Assembly (NCBI GenBank): GCA_018816335.1
Contig: JAHIVP010000020.1
Coordinates: 1-42,483 of the forward strand
Source of the DNA: Nanobdellota archaeon
GTDB lineage: Archaea > Nanobdellota > Nanobdellia > Pacearchaeales > GW2011-AR1
Reading direction: 5' to 3'
DNA: 42,483 nucleotides
Of this stretch, positions 1 to 42,483 are shown piece after piece. The notes beneath the pieces are model-generated. The model was not told the origin of the DNA. It saw only the letters and a program-made list of their open reading frames with translations, and searched no databases. Position 1 is the stretch's first letter. Each line of letters opens with the position of its first letter. The translations under genes and the position numbers were made by a program.

Positions 1-314
1 TAATAACAACAAACACAAAAGAACACATTCACCAAATTCTAGAAGCTGCAAACCTAAAAGGAATCTATGATATAATTTTTGCAACTTCATCTTCAGAAAA
101 ACCAGACAAAGCAGATCTATTCCAAAAATTCTCAAAACAATATGGAAATCCAAAATACTATTTTGCATCTCGAAGTAAAGAAGCATTTGAAGAATGTTTA
201 AAATTAGGTTCAATCTGTGTTTATGTAACTTGGGATGAACTTAACTCAGAAATTGAAAAACTAGCAGATAAAACAATCAACAATGAAAAAGAAATGGAAC
301 AACTACTCATCTAA
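1..314 (+). CDS. C-terminal part of an unrecognised protein (5' end outside window)
   Basis: An open frame runs from the left edge (first full codon at 3) to a TAA at 312-314, giving about 103 residues. The visible part looks like a Rossmann-type tail: a strand (YDIIFATSS), then EKPDKADLFQKF, a strand (YYFAS) and a strand (SICVYV). The KPD-helix-strand order resembles the end of a HAD-type hydrolase, but the usual GD motif is not seen, so this is only a suggestion. Its last 12 bases overlap the tail of the convergent DHH gene. Confidence 0.7.
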   Translation, partial: ITTNTKEHIHQILEAANLKGIYDIIFATSSSEKPDKADLFQKFSKQYGNPKYYFASRSKEAFEECLKLGSICVYVTWDELNSEIEKLADKTINNEKEMEQLLI

Positions 315-1355
315 AATCTTAAATAAATTTTCCTTAAACTTTTCTTTATCCTTCTTATTACAAACCCCACCAGCCGCCACCACATGCCCACCACTACTTC
401 CTTCCACCCCTTCCAAAGCACATTTCAAAAGCTCAACGCAATTACCTTTTTTAGATTGACATCTTGAACTTATAGTAAAAAAATCATTCTCATCTCGTTC
501 TGTTATAAAAACAAAAAACTTATCAGGTTCTTTCTCACTTAAAGCAGAAACAATATTATTTTTAACAGAATATTTAGGTCTAAATTCCCAGAAATATCCT
601 TTTTTAAATTCCTTTCTTTCATCATAGAATTTCTCATTCCATTTTTTTATTTCCTCAACAACAGGTTTGGTCATTTCTTCAAATTCAGAAAGTTCCTTAA
701 GACTAGCATTTTTTAATTTTTCATAAAAACCAAAAATATCCTCATTATTATGATACCTCCAATAAATCATTGCTCTAGAAATCATATCAGCAATCTTCCA
801 AATTTTCATTTCCTTAAAATTATCCTTAATATCCAACCCATACTTTTTTATTATCTTATCACAAAATTCTTTATTTTCATAATAACACCAATCTCCGACA
901 GTTCCAATCAAAGCAATCCAATCAATATCCTCTAAATTCTGTATCTTTGAAAATAAATAATAAGAAGCATAAGAGGAACATTTACTAGATTCTGTTTTCA
1001 GATAAATTAGTTTATCATAGTTCAAATCCTCATCAAATCTATGATGATCTAAAACAAGAACCTCAGCAAACTCTAATAATTTTTTCATCCCATCCATGCT
1101 GTTCTCAATTGCAAGATCAAAAAATAAAACCTTATTGATTTTCTTTTCTTTAAACTCAGGAACAAAAGGCTTAATATATTCCCCTCCAACATGAACAAAC
1201 TTAATAATCTCTACATTACCCAAGACTTTCTCAGCTGGAACAACACTACAAATCCCATCATCATCTATATGGCTAACTATTGCAACCTTATCTTTCTCAT
1301 CAATCTCACTAATAAAATCAAAAAACTGCTTCTCTGTTCCTGCTAAAAATTCCAT
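303..1355 (-). CDS. DHH-family phosphoesterase (RecJ/NrnA-like)
   Basis: A 350-residue protein with the DHH superfamily layout. An N-terminal strand and metal motif (IVSHIDDDGICS, near residue 27) is followed by a second motif (VLDHHRFDED, near 100), a GDW motif (near 153) and a C-terminal DHHA1-type motif (GSSGGHVVAAGG, near 325). Family members are Mn-dependent exonucleases or nanoRNA/cyclic-dinucleotide phosphodiesterases; the exact substrate cannot be read from sequence. The ATG at 1353-1355 is the natural start. The next gene upstream, a NUDIX enzyme, ends 13 bp away, so the two are probably co-transcribed. A second DHH protein lies at 34240-35262; the two share architecture but differ in sequence. 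Confidence 0.88.
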   Translation of the reverse strand: MEFLAGTEKQFFDFISEIDEKDKVAIVSHIDDDGICSVVPAEKVLGNVEIIKFVHVGGEYIKPFVPEFKEKKINKVLFFDLAIENSMDGMKKLLEFAEVLVLDHHRFDEDLNYDKLIYLKTESSKCSSYASYYLFSKIQNLEDIDWIALIGTVGDWCYYENKEFCDKIIKKYGLDIKDNFKEMKIWKIADMISRAMIYWRYHNNEDIFGFYEKLKNASLKELSEFEEMTKPVVEEIKKWNEKFYDERKEFKKGYFWEFRPKYSVKNNIVSALSEKEPDKFFVFITERDENDFFTISSRCQSKKGNCVELLKCALEGVEGSSGGHVVAAGGVCNKKDKEKFKENLFKILDE

Positions 1356-1368
1356 AAATCTAAAGAAA

Positions 1369-1890
1369 TCAATTACTATATAAATTATCCTTCTTACTCC
1401 ACTCCCCCACCCCTCCTCCCTGTTTCAACTTCTTATCTAACATTTCCAACTCCTCATATATTCCTTCTATTAAATCATAATTTCTTGCTTCCTCCAGACT
1501 AACCCACTTATACTCAGTCAAACTCTTATCCAAAACAACCCTCTCTCCACCCTCCCCAGAATCAACATAACAATACAAACTAATAATCAATGTAGGAATA
1601 TTATCATCTCGGATATAAACAAGAGAAGTAACATAATTTATATCTTTAATTTTCAATCCAACTTCTTCCTCAACTTCTTTTTTCAATAAATCTTCCAAAA
1701 CATTATACCAATGTTCAGATGTATCTCTTTTCCTCAAAGCATAATCTAACACCTTCAACTTCCCTCCAGGAACAGTCCACTTTCCAGGAAAAGCCTTTTC
1801 CCAATCAGCTCTCTTAGCAATCAAATACTTTCCTTCAAAATTAATTATGATTCCAGTCACAACAACATAATGCCCTAAATTCTTATCCAT
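1369..1890 (-). CDS. NUDIX hydrolase
   Basis: A 173-residue protein with a NUDIX fold: GKWTVPGGKL near residue 42 begins the NUDIX box and LLKKEVEEEVGL near 74 ends it. About 15 extra residues sit between the two halves, so the box is longer than the usual 23 residues. Members hydrolyse nucleoside diphosphates linked to another group; the substrate here is unknown. I chose the ATG at 1888-1890 over a TTG 15 bp upstream because a TATA box lies about 26 nt before it. The last 20 residues (GGGVGEWSKK) are coded by a G-rich stretch on the sense strand, which may be an addition to the domain. Confidence 0.85.
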   Translation of the reverse strand: MDKNLGHYVVVTGIIINFEGKYLIAKRADWEKAFPGKWTVPGGKLKVLDYALRKRDTSEHWYNVLEDLLKKEVEEEVGLKIKDINYVTSLVYIRDDNIPTLIISLYCYVDSGEGGERVVLDKSLTEYKWVSLEEARNYDLIEGIYEELEMLDKKLKQGGGVGEWSKKDNLYSN

Positions 1891-1911
1891 ATAACTAAAA
1901 AACAATAGAAT

Positions 1912-1919
1912 TATTTAAA
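1912..1919 (-). promoter_or_regulatory. TATA box of the NUDIX gene
   Basis: TTTAAATA on the minus strand is centred about 26 nt before the ATG at 1890. With archaeal spacing, transcription would begin at or next to the start codon, so the message is probably leaderless. The same spacing recurs at many genes in this window. Confidence 0.55.
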
Positions 1920-1943
1920 CATAATTAGGATTCAATATATATT

Positions 1944-2735
1944 TTACTCATCCACATCCCTAGCCATCCAACCCCACCACGGATTTCTAACTCTAACAAT
2001 CTCTCCATCTTCAGAACTAACTTCAGCCCTAACTCTTTCTCTCACAGGAAAAATCCAAAACAATCTAGATTTTTTCTCAGCTTCAATAGCATAATTTCCA
2101 TCTTCATCTAACTCCATATTATTCAAAACATTTCTTACTCTTAACTCTTGTCTAACTTTGTCTCTAACTTGATCAGGAGTAAACATCACCTCTCTTGTCT
2201 GATTTCCTCTAAAAACACCATATAAAGTATTATTATGCCTATACAAAGTAACATTTGTTGAAGCATTTACTCCCATTACTTGAACAATAACATTCCCAGA
2301 GTTCCCAGCATAAATTGTCATCTCTCTTCCTCCAGAAGTTTCACACTTAATTGTTGACCCAGAACAAGTACATCTCTCAGGACACAATGAAGCATTTCTC
2401 GCTTGAATTCTCAACCTATTAGCTTCCTTAACAATATTCCTTGCCATTGTTTGAGTTACCTCTCTTACTCTTCCTCTTGGAGTTGAATTTGTATAAGAAC
2501 CAGTCTCATTAGAAGAAGTGTCAGAAGTTGTATCATTTACAGAAGAAGTTGTTGTATTAGATTGTGTATTATTAATTGTTGTTGTATTAGATTGTGTATT
2601 ATTAATTGTTGTTGTATTAGATTGTGTATTATTAATTGTTGTTGTATTATTATTTCCAGTATTATTTCCTTGAGAAGCAACAGCAATACTAACTAAAAAA
2701 ATACTCAAGAACAAAATCATTATTAGTTTCTTCAT
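1944..2735 (-). CDS. secreted or membrane-anchored protein with Asn/Thr-rich repeats
   Basis: 263 residues. Residues 1-20 form a signal peptide (KKLIMILFLSIFLVSIAVA). Residues 21-90 are a low-complexity stretch rich in Asn, Thr and Ser with many N-x-T/S sites, built in part from three identical 10-residue repeats. Then comes a short Cys-containing segment (CPERCTCSGSTIKC) and an acidic/basic C-terminal part ending WWGWMARDVDE. It is probably an extracellular protein whose Thr/Asn linker could be glycosylated (inference). No family is recognised. The ATG follows AT-rich promoter sequence, and the element-rich spacer 2736-3100 lies upstream. Confidence 0.75.
   Translation of the reverse strand: MKKLIMILFLSIFLVSIAVASQGNNTGNNNTTTINNTQSNTTTINNTQSNTTTINNTQSNTTTSSVNDTTSDTSSNETGSYTNSTPRGRVREVTQTMARNIVKEANRLRIQARNASLCPERCTCSGSTIKCETSGGREMTIYAGNSGNVIVQVMGVNASTNVTLYRHNNTLYGVFRGNQTREVMFTPDQVRDKVRQELRVRNVLNNMELDEDGNYAIEAEKKSRLFWIFPVRERVRAEVSSEDGEIVRVRNPWWGWMARDVDE
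2551..2640 (-). repeat. three perfect 30-bp tandem repeats inside the secreted-protein gene
   Basis: Units at 2551-2580, 2581-2610 and 2611-2640 are identical, and a partial fourth follows. Each codes for the same ten residues (NTTTINNTQS, cyclically). Perfect identity suggests recent slippage or expansion. Because the unit length is a multiple of three, copy number can change without breaking the frame. Confidence 0.95.
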
Positions 2736-2840
2736 GTTATAACTATAAATTAATACTATTTAAAATTATTCAAACCCCAGAATCCACCACCCCTCACCAC
2801 ACTCTCAACATAATCAACCTAAAATTCTGACTAATAATTA

Positions 2841-2893
2841 ATTTTTATTCTATTAAAAGGGAGGGTGGGAGGGTTTTATTATAGAATAAAAAT
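2841..2893 (+). repeat. G-core hairpin element E1
   Basis: The left arm ATTTTTATTCTA (2841-2852) pairs perfectly with TAGAATAAAAAT (2882-2893). Between them are TTAAAA, the core GGGAGGGTGGGAGGG (2859-2873) and TTTTATTA. The right arm carries about two extra bases, giving an asymmetric bulge. The core has four G-runs with one-base loops, a canonical G-quadruplex motif. Confidence 0.85.
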
Positions 2894-3037
2894 AGTTACT
2901 TAATCCCTCTTCCCTCAAACCCCCAGCCACCCCACACCCCCCCTTCCTTACCAAAACCAATCCACTCTCTAACCTCCCTCAAACTCCCCCGCCAACCCAC
3001 CACCCCAAAAATAATGCCCACGCCAATTTAGTTTCCA

Positions 3038-3099
3038 ATTAATTTTTATACTATTAAAAGGAAGGGAGGGTTGGGTTTTATTATAGTATAAAAATTAAT
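3038..3099 (+). repeat. G-core hairpin element E2, next to gatA stop
   Basis: The 16-bp arms ATTAATTTTTATACTA (3038-3053) and TAGTATAAAAATTAAT (3084-3099) are perfectly complementary. The core at 3060-3075 is GGAAGGGAGGGTTGGG. Compared with E1, one arm base pair is swapped from T:A to A:T, with both arms changed. The right arm ends one base before the gatA stop codon. On the gatA transcript the core would be C-rich. Confidence 0.85.
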
Positions 3100-3100
3100 C

Positions 3101-4531
3101 CTAAAATTCAGAAGCAAGAGAAAACATAAAATCCTCATCAAATTTCTTACAAAAAATTTGCATCCCAACAGGAACAGAATCTATATGACCAGCAGGAACA
3201 CTAATCGCACAAATCTCTGCGAGATTTGCAGGGATTGTCAAAGCATCATAAGCATACTCCTCTTCAAAACTTGGCCTTTCTGAAAATTTCCACGGCAAAC
3301 TTGGAGCAGCAGGTAAAATTAAAGCATCAAACTTCTCAAATGCTTTCTCAAACTCTTTCTTAATTATTTCCTTAGCTTTCAATGCTTTTCTATAATATGT
3401 TCCTTCATACTCAGCTTTACTTATCTCTTCTCCTCCTAACATCCTCCTCAAAGCCTCAACACCCGCAGCCTCCTCAAACTTCTTTCCAAACCTTCTTCCA
3501 TCCAACTTCCTAGTCCCAGAAAAAAACTCAACATAAACAATAGGATAATAAGTCTGAACAGCTAAATCAAGATGCTTCAAATCAATCTCTTTAATCTCCC
3601 AATTCTTATCCCTCGCTGTTTCATCTAACTTCTTCTTAATAACATTCATAATCCTCTCATCTGAAATTTTAATCTTAGGAATTCCAATCTTAATTTTATT
3701 TAAATTAAAATGAGAAAATTTATTTCTTAATTTTTTTGGGGGTGAATAGGCGTGGTGGGCAAGGGTGGGTCTTCGCGTAAGCGAACTAGTAGCGGGTGTT
3801 GAAATAAATTTTTGAAAATCCTCACTTATCGGATCTTTTTCATCAGCCCCCTTTATTACATCAAATAATAATTTACAAGACTCAACATCTTTTGCAACAG
3901 GAGCAATCTGATCTAAACTCATAGCTAAATCAATTAATCCATAACGAGAAACAGAACCATAAGTTGGTTTCATTCCAACAACACCACAATGAGAAGCAGG
4001 ATTTCTAATTGAACCTCCTGTATCACTTCCCAAAGCCAAATCACAAAAATCAGCAGCAACACTAGCAGCACTTCCAGATGAAGAACCTCCAGGAACTCTA
4101 TCTAAAGCAGCCGGATTTAAGGTATTTCCAAAAGCAGAATTCTCTCCACTTGAACCAGAAGCAAACTCATCACAATTAGCCATTCCTAAAATAATTCCAT
4201 CTTCTTTCTTAATCTTCTCAATAACAGTTGCATCATACGGGGATTCATAATCTTCAAGTACTTTAGATGCACATGATGCATGAAGCCCTTTAACATTTAT
4301 AGCACTCTTAACAATAATTCCTAATCCAGCAAGTTTCCCTGCTTTTCCAGATTTAATTTTCTTATCAACTTCCCTCGCTTCATTCACAGCATTTGAATTA
4401 ACTTCAAGAACAGCATTTATTTTCTTCCCTTTCTTATTATTCTTATCAATCTCATGAAGAAGTTTTTTAATATTCTTCTCTGCTGTTAATCTTCCTTCTT
4501 TTATTGCTTTTACTTTTTCTAGGGGTTTCAT
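3101..4531 (-). CDS. gatA: Asp/Glu-tRNA amidotransferase subunit A (GatA), with in-frame insert
   Basis: 476 residues of the amidase-signature family. GatA frees ammonia from glutamine and feeds it to GatB, which converts Asp-tRNA(Asn) or Glu-tRNA(Gln) to the amide form. The catalytic triad is visible as Lys75 (GIIVKSA), the cis-Ser at 150 (GGSSSGSAA) and Ser174 (GSDTGGSIRNPA). Residues about 241-276, between DPISEDFQ and NKIKIGIPK, are an unusual Pro/Arg/His/Ser-rich stretch coded by element E3; GatA normally has only a short linker here. The gene is last in an operon led by gatC, and its ATG overlaps the previous stop (ATGA). The C-terminal VPVGMQIFCKKFDED is typical of GatA. Confidence 0.95.
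   Translation of the reverse strand: MKPLEKVKAIKEGRLTAEKNIKKLLHEIDKNNKKGKKINAVLEVNSNAVNEAREVDKKIKSGKAGKLAGLGIIVKSAINVKGLHASCASKVLEDYESPYDATVIEKIKKEDGIILGMANCDEFASGSSGENSAFGNTLNPAALDRVPGGSSSGSAASVAADFCDLALGSDTGGSIRNPASHCGVVGMKPTYGSVSRYGLIDLAMSLDQIAPVAKDVESCKLLFDVIKGADEKDPISEDFQKFISTPATSSLTRRPTLAHHAYSPPKKLRNKFSHFNLNKIKIGIPKIKISDERIMNVIKKKLDETARDKNWEIKEIDLKHLDLAVQTYYPIVYVEFFSGTRKLDGRRFGKKFEEAAGVEALRRMLGGEEISKAEYEGTYYRKALKAKEIIKKEFEKAFEKFDALILPAAPSLPWKFSERPSFEEEYAYDALTIPANLAEICAISVPAGHIDSVPVGMQIFCKKFDEDFMFSLASEF
3715..3812 (+). repeat. G-core element E3 embedded in frame within gatA
   Basis: The arms AAAATTTATTTC (3715-3726) and GAAATAAATTTT (3801-3812) pair over 12 bp. Between them lie a G-rich stretch (3738-3769, including GGGCAAGGGTGGG), a small hairpin TTCGC-GTAA-GCGAA (3772-3785) and GCGGGTG. 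The whole unit is read through in the gatA frame without a stop. It codes for about 33 residues unlike their surroundings, so an element of this family appears to have entered an essential gene and been kept as protein. Confidence 0.75.
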
Positions 4532-4881
4532 TTTTTACTCAACTTTTTAGGTTTAGGCATATAAGTTAACAAAAATAATTTTTTATTAAATTCTAATATT
4601 AATTTATGTTTACAATGAATAGAAACAAACATTTTCTTATCTCCAAAATAAATATCTATACGAGCTTTATCACTTGAAGTCACATCATGCCAATCAGTTT
4701 TAGTCTCATAATTAATTTCTTTCTCTTTATCCTTAACAATATCATACAAATGTAAACGAAGGCCAAAAACCTTCTCGAAAAGCTTTGATAACTCTAGAAC
4801 AATTTTTTGTTTTTTTTCAAAAATATAATAATTAAAATTCCCAGAATTCCCTGTTCCAATAAGTTTAATTTTATTTTTCAT
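4528..4881 (-). CDS. unknown small protein between methyltransferase and gatA
   Basis: 117 residues from the ATG at 4879-4881, which overlaps the upstream stop as ATGA; an upstream in-frame start at 4905 is less likely. The protein is basic and begins MKNKIKLIGTGNSGN. It looks like a small alpha/beta domain with alternating hydrophobic strands (KARIDIYFGDKKMFVSIHCK). No family is recognised. Its own stop overlaps the gatA start as ATGA, so it is translated together with gatA. Confidence 0.7.
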   Translation of the reverse strand: MKNKIKLIGTGNSGNFNYYIFEKKQKIVLELSKLFEKVFGLRLHLYDIVKDKEKEINYETKTDWHDVTSSDKARIDIYFGDKKMFVSIHCKHKLILEFNKKLFLLTYMPKPKKLSKK

Positions 4882-5615
4882 TTTTTTCTCACCTTCCAAA
4901 CACAAAAATTAGGAAAATCCATTGCTTCTCTATAATACCTAGGAAATAATTTTTTTGCTTTTTTTAAAGGTTTACAATCCTCATAATCTAAAATTTCAAA
5001 ACCATTATGAGTTATAATTTTAATAACCGTCCCATAAGTCTTATGAAAATGAACAACTTCCAGTTTCTTTTTTCCATTACTCCAATATCCATAAATTGGT
5101 CTTTCATCAAAATAATCTTCCATCAAGATAAATTTTCTTCTTGCCCATTTCTTTTTTCTTCCTGCAGATCTTATTGGGGTATAATTTGAAAATACAAATA
5201 TTCCGTTTTTCTTAAGAACTCTTTTAACTTCCTTAAAAACTTTATCCCAGTTTTTTAGATGTCCTATAACTAAAGCAGATAAAACAATATCAAATGTTCC
5301 AGACTTAAAAGGTAATTTTTCAACATCTCCCAAGATAAACTCTGCTTTAGGTGCTTCTCCCTTAGCTATTTCCAAAGAATTAATTGAATTATCTAAACCA
5401 ATTACTTTTGCTCCTTTTTTTGATAAAATATTTGCATATCTACCAGGACCACAACCCAAATCTAAAATTTTCTTTCCTTTAACATTTCCCAAAATTTTCA
5501 AGGTAGTTGGCATCTCAAGGAGTTCATTAAAAAAGTAAGGTGTTCCACTTCCTTTTCTCATCTCAAAATAAGCTTCTGCAAATTCATCGTATGCTTTTTT
5601 TATTTTTAGTTTCAT
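4878..5615 (-). CDS. class I SAM-dependent methyltransferase
   Basis: 245 residues. Motif I (ILDLGCGPGRYA, near residue 50) and the acidic residue after the next strand (VIGLDNS) bind S-adenosylmethionine, and GDVEKLPFKSGTFDIV carries the later motifs typical of the Methyltransf_11 group. The substrate is unknown. It overlaps its neighbours by ATGA at both ends (NUDIX upstream, unknown gene downstream), so it belongs to the gatC-gatA operon. Confidence 0.88.
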   Translation of the reverse strand: MKLKIKKAYDEFAEAYFEMRKGSGTPYFFNELLEMPTTLKILGNVKGKKILDLGCGPGRYANILSKKGAKVIGLDNSINSLEIAKGEAPKAEFILGDVEKLPFKSGTFDIVLSALVIGHLKNWDKVFKEVKRVLKKNGIFVFSNYTPIRSAGRKKKWARRKFILMEDYFDERPIYGYWSNGKKKLEVVHFHKTYGTVIKIITHNGFEILDYEDCKPLKKAKKLFPRYYREAMDFPNFCVWKVRKK

Positions 5616-6019
5616 CTCAAATCCTCCTTCTCAATCAAAGCCTTAGTATTAGGAGAAACAAAATGTTTACCTTGCTTAATCTCCTCAATATCTAACCATT
5701 TAATCTCTTGAGTTGGAGCAATCGGTTTAATCTCATCTTTATTTTTTAATTTAGCTAAATAATTAATTAAAACAATTGTCATCTTCTCCTTAGTCTGTGG
5801 ATTTTCCCATAATATATTAGGACTCAAAGGTTTAATCAACTCAACTTCCCCATTAATCTCTTCTTTAACTTTTCTATGACATCCTTCTTCTAATGTCTCT
5901 CCTTCTTTAACAGTCCCTCCAGGAAGTTTATAAAAATCATCTTTATCATCTTTATCAACTAATAATTTCCCATCTTCAATAATCACTGGCCCTGAAGCAA
6001 CAATAAATTTACCTTCCAT
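5612..6019 (-). CDS. NUDIX hydrolase in the gatC-gatA operon
   Basis: 135 residues. A NUDIX box begins YKLPGGTVKEGETLEEGC and continues RKVKEEING, with R-K-V in place of the usual R-E-V and an Asn next to the final Gly. The start is the ATG at 6017-6019, which overlaps the gatC stop as TAATG and has a Shine-Dalgarno sequence (GAGGTG) about nine bases upstream; a TTG nine bases earlier is unlikely. The strong site and overlap suggest coupling to gatC. Substrate unknown. Confidence 0.87.
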   Translation of the reverse strand: MEGKFIVASGPVIIEDGKLLVDKDDKDDFYKLPGGTVKEGETLEEGCHRKVKEEINGEVELIKPLSPNILWENPQTKEKMTIVLINYLAKLKNKDEIKPIAPTQEIKWLDIEEIKQGKHFVSPNTKALIEKEDLR

Positions 6020-6249
6020 TAAACCCAATCACCTCTTTCAGCAACAATACAATCATCATCATGTTTAGGAGCATTCTTCAACATTCTCTTCTTAAAATCA
6101 ATAGAATCAAATTTATCATCCTTAGCATCTCTAACACTCTCCTCTCTTTCAATCTGAACATCAGCTTCATCAATCCCAGCTTTATCTAGAGCTTTCTGAA
6201 ACTTATCCATAACTTGCTTAGCTTCTTTTCTAATCTTCTCTTTATCCAT
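6019..6249 (-). CDS. gatC: GatC-like amidotransferase subunit
   Basis: 76 residues, a typical size for archaeal GatC. The N-terminal half is a charged helix (MDKEKIRKEAKQVMDKFQKA), and the C-terminal part has the GatC-like signature FKKRMLKNAPKHDDDCIVAERGDW, where LKNAP echoes the bacterial GatC LRxNxP-type tail. GatC wraps around GatA and GatB and stabilises the complex. It is the first gene of the operon that ends in gatA, while gatB is 12 kb away at 17939. Identification rests on the tail motif and the operon. Confidence 0.78.
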   Translation of the reverse strand: MDKEKIRKEAKQVMDKFQKALDKAGIDEADVQIEREESVRDAKDDKFDSIDFKKRMLKNAPKHDDDCIVAERGDWV

Positions 6250-6262
6250 TTTAAATTAATTT

Positions 6263-6338
6263 AAAGTTATTAATTAACAATATAACAAACGCCAAAGGCG
6301 TTTCTGGGTGGGTGGGCTGGGGATAATTAATAATCTTT
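6263..6338 (+). repeat. G-core hairpin element E4 with inner hairpin
   Basis: The outer arms TTATTAATTA (6267-6276) and TAATTAATAA (6324-6333) pair, extended by AAAG/CTTT across a one-base bulge. Inside are a perfect hairpin AAACGCC-AAA-GGCGTTT (6287-6303) and the core GGGTGGGTGGGCTGGGG (6306-6322). The inner hairpin and the preceding AATATAACA match element E11, except that one pair is G:C here and A:T there. Confidence 0.85.
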
Positions 6339-6381
6339 CAATTTTACTATAACTATACTCAGAATTAATTGTTTAATAACT

Positions 6382-6636
6382 TTATGTTCCTATCTTTAAA
6401 TCTTGAATTAAAGGGAAAAATTCTCTCATTGAATAATCCTCTGCACCAATTCCAACACACTCTCCATCAACATAAAAAAACTCTAATTCTATAGGCAAAC
6501 TCAAGGATTTATTCATCTTTTTTTCTAATTTTAATATTTCATCATTATACACTCTATGAATTTCCCAATATTTTTTCCAGAATGGAATAAGTTTTGTTTT
6601 TATATTCTCTAATTGTTTTTTAGTCAATTTTTTCAT
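6382..6636 (-). CDS. unknown 84-residue protein
   Basis: A basic helical N-terminal half (KKLTKKQLENIKTKLIPFW) is followed by a strand-rich segment (IELEFFYVDGECVGIGAED). No family is recognised. It stands alone between element E4 downstream and an AT-rich spacer upstream (6637-6759). That spacer contains a likely promoter (TTTAAAT near 6670) and a small palindrome GACCTAAGGTC near 6726. Confidence 0.6.
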   Translation of the reverse strand: MKKLTKKQLENIKTKLIPFWKKYWEIHRVYNDEILKLEKKMNKSLSLPIELEFFYVDGECVGIGAEDYSMREFFPLIQDLKIGT

Positions 6637-6759
6637 ATAATAAATAATTTCAATTAGTATAAGAAGTTTTATTTAAACTATATAGAGACAATACTAAAAA
6701 TCCATTGTATAATCTTACTAATATTGACCTAAGGTCCACCTCTCAAATTAAATAAATAA

Positions 6760-7536
6760 TTATAACTTACCCCAAATATCCAAAAACCTCTCTCGACCCT
6801 TCAAAATATTTTCATAAGGAAACAACTCCAAAATAAAAGGCCCATTATATTTCGCTTTCTTACATTCACTAAAAAATTTCTTAAAATCAATATTCCCTTC
6901 TCCTACACACATATGCTCATCATGCTCACCACCATTATCATGAATATGAACATCCATAATTCTATCATTAAATTTAGCAAAATATTCATCAGGATTATCA
7001 TTAACATTTGCATGCCCAACATCAAAAGTCATCCTTATTCCCTTAACACTATCTGAAACTTTTTTGTAATCTTCAATACTAGCACAAATTCCAGAATCAT
7101 TATTCTCAAAACAAATATTAATATCAAATTTCTTTGCATAATTAACAAGCTCTTTTAAAGTTTCAATTAATGCATTATAATTTTTATCAAGTGCAGGAGG
7201 TGGCATCTCTCTCCAACCAGGATGAACAGTAACTCTATTAGACCCAACTTTTTTTGCTATATCAATTCCTTTCTTAATATTCTCAATAACTGCTTTCTTC
7301 ACTTCAGGGATAATAGTACAAACAGGTAAATACCAAGCAGTATGCACAATTAATTTAACATTATTTTCCTGAGAAAGTTTTTTTATTTCATTCAGAGTCT
7401 TATCACTTAAATTAAAATTCTGTTCCCAATCAAATCCAATCTCAAACCAATCAAATTTATTATCAATAACAAATTTCAAATCATCAAGAACATTTTCAGT
7501 ACTTAACTGCCCCATTACTCCAATTTCTAGTTTCAT
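6760..7536 (-). CDS. sugar phosphate isomerase/epimerase-like TIM barrel
   Basis: 258 residues of the xylose-isomerase-like TIM barrel family (AP endonuclease 2 superfamily). Metal-site motifs are visible: an early VHTAW, HPGW (residue about 105), ENN (near 142), FDVGHAN (near 172), DVHIHDN (near 196) and a closing LELFP. Members isomerise or epimerise sugars, or cut abasic DNA (endonuclease IV). Length and motifs fit the isomerase branch better, but the substrate is unknown. Its start lies one base after the stop of aspS, so the two form an operon. Confidence 0.85.
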   Translation of the reverse strand: MKLEIGVMGQLSTENVLDDLKFVIDNKFDWFEIGFDWEQNFNLSDKTLNEIKKLSQENNVKLIVHTAWYLPVCTIIPEVKKAVIENIKKGIDIAKKVGSNRVTVHPGWREMPPPALDKNYNALIETLKELVNYAKKFDINICFENNDSGICASIEDYKKVSDSVKGIRMTFDVGHANVNDNPDEYFAKFNDRIMDVHIHDNGGEHDEHMCVGEGNIDFKKFFSECKKAKYNGPFILELFPYENILKGRERFLDIWGKL

Positions 7537-7537
7537 T

Positions 7538-8830
7538 TTAAGGAGTCAACCTCTCAGGATCCCTAGGAAGTAAAACAGCTTCCCTTGTATTATCTAAATT
7601 CAACATCCGCTGAGTAATTCTATCCAATCCAAATCCCACCCCACCATGAGGTATAGCCCCATACTTAAAAATATCTTCATAAATCTTAGGAACTTTCAGC
7701 CCTTTATCTTTAGCTTGCTTTTTCAAAATATCAAGTCTATGTTCTCTCTGAGCACCTGTAGCTATCTCAACACCATTCCACAACAAATCAAAACTTCTAG
7801 TCCCATTAGGATCATTATCAGGTTTCATATGATAAAAAGGCCTAACTTTCCAAGGATAATTAGTAACAAAAACAAATTCCTCTCCATATTTCTCTAAAAT
7901 ATACTCTCCCAACATTTTTTCAGACTCAGCATCTAAATCATCATCTTTTCCCAATTTCTTTCCTTTTTTTTCCAAAACTTTTTTCAAATCTCCCATAGGA
8001 ATTCTAGGAATCTTTTTAGGAACTTTTAATTTAACTTTTAATAATTCCAATTCATCTTTTCTATCATCTTTAACCTTCTCAATAACATATTTCATCATAT
8101 TTTCAATAACATCCATAACATCATTCTCATCTTTAATAAATCCCATTTCAAAATCAACACCAGTAAATTCAGTTAAATGTCTAACAGTATGAGACTTCTC
8201 TGCCCGAAAAACAGTGCCCATCTCCATAACTCTCTCAAATCCACCCATCACAAACATCTGCTTATAAAATTGAGGACTCTGAGCTAAAACAGCCTTATTC
8301 TTAAAATAATTAACAACAAAAGAATCTGCTCCAGACTCTAATCCAATAGTTGTAATCTTAGGATTATTAACAATTGTAAATTTCTCATTATAAAAAAAAT
8401 CTACAAGATGTTTGTAAATAGAAGATCTAATTCTAAAAATAGAATTTATATCTCTTCTTCGTGTATCTAAAAATCTATAATCCAATCTCTTAGGAAGCTC
8501 TGTCTTAGAAAAATCAGAAACATCAATAGGTAAAGGTTGCTCAGCTTCAGCCAACACCTCAATCTTATCAGGAATAATCTCAAAACCTCCAGGAGCTCTA
8601 TCACTTTTCTGAACCTTTCCCTCAACACTAATCACATTCTCCCTAGACTGACTCATTGCCTTAAATAAATCATCCTTAATCTTCCCCTTAACTCCAGTAA
8701 TCTGTATAATATCAGTCATATCTCTTAACAAAAGAAATCTAATCTTCCCCAACTCTCTAGTATCATGAACCCATCCTTTAACTAAAACAGGTCCTTCTTT
8801 CTTCACATCCTTAACATAACTTCTTTCCAT
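7538..8830 (-). CDS. aspS: aspartyl-tRNA synthetase, predicted non-discriminating
   Basis: 430 residues: an N-terminal OB-fold anticodon domain (1-100) and a class II catalytic domain. Motif 2 is visible as FRAEKSHTVRHLTEFTGVD and motif 3 as GVGFGLDRITQRML; it ends in the archaeal LLPRDPERLTP. In the anticodon domain, GWVHDTRELG has His22 and RAPGGFEI has Pro80, where discriminating archaeal enzymes such as that of Thermococcus have Trp and Lys. His/Pro is the non-discriminating pattern, so the enzyme probably also charges tRNA(Asn) with Asp for GatCAB. I prefer the ATG at 8830 because the TATA box (8852-8859) is centred 26 nt away; an ATG nine bases upstream is the alternative. Confidence 0.95.
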   Translation of the reverse strand: MERSYVKDVKKEGPVLVKGWVHDTRELGKIRFLLLRDMTDIIQITGVKGKIKDDLFKAMSQSRENVISVEGKVQKSDRAPGGFEIIPDKIEVLAEAEQPLPIDVSDFSKTELPKRLDYRFLDTRRRDINSIFRIRSSIYKHLVDFFYNEKFTIVNNPKITTIGLESGADSFVVNYFKNKAVLAQSPQFYKQMFVMGGFERVMEMGTVFRAEKSHTVRHLTEFTGVDFEMGFIKDENDVMDVIENMMKYVIEKVKDDRKDELELLKVKLKVPKKIPRIPMGDLKKVLEKKGKKLGKDDDLDAESEKMLGEYILEKYGEEFVFVTNYPWKVRPFYHMKPDNDPNGTRSFDLLWNGVEIATGAQREHRLDILKKQAKDKGLKVPKIYEDIFKYGAIPHGGVGFGLDRITQRMLNLDNTREAVLLPRDPERLTP

Positions 8831-8851
8831 AACTTTCATAGAAATACTATA

Positions 8852-8859
8852 TTTATAAA
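8852..8859 (-). promoter_or_regulatory. TATA box of aspS
   Basis: TTTATAAA on the minus strand, centred about 26 nt before the ATG at 8830 but only 16 nt before the ATG at 8839. The spacing supports the downstream start and a leaderless message. Confidence 0.55.
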
Positions 8860-8877
8860 ACCTACGAAATATTGAGA

Positions 8878-9023
8878 GTGTCTAATAATTCAATAAAAAT
8901 ATATTTTCAATCGACGTTATTTTATTATTTTCTTCATTCGGGAGGGATGGGCTGGGGGATGGAGGGGGGGATTATAAAATAACGTAGTAAAAACTACATG
9001 AAAATAATTTATTTTTTAGACAC
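8878..9023 (+). repeat. G-core element E5, 146 bp, GTGTCTAA ends
   Basis: The ends are GTGTCTAA (8878-8885) and TTAGACAC (9016-9023). Further in, a perfect 12-bp stem is formed by ACGTTATTTTAT (8914-8925) and ATAAAATAACGT (8974-8985), enclosing TCTTCATTC and the G core 8940-8970. A small hairpin GTAGT-AAAA-ACTAC sits beside the right arm. E13 is a second copy with the same ends and core flank but a differently sequenced, still perfect, 12-bp stem. Confidence 0.88.
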
Positions 9024-9033
9024 GAACGAAATC

Positions 9034-9723
9034 CTACTTCTTCTTCCTAACAACCTTCATAAACAACCTCTCCAAAGCCTCATGATACCAATAAATAAAA
9101 AAAGAAATAATCATCAAAACAATAAACACCACAATCGAACCTCCTGAATTCTGAGAAGCAATTCCAGCCCCAACCATATTCAAAATAATAAATCCAGGCA
9201 ACCTACCAATAGCAGAAATCAAAACCAAACTACTCATTCTAATCTTAGTCAAACCAGCAATATAAGAAATCAAATCATCAGGAAAAGCAGGCAAAAGATA
9301 AATCAAAAATAAACTAAACTTCCCATTTTTAGCAATAACTCTATCAAATTTCCTCAAAGTTTTTCCATTAACAATCTTCTCAACAAAAGGCCTTCCTAAT
9401 TTTCTAGCTATAACAAAAACAAGCCAAGAACCAATAATCAACCCAATCATACTATAAAGAGTTCCTAAATAAACTCCAAACAAAAAACCTCCTACAAAAC
9501 CAATAAACTGTCCAGGAATAGGAGCAAACAAAACCTGCAAAATAACCAACAAAATAAATACAAAAGGAGCTAAATATCCAAAACCTAAAATAAATTCTTT
9601 AACATAACTCATATCAGAGAAAAACAACAATAATCTATTCCAAAAAAACAAAATCAATGTCAAAATTGCAAGTATAGCAATCATAATAAATAAAACTTTT
9701 AATATTGATTTTACCTTCGACAT
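9034..9723 (-). CDS. VTT/DedA-family (TVP38/TMEM64-like) membrane protein
   Basis: 229 residues with about six membrane segments. The VTT-domain pattern is clear: FAPIPGQFIGFVGGFLFG near residue 65, a helix with GSWLVFVIARKLGR, and LLPAFPDDLISYIAGL near 150 followed by GRLPGFIILNMVGAG. Such proteins act as lipid scramblases or undecaprenyl-phosphate flippases in other organisms; the role here is inferred only at family level. I chose the ATG at 9721-9723, preceded by GGTGA, over an in-frame TTG 18 bp upstream. Confidence 0.88.
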   Translation of the reverse strand: MSKVKSILKVLFIMIAILAILTLILFFWNRLLLFFSDMSYVKEFILGFGYLAPFVFILLVILQVLFAPIPGQFIGFVGGFLFGVYLGTLYSMIGLIIGSWLVFVIARKLGRPFVEKIVNGKTLRKFDRVIAKNGKFSLFLIYLLPAFPDDLISYIAGLTKIRMSSLVLISAIGRLPGFIILNMVGAGIASQNSGGSIVVFIVLMIISFFIYWYHEALERLFMKVVRKKK

Positions 9724-9811
9724 TTTCACCACTTCTTTCAACTTTAATAGAACTTAATCCTTATAAAATTATTGACATCAAAAAAATTCTTGTTATAAAT
9801 AAAAAAATATT

Positions 9812-9915
9812 ATTTTATTCCACAATAAAGGGTGGGTGAGCGATTTCACGAGGAGATGAAAATTGACTAACGAGTGAAGTCTGGAGTTGGGAGGGTTTAT
9901 TGTGTAGAATAAAAT
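9812..9915 (+). repeat. G-core element E6 with split core
   Basis: The arms ATTTTATTC-CACAATAAA (9812-9829) and TTTATTGTG-TA-GAATAAAAT (9896-9915) form two 9-bp helices separated by a TA bulge on the right side. The G core is split: GGGTGGG (9830-9836) at the left and GGGAGGG (9889-9895) at the right, with a central insert of about 50 bp. E12 shares this layout, including GAGTTGGGAGGGT at the right edge. The insert segment 9837-9852 matches 14 of 16 bases at 12174-12189 in E7. Confidence 0.85.
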
Positions 9916-9961
9916 TAGAAGAAATATAGTATGAAAAAATTTTAATAAAATTATAGATTAA

Positions 9962-10162
9962 TCAAGGAAGTAAAAACCAAACTCCAGCTAAAATTCCTAC
10001 AAAAACAATAATAGCTACAACAATCATCCAAGTTTTAATTTGAAATTTCTTAGGTTGCTGTTGTCCTGTAACACCAGGAATTCCAGGTTGCATTGGCTGC
10101 TGAGACATCATTGGTTGAGCCTGCATTGGCTGTTGCATAGGACTTTGCATTTGCATTACCAT
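9962..10162 (-). CDS. small tail-anchored membrane protein with Gln/Met/Pro-rich head
   Basis: 66 residues. Residues 1-38 are dominated by Met, Gln and Pro (repeated PMQ and QPM). Residues 44-64 form one hydrophobic helix (WMIVVAIIVFVGILAGVWFLL), leaving the head outside or inside as a short disordered domain. No family is recognised. It is divergent from the radical SAM gene, and both promoters lie in the 77-bp gap between them. Confidence 0.7.
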   Translation of the reverse strand: MVMQMQSPMQQPMQAQPMMSQQPMQPGIPGVTGQQQPKKFQIKTWMIVVAIIVFVGILAGVWFLLP

Positions 10163-10208
10163 ATCTATATCAACATATTATTATTTATAAAACTTACCTA
10201 AAAAACAA

Positions 10209-10218
10209 AATATATAAA
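10209..10218 (+). promoter_or_regulatory. TATA box of the radical SAM gene
   Basis: AATATATAAA is centred about 26 nt before the ATG at 10240, consistent with a leaderless archaeal transcript. Confidence 0.55.
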
Positions 10219-10239
10219 CAGAAAAAATCTAACAATTAA

Positions 10240-12066
10240 ATGAAAAAAATCAAAATACTTCCTATTTATCCAAAATCACCCCCTTCTTTCTGGAGCTTTA
10301 ATAAATCATTAGAAATTATAGGAAAAAAAGCAGTAATGCCTCCAACAGGCCTAGCAACAGTAATGGCAATGTTTCCTAAAAACAAATTTAAAATAATGCA
10401 AATTATAGATTTAAATGTAGAAAATTTAGATAAAGAAAAAATAAAAAAAGCAGACTTAATAGCAACTTCTTCAATGTTAATTCATAAAAAATCCCATGAA
10501 AAAATTGTTAAGATTGCTCACAAATATAATAAAAAAGTTATTGCAGGCGGCCCTTACCCCACAGATTATCCAGAACAAAATAAAGAAGTAGATTTCTTAA
10601 TAACAGGAGAAGCAGAACTTACTCTCCCACCATTCATAGAAGATTTCTTAAAAAACAAAGCAAAAAAAATATACTCTTCAGAAAACATCAAAGACAAATC
10701 AAAAACAATTTTAACAAAATCAGGAAGACCAGATTTAACTCAAACACCAATCCCAAGATGGGATTTATTTAATGATTTAAATGTTTATGATTCAATAGGA
10801 ATACAATTTTCAAGAGGATGTCCTTTTGACTGTGAATTTTGTAACATAACATCACTTTACGGAAGAGAACCAAGAACTAAATCACCAAAACAAATGATAG
10901 CAGAATTAAATGCAATAAAAAAAACAAATTATCAAGGAGGAATTTTTATTGTAGACGATAACCTTATTGGAAATATAAACAATCTAAGAAAATTCTTACC
11001 AGAACTTATAAAATACCAAAAAAAGAATAACTATCAATACACTTTAATGACAGAAGCAAGCATGAACCTTGCATGGCCAGAAAATACTCAAGTTTTAAAA
11101 GACATGGCAAAAGCAGGATTTACAAATATTTTCTTAGGAATTGAATCAGTAGATAAAGATATAATTAATAATATGAACAAAAAACAAAATTTAAGAATGT
11201 CTCCTCAAAAAGCAGTAAAAATAATTCAAAATGCTGGATTAAAAGTTATGGGAGGTTTCATAATAGGGACAGATGGAGAAAAATCAAATGTTTTCAATAA
11301 ATTATTTAAATTTGTTCAAGAAACAGGAATTGTTTTACCAATGATAGGACTTTTAACAATTGTTCAAGGAACCAAACTTCATGAACGTCTAAAAAATGAA
11401 AATAGATTAAATTCAAAAAATATTTCAATATCAAACACTCATACATTTTCTCTTGGTTTCAAACCAAAATTAACAAAACCATTCACAGAAAAAAAATTAT
11501 TAGATGGATACAAAAAATTACTAGAAAAAATCTTCAGTCCAAAAAATTATTATGAAAGATGTAGAATTTCTTCAAAAAGAGTAAAACCACAAAAAACATC
11601 TAAACAATCACTATTAAGTGGACTAAAAATATTAGCAAAATTTACAAAACAACAATTATTTGGAGGATATAATAGAGAAACATGGAAATACCTTATTGAA
11701 ACACTAATTAAAAACCCAAAGAATTTCACAGAAGCTGTAACAGAGGCTATAAAATTCCAACACCTGAAAAGTATAACAAAAGATTCAATAAAAGCTTACA
11801 CCTACAAAGAAAAAGTAGAAATATGGTATAAAAATTTTAAAAAGAAATCAAAAATAATAATAACTAAATACAAAAATAATATTCAAAAAAGAAAAAAGAT
11901 TCTATTGAAAAAAGCTAATAACTTATTTAATAAAGCACATAAATCATATATAAAAATACCAGAAGATTTCAAAACAGAAAGTCATATAAATATCTTAGAT
12001 AATTTAAAACAAAGATTAGATAAATTCAAACAAGAAAGACAACTAGTTTCATTACCCTCAAGATAA
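10240..12066 (+). CDS. B12-binding-type radical SAM protein
   Basis: 608 residues. Residues 1-140 form a cobalamin-binding-like Rossmann domain with the usual VIAGGPYPTDYP and FLITGEAE strand ends, although the B12 lower-ligand DxHxxG motif is not seen. The radical SAM core follows, with Cys194, Cys198 and Cys201 (GCPFDCEFCN) for the 4Fe-4S cluster, and FLGIES and GGFIIGTDGE later in the barrel. The C-terminal 200 residues are basic and helical, like the DUF4070 group. Members carry out methylations, methylthiolations or ring chemistry; the substrate is unknown. It is one of few + strand genes in the first 17 kb. Confidence 0.9.
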   Translation: MKKIKILPIYPKSPPSFWSFNKSLEIIGKKAVMPPTGLATVMAMFPKNKFKIMQIIDLNVENLDKEKIKKADLIATSSMLIHKKSHEKIVKIAHKYNKKVIAGGPYPTDYPEQNKEVDFLITGEAELTLPPFIEDFLKNKAKKIYSSENIKDKSKTILTKSGRPDLTQTPIPRWDLFNDLNVYDSIGIQFSRGCPFDCEFCNITSLYGREPRTKSPKQMIAELNAIKKTNYQGGIFIVDDNLIGNINNLRKFLPELIKYQKKNNYQYTLMTEASMNLAWPENTQVLKDMAKAGFTNIFLGIESVDKDIINNMNKKQNLRMSPQKAVKIIQNAGLKVMGGFIIGTDGEKSNVFNKLFKFVQETGIVLPMIGLLTIVQGTKLHERLKNENRLNSKNISISNTHTFSLGFKPKLTKPFTEKKLLDGYKKLLEKIFSPKNYYERCRISSKRVKPQKTSKQSLLSGLKILAKFTKQQLFGGYNRETWKYLIETLIKNPKNFTEAVTEAIKFQHLKSITKDSIKAYTYKEKVEIWYKNFKKKSKIIITKYKNNIQKRKKILLKKANNLFNKAHKSYIKIPEDFKTESHINILDNLKQRLDKFKQERQLVSLPSR

Positions 12067-12085
12067 TTTACTCTTTAACACAGGC

Positions 12086-12274
12086 GTTGTACGGAATAGC
12101 ATGATTTTACTAAATTAGGAGGGGTTTAGGGATGGGGGTAGGGAGGGTATCGACGATAATCGAAGTTTAGTGGTGAGTGATTTCGCGAGTGGGGGTTAGG
12201 AATTATTTAATATGGTGGCGAGCGGGGTCAGGAATAGGATAATAAAATCATGAGAAACTTTAATTCCGGACAAC
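12086..12274 (+). repeat. G-core element E7 (large, complex)
   Basis: Nested arms: GTTGTACGGAAT (12086-12097) pairs with ATTCCGGACAAC (12263-12274) with one mismatch, and CATGATTTTA (12100-12109) pairs perfectly with TAAAATCATG (12243-12252). The interior is G-rich throughout, with a dense block at 12118-12147 (AGGGATGGGGGTAGGGAGGG near its end) and further G-runs near 12190 and 12222. The segment 12174-12189 resembles part of E6. It follows the radical SAM gene and precedes a + strand gene, so any transcript would be G-rich. Confidence 0.78.
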
Positions 12275-12321
12275 TCCCTTAACATACAAATATTTATATA
12301 ATCAAATTTTATTAGTTTAAA

Positions 12322-12546
12322 ATGGCAACAGATTCAAGAGAACAAGCAGAACCAAAATTTCCAGAAGTATATCAAAGAGCAATTAGGACAATACTTGCTC
12401 CCTATAACGTTTCTCAAAAAGGGATAGAAGCTGCTATTAGTTTGGGTAAAATAATTTATGGAGCAGGCAAGGATGAAGGAAAAGCTGCAGGTCTAAGAGA
12501 AAGTAATGACATGCTTATGCAAAGTATGAGACCACAACCTAAATAA
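12322..12546 (+). CDS. unknown 74-residue protein
   Basis: A small, probably soluble protein (FPEVYQRAIRTILAPYNVSQ, then a helix with GKIIYGAGKDEGKAAGL). No family is recognised. Support comes from an ATG about 27 nt after a TATA box (ATTTATAT, 12291-12298) and a clean frame to a stop one base before the convergent gatE gene ends. Confidence 0.65.
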   Translation: MATDSREQAEPKFPEVYQRAIRTILAPYNVSQKGIEAAISLGKIIYGAGKDEGKAAGLRESNDMLMQSMRPQPK

Positions 12547-12547
12547 T

Positions 12548-13981
12548 CTATTCCTTAACTAATTTTTTAAGTATCTCCATAATCTCACTCCCACTCACTT
12601 TTCCTTTAAACTCCTTCATAACCAAACCCATATAACTCTTTACTGTCAATCCAGGTTTAGACTTAACAATATTCATAATCTCATCTTCTAAATTATCAAC
12701 ATCTTCCTTCTTCATAGCATCCTCAACAGGAATCCCAGAAACAATTTTTTCCAAAATTCCTTTCACATCACCTTCAGAAATTTGTTTTTTCTTAATATTA
12801 TTAATTACTTCCTCAAAAACATCTAAATGTAATTTCTCATCAACCTCATCAACATTCTTATCTAACCTCTTAGCAATCTCTTTAGGCCAAAGAACAAGCA
12901 TCTTAGCTATAAAGTTAGGCTCCCCTAACAATTGCAACAACTCCTTATACTCCTCAACCTTATTATTCTGTAATACTAAAGAAATCATCTCTTCACTCAA
13001 TCCCTCTTTCTTCAGTTCCTTCTTAATCTCACTCCTCAACTTCGGCAAATTCTTTCTAACAACATTAATCTCATCCCTAGAAATATGCAACAACTTCAAA
13101 TCAGTTTCAGGATACATTCTTGCAGCTCCAGGCAATGGTCTCATAAATTCACTCTCTCCATTTTCCAAAGCATTTCTAACCTCTGCAACACTATCTCCTT
13201 TCTCAACTAACTTCTTCTGTCTTTTCATCTCATTCTCAATTGAATTAATAATCAAATCAGGTTCCTGAACACCTTTCATCTCTATTCTCTCTGACCACTC
13301 TCCTCCAAAAGAAAAACTCATATTAACATCTTGCCTTATTGTCCCAATTCCTCTCTTAACTTTACAAGCTCTCAAAATATCTCCTATCTTCAAAGCAGCT
13401 TCCTTAGCCATCTCTTTATCATCAATATCTGGCTCTGTCACAATCTCAACCATTGGAATTCCTAATCTATCTAATCTATAAACATTCTTATCTTTCCCTT
13501 TCTTAATAACTCTCGCAGCATCTTCTTCCAAAATAACTTTCATAATTCCAACCTTTCCTTTAGAAGTTTCAATATAACCATCTTGCCCAATTAAAACAGT
13601 TCTCTGAAAACCAGAAACATTACTTCCATCAATAACAGTCTTTCTCATAACCTGAGTATCCTGGATAATATCACAATTCAACAACAAAGAAATCTGTAAA
13701 GCAATCTTCAAAGCTTCTTTATCTATATCTCTCGGAGGCTCTTCATCTAAATCAACTAAACAAACATTATCATTATAACATTCATACTCAAAAATCTTAT
13801 CTTTAGCAGCCTCATGTTCAACAGCAACATCCACCTCCCCACCTTCCCCAGCAACACTATGCAACTTTCTCTCAACTTTATAATCCGGTTCTTCCTTTCT
13901 CAAAAACCCAGGACACCTACAAAATAACTTTCCTGTATCAAGCTGCTGATGAATTTCTAATCCTGCTTTTAATTCTTCCAT
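12548..13981 (-). CDS. gatE: Glu-tRNA(Gln) amidotransferase subunit E (GatE), short form
   Basis: 477 residues. GatE with GatD converts Glu-tRNA(Gln) to Gln-tRNA(Gln) in archaea. The signatures are GatE rather than GatB: GLEIHQQLDTGKLFC, CLVDLDEEPP, MRKTVIDGSNVSGFQRT, EEDAAR and RPLPGAARMYPETD. A helical C-terminal YqeY-like tail ends the protein. Known GatE proteins are about 620-630 residues because an AspRS-like GAD domain sits before the PGAARMYPETD motif. Here only about 15-20 residues separate the GVQEPDLI helix from EVRNALENGESEFMRPLPG, so that domain is absent. gatD lies 1.6 kb upstream on the same strand. Confidence 0.95.
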   Translation of the reverse strand: MEELKAGLEIHQQLDTGKLFCRCPGFLRKEEPDYKVERKLHSVAGEGGEVDVAVEHEAAKDKIFEYECYNDNVCLVDLDEEPPRDIDKEALKIALQISLLLNCDIIQDTQVMRKTVIDGSNVSGFQRTVLIGQDGYIETSKGKVGIMKVILEEDAARVIKKGKDKNVYRLDRLGIPMVEIVTEPDIDDKEMAKEAALKIGDILRACKVKRGIGTIRQDVNMSFSFGGEWSERIEMKGVQEPDLIINSIENEMKRQKKLVEKGDSVAEVRNALENGESEFMRPLPGAARMYPETDLKLLHISRDEINVVRKNLPKLRSEIKKELKKEGLSEEMISLVLQNNKVEEYKELLQLLGEPNFIAKMLVLWPKEIAKRLDKNVDEVDEKLHLDVFEEVINNIKKKQISEGDVKGILEKIVSGIPVEDAMKKEDVDNLEDEIMNIVKSKPGLTVKSYMGLVMKEFKGKVSGSEIMEILKKLVKE

Positions 13982-14011
13982 AGAAATATAGAATATCTTA
14001 GTTATTAAATA

Positions 14012-14836
14012 TTATTGGTGTTCTGCATTCATAATACTAATAAATCTTTGTAGATTATGTTCATATTCAGGACCTAAAATTCTTCTCATACCTTCAACAT
14101 CAACTTCCTCTCCATTTGCTCTCATTAAATCAGCCAAGCTATGTAAATCCATAGTGTCTTTTGCTCTAAACTTTGCAGTTTTAGCAGCTAGCAAATCAGT
14201 TGGTGATATAACTCTAGCATTAATATTAAAATCCGGATTATAAGGAATTGCTAATGTTTCTCCTCTTTCAACAAACTCATCATAATGAACATCTTCAAGA
14301 GATTTAAGATCAGATGGTTGTCTACTTAAATTCATTGCAATTAATTGTTCATCTCCACCCTCTCCATCAACATAAACCTGAAAAACAGGTCTCTTAACTC
14401 CTCTTCTATGAATTCTATAATCTAAAATATGTTCTTCACTAGGAGAAATTGCTTCTCTCTGTAAACCATCTAAAACTCTTCCAACTCTGTTATAAAACAA
14501 TACATCTCTCTCAGATACAGTTCCATTACTCTCTTGAGTAGGACTAGAACTTCCTTGCTCATAAACACTTGAAGCTAATGCTAAATCAACATCATCTGTT
14601 GCTCTAATATGATCTTGTAATCTTAATACATCTTTAGATTGTAATTTAGGCTCACTAGCTAAAGTAGATATATCAACCCCATGAATATCACAAAGTCTTT
14701 TAGCACACTGAAGTTGAACCGCAGTTCCACCTACAAAAATATAAGGCATATTCTCTCTGCCTAATTCTCCATGAGCTGCATTTAAAAAATACGCAAACTC
14801 TTCATCAGATACATCATAAAGTTCTCTCTTTGCCAT
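14012..14836 (-). CDS. nucleotidyltransferase-like protein (AbiEii-type fold suspected)
   Basis: 274 residues. FVGGTAVQLQ near residue 33 followed by RATDDVDLAL near 80 resembles the GG-x-A and DxD motifs of nucleotidyltransferases that grade into the AbiEii toxin family. The later ISPTDLLAAKTAKFRAKDTMDLHSLADLM fits the helix seen in that group. No partner antitoxin is adjacent. The start is the ATG at 14834-14836; an upstream in-frame start would place the TATA box (14858-14865, centred 26 nt away) inside the coding region and is rejected. Confidence 0.65.
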   Translation of the reverse strand: MAKRELYDVSDEEFAYFLNAAHGELGRENMPYIFVGGTAVQLQCAKRLCDIHGVDISTLASEPKLQSKDVLRLQDHIRATDDVDLALASSVYEQGSSSPTQESNGTVSERDVLFYNRVGRVLDGLQREAISPSEEHILDYRIHRRGVKRPVFQVYVDGEGGDEQLIAMNLSRQPSDLKSLEDVHYDEFVERGETLAIPYNPDFNINARVISPTDLLAAKTAKFRAKDTMDLHSLADLMRANGEEVDVEGMRRILGPEYEHNLQRFISIMNAEHQ

Positions 14837-14857
14837 AAATATTAATAAAATAATCAA

Positions 14858-14865
14858 TATATAAA
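14858..14865 (-). promoter_or_regulatory. TATA box of the nucleotidyltransferase-like gene
   Basis: TTTATATA on the minus strand, centred 26 nt before the ATG at 14836. Another TATA box (ATATTTATAAG, 14901-14911) faces the other way and serves the divergent gene starting at 14933, so 14837-14932 is a divergent promoter region. Confidence 0.55.
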
Positions 14866-14932
14866 CTTTACTATTGTAACCCCTAAGCAATAACAACTAA
14901 ATATTTATAAGAAAAGATTTCCCTATTAAATT

Positions 14933-15253
14933 ATGGCAACAAAAAAGGAGGCAAAAGGAATGTCAGAATTCAAAAAGTTTGGAGTTTTAAGTGTAGGTAA
15001 AGTTCTAGCAATATTTGGAATAATACTGGGTTTAGTATACGGAGTTTTAATGGGAGTAACATCAACAAAACTTACCCCAGCACTCATTGGAACAGACCCA
15101 CAACTTCAATTTGTATCAATGTTAGGATGGGCAGCTATAATTGTAATGCCAATTATCATGGCAGCTATATACTTTGTAATAGGAGTATTATCAGCATTTA
15201 TCTACAATCTAATTGCCTCAAGATTTGGTGGAATAAAAATTCAGTTGAAGTAA
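14933..15253 (+). CDS. small integral membrane protein, unknown
   Basis: 106 residues with three hydrophobic segments, at about 23-43 (VLAIFGIILGLVYGVLMGV), 60-82 and 83-100. It ends SRFGGIKIQLK. The layout (a Gly-rich first helix, then AAIIVMPIIMAAIYFVIGVLSAFIYNL) recurs in small archaeal membrane proteins of unknown role. The first ATG lies 27 nt after a TATA box. A second ATG at 14960 has a good Shine-Dalgarno sequence (GGAGG), so either start is possible. Confidence 0.75.
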   Translation: MATKKEAKGMSEFKKFGVLSVGKVLAIFGIILGLVYGVLMGVTSTKLTPALIGTDPQLQFVSMLGWAAIIVMPIIMAAIYFVIGVLSAFIYNLIASRFGGIKIQLK

Positions 15254-15254
15254 A

Positions 15255-15629
15255 TCATAAAGGTAAATATTTTTTAAGAGCTTCTCTAAGCCTGGGTCTA
15301 GTCCACTTTTTTTGAAAGCTAACATAATCTAAGTCTCTCAAATGAGCCTTATCTTCAGGAATTAATCTCTTAGAATCAGTAACATCCAAAACAATAACTT
15401 TCTTCTTCAACTTAGGAAACTTCTTCTTTAAAATTTTAACTAACCTCTTTCTCACTATAATAATAACATCTGCCCAATCAACATATTTTAGATTCAATTG
15501 ATTAATAGCATCATCTTCAATTCCCCCACTCCTTGTCGAATAACCTTTCCCCCTCAAATACTGAGCTAAATATCTACTTCTATTAGCTCCCTGTGCACAG
15601 ATACATAAAACATTTAATTTCTTTCTCAT
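15255..15629 (-). CDS. low-molecular-weight protein tyrosine phosphatase-like protein
   Basis: 124 residues with a phosphatase P-loop at the N-terminus: LNVLCICAQGANRSR holds the CX5R signature, Cys11 to Arg17. The rest (WADVIIIV, VIVLDVTD) fits a small Rossmann-like fold. It resembles the short predicted tyrosine phosphatase family rather than classical LMW-PTP. Its start overlaps the stop of gatD as ATGA, so it is co-translated with gatD; a link to tRNA amidation is not known. Confidence 0.8.
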   Translation of the reverse strand: MRKKLNVLCICAQGANRSRYLAQYLRGKGYSTRSGGIEDDAINQLNLKYVDWADVIIIVRKRLVKILKKKFPKLKKKVIVLDVTDSKRLIPEDKAHLRDLDYVSFQKKWTRPRLREALKKYLPL

Positions 15630-16891
15630 TTTTCAATCCTATCAGAAATTTCACCAGCATAATTAATCAACATCTTATCCTTAAATTCATATTTCCACTT
15701 TTTATGTCCAAGTATCCAACCACTTTTAATCAAAGCAGTTTCAGCCAACATATCTTTACAAAAAACAGCTCCTGTCTTCTCAAAAGTCCTTCCATTAGAA
15801 TAAACATTAGGATTTAAACTTCCAAAAATTGTTTGAGCACAAACAGCAACTTTTAAACCAGAATCAATAACTTTTTTTAATTTAGCAATCCAACTTTTCT
15901 TTCCAGAAACAGCAACATGTCCTAATCCCCCCACCTCCAAAACAATCCCTTCATAACGTGAAGCATAATAATCTAAAATCTCAGGATCCATTCCAGGATA
16001 ATATTTTACTAAAGCAACCTTATCATTAAACACAACATCTAAACTAACTTTTCCCTCATTTCTTCTAACAAACTCATCTAAATACTCAATCTTTCCATCA
16101 GAATTTATCTTAGCAATTGGAGAAGCATTAACACTTTTGAAAGCATCTCTTCTAGAACTATGTAACTTCCTAACCTTAGTTCCTTTATGAGCAAAACAAA
16201 AATCATCATTCTGACTTCCATGCCCAACTAACATAACTTCAGCAACATTTGAAACAGCCATTCTAGCTGCACATTCTAAATTCAAAGCAGCATCACTCGA
16301 AGCTCTATCTGTTGACCTCTGAGAATAAGTCAAAACAACAGGCTTATTCAAATCCTTAAGAAAAAACGAAAGAGCAGCAGAAGTATAATGTAAAAAATCA
16401 GTCCCATGAGTAACAATAACTCCAGAAACCTCAGAATCATTCAAACTCTTCTCAACAACCTTAGCAATCTTAATCCAGTGCTCAGAATTCATATCTTCTG
16501 AAGAAACCATAAACGGAACTTCAATCTTCCTAACATTAGCTATCTTAAACAACCCAGGATAATATTTCAACAACTGCTCTGGTTTAGTCAAATTAGAAAC
16601 AGCTCCTGTCTTAGCATCAAGCGAACTAGAAATCGTTCCTCCTGTAATAATTATATCAACATTAGGCAAAGCAGGATTCTTCTCATAATTATACTCCTCA
16701 CGTTCTGTTTTAAATTTCTCAACAACCTCAATCTTATGAACATTCTCTTTCTTAATCCCAATATTATACCCACTCTTCAACTTAATCAAATACAACTCTG
16801 TCTTAGGACTTTCAAGTAATCTTCCTTCAACTTCACCCTTAATTGTTGTTAATTTCACTATATCTCCTACTTCAGGTTTTTCTTCTGCCAT
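15626..16891 (-). CDS. gatD: Glu-tRNA(Gln) amidotransferase subunit D (GatD)
   Basis: 421 residues. An N-terminal Sm-like barrel (VGDIVKLTTIKGEVEGRLL, residues 8-60) precedes an L-asparaginase domain, the arrangement unique to GatD. Active-site motifs are Thr86 in IIITGGTIS and Thr164-Asp165 in VTHGTDFLHY, with QRSTDRASSDAA further on. GatD hydrolyses glutamine or asparagine to supply ammonia to GatE. Ahead of it lie a methyltransferase and element E8; it overlaps the phosphatase gene downstream. Together with gatE it predicts tRNA-dependent Gln synthesis and no need for a GlnRS. Confidence 0.96.
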   Translation of the reverse strand: MAEEKPEVGDIVKLTTIKGEVEGRLLESPKTELYLIKLKSGYNIGIKKENVHKIEVVEKFKTEREEYNYEKNPALPNVDIIITGGTISSSLDAKTGAVSNLTKPEQLLKYYPGLFKIANVRKIEVPFMVSSEDMNSEHWIKIAKVVEKSLNDSEVSGVIVTHGTDFLHYTSAALSFFLKDLNKPVVLTYSQRSTDRASSDAALNLECAARMAVSNVAEVMLVGHGSQNDDFCFAHKGTKVRKLHSSRRDAFKSVNASPIAKINSDGKIEYLDEFVRRNEGKVSLDVVFNDKVALVKYYPGMDPEILDYYASRYEGIVLEVGGLGHVAVSGKKSWIAKLKKVIDSGLKVAVCAQTIFGSLNPNVYSNGRTFEKTGAVFCKDMLAETALIKSGWILGHKKWKYEFKDKMLINYAGEISDRIEK

Positions 16892-16933
16892 AATTTAATT
16901 AGAAGTAGAAGTTATATAAAATTATCTAAGAGA

Positions 16934-17755
16934 TTATTTTTTTCTCCCTATTATCATAATATGTTGACTAAGATCCACAACAGAAGAATGTGTGCACAAT
17001 TTATAATGCATATCTAACCAATTCTTTTTTATCTTTTTATCTTTTAAATTCTTATTTATCCCCTCTCTATTTGGAGAAGCTAATCCTTCTAACCCAATTC
17101 TATCCAAAATTTTGGCTTTCTTTCCAAATAATTTTTCAAATTCCTCTAATAAGAAAAAATGACAATAACCTTTTCCACCATGCCACATATAATCATCTCC
17201 CTTTAAAGCATATTCTTTAAAATGTTTAGCCATCTTAATTTCTCCAGGAAACCTTTTAGGAGAATCAATTATAACTCCTAATCTCCCCATTACAGAAACA
17301 AAAACAGGAGCATTTTTCTTAGCAACCCTAATTAACTCAAAGATTGCTTTTTTTCTTTGTTTTTCTGGATGAACATGAGATAAAGGTCCTCCTAAACAAA
17401 TAACAGCGTCAAAGCTATTTGATTTAAAACTTGATAAATCAGTTATAGAACCCTCAACAACATCTTTAACTTTATCCTGAACTTTTTCTTTCTTTATTTT
17501 CTTTTTAGCTAATTCCAAATTAGCAGGAGTTAAATCCAACAACACAACATCATAACCTTGTTTTGCCAATTCAATTGTATATCTTCCAGGACCACCCCCT
17601 GCATCTAAAATTAATCCTTTCTTAGGCAAATGTTTTTTCAAAAAATACAAACTTGTATCAAACTCTAACTTATGAAATTCATCTTTGACTAATCTCTTCC
17701 ACTCTTTTTGTGCTATCTCATTATACAATTTCCTAGTTAATTTTTCTTCTTTCAT
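16934..17755 (-). CDS. SAM-dependent methyltransferase
   Basis: 273 residues. Motif I is GLILDAGGGPGRYT (near residue 48), followed by VVLLDLTPANLELA and FDAVICLGGPLSHV, which match class I methyltransferases. The C-terminal part carries a longer lid region. The substrate is unknown. It lies 42 bp upstream of gatD on the same strand, possibly sharing a transcript, and diverges from gatB across element E8. Confidence 0.87.
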   Translation of the reverse strand: MKEEKLTRKLYNEIAQKEWKRLVKDEFHKLEFDTSLYFLKKHLPKKGLILDAGGGPGRYTIELAKQGYDVVLLDLTPANLELAKKKIKKEKVQDKVKDVVEGSITDLSSFKSNSFDAVICLGGPLSHVHPEKQRKKAIFELIRVAKKNAPVFVSVMGRLGVIIDSPKRFPGEIKMAKHFKEYALKGDDYMWHGGKGYCHFFLLEEFEKLFGKKAKILDRIGLEGLASPNREGINKNLKDKKIKKNWLDMHYKLCTHSSVVDLSQHIMIIGRKK

Positions 17756-17869
17756 CTTACACCCTTTTATTTTTCAATGACATTTAACTATAAAAACATT
17801 ATTAAACTTCTATAAATACTTCTAATTAACACATAATCAGAAAATTTTGTTCCATAAAAGAAAAGAGTT

Positions 17870-17922
17870 ATTTTACTCCAGAATAAAGGGTGGGTGGGAG
17901 GGTTTATTATATGGAGTAAAAT
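17870..17922 (+). repeat. G-core hairpin element E8 in the gatB promoter
   Basis: The arms ATTTTACTCCA (17870-17880) and TGGAGTAAAAT (17912-17922) pair over 11 bp. The core GGGTGGGTGGGAGGG (17888-17902) is flanked by GAATAAA and TTTATTAT. The right-arm extension TTTATTATAT lies about 30 nt before the gatB start and could act as its TATA box. This is the simplest member of the family. Confidence 0.87.
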
Positions 17923-17938
17923 TAGGAGAGTTTTTATA

Positions 17939-19327
17939 ATGGGAAAAAATTCAAAAAACAAAATGCAAGACATAAAAATAGGTCTAGAAATCCACGGCTA
18001 TCTAAACACAGAAAAAAAACTATTCTGCAATTGTGATTCAATTCATAGCCCCACAACAATACCTAATACTTCAATATGCCCAATCTGCACAGGCCAACCA
18101 GGAAGCAAACCAATGAAACCAAACAAAGAAGCAATTGAAAAATTTCTCCAAACATCTTTAATGTTAAACTGTAAAATAAATCCTAAATTCAGATTTCAAA
18201 GAAAACATTACAACTGGCCAGACCTTCCAAAAGGTTACCAAGATACAATTTCCGGAGCTCATAGTACAAACCCCGCAGTTGAAGGAAAATTTGAAAATAT
18301 AAAAATAATAGAAGCTCATTTAGAAGAAGACCCTGCAGCATGGAACCCAGAAACAGGTTGCATAGATTACAATCGTTCAGGACTTCCCTTAATAGAAATT
18401 GTAACATATCCAGAATTCAAAACATCAGAAGAAGTTGCAACCTGGCTAAAAAATCTAATCCTAACTTTAAGCTACATAAAAACAATAGATAAAAAACTAG
18501 GACTAAAAGTAGATGTCAATATTTCTATAAATCAAGAGTTCGGAGGAAACAGAGTTGAAGTAAAAAATCTTCATTCAATTGAAGAAATAAAAAAAGCAAT
18601 AGAATTTGAAATAATTAGACAAGAAAAACAAGGAACACAAAAAGAAACAAGAAGATATGACAGCTCAAAAAATCAAACAACTGTTATGAGAGCAAAAGAA
18701 AACCTAGAAGACTATGAATTTATTCCTGACCCAGATCTTCCAACAATAACTCTTGATAAAAAACAAACAGAAAAAATAAAATCATCACTTCCTGAATCTC
18801 CTCAACAAAAACTAAAAAAACTAATTAAAAAACACAAAATAAACACCTATAGTGCTAATGTATTATCCAAAAATTTAGAAATTGTAGAATTCTTTGAACA
18901 TGTAGCAGAATCTATACCTCCGGCATTTGCTTTAGACTGGATAACAATTGAATTATTAAGAGTTCTAAAATATAATAAAAAAGAATTAGACCAAGTAGAA
19001 ATTAATGTTAAACATTTTATAGAACTTCTCCAAGCAGTAAAAGATAAAAAACTAACAGAACTAAAAGCAAAACAAATTCTAAATCAATTCATTCCTAAAT
19101 CTTTTTCAATTAAAGACACATTAAAAGATGTAAAAACAATTGACAACAAATCACAAATAGAAACACTTGCAAAACAAGTTATAAAAGAAAACCCAAAAGC
19201 AGTAGAAGACTTTAAAGCAGGAGAACAAAAATCCATAAACTTTCTTATTGGTCAAGTTATGAGATTATCAGAAAGAAGAGCTGATTTTAAAGTTGCTAAA
19301 AATATACTTGAGAAATTATTAAAATGA
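17939..19327 (+). CDS. gatB: Asp/Glu-tRNA amidotransferase subunit B (GatB)
   Basis: 462 residues. GatB phosphorylates the tRNA-bound Asp or Glu and amidates it with ammonia from GatA. The catalytic cradle shows GLEIHGYLNT, a zinc site (FCNCDS and CPICTGQPG), YNWPDLPKGYQDTIS, EEDPAAW and DYNRSGLPLIEIVT. The C-terminal helical and YqeY-like domains bind tRNA. The ATG at 17939 has a GGAGAG site eight bases upstream; an upstream GTG start at 17894 would lie inside element E8 and is rejected. gatA and gatC are 12 kb away. Confidence 0.95.
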   Translation: MGKNSKNKMQDIKIGLEIHGYLNTEKKLFCNCDSIHSPTTIPNTSICPICTGQPGSKPMKPNKEAIEKFLQTSLMLNCKINPKFRFQRKHYNWPDLPKGYQDTISGAHSTNPAVEGKFENIKIIEAHLEEDPAAWNPETGCIDYNRSGLPLIEIVTYPEFKTSEEVATWLKNLILTLSYIKTIDKKLGLKVDVNISINQEFGGNRVEVKNLHSIEEIKKAIEFEIIRQEKQGTQKETRRYDSSKNQTTVMRAKENLEDYEFIPDPDLPTITLDKKQTEKIKSSLPESPQQKLKKLIKKHKINTYSANVLSKNLEIVEFFEHVAESIPPAFALDWITIELLRVLKYNKKELDQVEINVKHFIELLQAVKDKKLTELKAKQILNQFIPKSFSIKDTLKDVKTIDNKSQIETLAKQVIKENPKAVEDFKAGEQKSINFLIGQVMRLSERRADFKVAKNILEKLLK

Positions 19328-19771
19328 TTATCTCCCAGCAAAACAATGACCTTTTAATTCTGCCAAACTTTCTTTATTAGATAAAACCGCATGAAATTCA
19401 GCAAAAGAGATATTATCTCTAACCAGTTTATCCTCAACCTCAACTCTTAAATCCAATTCTTCATCAGGAGGAATTAATCCTAAGGGGATAGAAACTAAAG
19501 GTTTACCATTTCTTAAAGTTCCATAATCAAAACCAGCTAACTTTCTTATTATATGTAAACCATTCCAAACAGCAAAGTTAAAATCTCCAACATTTGCATG
19601 AGGCCCAGGATAAGTATTAACTCTATCTTCCACAGAAGGATTAGAACTCGAATCAAAATAAGCTCTTGCTATTAAAACATGTCTGCTCCCACCAGTAGTA
19701 TAATTACCTAAGCCTCTCAAATAATGGGGTCGAGGAGTTCCTTCCAATAATTCTTCAATATCAATTTCCAT
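19328..19771 (-). CDS. unknown 147-residue protein
   Basis: A probably soluble alpha/beta protein. It has strands such as HVLIARAYFDSS and KPLVSIPLGLIPPDEELDLRVEVED, and ends HAVLSNKESLAELKGHCFAGR. No family is recognised. Its stop is immediately next to the convergent gatB stop, and it diverges from a TrmB regulator across a 50-bp promoter gap, so the regulator may control it. Confidence 0.65.
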   Translation of the reverse strand: MEIDIEELLEGTPRPHYLRGLGNYTTGGSRHVLIARAYFDSSSNPSVEDRVNTYPGPHANVGDFNFAVWNGLHIIRKLAGFDYGTLRNGKPLVSIPLGLIPPDEELDLRVEVEDKLVRDNISFAEFHAVLSNKESLAELKGHCFAGR

Positions 19772-19803
19772 AAATCTAACCTTACAAAAAGATATTTATA
19801 CCT

Positions 19804-19826
19804 ATGTTGTCATCAAATAACAACAT
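19804..19826. promoter_or_regulatory. palindrome at the TrmB start, possible operator
   Basis: ATGTTGT (19804-19810) and ACAACAT (19820-19826) form a perfect 7-bp inverted repeat with a 9-base spacer. It sits between the TATA box (TATTTATA, about 19793-19800) and the preferred start at 19825. A regulator bound here would block initiation, so autoregulation is plausible. Confidence 0.45.
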
Positions 19827-20541
19827 GAAAGAGATACTACAAGAATTAGGATTAAATGAAAAAGAATCCAAGATTTATCTAGAATTATTAAAACAAAAAT
19901 CATGTACTGCTTCAAAAATAGCAAAGTTAACAAATCTAAATAGAACAACTGCTTATCTAGAGCTTGAGAATCTAATGAAATTAGGATTAGTTAATTATGT
20001 AATAAAAGAATCAAAAAGATACTATCAACCTTCATCCCCAACTAAATTAATTGAAATATTAGATTCAAAAAAAGAAAAAGTAAAATCTATTCTACCCCAA
20101 CTAAATAATCTTCATGAAACTAAAGAGCCATTTAATATAGAGGTTTACGAAGGAAAAGAAGGGATTAAAACATTCTATCAAGATATACTCAATAATGCTA
20201 AAGGAGAAGTTTTAGTTTACGGAGGAACTGGAAAAGCTCTTGAGGTTCTTGAATTTGAATACCCCCACTTTATAAAAAAATGGGTAAAAGCAAATTTAAA
20301 AGAAAGAGGTATAGTAAACCTAGAAGCAAAAAATATTCTAAGTAAAACTCATCCTAAAACTCATATGAAAACAAAATATCTCCCAAAAGAATACAAAGCA
20401 GAAATTACAACAGTGATATATAATAATAAAATAGCAATTCAATCTCTACAGGAAAACATCTATGTAATTGTAATCAAAGATCTCCTATTATACAAAACTT
20501 ATAAAAACCAGTTTGAACTTATATGGAGACTACTAAAATGA
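19825..20541 (+). CDS. TrmB-family transcriptional regulator
   Basis: 238 residues from the ATG at 19825, which lies about 28 nt after a TATA box; an ATG 21 bases earlier is the alternative. A winged helix at residues 1-70 (LNEKESKIYLELLKQKSCTASKIAKLTNLNRTTAY in overview) is followed by a coiled linker and a TrmB effector-like domain with VYEGKEGIKTFYQDIL. TrmB proteins sense sugars or other ligands; the trigger here is unknown. It overlaps the next gene, a membrane protein, as ATGA, which suggests a regulator and membrane-partner pair. Confidence 0.88.
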   Translation: MKEILQELGLNEKESKIYLELLKQKSCTASKIAKLTNLNRTTAYLELENLMKLGLVNYVIKESKRYYQPSSPTKLIEILDSKKEKVKSILPQLNNLHETKEPFNIEVYEGKEGIKTFYQDILNNAKGEVLVYGGTGKALEVLEFEYPHFIKKWVKANLKERGIVNLEAKNILSKTHPKTHMKTKYLPKEYKAEITTVIYNNKIAIQSLQENIYVIVIKDLLLYKTYKNQFELIWRLLK

Positions 20542-20807
20542 GGCACAAAACTGAAATAACATTCCTAGCAATCTTCAGCATATTAGCAATTTTAGTTGGA
20601 ATGGTTTTCATGACCAACCTCTTCCCCCAAACAACAGGTATGACAATTTTTGATCCTGATAATCCTCAATTAGGAAACATCTCAGGAATATTTTTCTTAA
20701 TATCTGGAATAGGAATAGCAATTTTAGCATTTGCAAAAAACAGAAAATACAGAAATCAATCAATAGACCAACTTGAATATTTCCGAGATAATTCTATTAG
20801 AGATTAA
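20538..20807 (+). CDS. small membrane protein co-translated with TrmB
   Basis: 89 residues from an ATG overlapping the regulator stop (ATGA). Two membrane helices, at about 8-27 (FLAIFSILAILVGMVFM) and 49-67 (GIFFLISGIGIAILAFA), enclose a short loop, and a charged tail (KNRKYRNQSIDQLEYF) follows. No family is recognised. Coupling with a TrmB regulator hints that it signals to, or is controlled by, that regulator. Confidence 0.72.
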   Translation: MRHKTEITFLAIFSILAILVGMVFMTNLFPQTTGMTIFDPDNPQLGNISGIFFLISGIGIAILAFAKNRKYRNQSIDQLEYFRDNSIRD

Positions 20808-20812
20808 ATTAC

Positions 20813-21061
20813 CTATTTATAAATATTCTTTCGATGCCCTACTTCAATAACAAATATAACTAACTTACCATCATTAATATCAAGAATCAAGCGATAATCT
20901 CCAACTCTCAATCGATAATAAGGACTTGCAATTAATCTTTTAACAAAAGAATAAGGCCTAACTTTTATTCTATCTAATGCACAAATAATTCTATCTTGTA
21001 AATCATCATTCAATTTACTAAACTGTCTCTCTGCATTTTTAGATAATTCAACATGGTACAT
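20813..21061 (-). CDS. RelE/ParE-superfamily toxin
   Basis: 82 residues with the family layout: SKNAERQFSKLNDDLQDRI helices, then IKVRPYSFVKRLIASPYYRLRVGDYRLILDINDGKLVIFVIEVGHRKNIY in outline, including the YRLRVGDYR strand and the VGHRKNIY end typical of RelE. Such toxins cleave mRNA at the ribosome. It follows its antitoxin with a 14-base overlap, the usual arrangement. Confidence 0.88.
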   Translation of the reverse strand: MYHVELSKNAERQFSKLNDDLQDRIICALDRIKVRPYSFVKRLIASPYYRLRVGDYRLILDINDGKLVIFVIEVGHRKNIYK

Positions 21062-21275
21062 TCTTTTTCCTCTTTTTTATATCTTCAAGAGAAACAACTC
21101 TACCCTCTTTAATATCTTTTTCAGACTGAGCAATATTTTTTTTAGTATCCTCACTTAATTCCATACTATCTTCCATCAAATCCCAAATTACTTCTTCATA
21201 ACTTTCCTTTTCAAACAATTTCTTATTTTTTAGCTTTTCCAATAGATTCTCACTAATTTGAATTGTAGTTGCCAT
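21048..21275 (-). CDS. antitoxin of the RelE/ParE pair
   Basis: 75 residues. The N-terminal MATTIQISENLLEKLKNKK forms a DNA-binding arm of the ribbon-helix-helix type, and the C-terminal half (AQSEKDIKEGRVVSLEDIKK) is the toxin-neutralising segment common in archaeal antitoxins. It lies directly upstream of, and overlaps, the toxin gene. The AT-rich promoter with TATATAAG-like sequence is at about 21276-21300. Confidence 0.82.
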   Translation of the reverse strand: MATTIQISENLLEKLKNKKLFEKESYEEVIWDLMEDSMELSEDTKKNIAQSEKDIKEGRVVSLEDIKKRKKNVPC

Positions 21276-21314
21276 AGTAACTATATAAGTCGCTATATTT
21301 ATAAATCTTTCTAT

Positions 21315-22451
21315 CTAAACAAAAAAATGCCACAAATCAAAAACAATCCCAGCTACAAACAACAATATAAACAAAACAATTAAACCTAACATATAAGGAA
21401 TCTCATAAGCAGGTTTTTCATCACCATTTTTCTTAGCATTCTTAATCATTAACAAAATCAAAATACCCATCAACCCCCCAGAAACAGTTCCCCCAATTGA
21501 CAAAATCATTGAAAAACTAGCAAACTTAAAAAACATAATTAACAAATATAAAATCAAAGGAACAATAGCAGTAACAATCCAAGCCTTAAATTTAGGAATC
21601 TTATAATCCCACATTAACATATCTCTTAATGCAAAAGATAAAGCTAAAAAAGAAGTAAACATTGTAAAAATTCCCAATACAACAAAAAACTTACCTAAAG
21701 ACAAAGTAGCAATCTCATTAATTCCAATTCCTAAAAATCCAACAACAACCAAAGCAAAAACAAAATACATAACAACAGGAATCAAAGTCCCCCATATAAT
21801 AGCTTTCTTCATCAACTTCTTTTCCTTTCCTAAAATCTTTTCTAATTCAGGCAAAGCAGAAAATCCTAACAAAGCAAATAAAATAACCCCAAAAGGAACA
21901 AATAAATTCCCATAATTAATATAACTTAAATTTTCCATACTAACATCAGGAGCAAAACCAATAGCAATCCCAACAATCAACAACAACATCACAATAACTC
22001 CTATACTTTCTCCTTTTTTCAAAGCATCATAACCTTGATAAATAAACCAAGTTAAAACCAACCAAAAACCTATTCCAAAATACAAAGCATAATTAACATG
22101 TCCAAAAAACAAAGAACTAAAACTCTCACCCTCTCCAATAAGATACGCCAATAACGCAGCATAAAATCCAAATATAGCCGCAGCAAACATAATTCTCTTG
22201 CCTGTCTTTCCCAAATACTTCTCAGCATAACCAGTTAACTGATGATTTTTCTTTGTCCTCAACCCAATCTCTCCCAAATACAAATTCATCAAAAGCATAA
22301 CACCTCCCAAAACCAATATCCATATTCCACCAATTAAAAACCCAGACTGAGAAACAACATAAGGAATCCCCAATATCCCAGCACCTATAACTGTTCCAAC
22401 TAAAATAGAAACAGCTGCTATTAATCTAGGGTTTATTTTATGTGCTATCAT
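21315..22451 (-). CDS. amino-acid permease (APC / aromatic amino-acid transporter type)
   Basis: 378 residues with 10-11 membrane helices. The first helix carries the family signature ILVGTVIGAGILGIPYVVSQSG, with an unwound GAGILG segment that binds the amino acid. Later helices include VILFALLGFSALPEL. It is of the SLC38 or hydroxy/aromatic amino-acid permease group. The ATG at 22449-22451 overlaps the upstream methyltransferase stop as ATGA; an in-frame start at 22484 would lie inside that gene. Confidence 0.87.
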   Translation of the reverse strand: MIAHKINPRLIAAVSILVGTVIGAGILGIPYVVSQSGFLIGGIWILVLGGVMLLMNLYLGEIGLRTKKNHQLTGYAEKYLGKTGKRIMFAAAIFGFYAALLAYLIGEGESFSSLFFGHVNYALYFGIGFWLVLTWFIYQGYDALKKGESIGVIVMLLLIVGIAIGFAPDVSMENLSYINYGNLFVPFGVILFALLGFSALPELEKILGKEKKLMKKAIIWGTLIPVVMYFVFALVVVGFLGIGINEIATLSLGKFFVVLGIFTMFTSFLALSFALRDMLMWDYKIPKFKAWIVTAIVPLILYLLIMFFKFASFSMILSIGGTVSGGLMGILILLMIKNAKKNGDEKPAYEIPYMLGLIVLFILLFVAGIVFDLWHFFV

Positions 22452-23185
22452 TTTACAACATAGATACTTTTCTTTCCCCACCACCTAATTTCCCAATTAG
22501 AAGAAAATTGCTCTTCTAGATTAATAGAAGTTATGTATTTCAATTTAAAATCTAATTTTTTTACTTTTGTGATTAATATATAATGCCAAGGTCTATTTTT
22601 TGATTTCTTAATTTTAATGTTTTTAAATTTTTTAAGATATTTTAAAAAATCTACTTTAACACCATTATCCCATATCTCAAACAAATTTTTATATTCTAGG
22701 GGATGTTCATTCCTTACTTCTTCAAGTTCTAATGCTGCAATTCCTTCTTTTGTTAATATTCTATTTGATTCCTCAATAAAATGAATTTTATCAGGAATAT
22801 ATTGCATTGTTGCAGGATTAATAATTAAATCAATAAAATTATTTTTAAAGGGAAGCTTTTTTCCAGCATCTAAAATAAAAATTTTTGGTAGATTCTTATT
22901 AATATTTTGTTTATCAAACAATTTTTCATGCAATGCATATTTTTTTACAAGTTTCTGATTCCACTCTGGCTCTGCATTAATCCCATAAGTTTCAACTCTA
23001 TCTCCAAATAAATTTTTTAATTCCAGTAAAGCCCTCCCATATCCTGTACCAACTTCAAGAACCTTAACTTTTTTCTTCTTTTTTAAAATTTGTTTTATAT
23101 ATTTTGGAACATTTCCAAGTCTTCCTTCTGCTCCTTTATTCCCAAATAATCCTTTAGCTCTACCTTGCCTTATTTTCATTTTCAT
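22448..23185 (-). CDS. SAM-dependent methyltransferase-like protein
   Basis: 245 residues, strongly basic. Motif I reads VKVLEVGTGYGRAL (near residue 40). FILDAGKKLPFKNNFIDLIINPATMQYIPD gives the later motifs in shortened form, and EEVRNEHPLEYKNLFEIW follows. The substrate is unknown. It is translated together with the permease gene (ATGA). Confidence 0.8.
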   Translation of the reverse strand: MKMKIRQGRAKGLFGNKGAEGRLGNVPKYIKQILKKKKKVKVLEVGTGYGRALLELKNLFGDRVETYGINAEPEWNQKLVKKYALHEKLFDKQNINKNLPKIFILDAGKKLPFKNNFIDLIINPATMQYIPDKIHFIEESNRILTKEGIAALELEEVRNEHPLEYKNLFEIWDNGVKVDFLKYLKKFKNIKIKKSKNRPWHYILITKVKKLDFKLKYITSINLEEQFSSNWEIRWWGKKSIYVVK

Positions 23186-23233
23186 CTTCCTCTTTTTATA
23201 ATATTAATTAGAAAACTCACTATAAAAATTTAA

Positions 23234-24031
23234 TTAAACTTCATACCTAAACCCAAAATCCCTAAAATCAGTTTTAAGAAAATCAATTTCCCCAGTCTGC
23301 CTATCAAAATAACCTTTCCCAACACTATGGTAAGGATGTTTTCTTAAAAAAATAGAACTAAGTAACATTCTACTCCTAATTGTCCTATCATAAACACTCT
23401 GTAAGGCCTCATCAATATCTTCAAGAGCAACTGGTTCTTGAGGTTTTTCATGCAATAATAAAATAGGAACTCTCTCTGTCCATTCTGGACGAACCCCAAC
23501 AATAACAGAGGTTTTCTTAAATGGAGCTCCAAAATTTACTTGGTTTCGCCTTCTAGAATAATTATTATTTTCAACATCTGCTCTAGAAGGAACTACATGT
23601 CCACTAGGATGTGTATGTAAATGAATTAAATCATAATAACTTCCTACAGAGTCTTTTAATAAATTTCTCCAATTAAATTTATCTTCTACATCTGGATATT
23701 CAACAGAAGTAAGATCTCTTTCTAAAGTAAAATAATTAAAATCCGCACTATGATGTCCATCTGAATCCATAGGTTCTTTTCCAGTCTCTTCTCTATAAAC
23801 TTTCTCAGCATAATCTAAACCAGGAATCATCCCTGCTGTTCCTGTATCTCCAACATCTATACTCATTGGATAAACTATTTTTCTTCCAAATGCCTTCTTT
23901 TGAACATCAAAAGAAGTTTCACAACCATTTTTCAAAGTAACATCAACTGCCTTAGCAAGCCCAGAAAGAAATCTCTGACTAGTTAATTCTCTTTTCAATC
24001 TTTCTGGTGTTACAATTTCTTTTCTTGTCAT
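23234..24031 (-). CDS. JAMM/MPN-type metalloprotease
   Basis: 265 residues. The motif HTHPSGHVVPSRAD at about 139-152 exactly fits the zinc-binding JAMM signature H-x-H-x7-S-x2-D of the JAB1/MPN/Mov34 peptidases. These remove ubiquitin-like modifiers or process their C-termini; some act on non-ubiquitin substrates. About 130 residues of unrecognised sequence precede the motif, longer than in minimal JAMM proteins. The ATG at 24029-24031 follows the upstream stop by one base and has GAGGATG upstream. It is last in an operon with an unknown protein and a lipoprotein. No ubiquitin-like, E1 or E2 gene is visible in the window. Confidence 0.83.
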   Translation of the reverse strand: MTRKEIVTPERLKRELTSQRFLSGLAKAVDVTLKNGCETSFDVQKKAFGRKIVYPMSIDVGDTGTAGMIPGLDYAEKVYREETGKEPMDSDGHHSADFNYFTLERDLTSVEYPDVEDKFNWRNLLKDSVGSYYDLIHLHTHPSGHVVPSRADVENNNYSRRRNQVNFGAPFKKTSVIVGVRPEWTERVPILLLHEKPQEPVALEDIDEALQSVYDRTIRSRMLLSSIFLRKHPYHSVGKGYFDRQTGEIDFLKTDFRDFGFRYEV

Positions 24032-24032
24032 C

Positions 24033-24752
24033 TTACAAAACATCCTCAAATTTAATCAACCTATCAAATTTTGCAAAAATTTCTCCTAATTTGTCTTTAG
24101 CTTTTGGAAACTGACTTGGCTCGTCAATTTTCTTTCCTTTTAAACCTTTAATTTCAATTCCACCAAAATTATATATTTGTAAAGCATATCCAAATCTATT
24201 AAATCCCCCTTCTCCCTGTCTTACAATTGTATTCCCACCATCCATATTTGGATCATGAACACTATCTTGATAAACAGGACTCATAGTTGCTTCTGAGATT
24301 ACTTCTTCAGGATGTGTTATAAAAAAATATAAATTTACATCTGCATTATCAGTTCTTTCTCCTGTTGTAACTTTATCAGAATTCCAATATTTAATCCATG
24401 ACCCATGCTGAAAACTTAATGTCTCATCAAAATCATGCCCCTCTCCTACAAGTCTCCTTACTGTTTCTTCATCCTGGGACTTTTCAACATCAAAATTCAT
24501 CAAATATTCAACCTTCCCTGTAGGAGTATAAACAACTCTCTGAAATGTAGGAAGTGCAGCAAATTCCAAAGCTCTATCTCCAGCAATTAATTCTTTTTCA
24601 AATTCACTTCTTGCAACAGGCTTTCCACTAAAATCCTGCTCAGATACAACCATAAACGCCAAATCATTATGCCACTCTCTATCTTTAACAGGATAACATC
24701 TATTCCTTGCCCAATCAATCATTGCTTTTTCAACTAAAAGTTTATCTTCCAT
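24033..24752 (-). CDS. unknown protein, middle gene of the JAMM operon
   Basis: 239 residues, soluble and acidic. It shows strand-rich stretches (ADVNLYFFITHPEEVISEA, FGYALQIYNFGGIEIKGL) and ends in a helical tail (FAKFDRLIKFEDVL). No family is recognised. The ATG at 24750-24752 overlaps the upstream lipoprotein gene by 11 bases and has a clear GGAGGA site five bases ahead, which decides the start. Tight linkage suggests it is a partner or substrate of the protease (inference). Confidence 0.7.
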   Translation of the reverse strand: MEDKLLVEKAMIDWARNRCYPVKDREWHNDLAFMVVSEQDFSGKPVARSEFEKELIAGDRALEFAALPTFQRVVYTPTGKVEYLMNFDVEKSQDEETVRRLVGEGHDFDETLSFQHGSWIKYWNSDKVTTGERTDNADVNLYFFITHPEEVISEATMSPVYQDSVHDPNMDGGNTIVRQGEGGFNRFGYALQIYNFGGIEIKGLKGKKIDEPSQFPKAKDKLGEIFAKFDRLIKFEDVL

Positions 24753-25557
24753 TTTCTTCCTCCGGATCAACCCTAATCAAAGACATCTTCTTATCAGGCT
24801 TCTTAGAGTTCCATCTATCAATATTATCTTTAAAATCATGCTTGCTTCCAAAAACTACATATGAATAAGGTTTCCTATCTTCCCATGCTTTCTTCAGAAC
24901 ATAATCTTCTCTTCCATCATACATGGCTTCTTTATCTCCTTTCTTTGCTCTTTCATAGATTACCTCATCCTCTGCAGGAGATAATTTAGCAATTCCAGCA
25001 AGAGAAGCAAATAATTCTGCTCCAGGAAGATAAGGATACTTCTTTAACACAACATTTTTATCTTCGTCTAATTTCCTTGAGGCATGAACAATTCCTAAAG
25101 AGTAATCTCTGTTAATCTTTTTTCTTGATAAAGGTTTAAAATACCCTTCGTTTAAAATCTCAAGATCTTTATCCCTATCATGAAGGTGATAGATTATTTT
25201 TGCAACATTTTCCTGATTTCTATTAACTCCAGCTATAAATTCTTGATACACTTTCTTAACATCCGGATCTTTCTCTACCTCCCACCCCCCTAAACTAACA
25301 TAATGCTTCTGTCCAATATGAACTAAACAATCTTTAGCTCCAGGGACTTCATATTTCTTCACGCTCCTTGCACCAGGAATTTTCTCAGGAAATTCTCTTA
25401 AAAATCTATTTGATTCTGTAACTTCAGGAGCTTTCTGAGTTGCCACAACTTTTGCTTCTAAATTTCCAGATTTTTTAGGAGCTTCATTTCTACCACATCC
25501 TACAGCTCCTACTAACAAAGATGCTCCTAATGCTAATTTTCTTAATAAATTTCCCAT
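24742..25557 (-). CDS. lipoprotein, possibly with a TraB/ChaN-like fold
   Basis: 271 residues. The N-terminus MGNLLRKLALGASLLVGAVGCG is a lipoprotein signal with lipobox AVGC, so the mature protein would be membrane-anchored outside the cell. The body has CLVHIGQKHYV near residue 75 and VVFGSKHDFKDNIDRWN near 240. A G-x-x-H near each end is reminiscent of the TraB/ChaN/Tiki group, but this is weak. The start is the ATG at 25555-25557 rather than a TTG nine bases earlier. It is first in the operon with the JAMM protease. Confidence 0.72.
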   Translation of the reverse strand: MGNLLRKLALGASLLVGAVGCGRNEAPKKSGNLEAKVVATQKAPEVTESNRFLREFPEKIPGARSVKKYEVPGAKDCLVHIGQKHYVSLGGWEVEKDPDVKKVYQEFIAGVNRNQENVAKIIYHLHDRDKDLEILNEGYFKPLSRKKINRDYSLGIVHASRKLDEDKNVVLKKYPYLPGAELFASLAGIAKLSPAEDEVIYERAKKGDKEAMYDGREDYVLKKAWEDRKPYSYVVFGSKHDFKDNIDRWNSKKPDKKMSLIRVDPEEENGR

Positions 25558-25652
25558 ATAATCCAAAGAAGAAACAACTATAAAAAACTTTCTATTTGTA
25601 ACTACTTAATAATAACAATAAATACTTCTTAATACCAAAAAGTTTAAATATC

Positions 25653-25672
25653 TATAGATACCTATAAATACC
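25653..25672. promoter_or_regulatory. tandem 10-bp repeats upstream of an antitoxin, likely operator
   Basis: TATAGATACC (25653-25662) and TATAAATACC (25663-25672) are adjacent direct repeats differing at one base and ending at the antitoxin ATG. Ribbon-helix-helix antitoxins commonly bind such repeats and repress their own operon. A TATA-like sequence (TTTAAATA) lies just upstream. Confidence 0.5.
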
Positions 25673-25927
25673 ATGGTAAAACAAATCAATGTCAAGCTTC
25701 CAGAAAACTTAGTTGAAGCAGCAAATAGATATGCACAAAATTACGGATTTAGAAATATTCAAGAATTAATAGCTGAAAGTATGAGAGAAAAAATATTTGA
25801 AAAAAATGAATTTGATGAAAACTTCTCTGAACAAGAAATTAATCTAATTGATGATTTAATAACTCTCTCTGTAAAAAACAAAGATCTAATTGACGAAGAA
25901 CAACTAAATAAAATTCTTCTAGAATGA
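25673..25927 (+). CDS. ribbon-helix-helix antitoxin
   Basis: 84 residues. The N-terminal VKQINVKLPENLVEAANRYA and FRNIQELIAESMREKIF form a ribbon-helix-helix DNA-binding domain. The acidic C-terminal tail (EFDENFSEQEINLIDDLI) would cover the toxin. Its stop overlaps the toxin start as ATGA. It diverges from the lipoprotein gene. Confidence 0.85.
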   Translation: MVKQINVKLPENLVEAANRYAQNYGFRNIQELIAESMREKIFEKNEFDENFSEQEINLIDDLITLSVKNKDLIDEEQLNKILLE

Positions 25928-26232
25928 ACTATATAATCAAAGCATTAAAATTCTTTGAAAAACAAATTAAAGAACTAGATAAAGAATCAAAAAAAATAAT
26001 TCATGAAAAAATTAAATTAATAAAACAAAATCCATTTAGATATAAGAAAATTCATTCTAAAAAATATTCTAGAGTTTTCAGAATAAGATTTAATTTAAAA
26101 CAAAAAGAAACAAGATTAATCTATGTTGTAATCAATCCAAACATAATTTTAACATGTCTTCTAGACAGAAAAAAAGACTACAAAGATTTAGAGAAGTATC
26201 TTAAAAAAATTAAAGACGAATTAGGATATTAA
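25924..26232 (+). CDS. RelE/ParE-like toxin
   Basis: 102 residues, very basic. It has the RelE/ParE pattern: ALKFFEKQIKELDKESKKII helices, NPFRYKKIHSKKYSRVFRIRFN strands, a central RLIYVV strand and a C-terminal DRKKDYKDLEKYL. Predicted to be an mRNA interferase or gyrase inhibitor. This is the second such pair within 5 kb. Confidence 0.85.
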   Translation: MNYIIKALKFFEKQIKELDKESKKIIHEKIKLIKQNPFRYKKIHSKKYSRVFRIRFNLKQKETRLIYVVINPNIILTCLLDRKKDYKDLEKYLKKIKDELGY

Positions 26233-26337
26233 TTACCAATGAAGAACATTAGTATAAACAATAGATTCAGTTGAAAGAACTTTTTTAATAAATATCTTAA
26301 TATTTAAACTTTTCGATATGTCACTACTACAGAATTA

Positions 26338-27036
26338 TTAACTTTTCCCAATTTTCCACATCAACTCAAAATAATTTCTATACCCTTCAGAAATCTCCTT
26401 ATTCTTAATAACAATAGCAATAGGCTCCTTATCATTCCACAATATTATCGTAACCTTATCTCCATAAATATTAACAGAAACAGGTGAAGCATATTTCTCA
26501 GGCAAATATCTAATCTCAGCCAAAGCAATTCTCTTAATCTTCTTATCAGAAGCAATAATTCTAGTCTTAATCTTTCTAGACTTCCTTGTCTTATCATACC
26601 ACTTAAAATAAAATTTCAAAACATCATAAGCCAAAACAGAAGCTCCTAAAATCAATATCTCTTTATAATTAAGCTGATCCTCAAAAACAGACTTCAATCC
26701 CTCCTTACCCTTATAAAAATTCGTCTCTTCCTTCTCCTTAGTCAAACTATACCTCTCCATCAAATCAGGAACAACATCCTTCACAACATTCTCTTTCTCC
26801 TTAATAATATCCAAAATCCTATTAGGATTAACAGCGTTAAACAACCTTCGATTATTTTGCTTAATATATCCTATCAATCCCTTCTTAATCAACATCTCAT
26901 TAACATCATAAACAGTTCTTCTATGCAAACCAGTTTTCCTAGATATCTGCCCAGCTAACGAAGGCCCTAAATCCAACAAAGCCAGATAAACCTTACTCTC
27001 ATTCTCTGTCAACCCTGCTTCTTTTAATTCTATCAT
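26338..27036 (-). CDS. TrmB-family transcriptional regulator
   Basis: 232 residues: a winged helix at 1-70 (LTENESKVYLALLDLGPS, with SRKTGLHRRTVYDVNEMLIKKGL as recognition helix and wing) and an effector-like domain with FYKGKEGLKSVFEDQL. It matches the TrmB at 19825 in architecture, so the two are paralogues. The ATG at 27034-27036 is 26 nt after a TATA box (27058-27065); a TTG 18 bases earlier is less likely. It diverges from the 27153 gene across a palindrome. Confidence 0.88.
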   Translation of the reverse strand: MIELKEAGLTENESKVYLALLDLGPSLAGQISRKTGLHRRTVYDVNEMLIKKGLIGYIKQNNRRLFNAVNPNRILDIIKEKENVVKDVVPDLMERYSLTKEKEETNFYKGKEGLKSVFEDQLNYKEILILGASVLAYDVLKFYFKWYDKTRKSRKIKTRIIASDKKIKRIALAEIRYLPEKYASPVSVNIYGDKVTIILWNDKEPIAIVIKNKEISEGYRNYFELMWKIGKS

Positions 27037-27071
27037 ACAAAAATCAACAAACAATAATATATAAATTTAGT

Positions 27072-27087
27072 GGTGAAGATTATCACC
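27072..27087. promoter_or_regulatory. inverted repeat beside the TrmB promoter
   Basis: GGTGA (27072-27076) and TCACC (27083-27087) with six bases between, just upstream of the TATA box of the TrmB gene and within the divergent promoter of the 27153 gene. It could be the regulator's binding site. The arms are only 5 bp. Confidence 0.35.
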
Positions 27088-27152
27088 TCATAACTTTATT
27101 TGTAATTCTTCTCTCTTCTAATAATAGAAATGTAAGGAGGATTAAATGAAAA

Positions 27153-27629
27153 ATGACAGAACAAATCGAAAGACAAATAATTCAATTAATAGCAACAGAT
27201 AGAATAGATGTTCCGATCTCAAGTATGTCTGGAAAATTGAAAAGAGCAAAACCAAAACTTGCTAAAGGAATAGATTTATCTCAATATGATGGAGATTTCC
27301 AAGGAGATAGAGTTAATGCAAGAGTTGAATCAGATGAGAAAATGACAGCTCGTGGAATGAAAGAAGGAATAGAAATATTTGAAGGAGAGTTTCCAAGACA
27401 CGGACAAGTTCTAAGAGGCTATATAGAAGCTGAAAGAGCTAAAAAAGAAACAAGAATATACTTTGGAACAAATCCAGATTGTAGATTAACTTCAGATGAT
27501 TATATGGGAGTTATGAAAGATCTAGGGTTTAGTGAAACAAGAGCAGAAGCTCTATATGGAGAACTAATGAATGTCTCAAGAAACCTTTCTAGAAAAAGAG
27601 ACGGAGAAAGAAGCGTCCTTATTGGATAA
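27153..27629 (+). CDS. unknown 158-residue protein
   Basis: A charged soluble protein (MTEQIERQIIQLIATDRIDV; later KKETRIYFGTNPDCRLTSDDYMG). No family is recognised. A strong Shine-Dalgarno AAGGAGG ends at 27140, 12 bases before this ATG but only five before another ATG (27146) in a different frame, which opens an 18-codon frame. The long frame is clearly the protein; the small one may affect its initiation. A T-rich terminator follows the stop. Confidence 0.7.
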   Translation: MTEQIERQIIQLIATDRIDVPISSMSGKLKRAKPKLAKGIDLSQYDGDFQGDRVNARVESDEKMTARGMKEGIEIFEGEFPRHGQVLRGYIEAERAKKETRIYFGTNPDCRLTSDDYMGVMKDLGFSETRAEALYGELMNVSRNLSRKRDGERSVLIG

Positions 27630-27658
27630 TTTTTCTTTTTCTTTTTTTCTTTTTTTTT
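27630..27658 (+). terminator. poly-T terminator
   Basis: 29 bases consisting of T except for three single C interruptions start right after the 27153 gene stop. T-rich tracts on the coding strand are the usual intrinsic terminators of archaeal RNA polymerase. This one also insulates the opposing tRNA gene. Confidence 0.75.
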
Positions 27659-27677
27659 AATAATTTCAAATCCCAAA

Positions 27678-27762
27678 GGGCCTAGAGGGATTTGAACCCC
27701 CATCTCCGGCTTTCTTCCATTGACCGAAGGCCATTGCTCGATCCAGGTTAAGCTATAGGCCC
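27678..27762 (-). tRNA. tRNA-Arg (UCG anticodon) with a 12-nt intron
   Basis: The 85-base gene folds as a class I tRNA. It has a 7-bp acceptor (GGGCCTA/TAGGCCC), a D-stem GCTT/GAGC, an anticodon stem ATGGC/GCCGG (outermost pair mismatched), a T-stem GGGGG/CCCTC and T-loop TTCAAAT. The anticodon loop needs removal of 12 bases after position 37, leaving CTTCGGA with anticodon TCG. No CCA is encoded. The base after the acceptor is T (U73), unusual for Arg, so identity rests on the anticodon. Confidence 0.85.
27712..27723 (-). other. tRNA intron with bulge-helix-bulge motif
   Basis: TCAATGGAAGAA lies between tRNA positions 37 and 38. Exon bases CTTC pair with intron GAAG to make the 4-bp helix, flanked by 3-base bulges GGT and AAA. 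Cutting after the second bulge base on each side gives the canonical 37/38 splice site of archaeal tRNA endonuclease. At 12 bases the intron is close to minimal. Confidence 0.8.
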
Positions 27763-27816
27763 CTAATTATATAAAAATATAACATAACTCACTTTATTAA
27801 GAATTCGGTTTTAAAA

Positions 27817-28341
27817 TTAATCAAAAATTTCAACAGAATTATTAGCTAAATCAACACTAACTCTCTGAGTTTCTCGTTCTCTAAAAAGCCTCTTGAGCAT
27901 CATAACTGTTTGTCTATGATTTCCTTTTCCAACTCTTAAGAATGGAACACCTTTTTTTCTAGCAATTTGAATTAAATCTTTACCTAATCTCACCCCCAAC
28001 ATAGCTCCATTAACATCTCCAGGATAATTAGGATTCTTTGCAACTGAAAAAACATTCCAACAAGGTAATCCTCTCAACTCCCCTGTCTGATAAGCTAAAT
28101 GTCCTAATATTCCTTCACCATTAATTCCAAGAATCATATCATAACCCTTAGAAGTCATTACATCTAAAAGTTGATCATCTGAAAGATGTCGAATTCCTCT
28201 TGTTCTAACATCAAACTCAGATCCTTCATCAGAATTCCTAATAAAACCCAATACATAACTACGAAGAAAACCTTCTCCAGAAGAAGTATAACTATCTGAA
28301 AATATTTTCCCTCTAACAACTTCATCTTTAGTCGTACTCAT
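27817..28341 (-). CDS. GNAT-like acetyltransferase (tentative)
   Basis: 174 residues. The central part resembles the GNAT fold: a strand ILGHLAYQTGE, a strand WNVFSVAKNPNYPGDVNG in the position of the acetyl-CoA motif A, then GVRLGKDLIQIARKKGVPFLRVGKGNHRQ in outline as helix and strand. The usual Q/RxxGxG/A loop is not clean, so the call is tentative. It diverges from the 28442 gene. Confidence 0.5.
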   Translation of the reverse strand: MSTTKDEVVRGKIFSDSYTSSGEGFLRSYVLGFIRNSDEGSEFDVRTRGIRHLSDDQLLDVMTSKGYDMILGINGEGILGHLAYQTGELRGLPCWNVFSVAKNPNYPGDVNGAMLGVRLGKDLIQIARKKGVPFLRVGKGNHRQTVMMLKRLFRERETQRVSVDLANNSVEIFD

Positions 28342-28441
28342 ATTAATTTTAAATAAAAATAATTTATAAACCTTTTCATGTTCACCACTATAAAATGAAA
28401 TAAAAATAAAAATTTATAAACTATATTTTTATTAAATATAT

Positions 28442-28852
28442 ATGACAAACATAAGTATTGCCCCTTACCTTGAAAAACTAAGACAAATACAAGAAGAAAT
28501 AGCTAGAGCTAATCCAAATTTTCCTGCTAATTGCTGTACAGAATCAGCATTAAAAGCTTATAAAAAAATAGGATTAGATATTGATGCTGGAAAACTAAGA
28601 TGGCAAGATCATACATGGAACTGGGACCGTGAAAGAAATTTATATGTAGATATAACTGCAGGACAATTTGGATTGCCAGACATTATAGTTTTACCAAGAA
28701 AAGAAGCTATTGAGAAATATGCATATTTTCCAAATCCAACAACAAGAAAAAATGTATTAGCTTTTACAAAACCCTCAAAAACCCAAACAAGACTAGAAGA
28801 ATTTTATGCTTGGCAAAGAGAATTCTACGATGAGATTTTGGAAGTATCATAA
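28442..28852 (+). CDS. small Cys-His-Asp (papain-like) protein of unknown role
   Basis: 136 residues. Three conserved-looking spots fit a papain or transglutaminase-like triad in order: NCCTES (Cys31/32), DHTWN (His57) and YVDITAGQFG (Asp70). The pattern Cys, HTW and DiTa-QF is known from small cysteine-peptidase-like or DUF proteins. Activity is inferred only. The ATG is 26 nt after a TATA box (AATTTATAAAC, 28411-28421). Confidence 0.65.
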   Translation: MTNISIAPYLEKLRQIQEEIARANPNFPANCCTESALKAYKKIGLDIDAGKLRWQDHTWNWDRERNLYVDITAGQFGLPDIIVLPRKEAIEKYAYFPNPTTRKNVLAFTKPSKTQTRLEEFYAWQREFYDEILEVS

Positions 28853-28857
28853 AATAA

Positions 28858-29022
28858 TCAATTTCTCAAAGCCTGTAAATGCTCAAGAGAATACTGAGAA
28901 GTTCCATAAAAAGAATAACCTTTAGTAAAAAATAATCTATCTATATAATCCAAAGTTGATTTAGCCCATCGAGCAAGTGCTTTGTCACATTCAACCTCAT
29001 CATCAATACTTTTTCTATCCAT
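28858..29022 (-). CDS. small 54-residue protein
   Basis: An ATG at 29020-29022 opens 54 codons to a TGA at 28858-28860. The peptide is helical and charged: it begins MDRKSIDDEVECDKALARW and ends QYSLEHLQALRN. A TATA box (TTTATAAA, 29048-29055) is centred about 30 nt upstream. It fills an otherwise empty gap of about 250 bp, ends five bases from the convergent gene and has coding-like composition. No family is recognised. Confidence 0.6.
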   Translation of the reverse strand: MDRKSIDDEVECDKALARWAKSTLDYIDRLFFTKGYSFYGTSQYSLEHLQALRN

Positions 29023-29098
29023 ACGTAAATAAACTAATTATCTTGATTTTATAAATCTTAGCAAAATATAAAAACCCATAATCCTAACTAAAATCACC

Positions 29099-29342
29099 AT
29101 GGAGAGCAGAGTTGCTGACTCTAACGAGTCTGATCACCTCCCTAATCAAGGGAAGCACACTTTTTCTTAGCAAAGTCTCTTATGTTCTTGATGATTTTAT
29201 TGAAGATAAAGATGGAACTCTCTCAAATCAAGACCACAAAGAACTAAACAGGTTAAGATTAAATCCTCAAGAACTAACAACATCATATATATTCAATAGA
29301 ATAGAACCTTACATCCTACCTTTCTACAAAAAAGAAGATTAA
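29099..29342 (+). pseudogene. small gene with an apparent +1 frameshift
   Basis: The ATG at 29099, about 30 nt after a TATA-like AATATAAA, opens MESRVADSNESDHLPNQGK and then meets TAG at 29168. Skipping one T in the run TTTTT (29161-29165) joins it to a frame that continues FLSKVSYVLDDFIEDKDG and runs to a TAA at 29340-29342, giving 80 residues. The downstream frame has no ATG start, so the two halves are probably one gene. It could be a sequence error, a broken gene or programmed +1 frameshifting at ACT-TTT-TCT-TAG. Confidence 0.55.
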
Positions 29343-29359
29343 TTCAACCCACAATAAGA

Positions 29360-29409
29360 AGCAACCCTACAAAAGGGTGGGTGGGCTTTGGGTTTTATAT
29401 AGGGTTGCT
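29360..29409 (+). repeat. G-core hairpin element E9 upstream of proS
   Basis: The arms AGCAACCCTA (29360-29369) and TAGGGTTGCT (29400-29409) pair over 10 bp and can be extended by ACAAT (29351-29355) with ATTGT (29411-29415). The core GGGTGGGTGGGCTTTGGG (29375-29392) is followed by TTTTATA. The proS TATA box (near 29428) lies outside the element. Confidence 0.85.
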
Positions 29410-29457
29410 CATTGTTAATTAAACAAAATTTAAATAACACAAAAACTAACTATAAAT

Positions 29458-30921
29458 ATGACAAAAGAAGAGAAAAAAGAAACATTCAACATATCTAAAG
29501 AAAAAGATTTCTCTAACTGGTATACTGAAATAGTAAAAAGAGCAGAACTAGCAGATATTGAATCAGGAGTAAAAGGATTTTTAGTTTTCCAACCATGGTC
29601 TGTTTTATCAATGGAAAAAATGTTCCAACATATGGAATCTGTTCTTCAAAGAAAAGCCCACAAACCTTATTTCTATCCAACTTTAATTCCTGAGAAAAAT
29701 TTTCATATAGAAGCAAATCATGTAAAAGGATTCACTCCTCAAGTTTTCTGGGTAACTCACGCAGGAAAAAACAAACTAGAAGAAAGATATGCTCTTCGTC
29801 CTACATCAGAAACAGTTTTTTATAAAATGTTTTCAAAATGGATAGAGTCATACAATCAATTACCTTTCAAAACATATCAAAGAGCAAATGTATTTAGATA
29901 CGAGACAAAAGCAACTCGTCCTTTCCTAAGATCACGAGAATTCCACTGGATAGAAACTCACTGCGCACATAAAGATGAATCCGCAGCTTTGGCACAAGTC
30001 CACGAAGACATGGAAACAACTCAAGAAGTTTTACATGATATTTTTGGAATTCCATTTATTTTCTTTGAACGTCCAGACTGGGATAAATTTCCAGGAGCAC
30101 AACGAACATTTGCAGCAGACGCCCTAAACCCTGACGGAAGAGTAATACAACAACCTTCAACACACATAATCAATGAAAACTTTTCAAAAGGATTTAAAGT
30201 AAATTACACAGATAAAAACGAAAAAGAACAATTAGCAAGGTTAACATGCTACGGCCCTGCAATCTCAAGAATATTCGCATCAGTAGTAATAACTCACGGA
30301 GATGATAAAGGATTAAAATTCCCTTGGAAAATAGCACCATTACAAGTAATTATAGTCCCTATAGCAGCAGACAAAGACAAAAATGTCATCCTAACAGCAA
30401 AAAAATTAAAAGCTCAGTTACAAGAAAACAACATTACTGTAGACATAGACGCTGATTTAACTAAAAGGCCAGGAGAAAAATTCTTTTATTGGGAAATGAA
30501 AGGAGTCCCTCTAAGAATTGAATTAGGCCCAAAAGAAATCAAAGAAAAAAAATTAACTCTATACCGAAGAGACACAGATAAAAAAGAAACAATCTCAGAA
30601 AAAGATTTAATAAAATATATAGAAAAAACATCCAAAGCAATTGATACTAATTTAATAAAAAAAGCAGATGAAGTTTTCAAAGGAAGAATCCAAAATGCTA
30701 AATCTAAAGAAGAAATTCAAAAACTAATAAATGACGGAAAAATCGCAAGAATAAACTTTTGTTCATGCAAAATGGACGGAGCAAAATGTGCAGAAGTAGT
30801 TGAAAAAGACATTGGCGCAGAAGTCAGAGGAACTCAACTAAAAAAAGAAAAACCAACTGGAAACTGCATCTTCTGCAAAAAGAAAGCTAAAGAAGTTGTT
30901 TATATTGCTAAGTCTTACTAA
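29458..30921 (+). CDS. proS: prolyl-tRNA synthetase, archaeal/eukaryotic type
   Basis: 487 residues, typical of the short archaeal form without the bacterial editing insert. Class II motifs are visible: motif 2 [19 protein letters not shown] and motif 3 [18 protein letters not shown]. An anticodon domain ([14 protein letters not shown] onwards) follows. The C-terminal zinc-binding domain keeps its cysteines ([11 protein letters not shown] and [12 protein letters not shown]) and ends in Tyr as expected. The ATG is about 25 nt after a TATA-like ATTTAAATAAC. Confidence 0.96.
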
Positions 30922-31463
30922 AACTCACAAAAAACAGCAGCAGAAATAACAGTAGTCCACATCCCCTTCTTATTCCCTTCAGCAGTCTGACAAATATTAT
31001 GTGTCTTAATTATATGTCCAGAAGATTTATACTGTTGCTCTCTTTCTTCCCAAGCTTTATCAACATCAAACTCAATACCTAAAGTTGTAGCTAACATTGT
31101 AGCAGCTAAATCTTCAGCATAATCCCCTGCTTTCTTAGCAGTATCACCAAACGAATGATGCTCAGATAAATAACCATAATTACTATTATCTTTAGGAACA
31201 GCAATTCCAATTGAACTTGAAACTAATCTATTCGGCTCATTTGTCTCATTCCTTGCCATAACACAAAATGTTATCTGCCCAGGTTTTAGTAATTTTACCC
31301 CTTCATCTTTAGAAACAATTTTACAATGAGGAGGCAATATAGAAGAAACATAAACCAAATTAGATTTTTCAATACCAGCAGCCCTCAAGGCCAATTCAAA
31401 AGATGCTAATTTATCTTTATGAACCCCAACACCCTTAGTTAAAAATAATTTTTTTGGAATCAT
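30918..31463 (-). CDS. pdaD: pyruvoyl-dependent arginine decarboxylase
   Basis: 181 residues. The proenzyme self-cleaves between the two serines of VYVSSILPP (Ser40-Ser41) to form the pyruvoyl group on the new N-terminus. [24 protein letters not shown] is typical of the alpha chain. It decarboxylates arginine to agmatine, the first step of archaeal polyamine synthesis. It is convergent with proS, their tails overlapping by four bases. The deoxyhypusine synthase gene 2.2 kb away uses spermidine, a product of this pathway. Confidence 0.95.
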
Positions 31464-31487
31464 TAATTAAATTGTGAAAATTTGTTT

Positions 31488-32696
31488 TTAAACTTTCCCA
31501 TATATTCTATTCTCAATAACCTTCTTAGTTTTAAAAGACAATAAAAACAATCCAAACATAAACACAGCAAATAATAAAAAAACAAACTTAAAAGGCAAAA
31601 ACACTAAAACAGTCGCAGCTGAAACCTCTCCAAGAAACTGAGTTACATCTATTGATGTATTATATGGAGCATAAAATCTACATTCATCTTTCTTTTTCAA
31701 AATATCTAAAAAATAAGCTTCTGTCGTCGGTTCTACCATTGCCATTCCAAAACTTCCTAAAACTAAAATTCCCAAAGTCAAAATAATATTTGAACTAATA
31801 AAAAAACAAACCAAAGAAACAAGAGCAACAATTAAAAACCCTAAAACAAAAATTTTCTTAAATCCAACTCTTCCTGCTAGTTTTGAAAAATAATATTCAA
31901 ATAAAATCAAAGGAATAACAACAGCAGCAAAAAAATACCCAATCCACAGAACATCATAACCATTAAGTACAATATAAAGAGGAATAAAAAGATAAACAAA
32001 GACCCACCACAAATTAACACCACCTCCTAAAAAATATGCAACAGCCCTATCTTTATCCTTAAAAAAGTTTTTAAAATTTTTAACCAAACTACCATCTACT
32101 TTTTTCTGGATATTTGCATCTCTTACTTTAAAAAAACCAAAAACCAAAAAAGCAATAAAAACAAAAACCCCTGCAACAAGAAAAACAAAATGATTACCAT
32201 ATCTTTGTGCAAACAAACCTGCAGCCAAAGGTCCAACTAAAAAAGCAATATTAAAAAAAGTATACATCAAACCCTCATTTCGAGAAACATCTTTTTTCTG
32301 TGACTTATCCTTAATCATAATCCCCCAAACACTAATCCTTATTGCAGTCAAGATAACAATAGCCAAAGCCAGAAAAACAAAAAAATAAATTTTAGTTAAA
32401 AACGCAAAACCAAAATAAACAATTGCAATCCCAAAAAGAGAATAATAATACATTCTTGCTTTATTTGACTTTTCAATAAAAGGAATAATAACAAAAAAAG
32501 CAATAAAAGAAATAATAGTCATGCTAGCTGAAAAATATCCAACCAAGTAAGGACTTCCTAATATATCTTCAAGATAAACCGCCCAGATAGTACTAACAAA
32601 CGACGCTGCAATTGCAACTAAAAATCCCACAACAGCCAGCTTAGCAATTCCAGTAAATCCAAAAACCCCCCTATGCTTTCTAAACATCACACTCAT
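31488..32696 (-). CDS. MFS transporter
   Basis: 402 residues with 12 predicted membrane helices and a basic cytoplasmic loop in the middle (KKVDGSLVKNFKNFFKDKDRA). Segments such as FFNIAFLVGPLAAGLFAQRYG in outline fit the major facilitator superfamily drug/sugar porter type. The substrate is unknown. It lies 24 bp upstream of pdaD on the same strand, so a role in polyamine or arginine export or uptake is possible but not shown. Confidence 0.87.
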   Translation of the reverse strand: MSVMFRKHRGVFGFTGIAKLAVVGFLVAIAASFVSTIWAVYLEDILGSPYLVGYFSASMTIISFIAFFVIIPFIEKSNKARMYYYSLFGIAIVYFGFAFLTKIYFFVFLALAIVILTAIRISVWGIMIKDKSQKKDVSRNEGLMYTFFNIAFLVGPLAAGLFAQRYGNHFVFLVAGVFVFIAFLVFGFFKVRDANIQKKVDGSLVKNFKNFFKDKDRAVAYFLGGGVNLWWVFVYLFIPLYIVLNGYDVLWIGYFFAAVVIPLILFEYYFSKLAGRVGFKKIFVLGFLIVALVSLVCFFISSNIILTLGILVLGSFGMAMVEPTTEAYFLDILKKKDECRFYAPYNTSIDVTQFLGEVSAATVLVFLPFKFVFLLFAVFMFGLFLLSFKTKKVIENRIYGKV

Positions 32697-32756
32697 AATT
32701 TAATATAGATAAATGAAGATTTAAATTTATCTAATATTTAAAAGAATAATCCAATA

Positions 32757-32972
32757 TTATCTTGCTTCAACACTTACCCCAGGTATCTGTCTTAATAACT
32801 CTAATGTTTTTTCATCTAGTGGTCTTTTTTGTTGATTTAACCAATCAAAATCATCTGCGGAATCAAGAGCTGCAGAATAATTTCCTGAACCCAAAATCCC
32901 TACTACTCTTCGAATACCAGTATCTCTCTCATCAGGAATAATTTCGATTCTATAAATATAACTCTTTGCCAT
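32757..32972 (-). CDS. unknown 71-residue protein
   Basis: A small soluble protein: a strand-rich start (KSYIYRIEIIPDERDTGIRR), then a helical acidic segment (AALDSADDFDWLNQQKRPLD) and an end IPGVSVEAR. No family is recognised. It has an AT-rich promoter region just upstream (TATTTATAAA near 33010). Confidence 0.62.
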   Translation of the reverse strand: MAKSYIYRIEIIPDERDTGIRRVVGILGSGNYSAALDSADDFDWLNQQKRPLDEKTLELLRQIPGVSVEAR

Positions 32973-33037
32973 TTTAATTTTATAATGTTATTACTATATA
33001 ATTAATATTTATAAACCTTTCTATCTCACAGTGATAG

Positions 33038-33154
33038 TCAAACCCTCTGTTTTTGAGATTTTTCTAAATACTAATTAATTTAGCACCGAAGGTGCTAAGG
33101 GTGGGTGATGGGAAGGGAATCTATTTAGAAAAACCTAATTTTAGAAGGGTTTGA
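33038..33154 (+). repeat. G-core element E10 with inner hairpin and long stem
   Basis: The outer helix TCAAACCCT (33038-33046) pairs with AGGGTTTGA (33146-33154). After an internal loop, TTTTTCTAAATA (33059-33070) pairs with TATTTAGAAAAA (33122-33133). Inside are the hairpin TTAGCACC-GAA-GGTGCTAA (33080-33098) and the core GGGTGGGTGATGGGAAGGG (33099-33117). The layout is as in E4 and E11. Confidence 0.87.
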
Positions 33155-33166
33155 TCAACGCCTATC

Positions 33167-34072
33167 TCACAAAACACTTCCAATAATCAAAGGCAAAACA
33201 ACAGTTGCATCACAAATAACATCAACAAAATCAGATTCCTTATTCATCTTTCCCCAAGAAATCCCCTCAGCCAAAGGAGCTCCTGAACTTCCCCCATCAT
33301 AAGGAGTTGCAGTTGAAATCTGCACACCATATTCTGCTCCTTTTGAAAACTGCAAACTTTGCTGAATAAAATTCTTAGAAAATCCCCCATTAACATATAA
33401 AACTCCAGACTTCTTAGCTGTCCAAGCAATATCAATAATCTCTTTCATATCTTCAAATGTAGGAAGGTCAAATTTTTCTTCAGAACTCTTAGACTTTTTC
33501 CCCAAAATCATCAACCCAATTCCAGAATCAGCTATGGCCGGGCAAAAAATAGGAATCTTCTTCTTCCAACATTTAGTTAAAATACAATCATCCTTATCCA
33601 ACAACTCCCCAAGCTTCCATAAAAATTCCTTTATAGTCTTTGTCTTATTAATCTCTTCCCAATTACCTTCAAAAAACTTCTCCATATCTTCATAAACTTC
33701 ATTCTTCATCAAAACATTATAAATCCTATCTAGCCCTTTCTCATTTAATTCTTCATCATCAAAATGCTCTCCACAATGATGATAATGATGATGCCCTAAT
33801 GCCTCAATTAAATCATGAGTCATATTAGCACCAGTTGTAACAAAAACATCAACTCTATCAAGAATATCTAAAATAATTTGTTTCATTCCCCCAGGAACCA
33901 TTGCTCCTGCCAATCCAAAAAAAACAGTGCATTCTTTATCATCAATCATTTTTTTCAAAACTCGCGAAGCTTTGTTTATTTTATTAGCAGTAAAACCAAT
34001 TTCTCCCATCTGTTCAACTAAATCAACAACCTTCATTTCTTTTTCAACTTTAATATGTTTTATTTCTTTCAT
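33167..34072 (-). CDS. dhs: deoxyhypusine synthase
   Basis: 301 residues, a compact archaeal form. It transfers the butylamine group of spermidine to a lysine of aIF5A using NAD. Recognisable blocks are FFGLAGAMVPGGMK, DVFVTTGANMTHDLIEALG, IFCPAIADSGIGLMI, VNGGFSKNFIQQS with the catalytic-type Lys, and ATPYDGGSSGAPLAEGISWGK for the NAD and spermidine site. It lies between elements E10 and E11. Confidence 0.95.
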   Translation of the reverse strand: MKEIKHIKVEKEMKVVDLVEQMGEIGFTANKINKASRVLKKMIDDKECTVFFGLAGAMVPGGMKQIILDILDRVDVFVTTGANMTHDLIEALGHHHYHHCGEHFDDEELNEKGLDRIYNVLMKNEVYEDMEKFFEGNWEEINKTKTIKEFLWKLGELLDKDDCILTKCWKKKIPIFCPAIADSGIGLMILGKKSKSSEEKFDLPTFEDMKEIIDIAWTAKKSGVLYVNGGFSKNFIQQSLQFSKGAEYGVQISTATPYDGGSSGAPLAEGISWGKMNKESDFVDVICDATVVLPLIIGSVL

Positions 34073-34085
34073 AGTTTTGTCTCCA

Positions 34086-34157
34086 AATTCTGTGGATTAA
34101 TAATATAACAAACACCGAAGGTGTTTAGGGGGGTGGGAGGGAACAATCCACAGAATT
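34086..34157 (+). repeat. G-core element E11 with inner hairpin
   Basis: Perfect 13-bp arms AATTCTGTGGATT (34086-34098) and AATCCACAGAATT (34145-34157). Inside are the hairpin AAACACC-GAA-GGTGTTT (34110-34126) and the core GGGGGGTGGGAGGG (34128-34141). AATATAACA before the hairpin is shared with E4. Within the hairpin, the A:T pair here is G:C in E4. Confidence 0.88.
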
Positions 34158-34239
34158 AAAATAAGATTAATAATTAGGAATCTCTTTCGATTCTAACAAT
34201 AATCTAGTTTCTACCATAATCATAAAACTTTTGAATAGT

Positions 34240-35262
34240 TTATAAAACTTCTCTTTCTACCCTAGATTTAAACTCCTCCAAATCTCCTTTAGAAAGTGAA
34301 GCTCCAGTAGCATCCCTATGCCCACCCCCCCGCGCCCCAACCAAACCATTAATAACTTTCTCTGTTATTTTCAAAACATTCTTTCCCCTAAAAGAAACAT
34401 TAACTTTCTCTCCCATAATATAAGCAACAACTACAATTTTCCCAGGATATAAATAACTCAACTCATTAGACAAATCAGCACTCATACTAAAATCTCCAGA
34501 ATACTCAAAAAAAACTAAATTATCCTTAACACTATTCTTAGCCTTCTCTAATATCTTCTGATACTTACCATCTAAAAATTCAAACCTCTTCCATAAAAAA
34601 TTATTCTCTCTACTTTCTTTCAAAACATCATAAGGAGATTTAACCTTAAACAAAAACTTAATCATCATAACAACTTTAGTAATAGAATCTTTTAATCCAA
34701 AATTAAATACTCTCCCTATCTTCCCAATATCAGTATTATACAACGCATCAAAAGCCTTATCAACTTTCTTAAACAAATCAGGATTTTCTTTAGCAAACTC
34801 CTCTGCAAAATCAGGCAAATAATTATCAGAAATACAACCTACCATTGCAATCCACATATCTTCCTTATTCTCAACAACCTTCCAACAAATATAAGTTACA
34901 GGGGTGTCTGTATCATTATAATAATAAACATAATCCAAACTCTCCCTCTCAACTTCAACATCATGATGATCAATCCAAACAACAGGAATATTTCTTTCTT
35001 TCAATCCTAAAATAAATTCAGGAGCAACAATTGGTTTATCTAAAATAAAAACATAATCAGGATTTAACTCATCAATTTTCCTCAAATACGATTCATTCAA
35101 ATCAGGGAAACTCTTTACAGCAACCCCTTTTCCTCTATCATAAGCCCTTCTCAACAACAAAAACCCACATAAACCATCATTATCATTATCAAAAAAGAAT
35201 AAAGGATTCTGAGCTTTCTCTAGATGATTTCTTATTTCCTTAGTTTGTTTTTCACTTAACAT
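34240..35262 (-). CDS. DHH-family phosphoesterase (second copy)
   Basis: 340 residues. Motif I is FFFDNDNDGLCGF (near residue 22), the DHH motif is VVWIDHHDVEVE (near 93), and the C-terminal DHHA1 motif is VGARGGGHRDATGAS (near 312). MVGCISDNYLPDF holds the intermediate aspartate. It belongs to the RecJ-like archaeal group (exonuclease, RNase or GINS-associated factor). Divergence from the 303-1355 protein suggests a separate job. Confidence 0.87.
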   Translation of the reverse strand: MLSEKQTKEIRNHLEKAQNPLFFFDNDNDGLCGFLLLRRAYDRGKGVAVKSFPDLNESYLRKIDELNPDYVFILDKPIVAPEFILGLKERNIPVVWIDHHDVEVERESLDYVYYYNDTDTPVTYICWKVVENKEDMWIAMVGCISDNYLPDFAEEFAKENPDLFKKVDKAFDALYNTDIGKIGRVFNFGLKDSITKVVMMIKFLFKVKSPYDVLKESRENNFLWKRFEFLDGKYQKILEKAKNSVKDNLVFFEYSGDFSMSADLSNELSYLYPGKIVVVAYIMGEKVNVSFRGKNVLKITEKVINGLVGARGGGHRDATGASLSKGDLEEFKSRVEREVL

Positions 35263-35314
35263 AATAATTAAATTTTTGTACCATAATTAACTTTCTTTTA
35301 CAATCATTAACATA

Positions 35315-35431
35315 TTAATTTTATCCTATTAATAGGGTGGGCGAGCGTTTGCAGTTTTATGTATCTAAACAATATGCTTGACAAACTGCGGGCGCGAGTT
35401 GGGAGGGTATTAATATATAGGATAAAATTAA
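35315..35431 (+). repeat. G-core element E12 with split core
   Basis: The arms TTAATTTTATCCTA (35315-35328) and TAGGATAAAATTAA (35418-35431) pair over 14 bp. Next to the core, TTAATA faces TATTAATATA, leaving extra bases on the right. The G core is split into GGGTGGG (35335-35341) and GGGAGGG (35401-35407). The central insert folds through GCAGTTT (35351-35357) and AAACTGC, so it carries its own hairpin. It matches E6 at both core edges. Confidence 0.85.
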
Positions 35432-35487
35432 AACAAAAATTTCAAATTTATCTAAACTAATTCAGAAAAATTACAATATAAACCTAA

Positions 35488-35646
35488 CTATTCAGGAAAA
35501 CCAGGAGGATTAGGATAAGAATTCCCAGAAAAAAACTCACTAACTTTATCTGCAACCCCCTCTCCAAACCCACCAAACAAAGCAAATAAAATAAACATAA
35601 TTACAACAATAACAATTATTAACAATATCATCAACCCTTTTTTCAT
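35488..35646 (-). CDS. tiny single-pass membrane protein with PPGFPE tail
   Basis: 52 residues from the ATG at 35644-35646 to a TAG at 35488-35490. MKKGLMILLIIVIVVIMFIL is one membrane helix. It continues FALFGGFGEG, then a short polar part, and ends NPPGFPE. The tail resembles those of the 39027-39194 and 38311-39024 proteins (PPALPE, PPSLP). The gene is bracketed by elements E12 and E13. No family is recognised. Confidence 0.72.
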   Translation of the reverse strand: MKKGLMILLIIVIVVIMFILFALFGGFGEGVADKVSEFFSGNSYPNPPGFPE

Positions 35647-35692
35647 ATGATAACAAAGAAGAAAACATATTTAAACTTGACGATACGAGTGA

Positions 35693-35836
35693 GTGTCTAA
35701 TAATTCAAAATAATTTTTTAGTTTATCAACGCAGTTTCATTAATTTTATCTTCATTCGGGAGGGAGGGAGGGGGATGGAGGGGAGATATGAAACTGCGTA
35801 AGAGAAATATGTTAAATTTAATTTATTTTTAGACAC
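35693..35836 (+). repeat. G-core element E13, 144 bp, GTGTCTAA ends
   Basis: A second copy of the E5 type. The ends GTGTCTAATAATTCAA (35693-35708) and TTAGACAC (35829-35836) match E5. The flank TCTTCATTC and a G core (35758-35785) also match. The 12-bp inner stem ACGCAGTTTCAT (35729-35740) / ATGAAACTGCGT (35788-35799) is perfect but differs from E5 at four to five base pairs, changed on both sides. Confidence 0.88.
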
Positions 35837-35847
35837 GCTCACAAAAT

Positions 35848-37539
35848 TTAGCTCATCACATCTTCCTTACTAACCTTCTTAGAAATATAACAAATAATCA
35901 AAGTAACAAACATAACAACCCAAAGCCTAATCAATCTAGGATCAAAAAAACCAAATGATCGTTCTAATAGTAAAACATCTCTCAATAAATTATTCAACAA
36001 AACAAAAGGATTTAACTCAGCAAAAAACCTTACAATAGGTCCAGCCAAACTAGTAGGTAAAAGAACATCTGAAAATATAAACATTAACATAACAAAAAAT
36101 AATGTTAACAACATAGACAAACTTTGTGACCTAACTAAATAACCCAAACTCATTCCAATAAAAATATAAATTGAAGCTGCAAGAAAAATAATAAGACTAT
36201 AACTTCCAACTAAAGAACTAGGCATATTAAAATAAAATATTCCAATCAAAAACAAAACAAAAGCCTGAATACTAATAAAAAACAAATTAACTAAATAATG
36301 AGCAATTATAAAATTAGCATCTCTTGCAGGACTAATAATATCTCTCAAATAACTATTTTTATTAACCAACTTCAAAATAAACATATTAGACAAAACCATT
36401 GTTGTAAAAGTTATAATTATAGAAATCAAAAAAGGAAAAACCATAAAAACAGGATCATCAGATAAATCATAAGCATTATTAAAATTCAACACAGAAGCAT
36501 CACCTCCAACATCTTGAGAAAAACTAGAAAGCTCACCTGTAGCTCTATCTAACTCAACAATAAAACCATCAACCCTCACTTGACTTTGTCTTGTTCTCTG
36601 AATAGAATTATCTAAATCACTATCCAATCTATCTAATGTATCTTTAATCTGATCTAATCTCTGAATCATTAACTCCATATTATCTAACAACTCAATAACT
36701 TGCTCATAATCACTCTGCATCTGCTCAACAGAAGTCAAAACATTATCAATATCATTCAAATTATTTTCAATAATAGTGAACTGTCCATTAACATAATTAT
36801 AATCTCCTGCATTCAATCTAGTTGAAAGAAAAACTCTAAGTACAGCAATACTAGTATCAATCTCCTGCTTTCTTTGTCTAAAAAGAGTAATATTATTTTC
36901 TAAATTATCATTATTCTCTTTCATCCTATCTCTCAACTCAATAAGCTCTGGCTCAGAATTTTTCAAAGGATAATACACTTCATCAAAATCACTTCTTGTC
37001 TGACCAAGCTCAGTCTTATAATCTAACAAATCTTGCTCTTGTTGCTCTAAATCATTTCTAACATTAATTAGCTCAACTCTAGCATTTGAAATAGAAGTAG
37101 AATACAAAGAAATTCTAGAATCTATTTCATCAGAAGTCTGCTGCAAAACAAAACTTTGTTCACTCATAACTTTCTCTAAAATCAACTGCTTTGCAAAATA
37201 TTCAATAACTCTCTTACTATTATCTAAATAAATATCAATCTGATGACTATTATCTATAGGACTTACAACTAAACACGCACTAACTTTATAACTTGTTAAA
37301 TCAAAAATACAATCACTCAAAGAATCAAAATATTGATGATTATGAACTCCTCGAAGATTAAAATCATAATTTGGATCATTATCAACAATCCCTAATTTTA
37401 CATTTGAAAAATCAACAGAATTCAGCATAGCTCCACCTGCTACAATTAACAAAACAGGAACAATAAATAACAACACAAAATAGCTAGGACTTCTTGAAAC
37501 AGTTTTCATATCTTTTTTAAAAATACTAAATACTTTCAT
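35848..37539 (-). CDS. ABC-2 type exporter permease with large extracellular coiled coil
   Basis: 563 residues. One membrane helix near 20-40 (SYFVLLFIVPVLLIVAGG) is followed by about 330 residues outside the membrane, then five helices near 370-555. That is the ABC-2 (YhgE/DrrB-like) layout. Residues about 130-345 are heptad-like and rich in Glu, Gln, Leu and Asp (for example RLDQIKDTLDRLDSDL), predicting a long coiled coil. It overlaps the ATPase gene by 14 bases. Likely exports a surface component or lipid; substrate unknown. Confidence 0.88.
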   Translation of the reverse strand: MKVFSIFKKDMKTVSRSPSYFVLLFIVPVLLIVAGGAMLNSVDFSNVKLGIVDNDPNYDFNLRGVHNHQYFDSLSDCIFDLTSYKVSACLVVSPIDNSHQIDIYLDNSKRVIEYFAKQLILEKVMSEQSFVLQQTSDEIDSRISLYSTSISNARVELINVRNDLEQQEQDLLDYKTELGQTRSDFDEVYYPLKNSEPELIELRDRMKENNDNLENNITLFRQRKQEIDTSIAVLRVFLSTRLNAGDYNYVNGQFTIIENNLNDIDNVLTSVEQMQSDYEQVIELLDNMELMIQRLDQIKDTLDRLDSDLDNSIQRTRQSQVRVDGFIVELDRATGELSSFSQDVGGDASVLNFNNAYDLSDDPVFMVFPFLISIIITFTTMVLSNMFILKLVNKNSYLRDIISPARDANFIIAHYLVNLFFISIQAFVLFLIGIFYFNMPSSLVGSYSLIIFLAASIYIFIGMSLGYLVRSQSLSMLLTLFFVMLMFIFSDVLLPTSLAGPIVRFFAELNPFVLLNNLLRDVLLLERSFGFFDPRLIRLWVVMFVTLIICYISKKVSKEDVMS

Positions 37540-38260
37540 CTTTTATCATCTCCTCGAAAATCTCTTTAAATGGTTTTCTATTTCCATATGCTTTTCTATA
37601 TTCCTTTGGTGTAGCAATAGCAACAATTTTCCCTCTTTTCAAAATAGCAATTCTATCACAATTCTCTTCTATCTCTTCAAGTAAATGAGAAGTTACAAAA
37701 ATAGTTGTTCCTGATTTATTAATCTGATGAATATAATCCCAAATAGTTTTTCTAAGTAAAGAATCTAATCCAACAGTTGGTTCATCTAACATTAACAACT
37801 TAGGACTATGAATCAATGAAACAAGAATATTCGCTCTCTTTTTCATTCCTCCAGATAAATTATCTACATATGTATCTTCAAATCCTGTTAATCCTAATAA
37901 ATTAATTAATTTATCAAAAGTAATTTTTACATTTGATTTTTTAACACCATACAAATCACCAAAATAAAAACTATTTTCTTTTATTGACAACTCTCCAAAC
38001 AACATATTTTCCTGAGTTGCATATCCAGTTCTCTCTCTTAAATAATTAGGTCTTCTCAAAACATTCTTATCTTCAAAAGTAATAGAACCATAATCAGGCC
38101 TAGACATCCCCATTAAAATTTTTAATAAAGTAGTTTTCCCACTCCCACTTCTTCCAACTAATCCAAAAATTTCCCCGCTCTGAATATTAAAGCTAACATT
38201 ATTCAAAACTTGGAACCTCTTAAACCTCTTTTTTATGTTTTGAAATTCTAATAATTTCAT
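37526..38260 (-). CDS. ABC transporter ATPase
   Basis: 244 residues. The Walker A motif is GRSGSGKT (residues 36-43), the Q-loop is ATQENMLF, the signature is NLSGGMKKRANIL, Walker B is LLMLDEPTVGLD and the switch His is in FVTSHLLEEIE. It energises the adjacent ABC-2 permease. The surface-protein genes lie just upstream with a 50-bp gap that holds a possible separate promoter (TTTATAAA near 38282). Confidence 0.95.
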   Translation of the reverse strand: MKLLEFQNIKKRFKRFQVLNNVSFNIQSGEIFGLVGRSGSGKTTLLKILMGMSRPDYGSITFEDKNVLRRPNYLRERTGYATQENMLFGELSIKENSFYFGDLYGVKKSNVKITFDKLINLLGLTGFEDTYVDNLSGGMKKRANILVSLIHSPKLLMLDEPTVGLDSLLRKTIWDYIHQINKSGTTIFVTSHLLEEIEENCDRIAILKRGKIVAIATPKEYRKAYGNRKPFKEIFEEMIKDESI

Positions 38261-38310
38261 ATCTAACTAAACAAGATTTAATTTATAAAACCACCGGAGA
38301 ATAAATATAA

Positions 38311-39024
38311 CTAAGGTAAACTAGGAGGATTACTTCCACCATCACCAGAACTTCCCAACCTACAATCAGAAGAAACTTTAATTATCATTCCCAACCCAAC
38401 ATCTAAATTTGTATCAGCAATCACAAGTTCATCCCAGCTTAATCCAGCAGTATCTTGATGATCTCCTAAAGTAGAAGGACTCACAACAGTCCAATCTTGA
38501 TGTTGCCAAACAGCTATTTTCTCTATATCACAACTACCTTTTATTTCAGATAATTGTTTGCTAACCATATTTGGAACAACATGCATAAAATTCCAACCTC
38601 TAACCATTTCCCAATTAGAATAATCTTTATATAGTGAATTAATTCCTCTCCAACTTAACATCATATCTCCAGGATTTTCAGAATAAGCCCACACAGAACC
38701 TCCTAAATAATATTTCATATCATTATCTTCAATCCAACCACCATGAACTCCTCCAGGAGGAGTCACCTCTTCTCCATCTTCTTGAATTAACTTATATTCC
38801 TCATCACCATAATCATATAAAAAAATATATTTAAAATCTGAAATTTCGATTGGGGAGTCTACTTTCTTACTCAACTCTCCAGAAGATAAAGGAATCAGGT
38901 TCCATCCTTTTTCAATAGGTATCCTAATTGTCTCAGTAGTATTATTATAAGCCCCCATAACAATTCCCAACACTCCAACTAATAAAATTCCAAAAATTAT
39001 ATTAATCATAATTAATCTATTCAT
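38311..39024 (-). CDS. surface protein with repeated GWN motifs
   Basis: 237 residues. A signal anchor at 1-25 (LIMINIIFGILLVGVLGIVMG) precedes two related halves that begin EKGWNLIPL (near 39) and RGWNFMHVV (near 142). Each GWN block is followed by a Cys-bearing segment, and the protein ends SSDCRLGSSGDGGSNPPSLP. It is a paralogue of the 39197-40135 protein: both contain GWN blocks followed by GLGMIIKV/GLGILIKV and SDCRLG/SDCKLG. Likely a cell-surface protein; function unknown. It starts two bases after the small membrane gene's stop. Confidence 0.8.
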   Translation of the reverse strand: MNRLIMINIIFGILLVGVLGIVMGAYNNTTETIRIPIEKGWNLIPLSSGELSKKVDSPIEISDFKYIFLYDYGDEEYKLIQEDGEEVTPPGGVHGGWIEDNDMKYYLGGSVWAYSENPGDMMLSWRGINSLYKDYSNWEMVRGWNFMHVVPNMVSKQLSEIKGSCDIEKIAVWQHQDWTVVSPSTLGDHQDTAGLSWDELVIADTNLDVGLGMIIKVSSDCRLGSSGDGGSNPPSLP

Positions 39025-39026
39025 TT

Positions 39027-39194
39027 TTATTCAGGCAAAGCTGGTGGAGACATAATTTCAGAACCACCTATTCCACCACCACTTACCAAAAAGTAAATTC
39101 CAACACCAACCCCAATCACAATCAAAGCTATAATCAACCACAATAACCACTTACTTTTCTTCTCACCTACATTTTGTTTTATTTCTTCTTCCAT
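39027..39194 (-). CDS. tiny single-pass membrane protein with PPALPE tail
   Basis: 55 residues from the ATG at 39192-39194 to a TAA at 39027-39029. A charged head (MEEEIKQNVGEKKSK) and one membrane helix (WLLWLIIALIVIGVGVGIYF) precede a Gly-rich tail ending SPPALPE. It lies between the two GWN surface proteins with two-base gaps on both sides, so it is certainly part of their operon. No family is recognised. Confidence 0.78.
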   Translation of the reverse strand: MEEEIKQNVGEKKSKWLLWLIIALIVIGVGVGIYFLVSGGGIGGSEIMSPPALPE

Positions 39195-39196
39195 TT

Positions 39197-40135
39197 TTAT
39201 AAACACGCTCCATCATTACATCCATTAGGGCAAGAAATTTCATTCCACCAATCTTCAGATGATTCAAAAGTCTCACAATACCCTTCCCGAACATAACAAT
39301 CATCCCCAGAACAATCAGCAACTTCATCCCATACAAACCCTGTCGAACTAGGATTTGTATCTATAACACAAGACTCTTCTATTATTGCTGTTTGTCCATC
39401 TAGCTCTAAATCTAAAATTCCTTTAACATTAACATTATTTCCACCATCACTATCAATACAAGATGCAGTGGTTGCACCTCTTGGTAAATTATTTGAAGTT
39501 CCTGGCAAACCAGGAGGACCAACAGAATTTCCTGAAGTTCCTAATTTACAATCACTAGTAACTTTAATTAAAATTCCTAAACCCACAGAATCATCAGTTA
39601 ATTCTTCGTCCATAGAATTATCATTTACTAAATTAGGAGACCACTCTTGAACTAAACTTTCAAAATGATAAACTTTAGTAAAATCACAATTTCCCTTTAA
39701 TTCATTAAAAGTTTTTCCTTTCATCTCAGGAGTTATAGCAACAAAATTCCATCCAGCATATAATTTTAATTCAGATAAAGGTAAAGGCTCCTGAGCTCTA
39801 TACTCTGTACTAACACTTACATCAGAATATACCCACATAGCAGTCTTCTCTAAATATTCATCACCAATAACATCAATTTTATCATTTTCAGGATTAGGAT
39901 ACATTCTAATATACTCTTGAATTATTGGATTAAATCCATAAATAGCTTTTATATTTTCTTCTCCAATTTCATCTCCCCCACTTAATTGAGAAGGATTTCC
40001 AAAACCATAAATTAAATTCCAACCTTTATCTAAACTAATGTTCATTTCAATTTGGGAAGCTATGACAAAACCTAAAATAGAAACAACTAAAATTCCAAAA
40101 GCACCAAATAGTATCTCCTTTTTCATACCTCTCAT
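39197..40135 (-). CDS. surface protein with GWN motifs and Cys-rich C-terminus
   Basis: 312 residues. A signal anchor (ILFGAFGILVVSILGFVIAS) is followed by two GWN blocks (DKGWNLIYG near 37, YAGWNFVAI near 130), GLGILIKVTSDCKLGTSG near 200, a linker PPGLPG, and a C-terminal Cys-rich domain beginning CIDSDGGNN and ending CPNGCNDGACL. The last part resembles short disulfide modules in DPANN extracellular proteins. The first 210 residues are paralogous to the 38311-39024 protein. An alternative ATG lies three codons in, giving MKKEILFG. Confidence 0.82.
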   Translation of the reverse strand: MRGMKKEILFGAFGILVVSILGFVIASQIEMNISLDKGWNLIYGFGNPSQLSGGDEIGEENIKAIYGFNPIIQEYIRMYPNPENDKIDVIGDEYLEKTAMWVYSDVSVSTEYRAQEPLPLSELKLYAGWNFVAITPEMKGKTFNELKGNCDFTKVYHFESLVQEWSPNLVNDNSMDEELTDDSVGLGILIKVTSDCKLGTSGNSVGPPGLPGTSNNLPRGATTASCIDSDGGNNVNVKGILDLELDGQTAIIEESCVIDTNPSSTGFVWDEVADCSGDDCYVREGYCETFESSEDWWNEISCPNGCNDGACL

Positions 40136-40160
40136 ATGAAAATTTATTATTTAAATCTAA

Positions 40161-42483
40161 CTAATAATAAACTCTTCTATCTTCCTCTTCATAACCCAAA
40201 TCAACCTTAGAAATCTCATGAACAGTCTGCAAATTATGAGCCTTCACAACAGCATCTGAAACAGTGTAAAGATAATTATCCATAAACAAACTTCTCTTCA
40301 CAGCAAACTTTCCAGCATAATACCATCTAGCTCCTGTCTCTTCTCTATCATCATCATGAGTAATCATCCCTCTCAGCGAAATCATATTTGAATCAATATT
40401 AAAAACATAAGCTCCTTGCCAAACATTATCTCCATAAGCCCAAGCCATATCTTGTTCTTCATATTTACTCTCATTAATCTCAGCTAAGTCAACAGGAATT
40501 ACTAAAATATTCCTTTCTTTATCAAACATAAAAGCATGATGATCATAAAGAGCATAACTATTTGTTCCTCTATCTCCAATCTCATACTTAGCTTTCTCCA
40601 CAGGATTATTAACATCAGAAACATCAAACAATGAAATCTTCATTCCCTGGAATAAACCCTCCTCAGTAGCATCTTTTCCAATTCCAATTATATGATTCTC
40701 ATCATAAGGATGTAAATAATTACTAAAACCAGTAATCTTCAAATATCCTAAAACTTCTGGATTATAAGCATCTGAAACATCAATCACAAACAAAGGATCA
40801 ACCTGTCTAAATGTAACCATATAAGCTCTATCTCCCATAAATCTAACAGAATAAATTCTCTCACCCTTAGCTAAATCTTCAACACTTCCAATTAAATCTA
40901 AATCATCATCTAAAATATATAAATGATTCAAACTATTTCCTCCCCCTCCCATCCATCCCCAAGAATTTCCAGTTGTAGTAGCAATTCTAAAATTCCCATC
41001 ATGCTCATCCATTGAAAACTGATTTAAAACTCTTCCAGGTGCCTCTCCAACATCTTTATAATTAATATTCAAATCATCAACCTCTAACTTATGAACAACT
41101 GTTTTCTCTCTTTTCTTACTTAAAGATTCTTCAAACTCAATCAACTTCTCCATAAGTCTCTCATCAAAATCAGATTTATCATCTCCTCTCAAGCTCTCAG
41201 AATAATCTTGAACAACTTCTGATACAGCTCTATTTTTCTCCCAATATTCCATATCAGAATCCAAAACATCATCTATCTTATCATCAATTTGATTAGGAAC
41301 TAAAGGCTTGAAAACTGTCATAACCATTTCATCAAAAAATACTTCAGGAGAAATATATTTTGTATAAGTCAAATAAATATTATCTTCAGATACATAAACA
41401 GTATGAGACCTTCCTAACAAAAATACCTCAGTATTAAAATCTCCATCATTAACATCAATAGCTGAAATCAAAGTAAATGTATAACTATCATCAATATAAG
41501 GCATATAAGAAACATCTCTAATAGCTACTTCTCTTGCAACACCATCAAGATAATAAACAGGCATCTCCGGCCCTCTTGAATTAATATATTTATTTGATAT
41601 AACATACACATGATCTCCAATCATTCTTGAATCTATATACTGCCCATCAAATAATATCTCATCATCTAAAACAGGATTACTTCTATCACTAACATCATAA
41701 ATCAAAACAGCAGAACCATCATGATACACATCTCCACACTTAGCTCCATCTGCCATTGACCCACACTTCATCTCAGCAATTCTATATCCATAATTTGAAA
41801 TAAACAATATCAATTTATCATCATTAAGATACATCTCACTAACTCTTGAATTCTCAATATCAATCTCTCCAACAATTTTCATATCTTCAGCAGGATATGC
41901 ATCTAAAATAACAACCTTTCCACCAGATACAGTATAAATATATTTATCATCATTTTTCATCATATCAGCTTCATCTACACCTTCAACTTGAACATTAGTA
42001 GTTGAATAATCATCTGCACTTTTTGCTCCAGAAACCTCTGTAACCCCTGAAGTTGATCCCCCAGTAGCCATATCTGTTGCCATCACTCTAGCACCCCCAA
42101 AAAATCCCTCATAAAATTCAGAACCCTGTCTACCTTCTTCTAAATAATCTTTCATTTCTTGCATACTTCCAAACTGTCTTAAATCATTAGAATCATCAAT
42201 TACAACAATATCATCTCCTCCAAAACCATATAATCCTAAAATTAAAATAGCAGCAACAAAAACTAATAATATAGGTAACAGAACTTTCAAAGCACTCATA
42301 CTAGGCTTGCTTTGTTTAGGTGAAATAACAATATGTTTATTCGCCAATTTATATATATCAATCTTCCTCCCTTTTACACTCCAAAAATGTTTCTTAGCTT
42401 TCTCAACCAATCCAGCCTTAATTAACTTCTGAAGATTATACTCTATAGTATTAATAGGAACACTTAAACCTTTTGAAATATCA
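40161..42483 (-). CDS. winged-helix / TM / extracellular beta-propeller protein (5' end outside window)
   Basis: The frame stays open to the right edge, giving 773 visible residues; the N-terminus lies outside. Residues 1-57 are an ArsR-like winged helix: ISKGLSVPINTIEYNLQKL is the recognition region, AGLVEKA follows, and GRKIDIYKLANKHIVISPK is the wing. A membrane helix follows at about 65-86 (VLLPILLVFVAAILILGLYG). The rest, outside the membrane, is a secreted beta-propeller of the PF09826 type, with repeated LFDVSDVNNPVE, FVIDVSDAYNPEVLG and LIYDVSDRSNPVL blades and the closing EETGARWYYAGKFAV. This suggests a membrane-bound transcription factor with an external sensor. It heads the surface operon. 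Confidence 0.87.
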   Translation of the reverse strand, partial: DISKGLSVPINTIEYNLQKLIKAGLVEKAKKHFWSVKGRKIDIYKLANKHIVISPKQSKPSMSALKVLLPILLVFVAAILILGLYGFGGDDIVVIDDSNDLRQFGSMQEMKDYLEEGRQGSEFYEGFFGGARVMATDMATGGSTSGVTEVSGAKSADDYSTTNVQVEGVDEADMMKNDDKYIYTVSGGKVVILDAYPAEDMKIVGEIDIENSRVSEMYLNDDKLILFISNYGYRIAEMKCGSMADGAKCGDVYHDGSAVLIYDVSDRSNPVLDDEILFDGQYIDSRMIGDHVYVISNKYINSRGPEMPVYYLDGVAREVAIRDVSYMPYIDDSYTFTLISAIDVNDGDFNTEVFLLGRSHTVYVSEDNIYLTYTKYISPEVFFDEMVMTVFKPLVPNQIDDKIDDVLDSDMEYWEKNRAVSEVVQDYSESLRGDDKSDFDERLMEKLIEFEESLSKKREKTVVHKLEVDDLNINYKDVGEAPGRVLNQFSMDEHDGNFRIATTTGNSWGWMGGGGNSLNHLYILDDDLDLIGSVEDLAKGERIYSVRFMGDRAYMVTFRQVDPLFVIDVSDAYNPEVLGYLKITGFSNYLHPYDENHIIGIGKDATEEGLFQGMKISLFDVSDVNNPVEKAKYEIGDRGTNSYALYDHHAFMFDKERNILVIPVDLAEINESKYEEQDMAWAYGDNVWQGAYVFNIDSNMISLRGMITHDDDREETGARWYYAGKFAVKRSLFMDNYLYTVSDAVVKAHNLQTVHEISKVDLGYEEEDRRVYY

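Follow-up and report, generated by a model that had tools for sequence, protein, structure and literature searches.

The window analysed here, a 42,483-nucleotide stretch of archaeal DNA, holds 13 G-rich palindromic elements that are probably small, non-autonomous mobile elements of a Ca. Pacearchaeota lineage, with insertion coupled to the replication fork. They are insertions. Arms and core are inherited together, the arms covary, the copies keep to one strand with respect to replication, and genes tolerate them in frame. The window is contig C31 of a Ca. Pacearchaeota MAG (G000; 0.9 Mb in 45 contigs, 82% complete), whose AspRS scores 63-70% to those of Ca. Pacearchaeota MAGs and which encodes archaeal GatE and GatD. 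Both Glu-tRNA amidotransferase systems, gatA/gatB and gatD/gatE, lie in the window (3101-4531, 12548-13981, 15626-16891 and 17930-19327), where the GatE ORF has only 477 aa; ORFs were called by simple rules.

All 13 places singled out by a sequence-only reading of the window hold a G-rich core between complementary arms, with the G-runs on the plus strand, and the set is real and far above chance. The four or more G-runs ascribed to most cores are present in strict form (G3x4 with loops of 1-7) in eight elements, while the other five have three G3 runs or split G-runs; G-quadruplex formation by the cores is a prediction made at the level of the motif. What that reading called one family does share one design, which is better described as at least four structural classes. 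We named these A to D, sorting by structure. Class A is built as stem, 2-nt bulge, stem and GGGTGGGTGGGAGGG, with a 12-bp outer stem, a 7-bp inner stem and a loop of about 15 nt; class B as arms, a purine-triloop hairpin and a G-tract; and class C, of about 150 nt, has terminal inverted repeats GAGCGTGTCTAA, its copies running from GAGCGTGTCTAA to TTAGACACGCTC. Sizes range from about 53 to 155 nt, and the elements of the window, with the one gene that hosts a copy, are as follows.

E1, 2841-2893, plus strand: class A; arms ATTTTTATTCTAT / ATAGAATAAAAAT, core GGGAGGGTGGGAGGG
E2, 3038-3099, plus strand: class A; outer arms of 17 bp, core GGAAGGGAGGGTTGGG
gatA, 3101-4531, minus strand: host gene of E3
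E3, 3715-3812, plus strand: class D; in frame within gatA (gene on minus strand), about 28 aa extra relative to other Pacearchaeota GatA
E4, 6266-6334, plus strand: class B; hairpin AAACGCC-AAA-GGCGTTT, then GGGTGGGTGGGCTGGGG
E5, 8874-9024, plus strand: class C; outer inverted repeat GAGAGTGTCTAA...TTAGACACG, inner stem 8914-8985, core GGGAGGGATGGGCTGGGGG
E6, 9811-9916, plus strand: long class A; core GGGTGGG...GGGAGGG split by a conserved inner hairpin domain of about 50 nt
E7, 12100-12252, plus strand: long class D; CTAAATTAGGAGGGG...GGGAGGGT-hairpin-TTTAGTGG, outer arms of 10 bp
E8, 17869-17923, plus strand: class A; directly upstream of gatB
E9, 29356-29413, plus strand: class A variant; AGCAACCCTA arms, GGGTGGGTGGGCTTTGGG; upstream of proS
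E10, 33059-33133, plus strand: class B; GCACC-GAA-GGTGC hairpin; further weak outer pairing at 33038-33152
E11, 34086-34157, plus strand: class B; AAACACC-GAA-GGTGTTT hairpin, perfect 13-bp arms
E12, 35315-35431, plus strand: long class A; perfect 15-bp arms
E13, 35689-35840, plus strand: class C; outer inverted repeat GTGTCTAA...TTAGACAC, inner stem 35729-35799

The proposal that the elements fill nearly every long spacer other than promoters and tRNA spacers needs trimming, since 10 of the 14 internal gaps longer than 115 bp contain one and four, the tRNA spacer among them, do not; E3, counted there as a spacer element, lies instead inside a gene. The spacer between E1 and E2 (2897-3037) is C-rich and has G-quadruplex-type runs on the minus strand, opposite to the elements and without arms. 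Short palindromes of the GAGCGATTTCGCGAG type are numerous in relatives (G013, G108 and G168), near or adjoining class B elements, and similar wording is found inside long class A elements and E7.

A single fixed rule was applied: three G3 runs, separated by gaps no longer than 12 and enclosed by complementary arms scoring at least 10. It returns 68 armed clusters in a sample of 412,128 bases of the same genome and 0-1 in each of ten second-order Markov shuffles. At E<=1, a covariance model built from 13 class A copies has 62 matches in the whole genome; five are weak antisense echoes of other matches, which leaves about 57 distinct places. They are spread over many contigs, so that the condition set for refuting the family, absence from the other contigs of the genome, does not hold. 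With classes B, C and D added to these 57 or so, the total per genome would, by extrapolation, probably come to about a hundred or more. No element matches Rfam, which returned only tRNA and a chance Xist match below threshold; no viral contig with the element core was found, and the open-access literature searched yielded no published description of such elements.

Pairing in the stems is conserved through change. In the training set of class A, 16 of 19 pairs have changed on both sides and 95% of cells pair; over 52 distinct copies, in an alignment fitted to the structure, this rises to 18 of 19. One-sided changes are few, which may reflect pairing at the DNA level or repair of the palindrome with one arm serving as template for the other, and covariation this strong could also reflect host selection for function. 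The arms had been thought largely specific to each copy, which is not wholly so: those of class A have AATTTTA...TAAAATT in common, and arms travel with the element. Derivation of the arms from the target site was considered and rejected because the same arms recur in copies at different loci, for instance gcgcggttttt in two copies of G130 at separate loci. Two half-elements of differing arm types flank the class A element at G000:C36:51205-51257, perhaps a chimera from recombination between copies; this locus and C2:34706 had looked like nested copies, but are not counted as proof because their outer halves match each other poorly.

Copies within genes identify the elements as insertions. E3 adds about 28 codons to gatA, in frame, at a linker that has no insert in GatA of 11 other Pacearchaeota. 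Other in-frame hosts in the same genome, identified by Pfam or PDB matches and with the insertion evident at the protein level, are polB, pheT, tyw3, dus, trm5 (Trm5/Tyw2-type methyltransferase), an XPF-like gene (ERCC4/XPF nuclease), an RsmB-like methyltransferase gene and bud32, which has two copies. In PheT, residues 264-292 of the query, 29 residues against 5 in the archaeal structure, coincide exactly with the element, and alignments to homologues have gaps at the elements in tyw3, XPF, bud32 (both copies) and polB, the last being weaker evidence because its extra region is larger than the element alone. Six in-gene copies run with the gene and four against it, and they are therefore not gene-oriented introns. 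Class B is likewise found in frame in relatives: in gatA of G168 (G168:C9), where the insertion point is the linker also used by E3, in pheT of G013, and in a gene of G108 that we take, from reading its sequence, to be agmatinase/arginase-like. In G003, of the same genus as G168, the gatA insertion is degraded and has lost its G-runs and hairpin relative to G168, as expected of an insertion that decays. The same surface linker of GatA has received two different element classes independently in two genera (G000 and G168).

Orientation is locked to replication across the genome, a fact absent from the sequence-only reading. In 67 of the 68 armed elements (16 contigs, 412 kb) the G-runs lie on the C-rich strand of replication (binomial p=5e-19); matches to the class A model have a single orientation within each contig, all of them consistent; and about 20 of 21 elements in other genera obey the same rule, the exception lying on a stretch of near-zero skew (G130:C36). 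Within each contig, genes on either strand agree in the sign of their GC3 skew, and the skew is therefore driven by replication; it is very strong, attaining 0.8-0.9 at third positions for leading-strand genes in all sampled G000 contigs. The flanking genes occur in balanced configurations (13 minus-minus, 12 plus-plus, 10 minus-plus and 6 plus-minus), and this lack of any tie between orientation and gene direction speaks against a role as transcription insulator, one of those suggested earlier. Of 79 G3x3 clusters on the G-rich strand, 78 are without arms; bare clusters being common there, the lock is not accounted for by mere intolerance of the motif. We assume that, as in most prokaryotes, the leading strand of this genome is the G-rich one; if so, the G-runs are in the leading-strand template and the lagging-strand template carries the complementary hairpin with a C-rich loop. 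The 88-kb contig with the single orc1/cdc6 (G000:C23:6000-88761) has 2 elements against 12.3 expected from spacer length (P=4e-4), a scarcity for which avoidance near the origin or a mis-binned contig are possible reasons. Both of its elements lie in its first 6 kb, and no skew switch to place the origin was found at that contig.

Element ends and occurrence also point to mobility. Of five full-length class C copies, three have 9-bp target-site duplications, two of them perfect (CTGACTAAT and CCACAAGAT) and one matching at 8/9 (TCTCTTACA/TCTCTTATA); E5 has only a degenerate flanking repeat, and E13 is likewise without a clean duplication. Classes A, B and D showed no target-site duplications above permuted controls, and the classes may therefore differ in how they move. 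In 27 aligned copies of class A a one-sided conserved TTA precedes ATTTT at the left foot; with flanks unaligned, the exact ends of the elements are uncertain. Class A occurs in 1 of 76 genomes, G000 itself, and is missing from the 75 other genera, while the class B pattern is patchy within the same family, in several genera (G031, G108, G130, G013, G168 and G003), often in one species but not its congeners; it is present in G130 and in none of six congeners. Matches outside the family appear to be single and without class B wording. When the spacers of G130 congeners were searched for empty sites, their flanks proved too diverged, and only a shorter pilin-cluster spacer in G131 was seen. The suggestion of a non-autonomous mobile element is thus supported by in-frame gene insertions absent from homologues, by the class C duplications and by species-patchy occurrence; the single-strand nature also proposed for it would fit the strand lock.

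On the preferred reading, a putative enzyme, or several, would recognise the folded hairpin with its G-rich loop and act in trans, inserting the element at or behind the replication fork. Fork-coupled insertion would fix orientation at insertion and ignore gene direction. Copies that disrupt genes would be lost, whereas spacer copies and in-frame copies in surface loops would persist and then decay. Class C may use a different route from A, B and D. As to candidates, no Y1 transposase (PF01797) match was found in G000 (82% complete), and a Y1 transposase was rejected as mobiliser, having no co-occurrence with the elements across 15 genomes; so was reverse transcriptase, whose presence does not track them. 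G000 has one reverse transcriptase domain, in a 353-aa frame (G000:C45:23376-24038), and reverse transcriptases are common in relatives, possibly as parts of diversity-generating retroelements. We tentatively entertain, with more doubt than conviction, a hitherto undescribed mobile-DNA mechanism of DPANN archaea. Its recognised single-stranded substrate would be a hairpin that closes over a G-quadruplex (or over the complementary C-rich sequence), inserted at one strand of the fork only, and its enzyme would be something other than a Y1 transposase or a reverse transcriptase.

Several other explanations deserve to be weighed against mobility coupled to the fork. The elements might be marks of replication or segregation maintained by the host, like KOPS or Chi, with G-quadruplex hairpins read by a motor, helicase or polymerase and their orientation kept by selection. 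In favour of such a mark, orientation follows replication at 67:1, the stems are kept through compensatory change and the G-runs persist although mutation on that strand is strongly biased against G (GC3 skew). However, class A is missing from 75 other genera and occurrence is patchy within genera, the 88-kb contig nearly lacks elements, and copies sit in frame inside essential genes, decay (as in gatA of G003) and, in class C, have target-site duplications, all of which makes us regard a host-maintained mark as improbable; of the chromosome or replication mark raised by the sequence-only reading, only the strict tie to replication stands. Alternatively, mobile elements might insert both ways and those in the wrong orientation be purged, a G-quadruplex on the lagging-strand template being harmful. 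G-quadruplex motifs can indeed be orientation-dependent obstacles to replication, and the evidence for mobility applies here as well, but the armless clusters that make up 78 of 79 on the G-rich strand indicate that such motifs are tolerated there, and the purge would need to be nearly complete; we therefore think this unlikely.

A reading as structured RNA (riboswitch-, terminator- or sRNA-like) transcribed from the G-strand is one to which we give very little credence. Variable covarying stems around conserved loops resemble structured RNA, and T.G pairs and a GAAA-like loop occur in the inner hairpin of long class A. Yet orientation bears no relation to the neighbouring genes, copies within genes are found on either strand of the gene, and nothing in Rfam matches; nor is there an excess of G.T over A.C arm mismatches (3 vs 2), weak evidence given the few cells and arms chosen for complementarity.

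On the features tested, the elements appear to work like Rickettsia palindromic elements (RPEs) and REPs but to be members of neither. RPEs are also small multi-copy palindromes in frame in a wide range of unrelated protein genes, and no enzyme is known to mobilise them (PMC10969869), whereas here the host is an archaeon, the core is of G-quadruplex type, arms covary, orientation strictly follows replication, most copies are in spacers and there are several classes; a G-tract core is not part of the description of RPEs in PMC10969869, the description with which alone we compared them. REP/RAYT systems and IS200/IS605 ends share with our elements high-copy hairpins, the stem-bulge-stem plan of class A and possibly insertion without target-site duplication, none having been detected in that class (PMC6006769). 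Like REPs, class A has numerous copies between genes of a short hairpin or stem-bulge(1-3)-stem, but its loop is about 15 nt; across the elements the G-run loops are at least 15 nt against 2-5 nt in REPs, the 5' foot has TTA instead of GT[AG]G in the 27 aligned class A copies, and the genome yielded no Y1 transposase. Orientation set by replication is known for Tn7 in its TnsE pathway, for IS608, which has a lagging-strand-type bias (PMC6006769, PMC5371812), and for clamp-binding insertion sequences (PMC5371812), and the elements are similarly biased; Tn7 and the clamp-binding sequences, however, are autonomous with known proteins, whereas no such proteins were identified here. Class C resembles MITEs derived from DDE transposons in its terminal inverted repeats about 150 bp apart and its 9-bp duplications, and differs from them in a second inner stem with a G-rich loop, in having one orientation only and in that no longer parent element with class C ends was seen in about 412 kb of G000, about half of the genome. 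Intrastrand triplex motifs and bacterial G-quadruplex repeats are likewise dispersed multi-copy non-B DNA motifs (PMC4666352), but our elements lack the third-strand purine/pyrimidine mirror design of the triplex motifs, and have covarying arms around a G-tract and strand-locked copies. With arms enclosing a G-tract loop, their structure offers no grounds for expecting attC sites of an integron.

If this reading is true, the elements would be a rare counterpart in archaea to palindromes inserted in frame into essential genes. Their 67:1 replication-orientation bias would be among the most one-sided of any small repeat, and would let fork direction be read out naturally from the genomes of uncultured DPANN. 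The reading also raises the question of which enzyme reads a G-tract-looped hairpin at the fork. Insertion elements that repeatedly add surface loops to core enzymes would, finally, bear on how reduced genomes gain protein segments.

Follow-up and report, generated by a model that had tools for sequence, protein, structure and literature searches.

A G-rich palindromic repeat read in frame by gatA of a Nanobdellota archaeon, and its strand-oriented family

The gatA gene of a Nanobdellota archaeon (genome G000) is read straight through a G-rich palindrome, named E3, and the locus raises the question of how such a sequence came to lie in the frame of a conserved gene. The window, that is, the whole stretch of DNA analyzed, is a contig of 42,483 nucleotides belonging to a 0.9-Mb genome of 45 contigs, about 82% complete, of which 898,941 of 899,882 bases were read. 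Its named GTDB neighbors are MAGs of Candidatus Pacearchaeota and Nanoarchaeota. The arms of E3, AAAATTTATTTC and GAAATAAATTTT, pair over 12/12 bases and enclose an interior made of GGGGG..GTGGTGGG..GGGTGGG and a hairpin, TTCGC-GTAA-GCGAA, the core being G-rich on the plus strand (Table 1). The gatA frame crosses the element without a stop, which adds about 33 residues, KFISTPATSSLTRRPTLAHHAYSPPKKLRNKF, including the peptides STPATSSLTR and RPTLAHHAYSPPK; among the six frames, it is the only one open across E3. An earlier note on this DNA had described this structure and this read-through, and its coordinates proved exact.

Taken alone, the palindrome is moderately unusual, its arm score being reached at 4 of 300 random places in the genome, with DNA fold z-scores of -1.5 and -2.0. 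E3 is judged to be real not by the strength of the palindrome alone but because visual comparison aligns it with the remaining class E copies (a CTAAA-TTT-GGGG start, an AAGGG(A/T)GGG block, a small hairpin, and (T)AG..GGGTGT before the right arm), and because its position coincides exactly with the residues missing from GatA orthologs. E3 is probably one spread copy of a family of short, noncoding, G-rich palindromic repeats, landed and kept in frame in a linker of GatA.

A protein search yielded GatA homologs from 28 further genomes, all belonging to the same family, order, or class. The insert is missing from 26 of them, where a short linker stands instead, and named archaeal and bacterial GatA sequences, added in a further alignment, likewise lack it. 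A linker of similar length throughout the relatives, which would have spoken against an insert, is thus not seen, and the absence fits a gain of E3 by insertion. The claim of the earlier note that the elements can enter new sites is supported as far as insertion is concerned; recent movement is not demonstrated, the arms being too diverged between copies.

In an AlphaFold model of GatA built on an alignment of 20 sequences (mean pLDDT 83.6, pTM 0.87), residues 241-273, which correspond to the insert, form the sole run with a pLDDT below 50, and the prediction is thus of an amidase left intact, with the insert as an unstructured loop. That the host protein tolerates it, as the earlier note held, is plausible from this model, where the core is confident and the low-confidence run is confined to the insert. 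The E3 copy would have entered an exposed linker that joins the amidase core to the following strand, would be translated as a disordered and presumably harmless loop, and may have been kept because the frame was preserved.

Expanded linkers occur in the two remaining relatives. The GatA linker of G024 (L002), a member of another genus, contains its own G-rich palindrome, in which the arms ATTTTGCT/AGCAAAAT flank a class D-like core. As its class differs from that of E3, the linker has accepted two elements independently. In G003 (L003/L205), the same GatA linker is lengthened by 15 unrelated residues (CPECTDARRAG), the opposite strand of this gatA segment showing GGGCAGGTAGGTAGG.

The family to which E3 belongs counts about 87 copies in G000, distributed in several classes, with a median length of 59 bp; ten lie within genes and about 75 are intergenic. 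The genome, taken in stretches, was scanned for G-clusters flanked by inverted repeats, and 87 elements were kept after a few had been dropped by eye and eleven overlapping ORFs in sense had been added, the selection being partly by eye. Class A, with about 50 copies near 55 bp, consists of a stem plus GGGNGGGNGGGNGGG, and in class A-long the G-runs are split by a module of ~60 nt. Class B displays an inner hairpin (AAACGCC-AAA-GGCGTTT) plus G-runs, class D has in its full form GTGTCTAA/TTAGACAC ends, class C comprises three copies, and class E includes E3.

Within one class A copy, the arms match at 97%, a figure inflated by their having been picked for pairing (random sites still give much weaker arms), versus 45% between copies. 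The core is thus conserved, and the stem sequence changes while its pairing is kept. RNAalifold recovered only six pairs on class A because the aligner shifts the arms around a conserved bulge, and arm pairing was counted by script instead. A copying of the arms from the target is unlikely, since GCAAC-type arms are shared by several class A copies that lie within different genes. No element of the window matched an Rfam covariance model above the gathering score.

Table 1. Positions in the window of gatA, of E3, and of the other G-rich palindromic elements.
Feature	Position	Strand	Details
gatA, Glu-tRNA(Gln)/Asp-tRNA(Asn) amidotransferase subunit A	3101..4531	-	476 aa; E3 = residues about 240-273; TIGR00132 E=1.8e-132
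E3, class E	3715..3812	+ (G strand)	Antisense to gatA; arms 3715-3726 / 3801-3812, G-rich core, inner hairpin
Class A	2840..2892	+	Stem plus GGGAGGGTGGGAGGG
Class A	3038..3099	+	
Class B	6264..6336	+	Inner AAACGCC-AAA-GGCGTTT hairpin plus G-runs
Class D	8876..9023	+	GTGTCTAA/TTAGACAC ends; inner hairpin 8913-8986
Class A-long	9809..9916, ends approximate	+	G-runs split by ~60-nt module
Class E	12100..12200, ends approximate	+	Intergenic
Class A	17869..17923	+	Overlaps GTG start of gatB-like ORF 17894-19327
Class A	29358..29413	+	GCAACCCTA-arm subtype
Class B	33058..33134	+	
Class B	34087..34156	+	
Class A-long	35308..35432, ends approximate	+	
Class D	35691..35838	+	GTGTCTAA/TTAGACAC ends; inner hairpin 35728-35800

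Some further features of the window and of the genome deserve mention. The intergenic stretch 2900-3035, between two class A elements, is C-rich, with G-runs on the minus strand, opposite to the usual orientation. In the gatB-like ORF, the GTG called as start falls within a class A element, and the true start is probably an ATG about 15 codons downstream. A tandem 30-bp repeat occupies 2518-2667 within ORF 1944-2735. A G-run motif without a stem, GGGNGGG..GGGCACTA, is repeatedly found antisense in unrelated ORFs (C39:3021, C6:2518, C6:4024, and C20:1673; loci L068, L036, and L050), where it encodes AQPTHP/VPTQPTLS-like stretches. Lastly, G-rich minisatellites are located at or near contig ends (C27:1-250, C26:1-103, and C32:6160-6390) and possibly cause assembly breaks.

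E3 is not alone in its situation, since nine more elements lie in frame in conserved genes. For comparison, G000 was aligned with the proteins of G011 and G002, two relatives with near-complete genomes, and the names of the host genes are backed by profile matches. Ten elements were found within nine genes, encoding GatA, PolB, DNA ligase, PheT, Bud32 (twice), a Trm5-like protein, TYW3, an Xpf/Hef nuclease, and Dus. Nine of these elements, in all the genes but that of Dus, are each spanned by a single alignment to an ortholog devoid of the insert. The copies are sense in the genes for ligase, PheT, the nuclease, PolB, and Bud32, and antisense in those for GatA, the Trm5-like protein, TYW3, and Dus. 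All ten keep the reading frame without a stop, for which the chance at one in three each is about 2 in 100,000. The protein alignment revealed no frame-broken host gene, a search that genes destroyed by insertion would escape. The element-rich region is 84% coding, yet only about a tenth of the elements lie in genes. The same course as in gatA was probably followed in the eight other genes, frame-breaking copies presumably being purged.

Hairpins within essential genes could also be removed like introns after transcription, or skipped by the ribosome as mitochondrial byps are, leaving the protein unchanged; ribosome bypassing of hairpin inserts is already known (PMC5009743). However, neither process needs the frame that all ten elements keep, and E3 is open in the gatA frame only, which makes such a processing very improbable.

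The same alignments bear on the ends of the elements, from which the earlier note expected the exact insertion boundaries and a target duplication. At gatA, E3 lies exactly where the orthologs lack residues. In the eight other aligned in-gene cases, the added stretch of protein exceeds the palindrome in length, and the boundaries are therefore not base-exact. A target duplication did not appear, flanking direct repeats of 2-5 bp being no commoner over all 87 elements than with shuffled flanks, and no congeneric genome provided an empty site, both of which count against the reading of E3 as a spread copy.

The elements obey a near-perfect strand rule. Of 79 elements, 78 have a G strand opposed to the GC skew of their surroundings, irrespective of gene direction, and the single exception does not look like an element. 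A transcription-linked role, e.g., as terminator, was rejected, as the strands of the flanking genes are mixed and the in-gene copies are both sense and antisense. In genomes of three other genera (G024, G030, and G013), 12 of 12 elements also run against the local skew, which is weak at several of these sites. Positive skew usually marks the leading strand; if it does so here, the GC skew would make the G strand the leading-strand template. The rule hints at a spread or a survival tied to the direction of replication.

The distribution along the chromosome is uneven. With the contigs of G000 ordered by their orthologs on the G011 chromosome, the orthologs at 0-207 kb number 98 on element-rich versus 13 on element-poor contigs, and those beyond number 13 versus 200. 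In this conserved ~200-kb block, where the skew is negative almost throughout, all 68 elements of known contig orientation lie on one strand, and the about 600 kb outside it contain almost no elements. An orc1/cdc6 gene (C23:10945-11250) is located close to the edge of the block, and the skew changes sign near C23:44 kb. Element density being strongly bimodal between contigs, the bin could be thought to mix two organisms, with and without elements, or the GatA insert to be mis-assembled. The mixed bin was rejected because composition is uniform across contigs and because the element-rich and element-poor contigs, mapped onto the chromosome of one relative, cover complementary parts of it; contig C23, moreover, spans the boundary between the two, and an artefact is thus scarcely credible.

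Among the relatives searched, matches are confined to the family of G000. The class A covariance model matches G000 at 59 places but none of 55 relatives, the class B model matches G000 and eight other genomes at E<=0.001, and class D matches come from G000, G024, G114, and G030. Class B cores are found in G013, G030, G031, G114, G168, and others. In a search of 200 genomes of the order, every matching genome belongs to the family, copy number differing widely between genera. The genome G114, from another genus, holds eight class D and four class B matches, of which four on its contig C26 are all on one strand. No such palindrome was found in the near-complete G011 and G002, where orthologs of the block are present.

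These observations also bear on a functional interpretation, in which the elements are chromosome signposts (polar G-rich hairpins akin to FtsK-orienting sequences, fork barriers, or repair hotspots) usefully positioned even within genes, rather than selfish repeats. The near-absolute orientation, its recurrence in other genera, the confinement to one conserved block, and the keeping of stems while their sequence drifts would suit such a role, as would, weakly, the G.T mismatches outnumbering A.C ones on the G-strand stems (14 versus 5), which favor a folded G strand. Against it stand the lack of such elements in G011 and G002 despite their orthologs of the block, the copy-number differences between genera, the existence of several dissimilar classes, and the about 600 kb of G000 almost without elements, so that this role is considered unlikely.

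Under the preferred explanation of a spreading repeat, repeats made of a hairpin stem with a G-quadruplex-type core would have spread through G000 and, at lower density, through the family's other genera. Insertion would take place by way of a single strand folded at the replication fork, or only one orientation would survive replication; the latter, in which a G-quadruplex sequence persists through replication in a single orientation, is as good a candidate as a choice of strand at insertion. Neither Y1 transposase nor TnpB was found in the about 82%-complete genome. One reverse transcriptase and two tyrosine recombinases are encoded, on element-poor contigs. The reverse transcriptase (C45:23199-24248, L093:3299-4348; 349 aa) has a group II intron RT as best match, below cut-off.

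A spread without transposase could also be purely local, a folded strand being copied nearby by template switching at stalled forks, which would keep both strand and neighborhood. The common strand, the contiguous domain, the presence in Bud32 of two similar copies separated by 235 bp, and the lack of a transposase among the families tested agree with it. However, copies lying close together did not resemble each other significantly more than copies lying far apart (p=0.10), and they did not share a class significantly more often either (p=0.11); local copying is accordingly held to be rather improbable. It is a speculative and somewhat doubtful possibility that transposase-less mobile hairpins with G-quadruplex cores, copied via the folded strand at the fork, all facing the same way and on one arm, drive new loops into replication and translation proteins.

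By their features, the G000 elements come closest to a known kind of palindromic element that codes for protein, described in Rickettsia, Wolbachia, and Methanocaldococcus. The Rickettsia palindromic elements, about 100-150 bp long and of several families, are intergenic as well as in frame in unrelated conserved genes, where they are tolerated as extra protein segments (PMC2229807, PMC10969869). The G000 repeats resemble them in being intergenic and in frame in conserved genes, and in being absent from the orthologs of relatives. They differ by the domain of life, a shorter length, G-quadruplex-type cores, arms strongly different between copies, an orientation locked to GC skew, and a location mostly in one chromosomal block. 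The elements of Wolbachia and Methanocaldococcus, cited in PMC2996958, are also in-frame palindromic repeats in host genes, one case being archaeal, and the citing passages of that paper do not mention a G-rich core or a strand rule.

Other systems share fewer traits. Like prokaryotic MITEs, the G000 elements are short, multicopy, gene-less, and bounded by terminal inverted repeats; unlike them, they show no target-site duplication, and no matching autonomous transposon was found in searches for Y1_Tnp and TnpB. IS200/IS605 and REP/RAYT elements are hairpins with a preferred strand, IS608 and ISDra2 targeting the lagging-strand template (PMC6006769). The G000 elements are likewise fixed, relative to GC skew and thereby probably to replication direction, but have G-rich cores in a genome where neither Y1 transposase nor TnpB was found.

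As the Rickettsia-like kind is already known, the G000 elements are not categorically new; the new points are the G-quadruplex-type cores, the strand rule, and the distribution in one block. Selfish palindromic repeats in essential genes have been documented mainly in Rickettsia and Wolbachia, and a DPANN archaeon is now added, with polymerase, ligase, tRNA synthetase, and tRNA-modification genes among those affected. The strand rule and the confinement to one block would link spread or survival with replication direction, a testable connection for which the consulted parts of PMC2229807 and PMC10969869 contain no report on the Rickettsia elements. Finally, by having been entered in two genera independently, the GatA linker reveals which protein loops can take up insertions.
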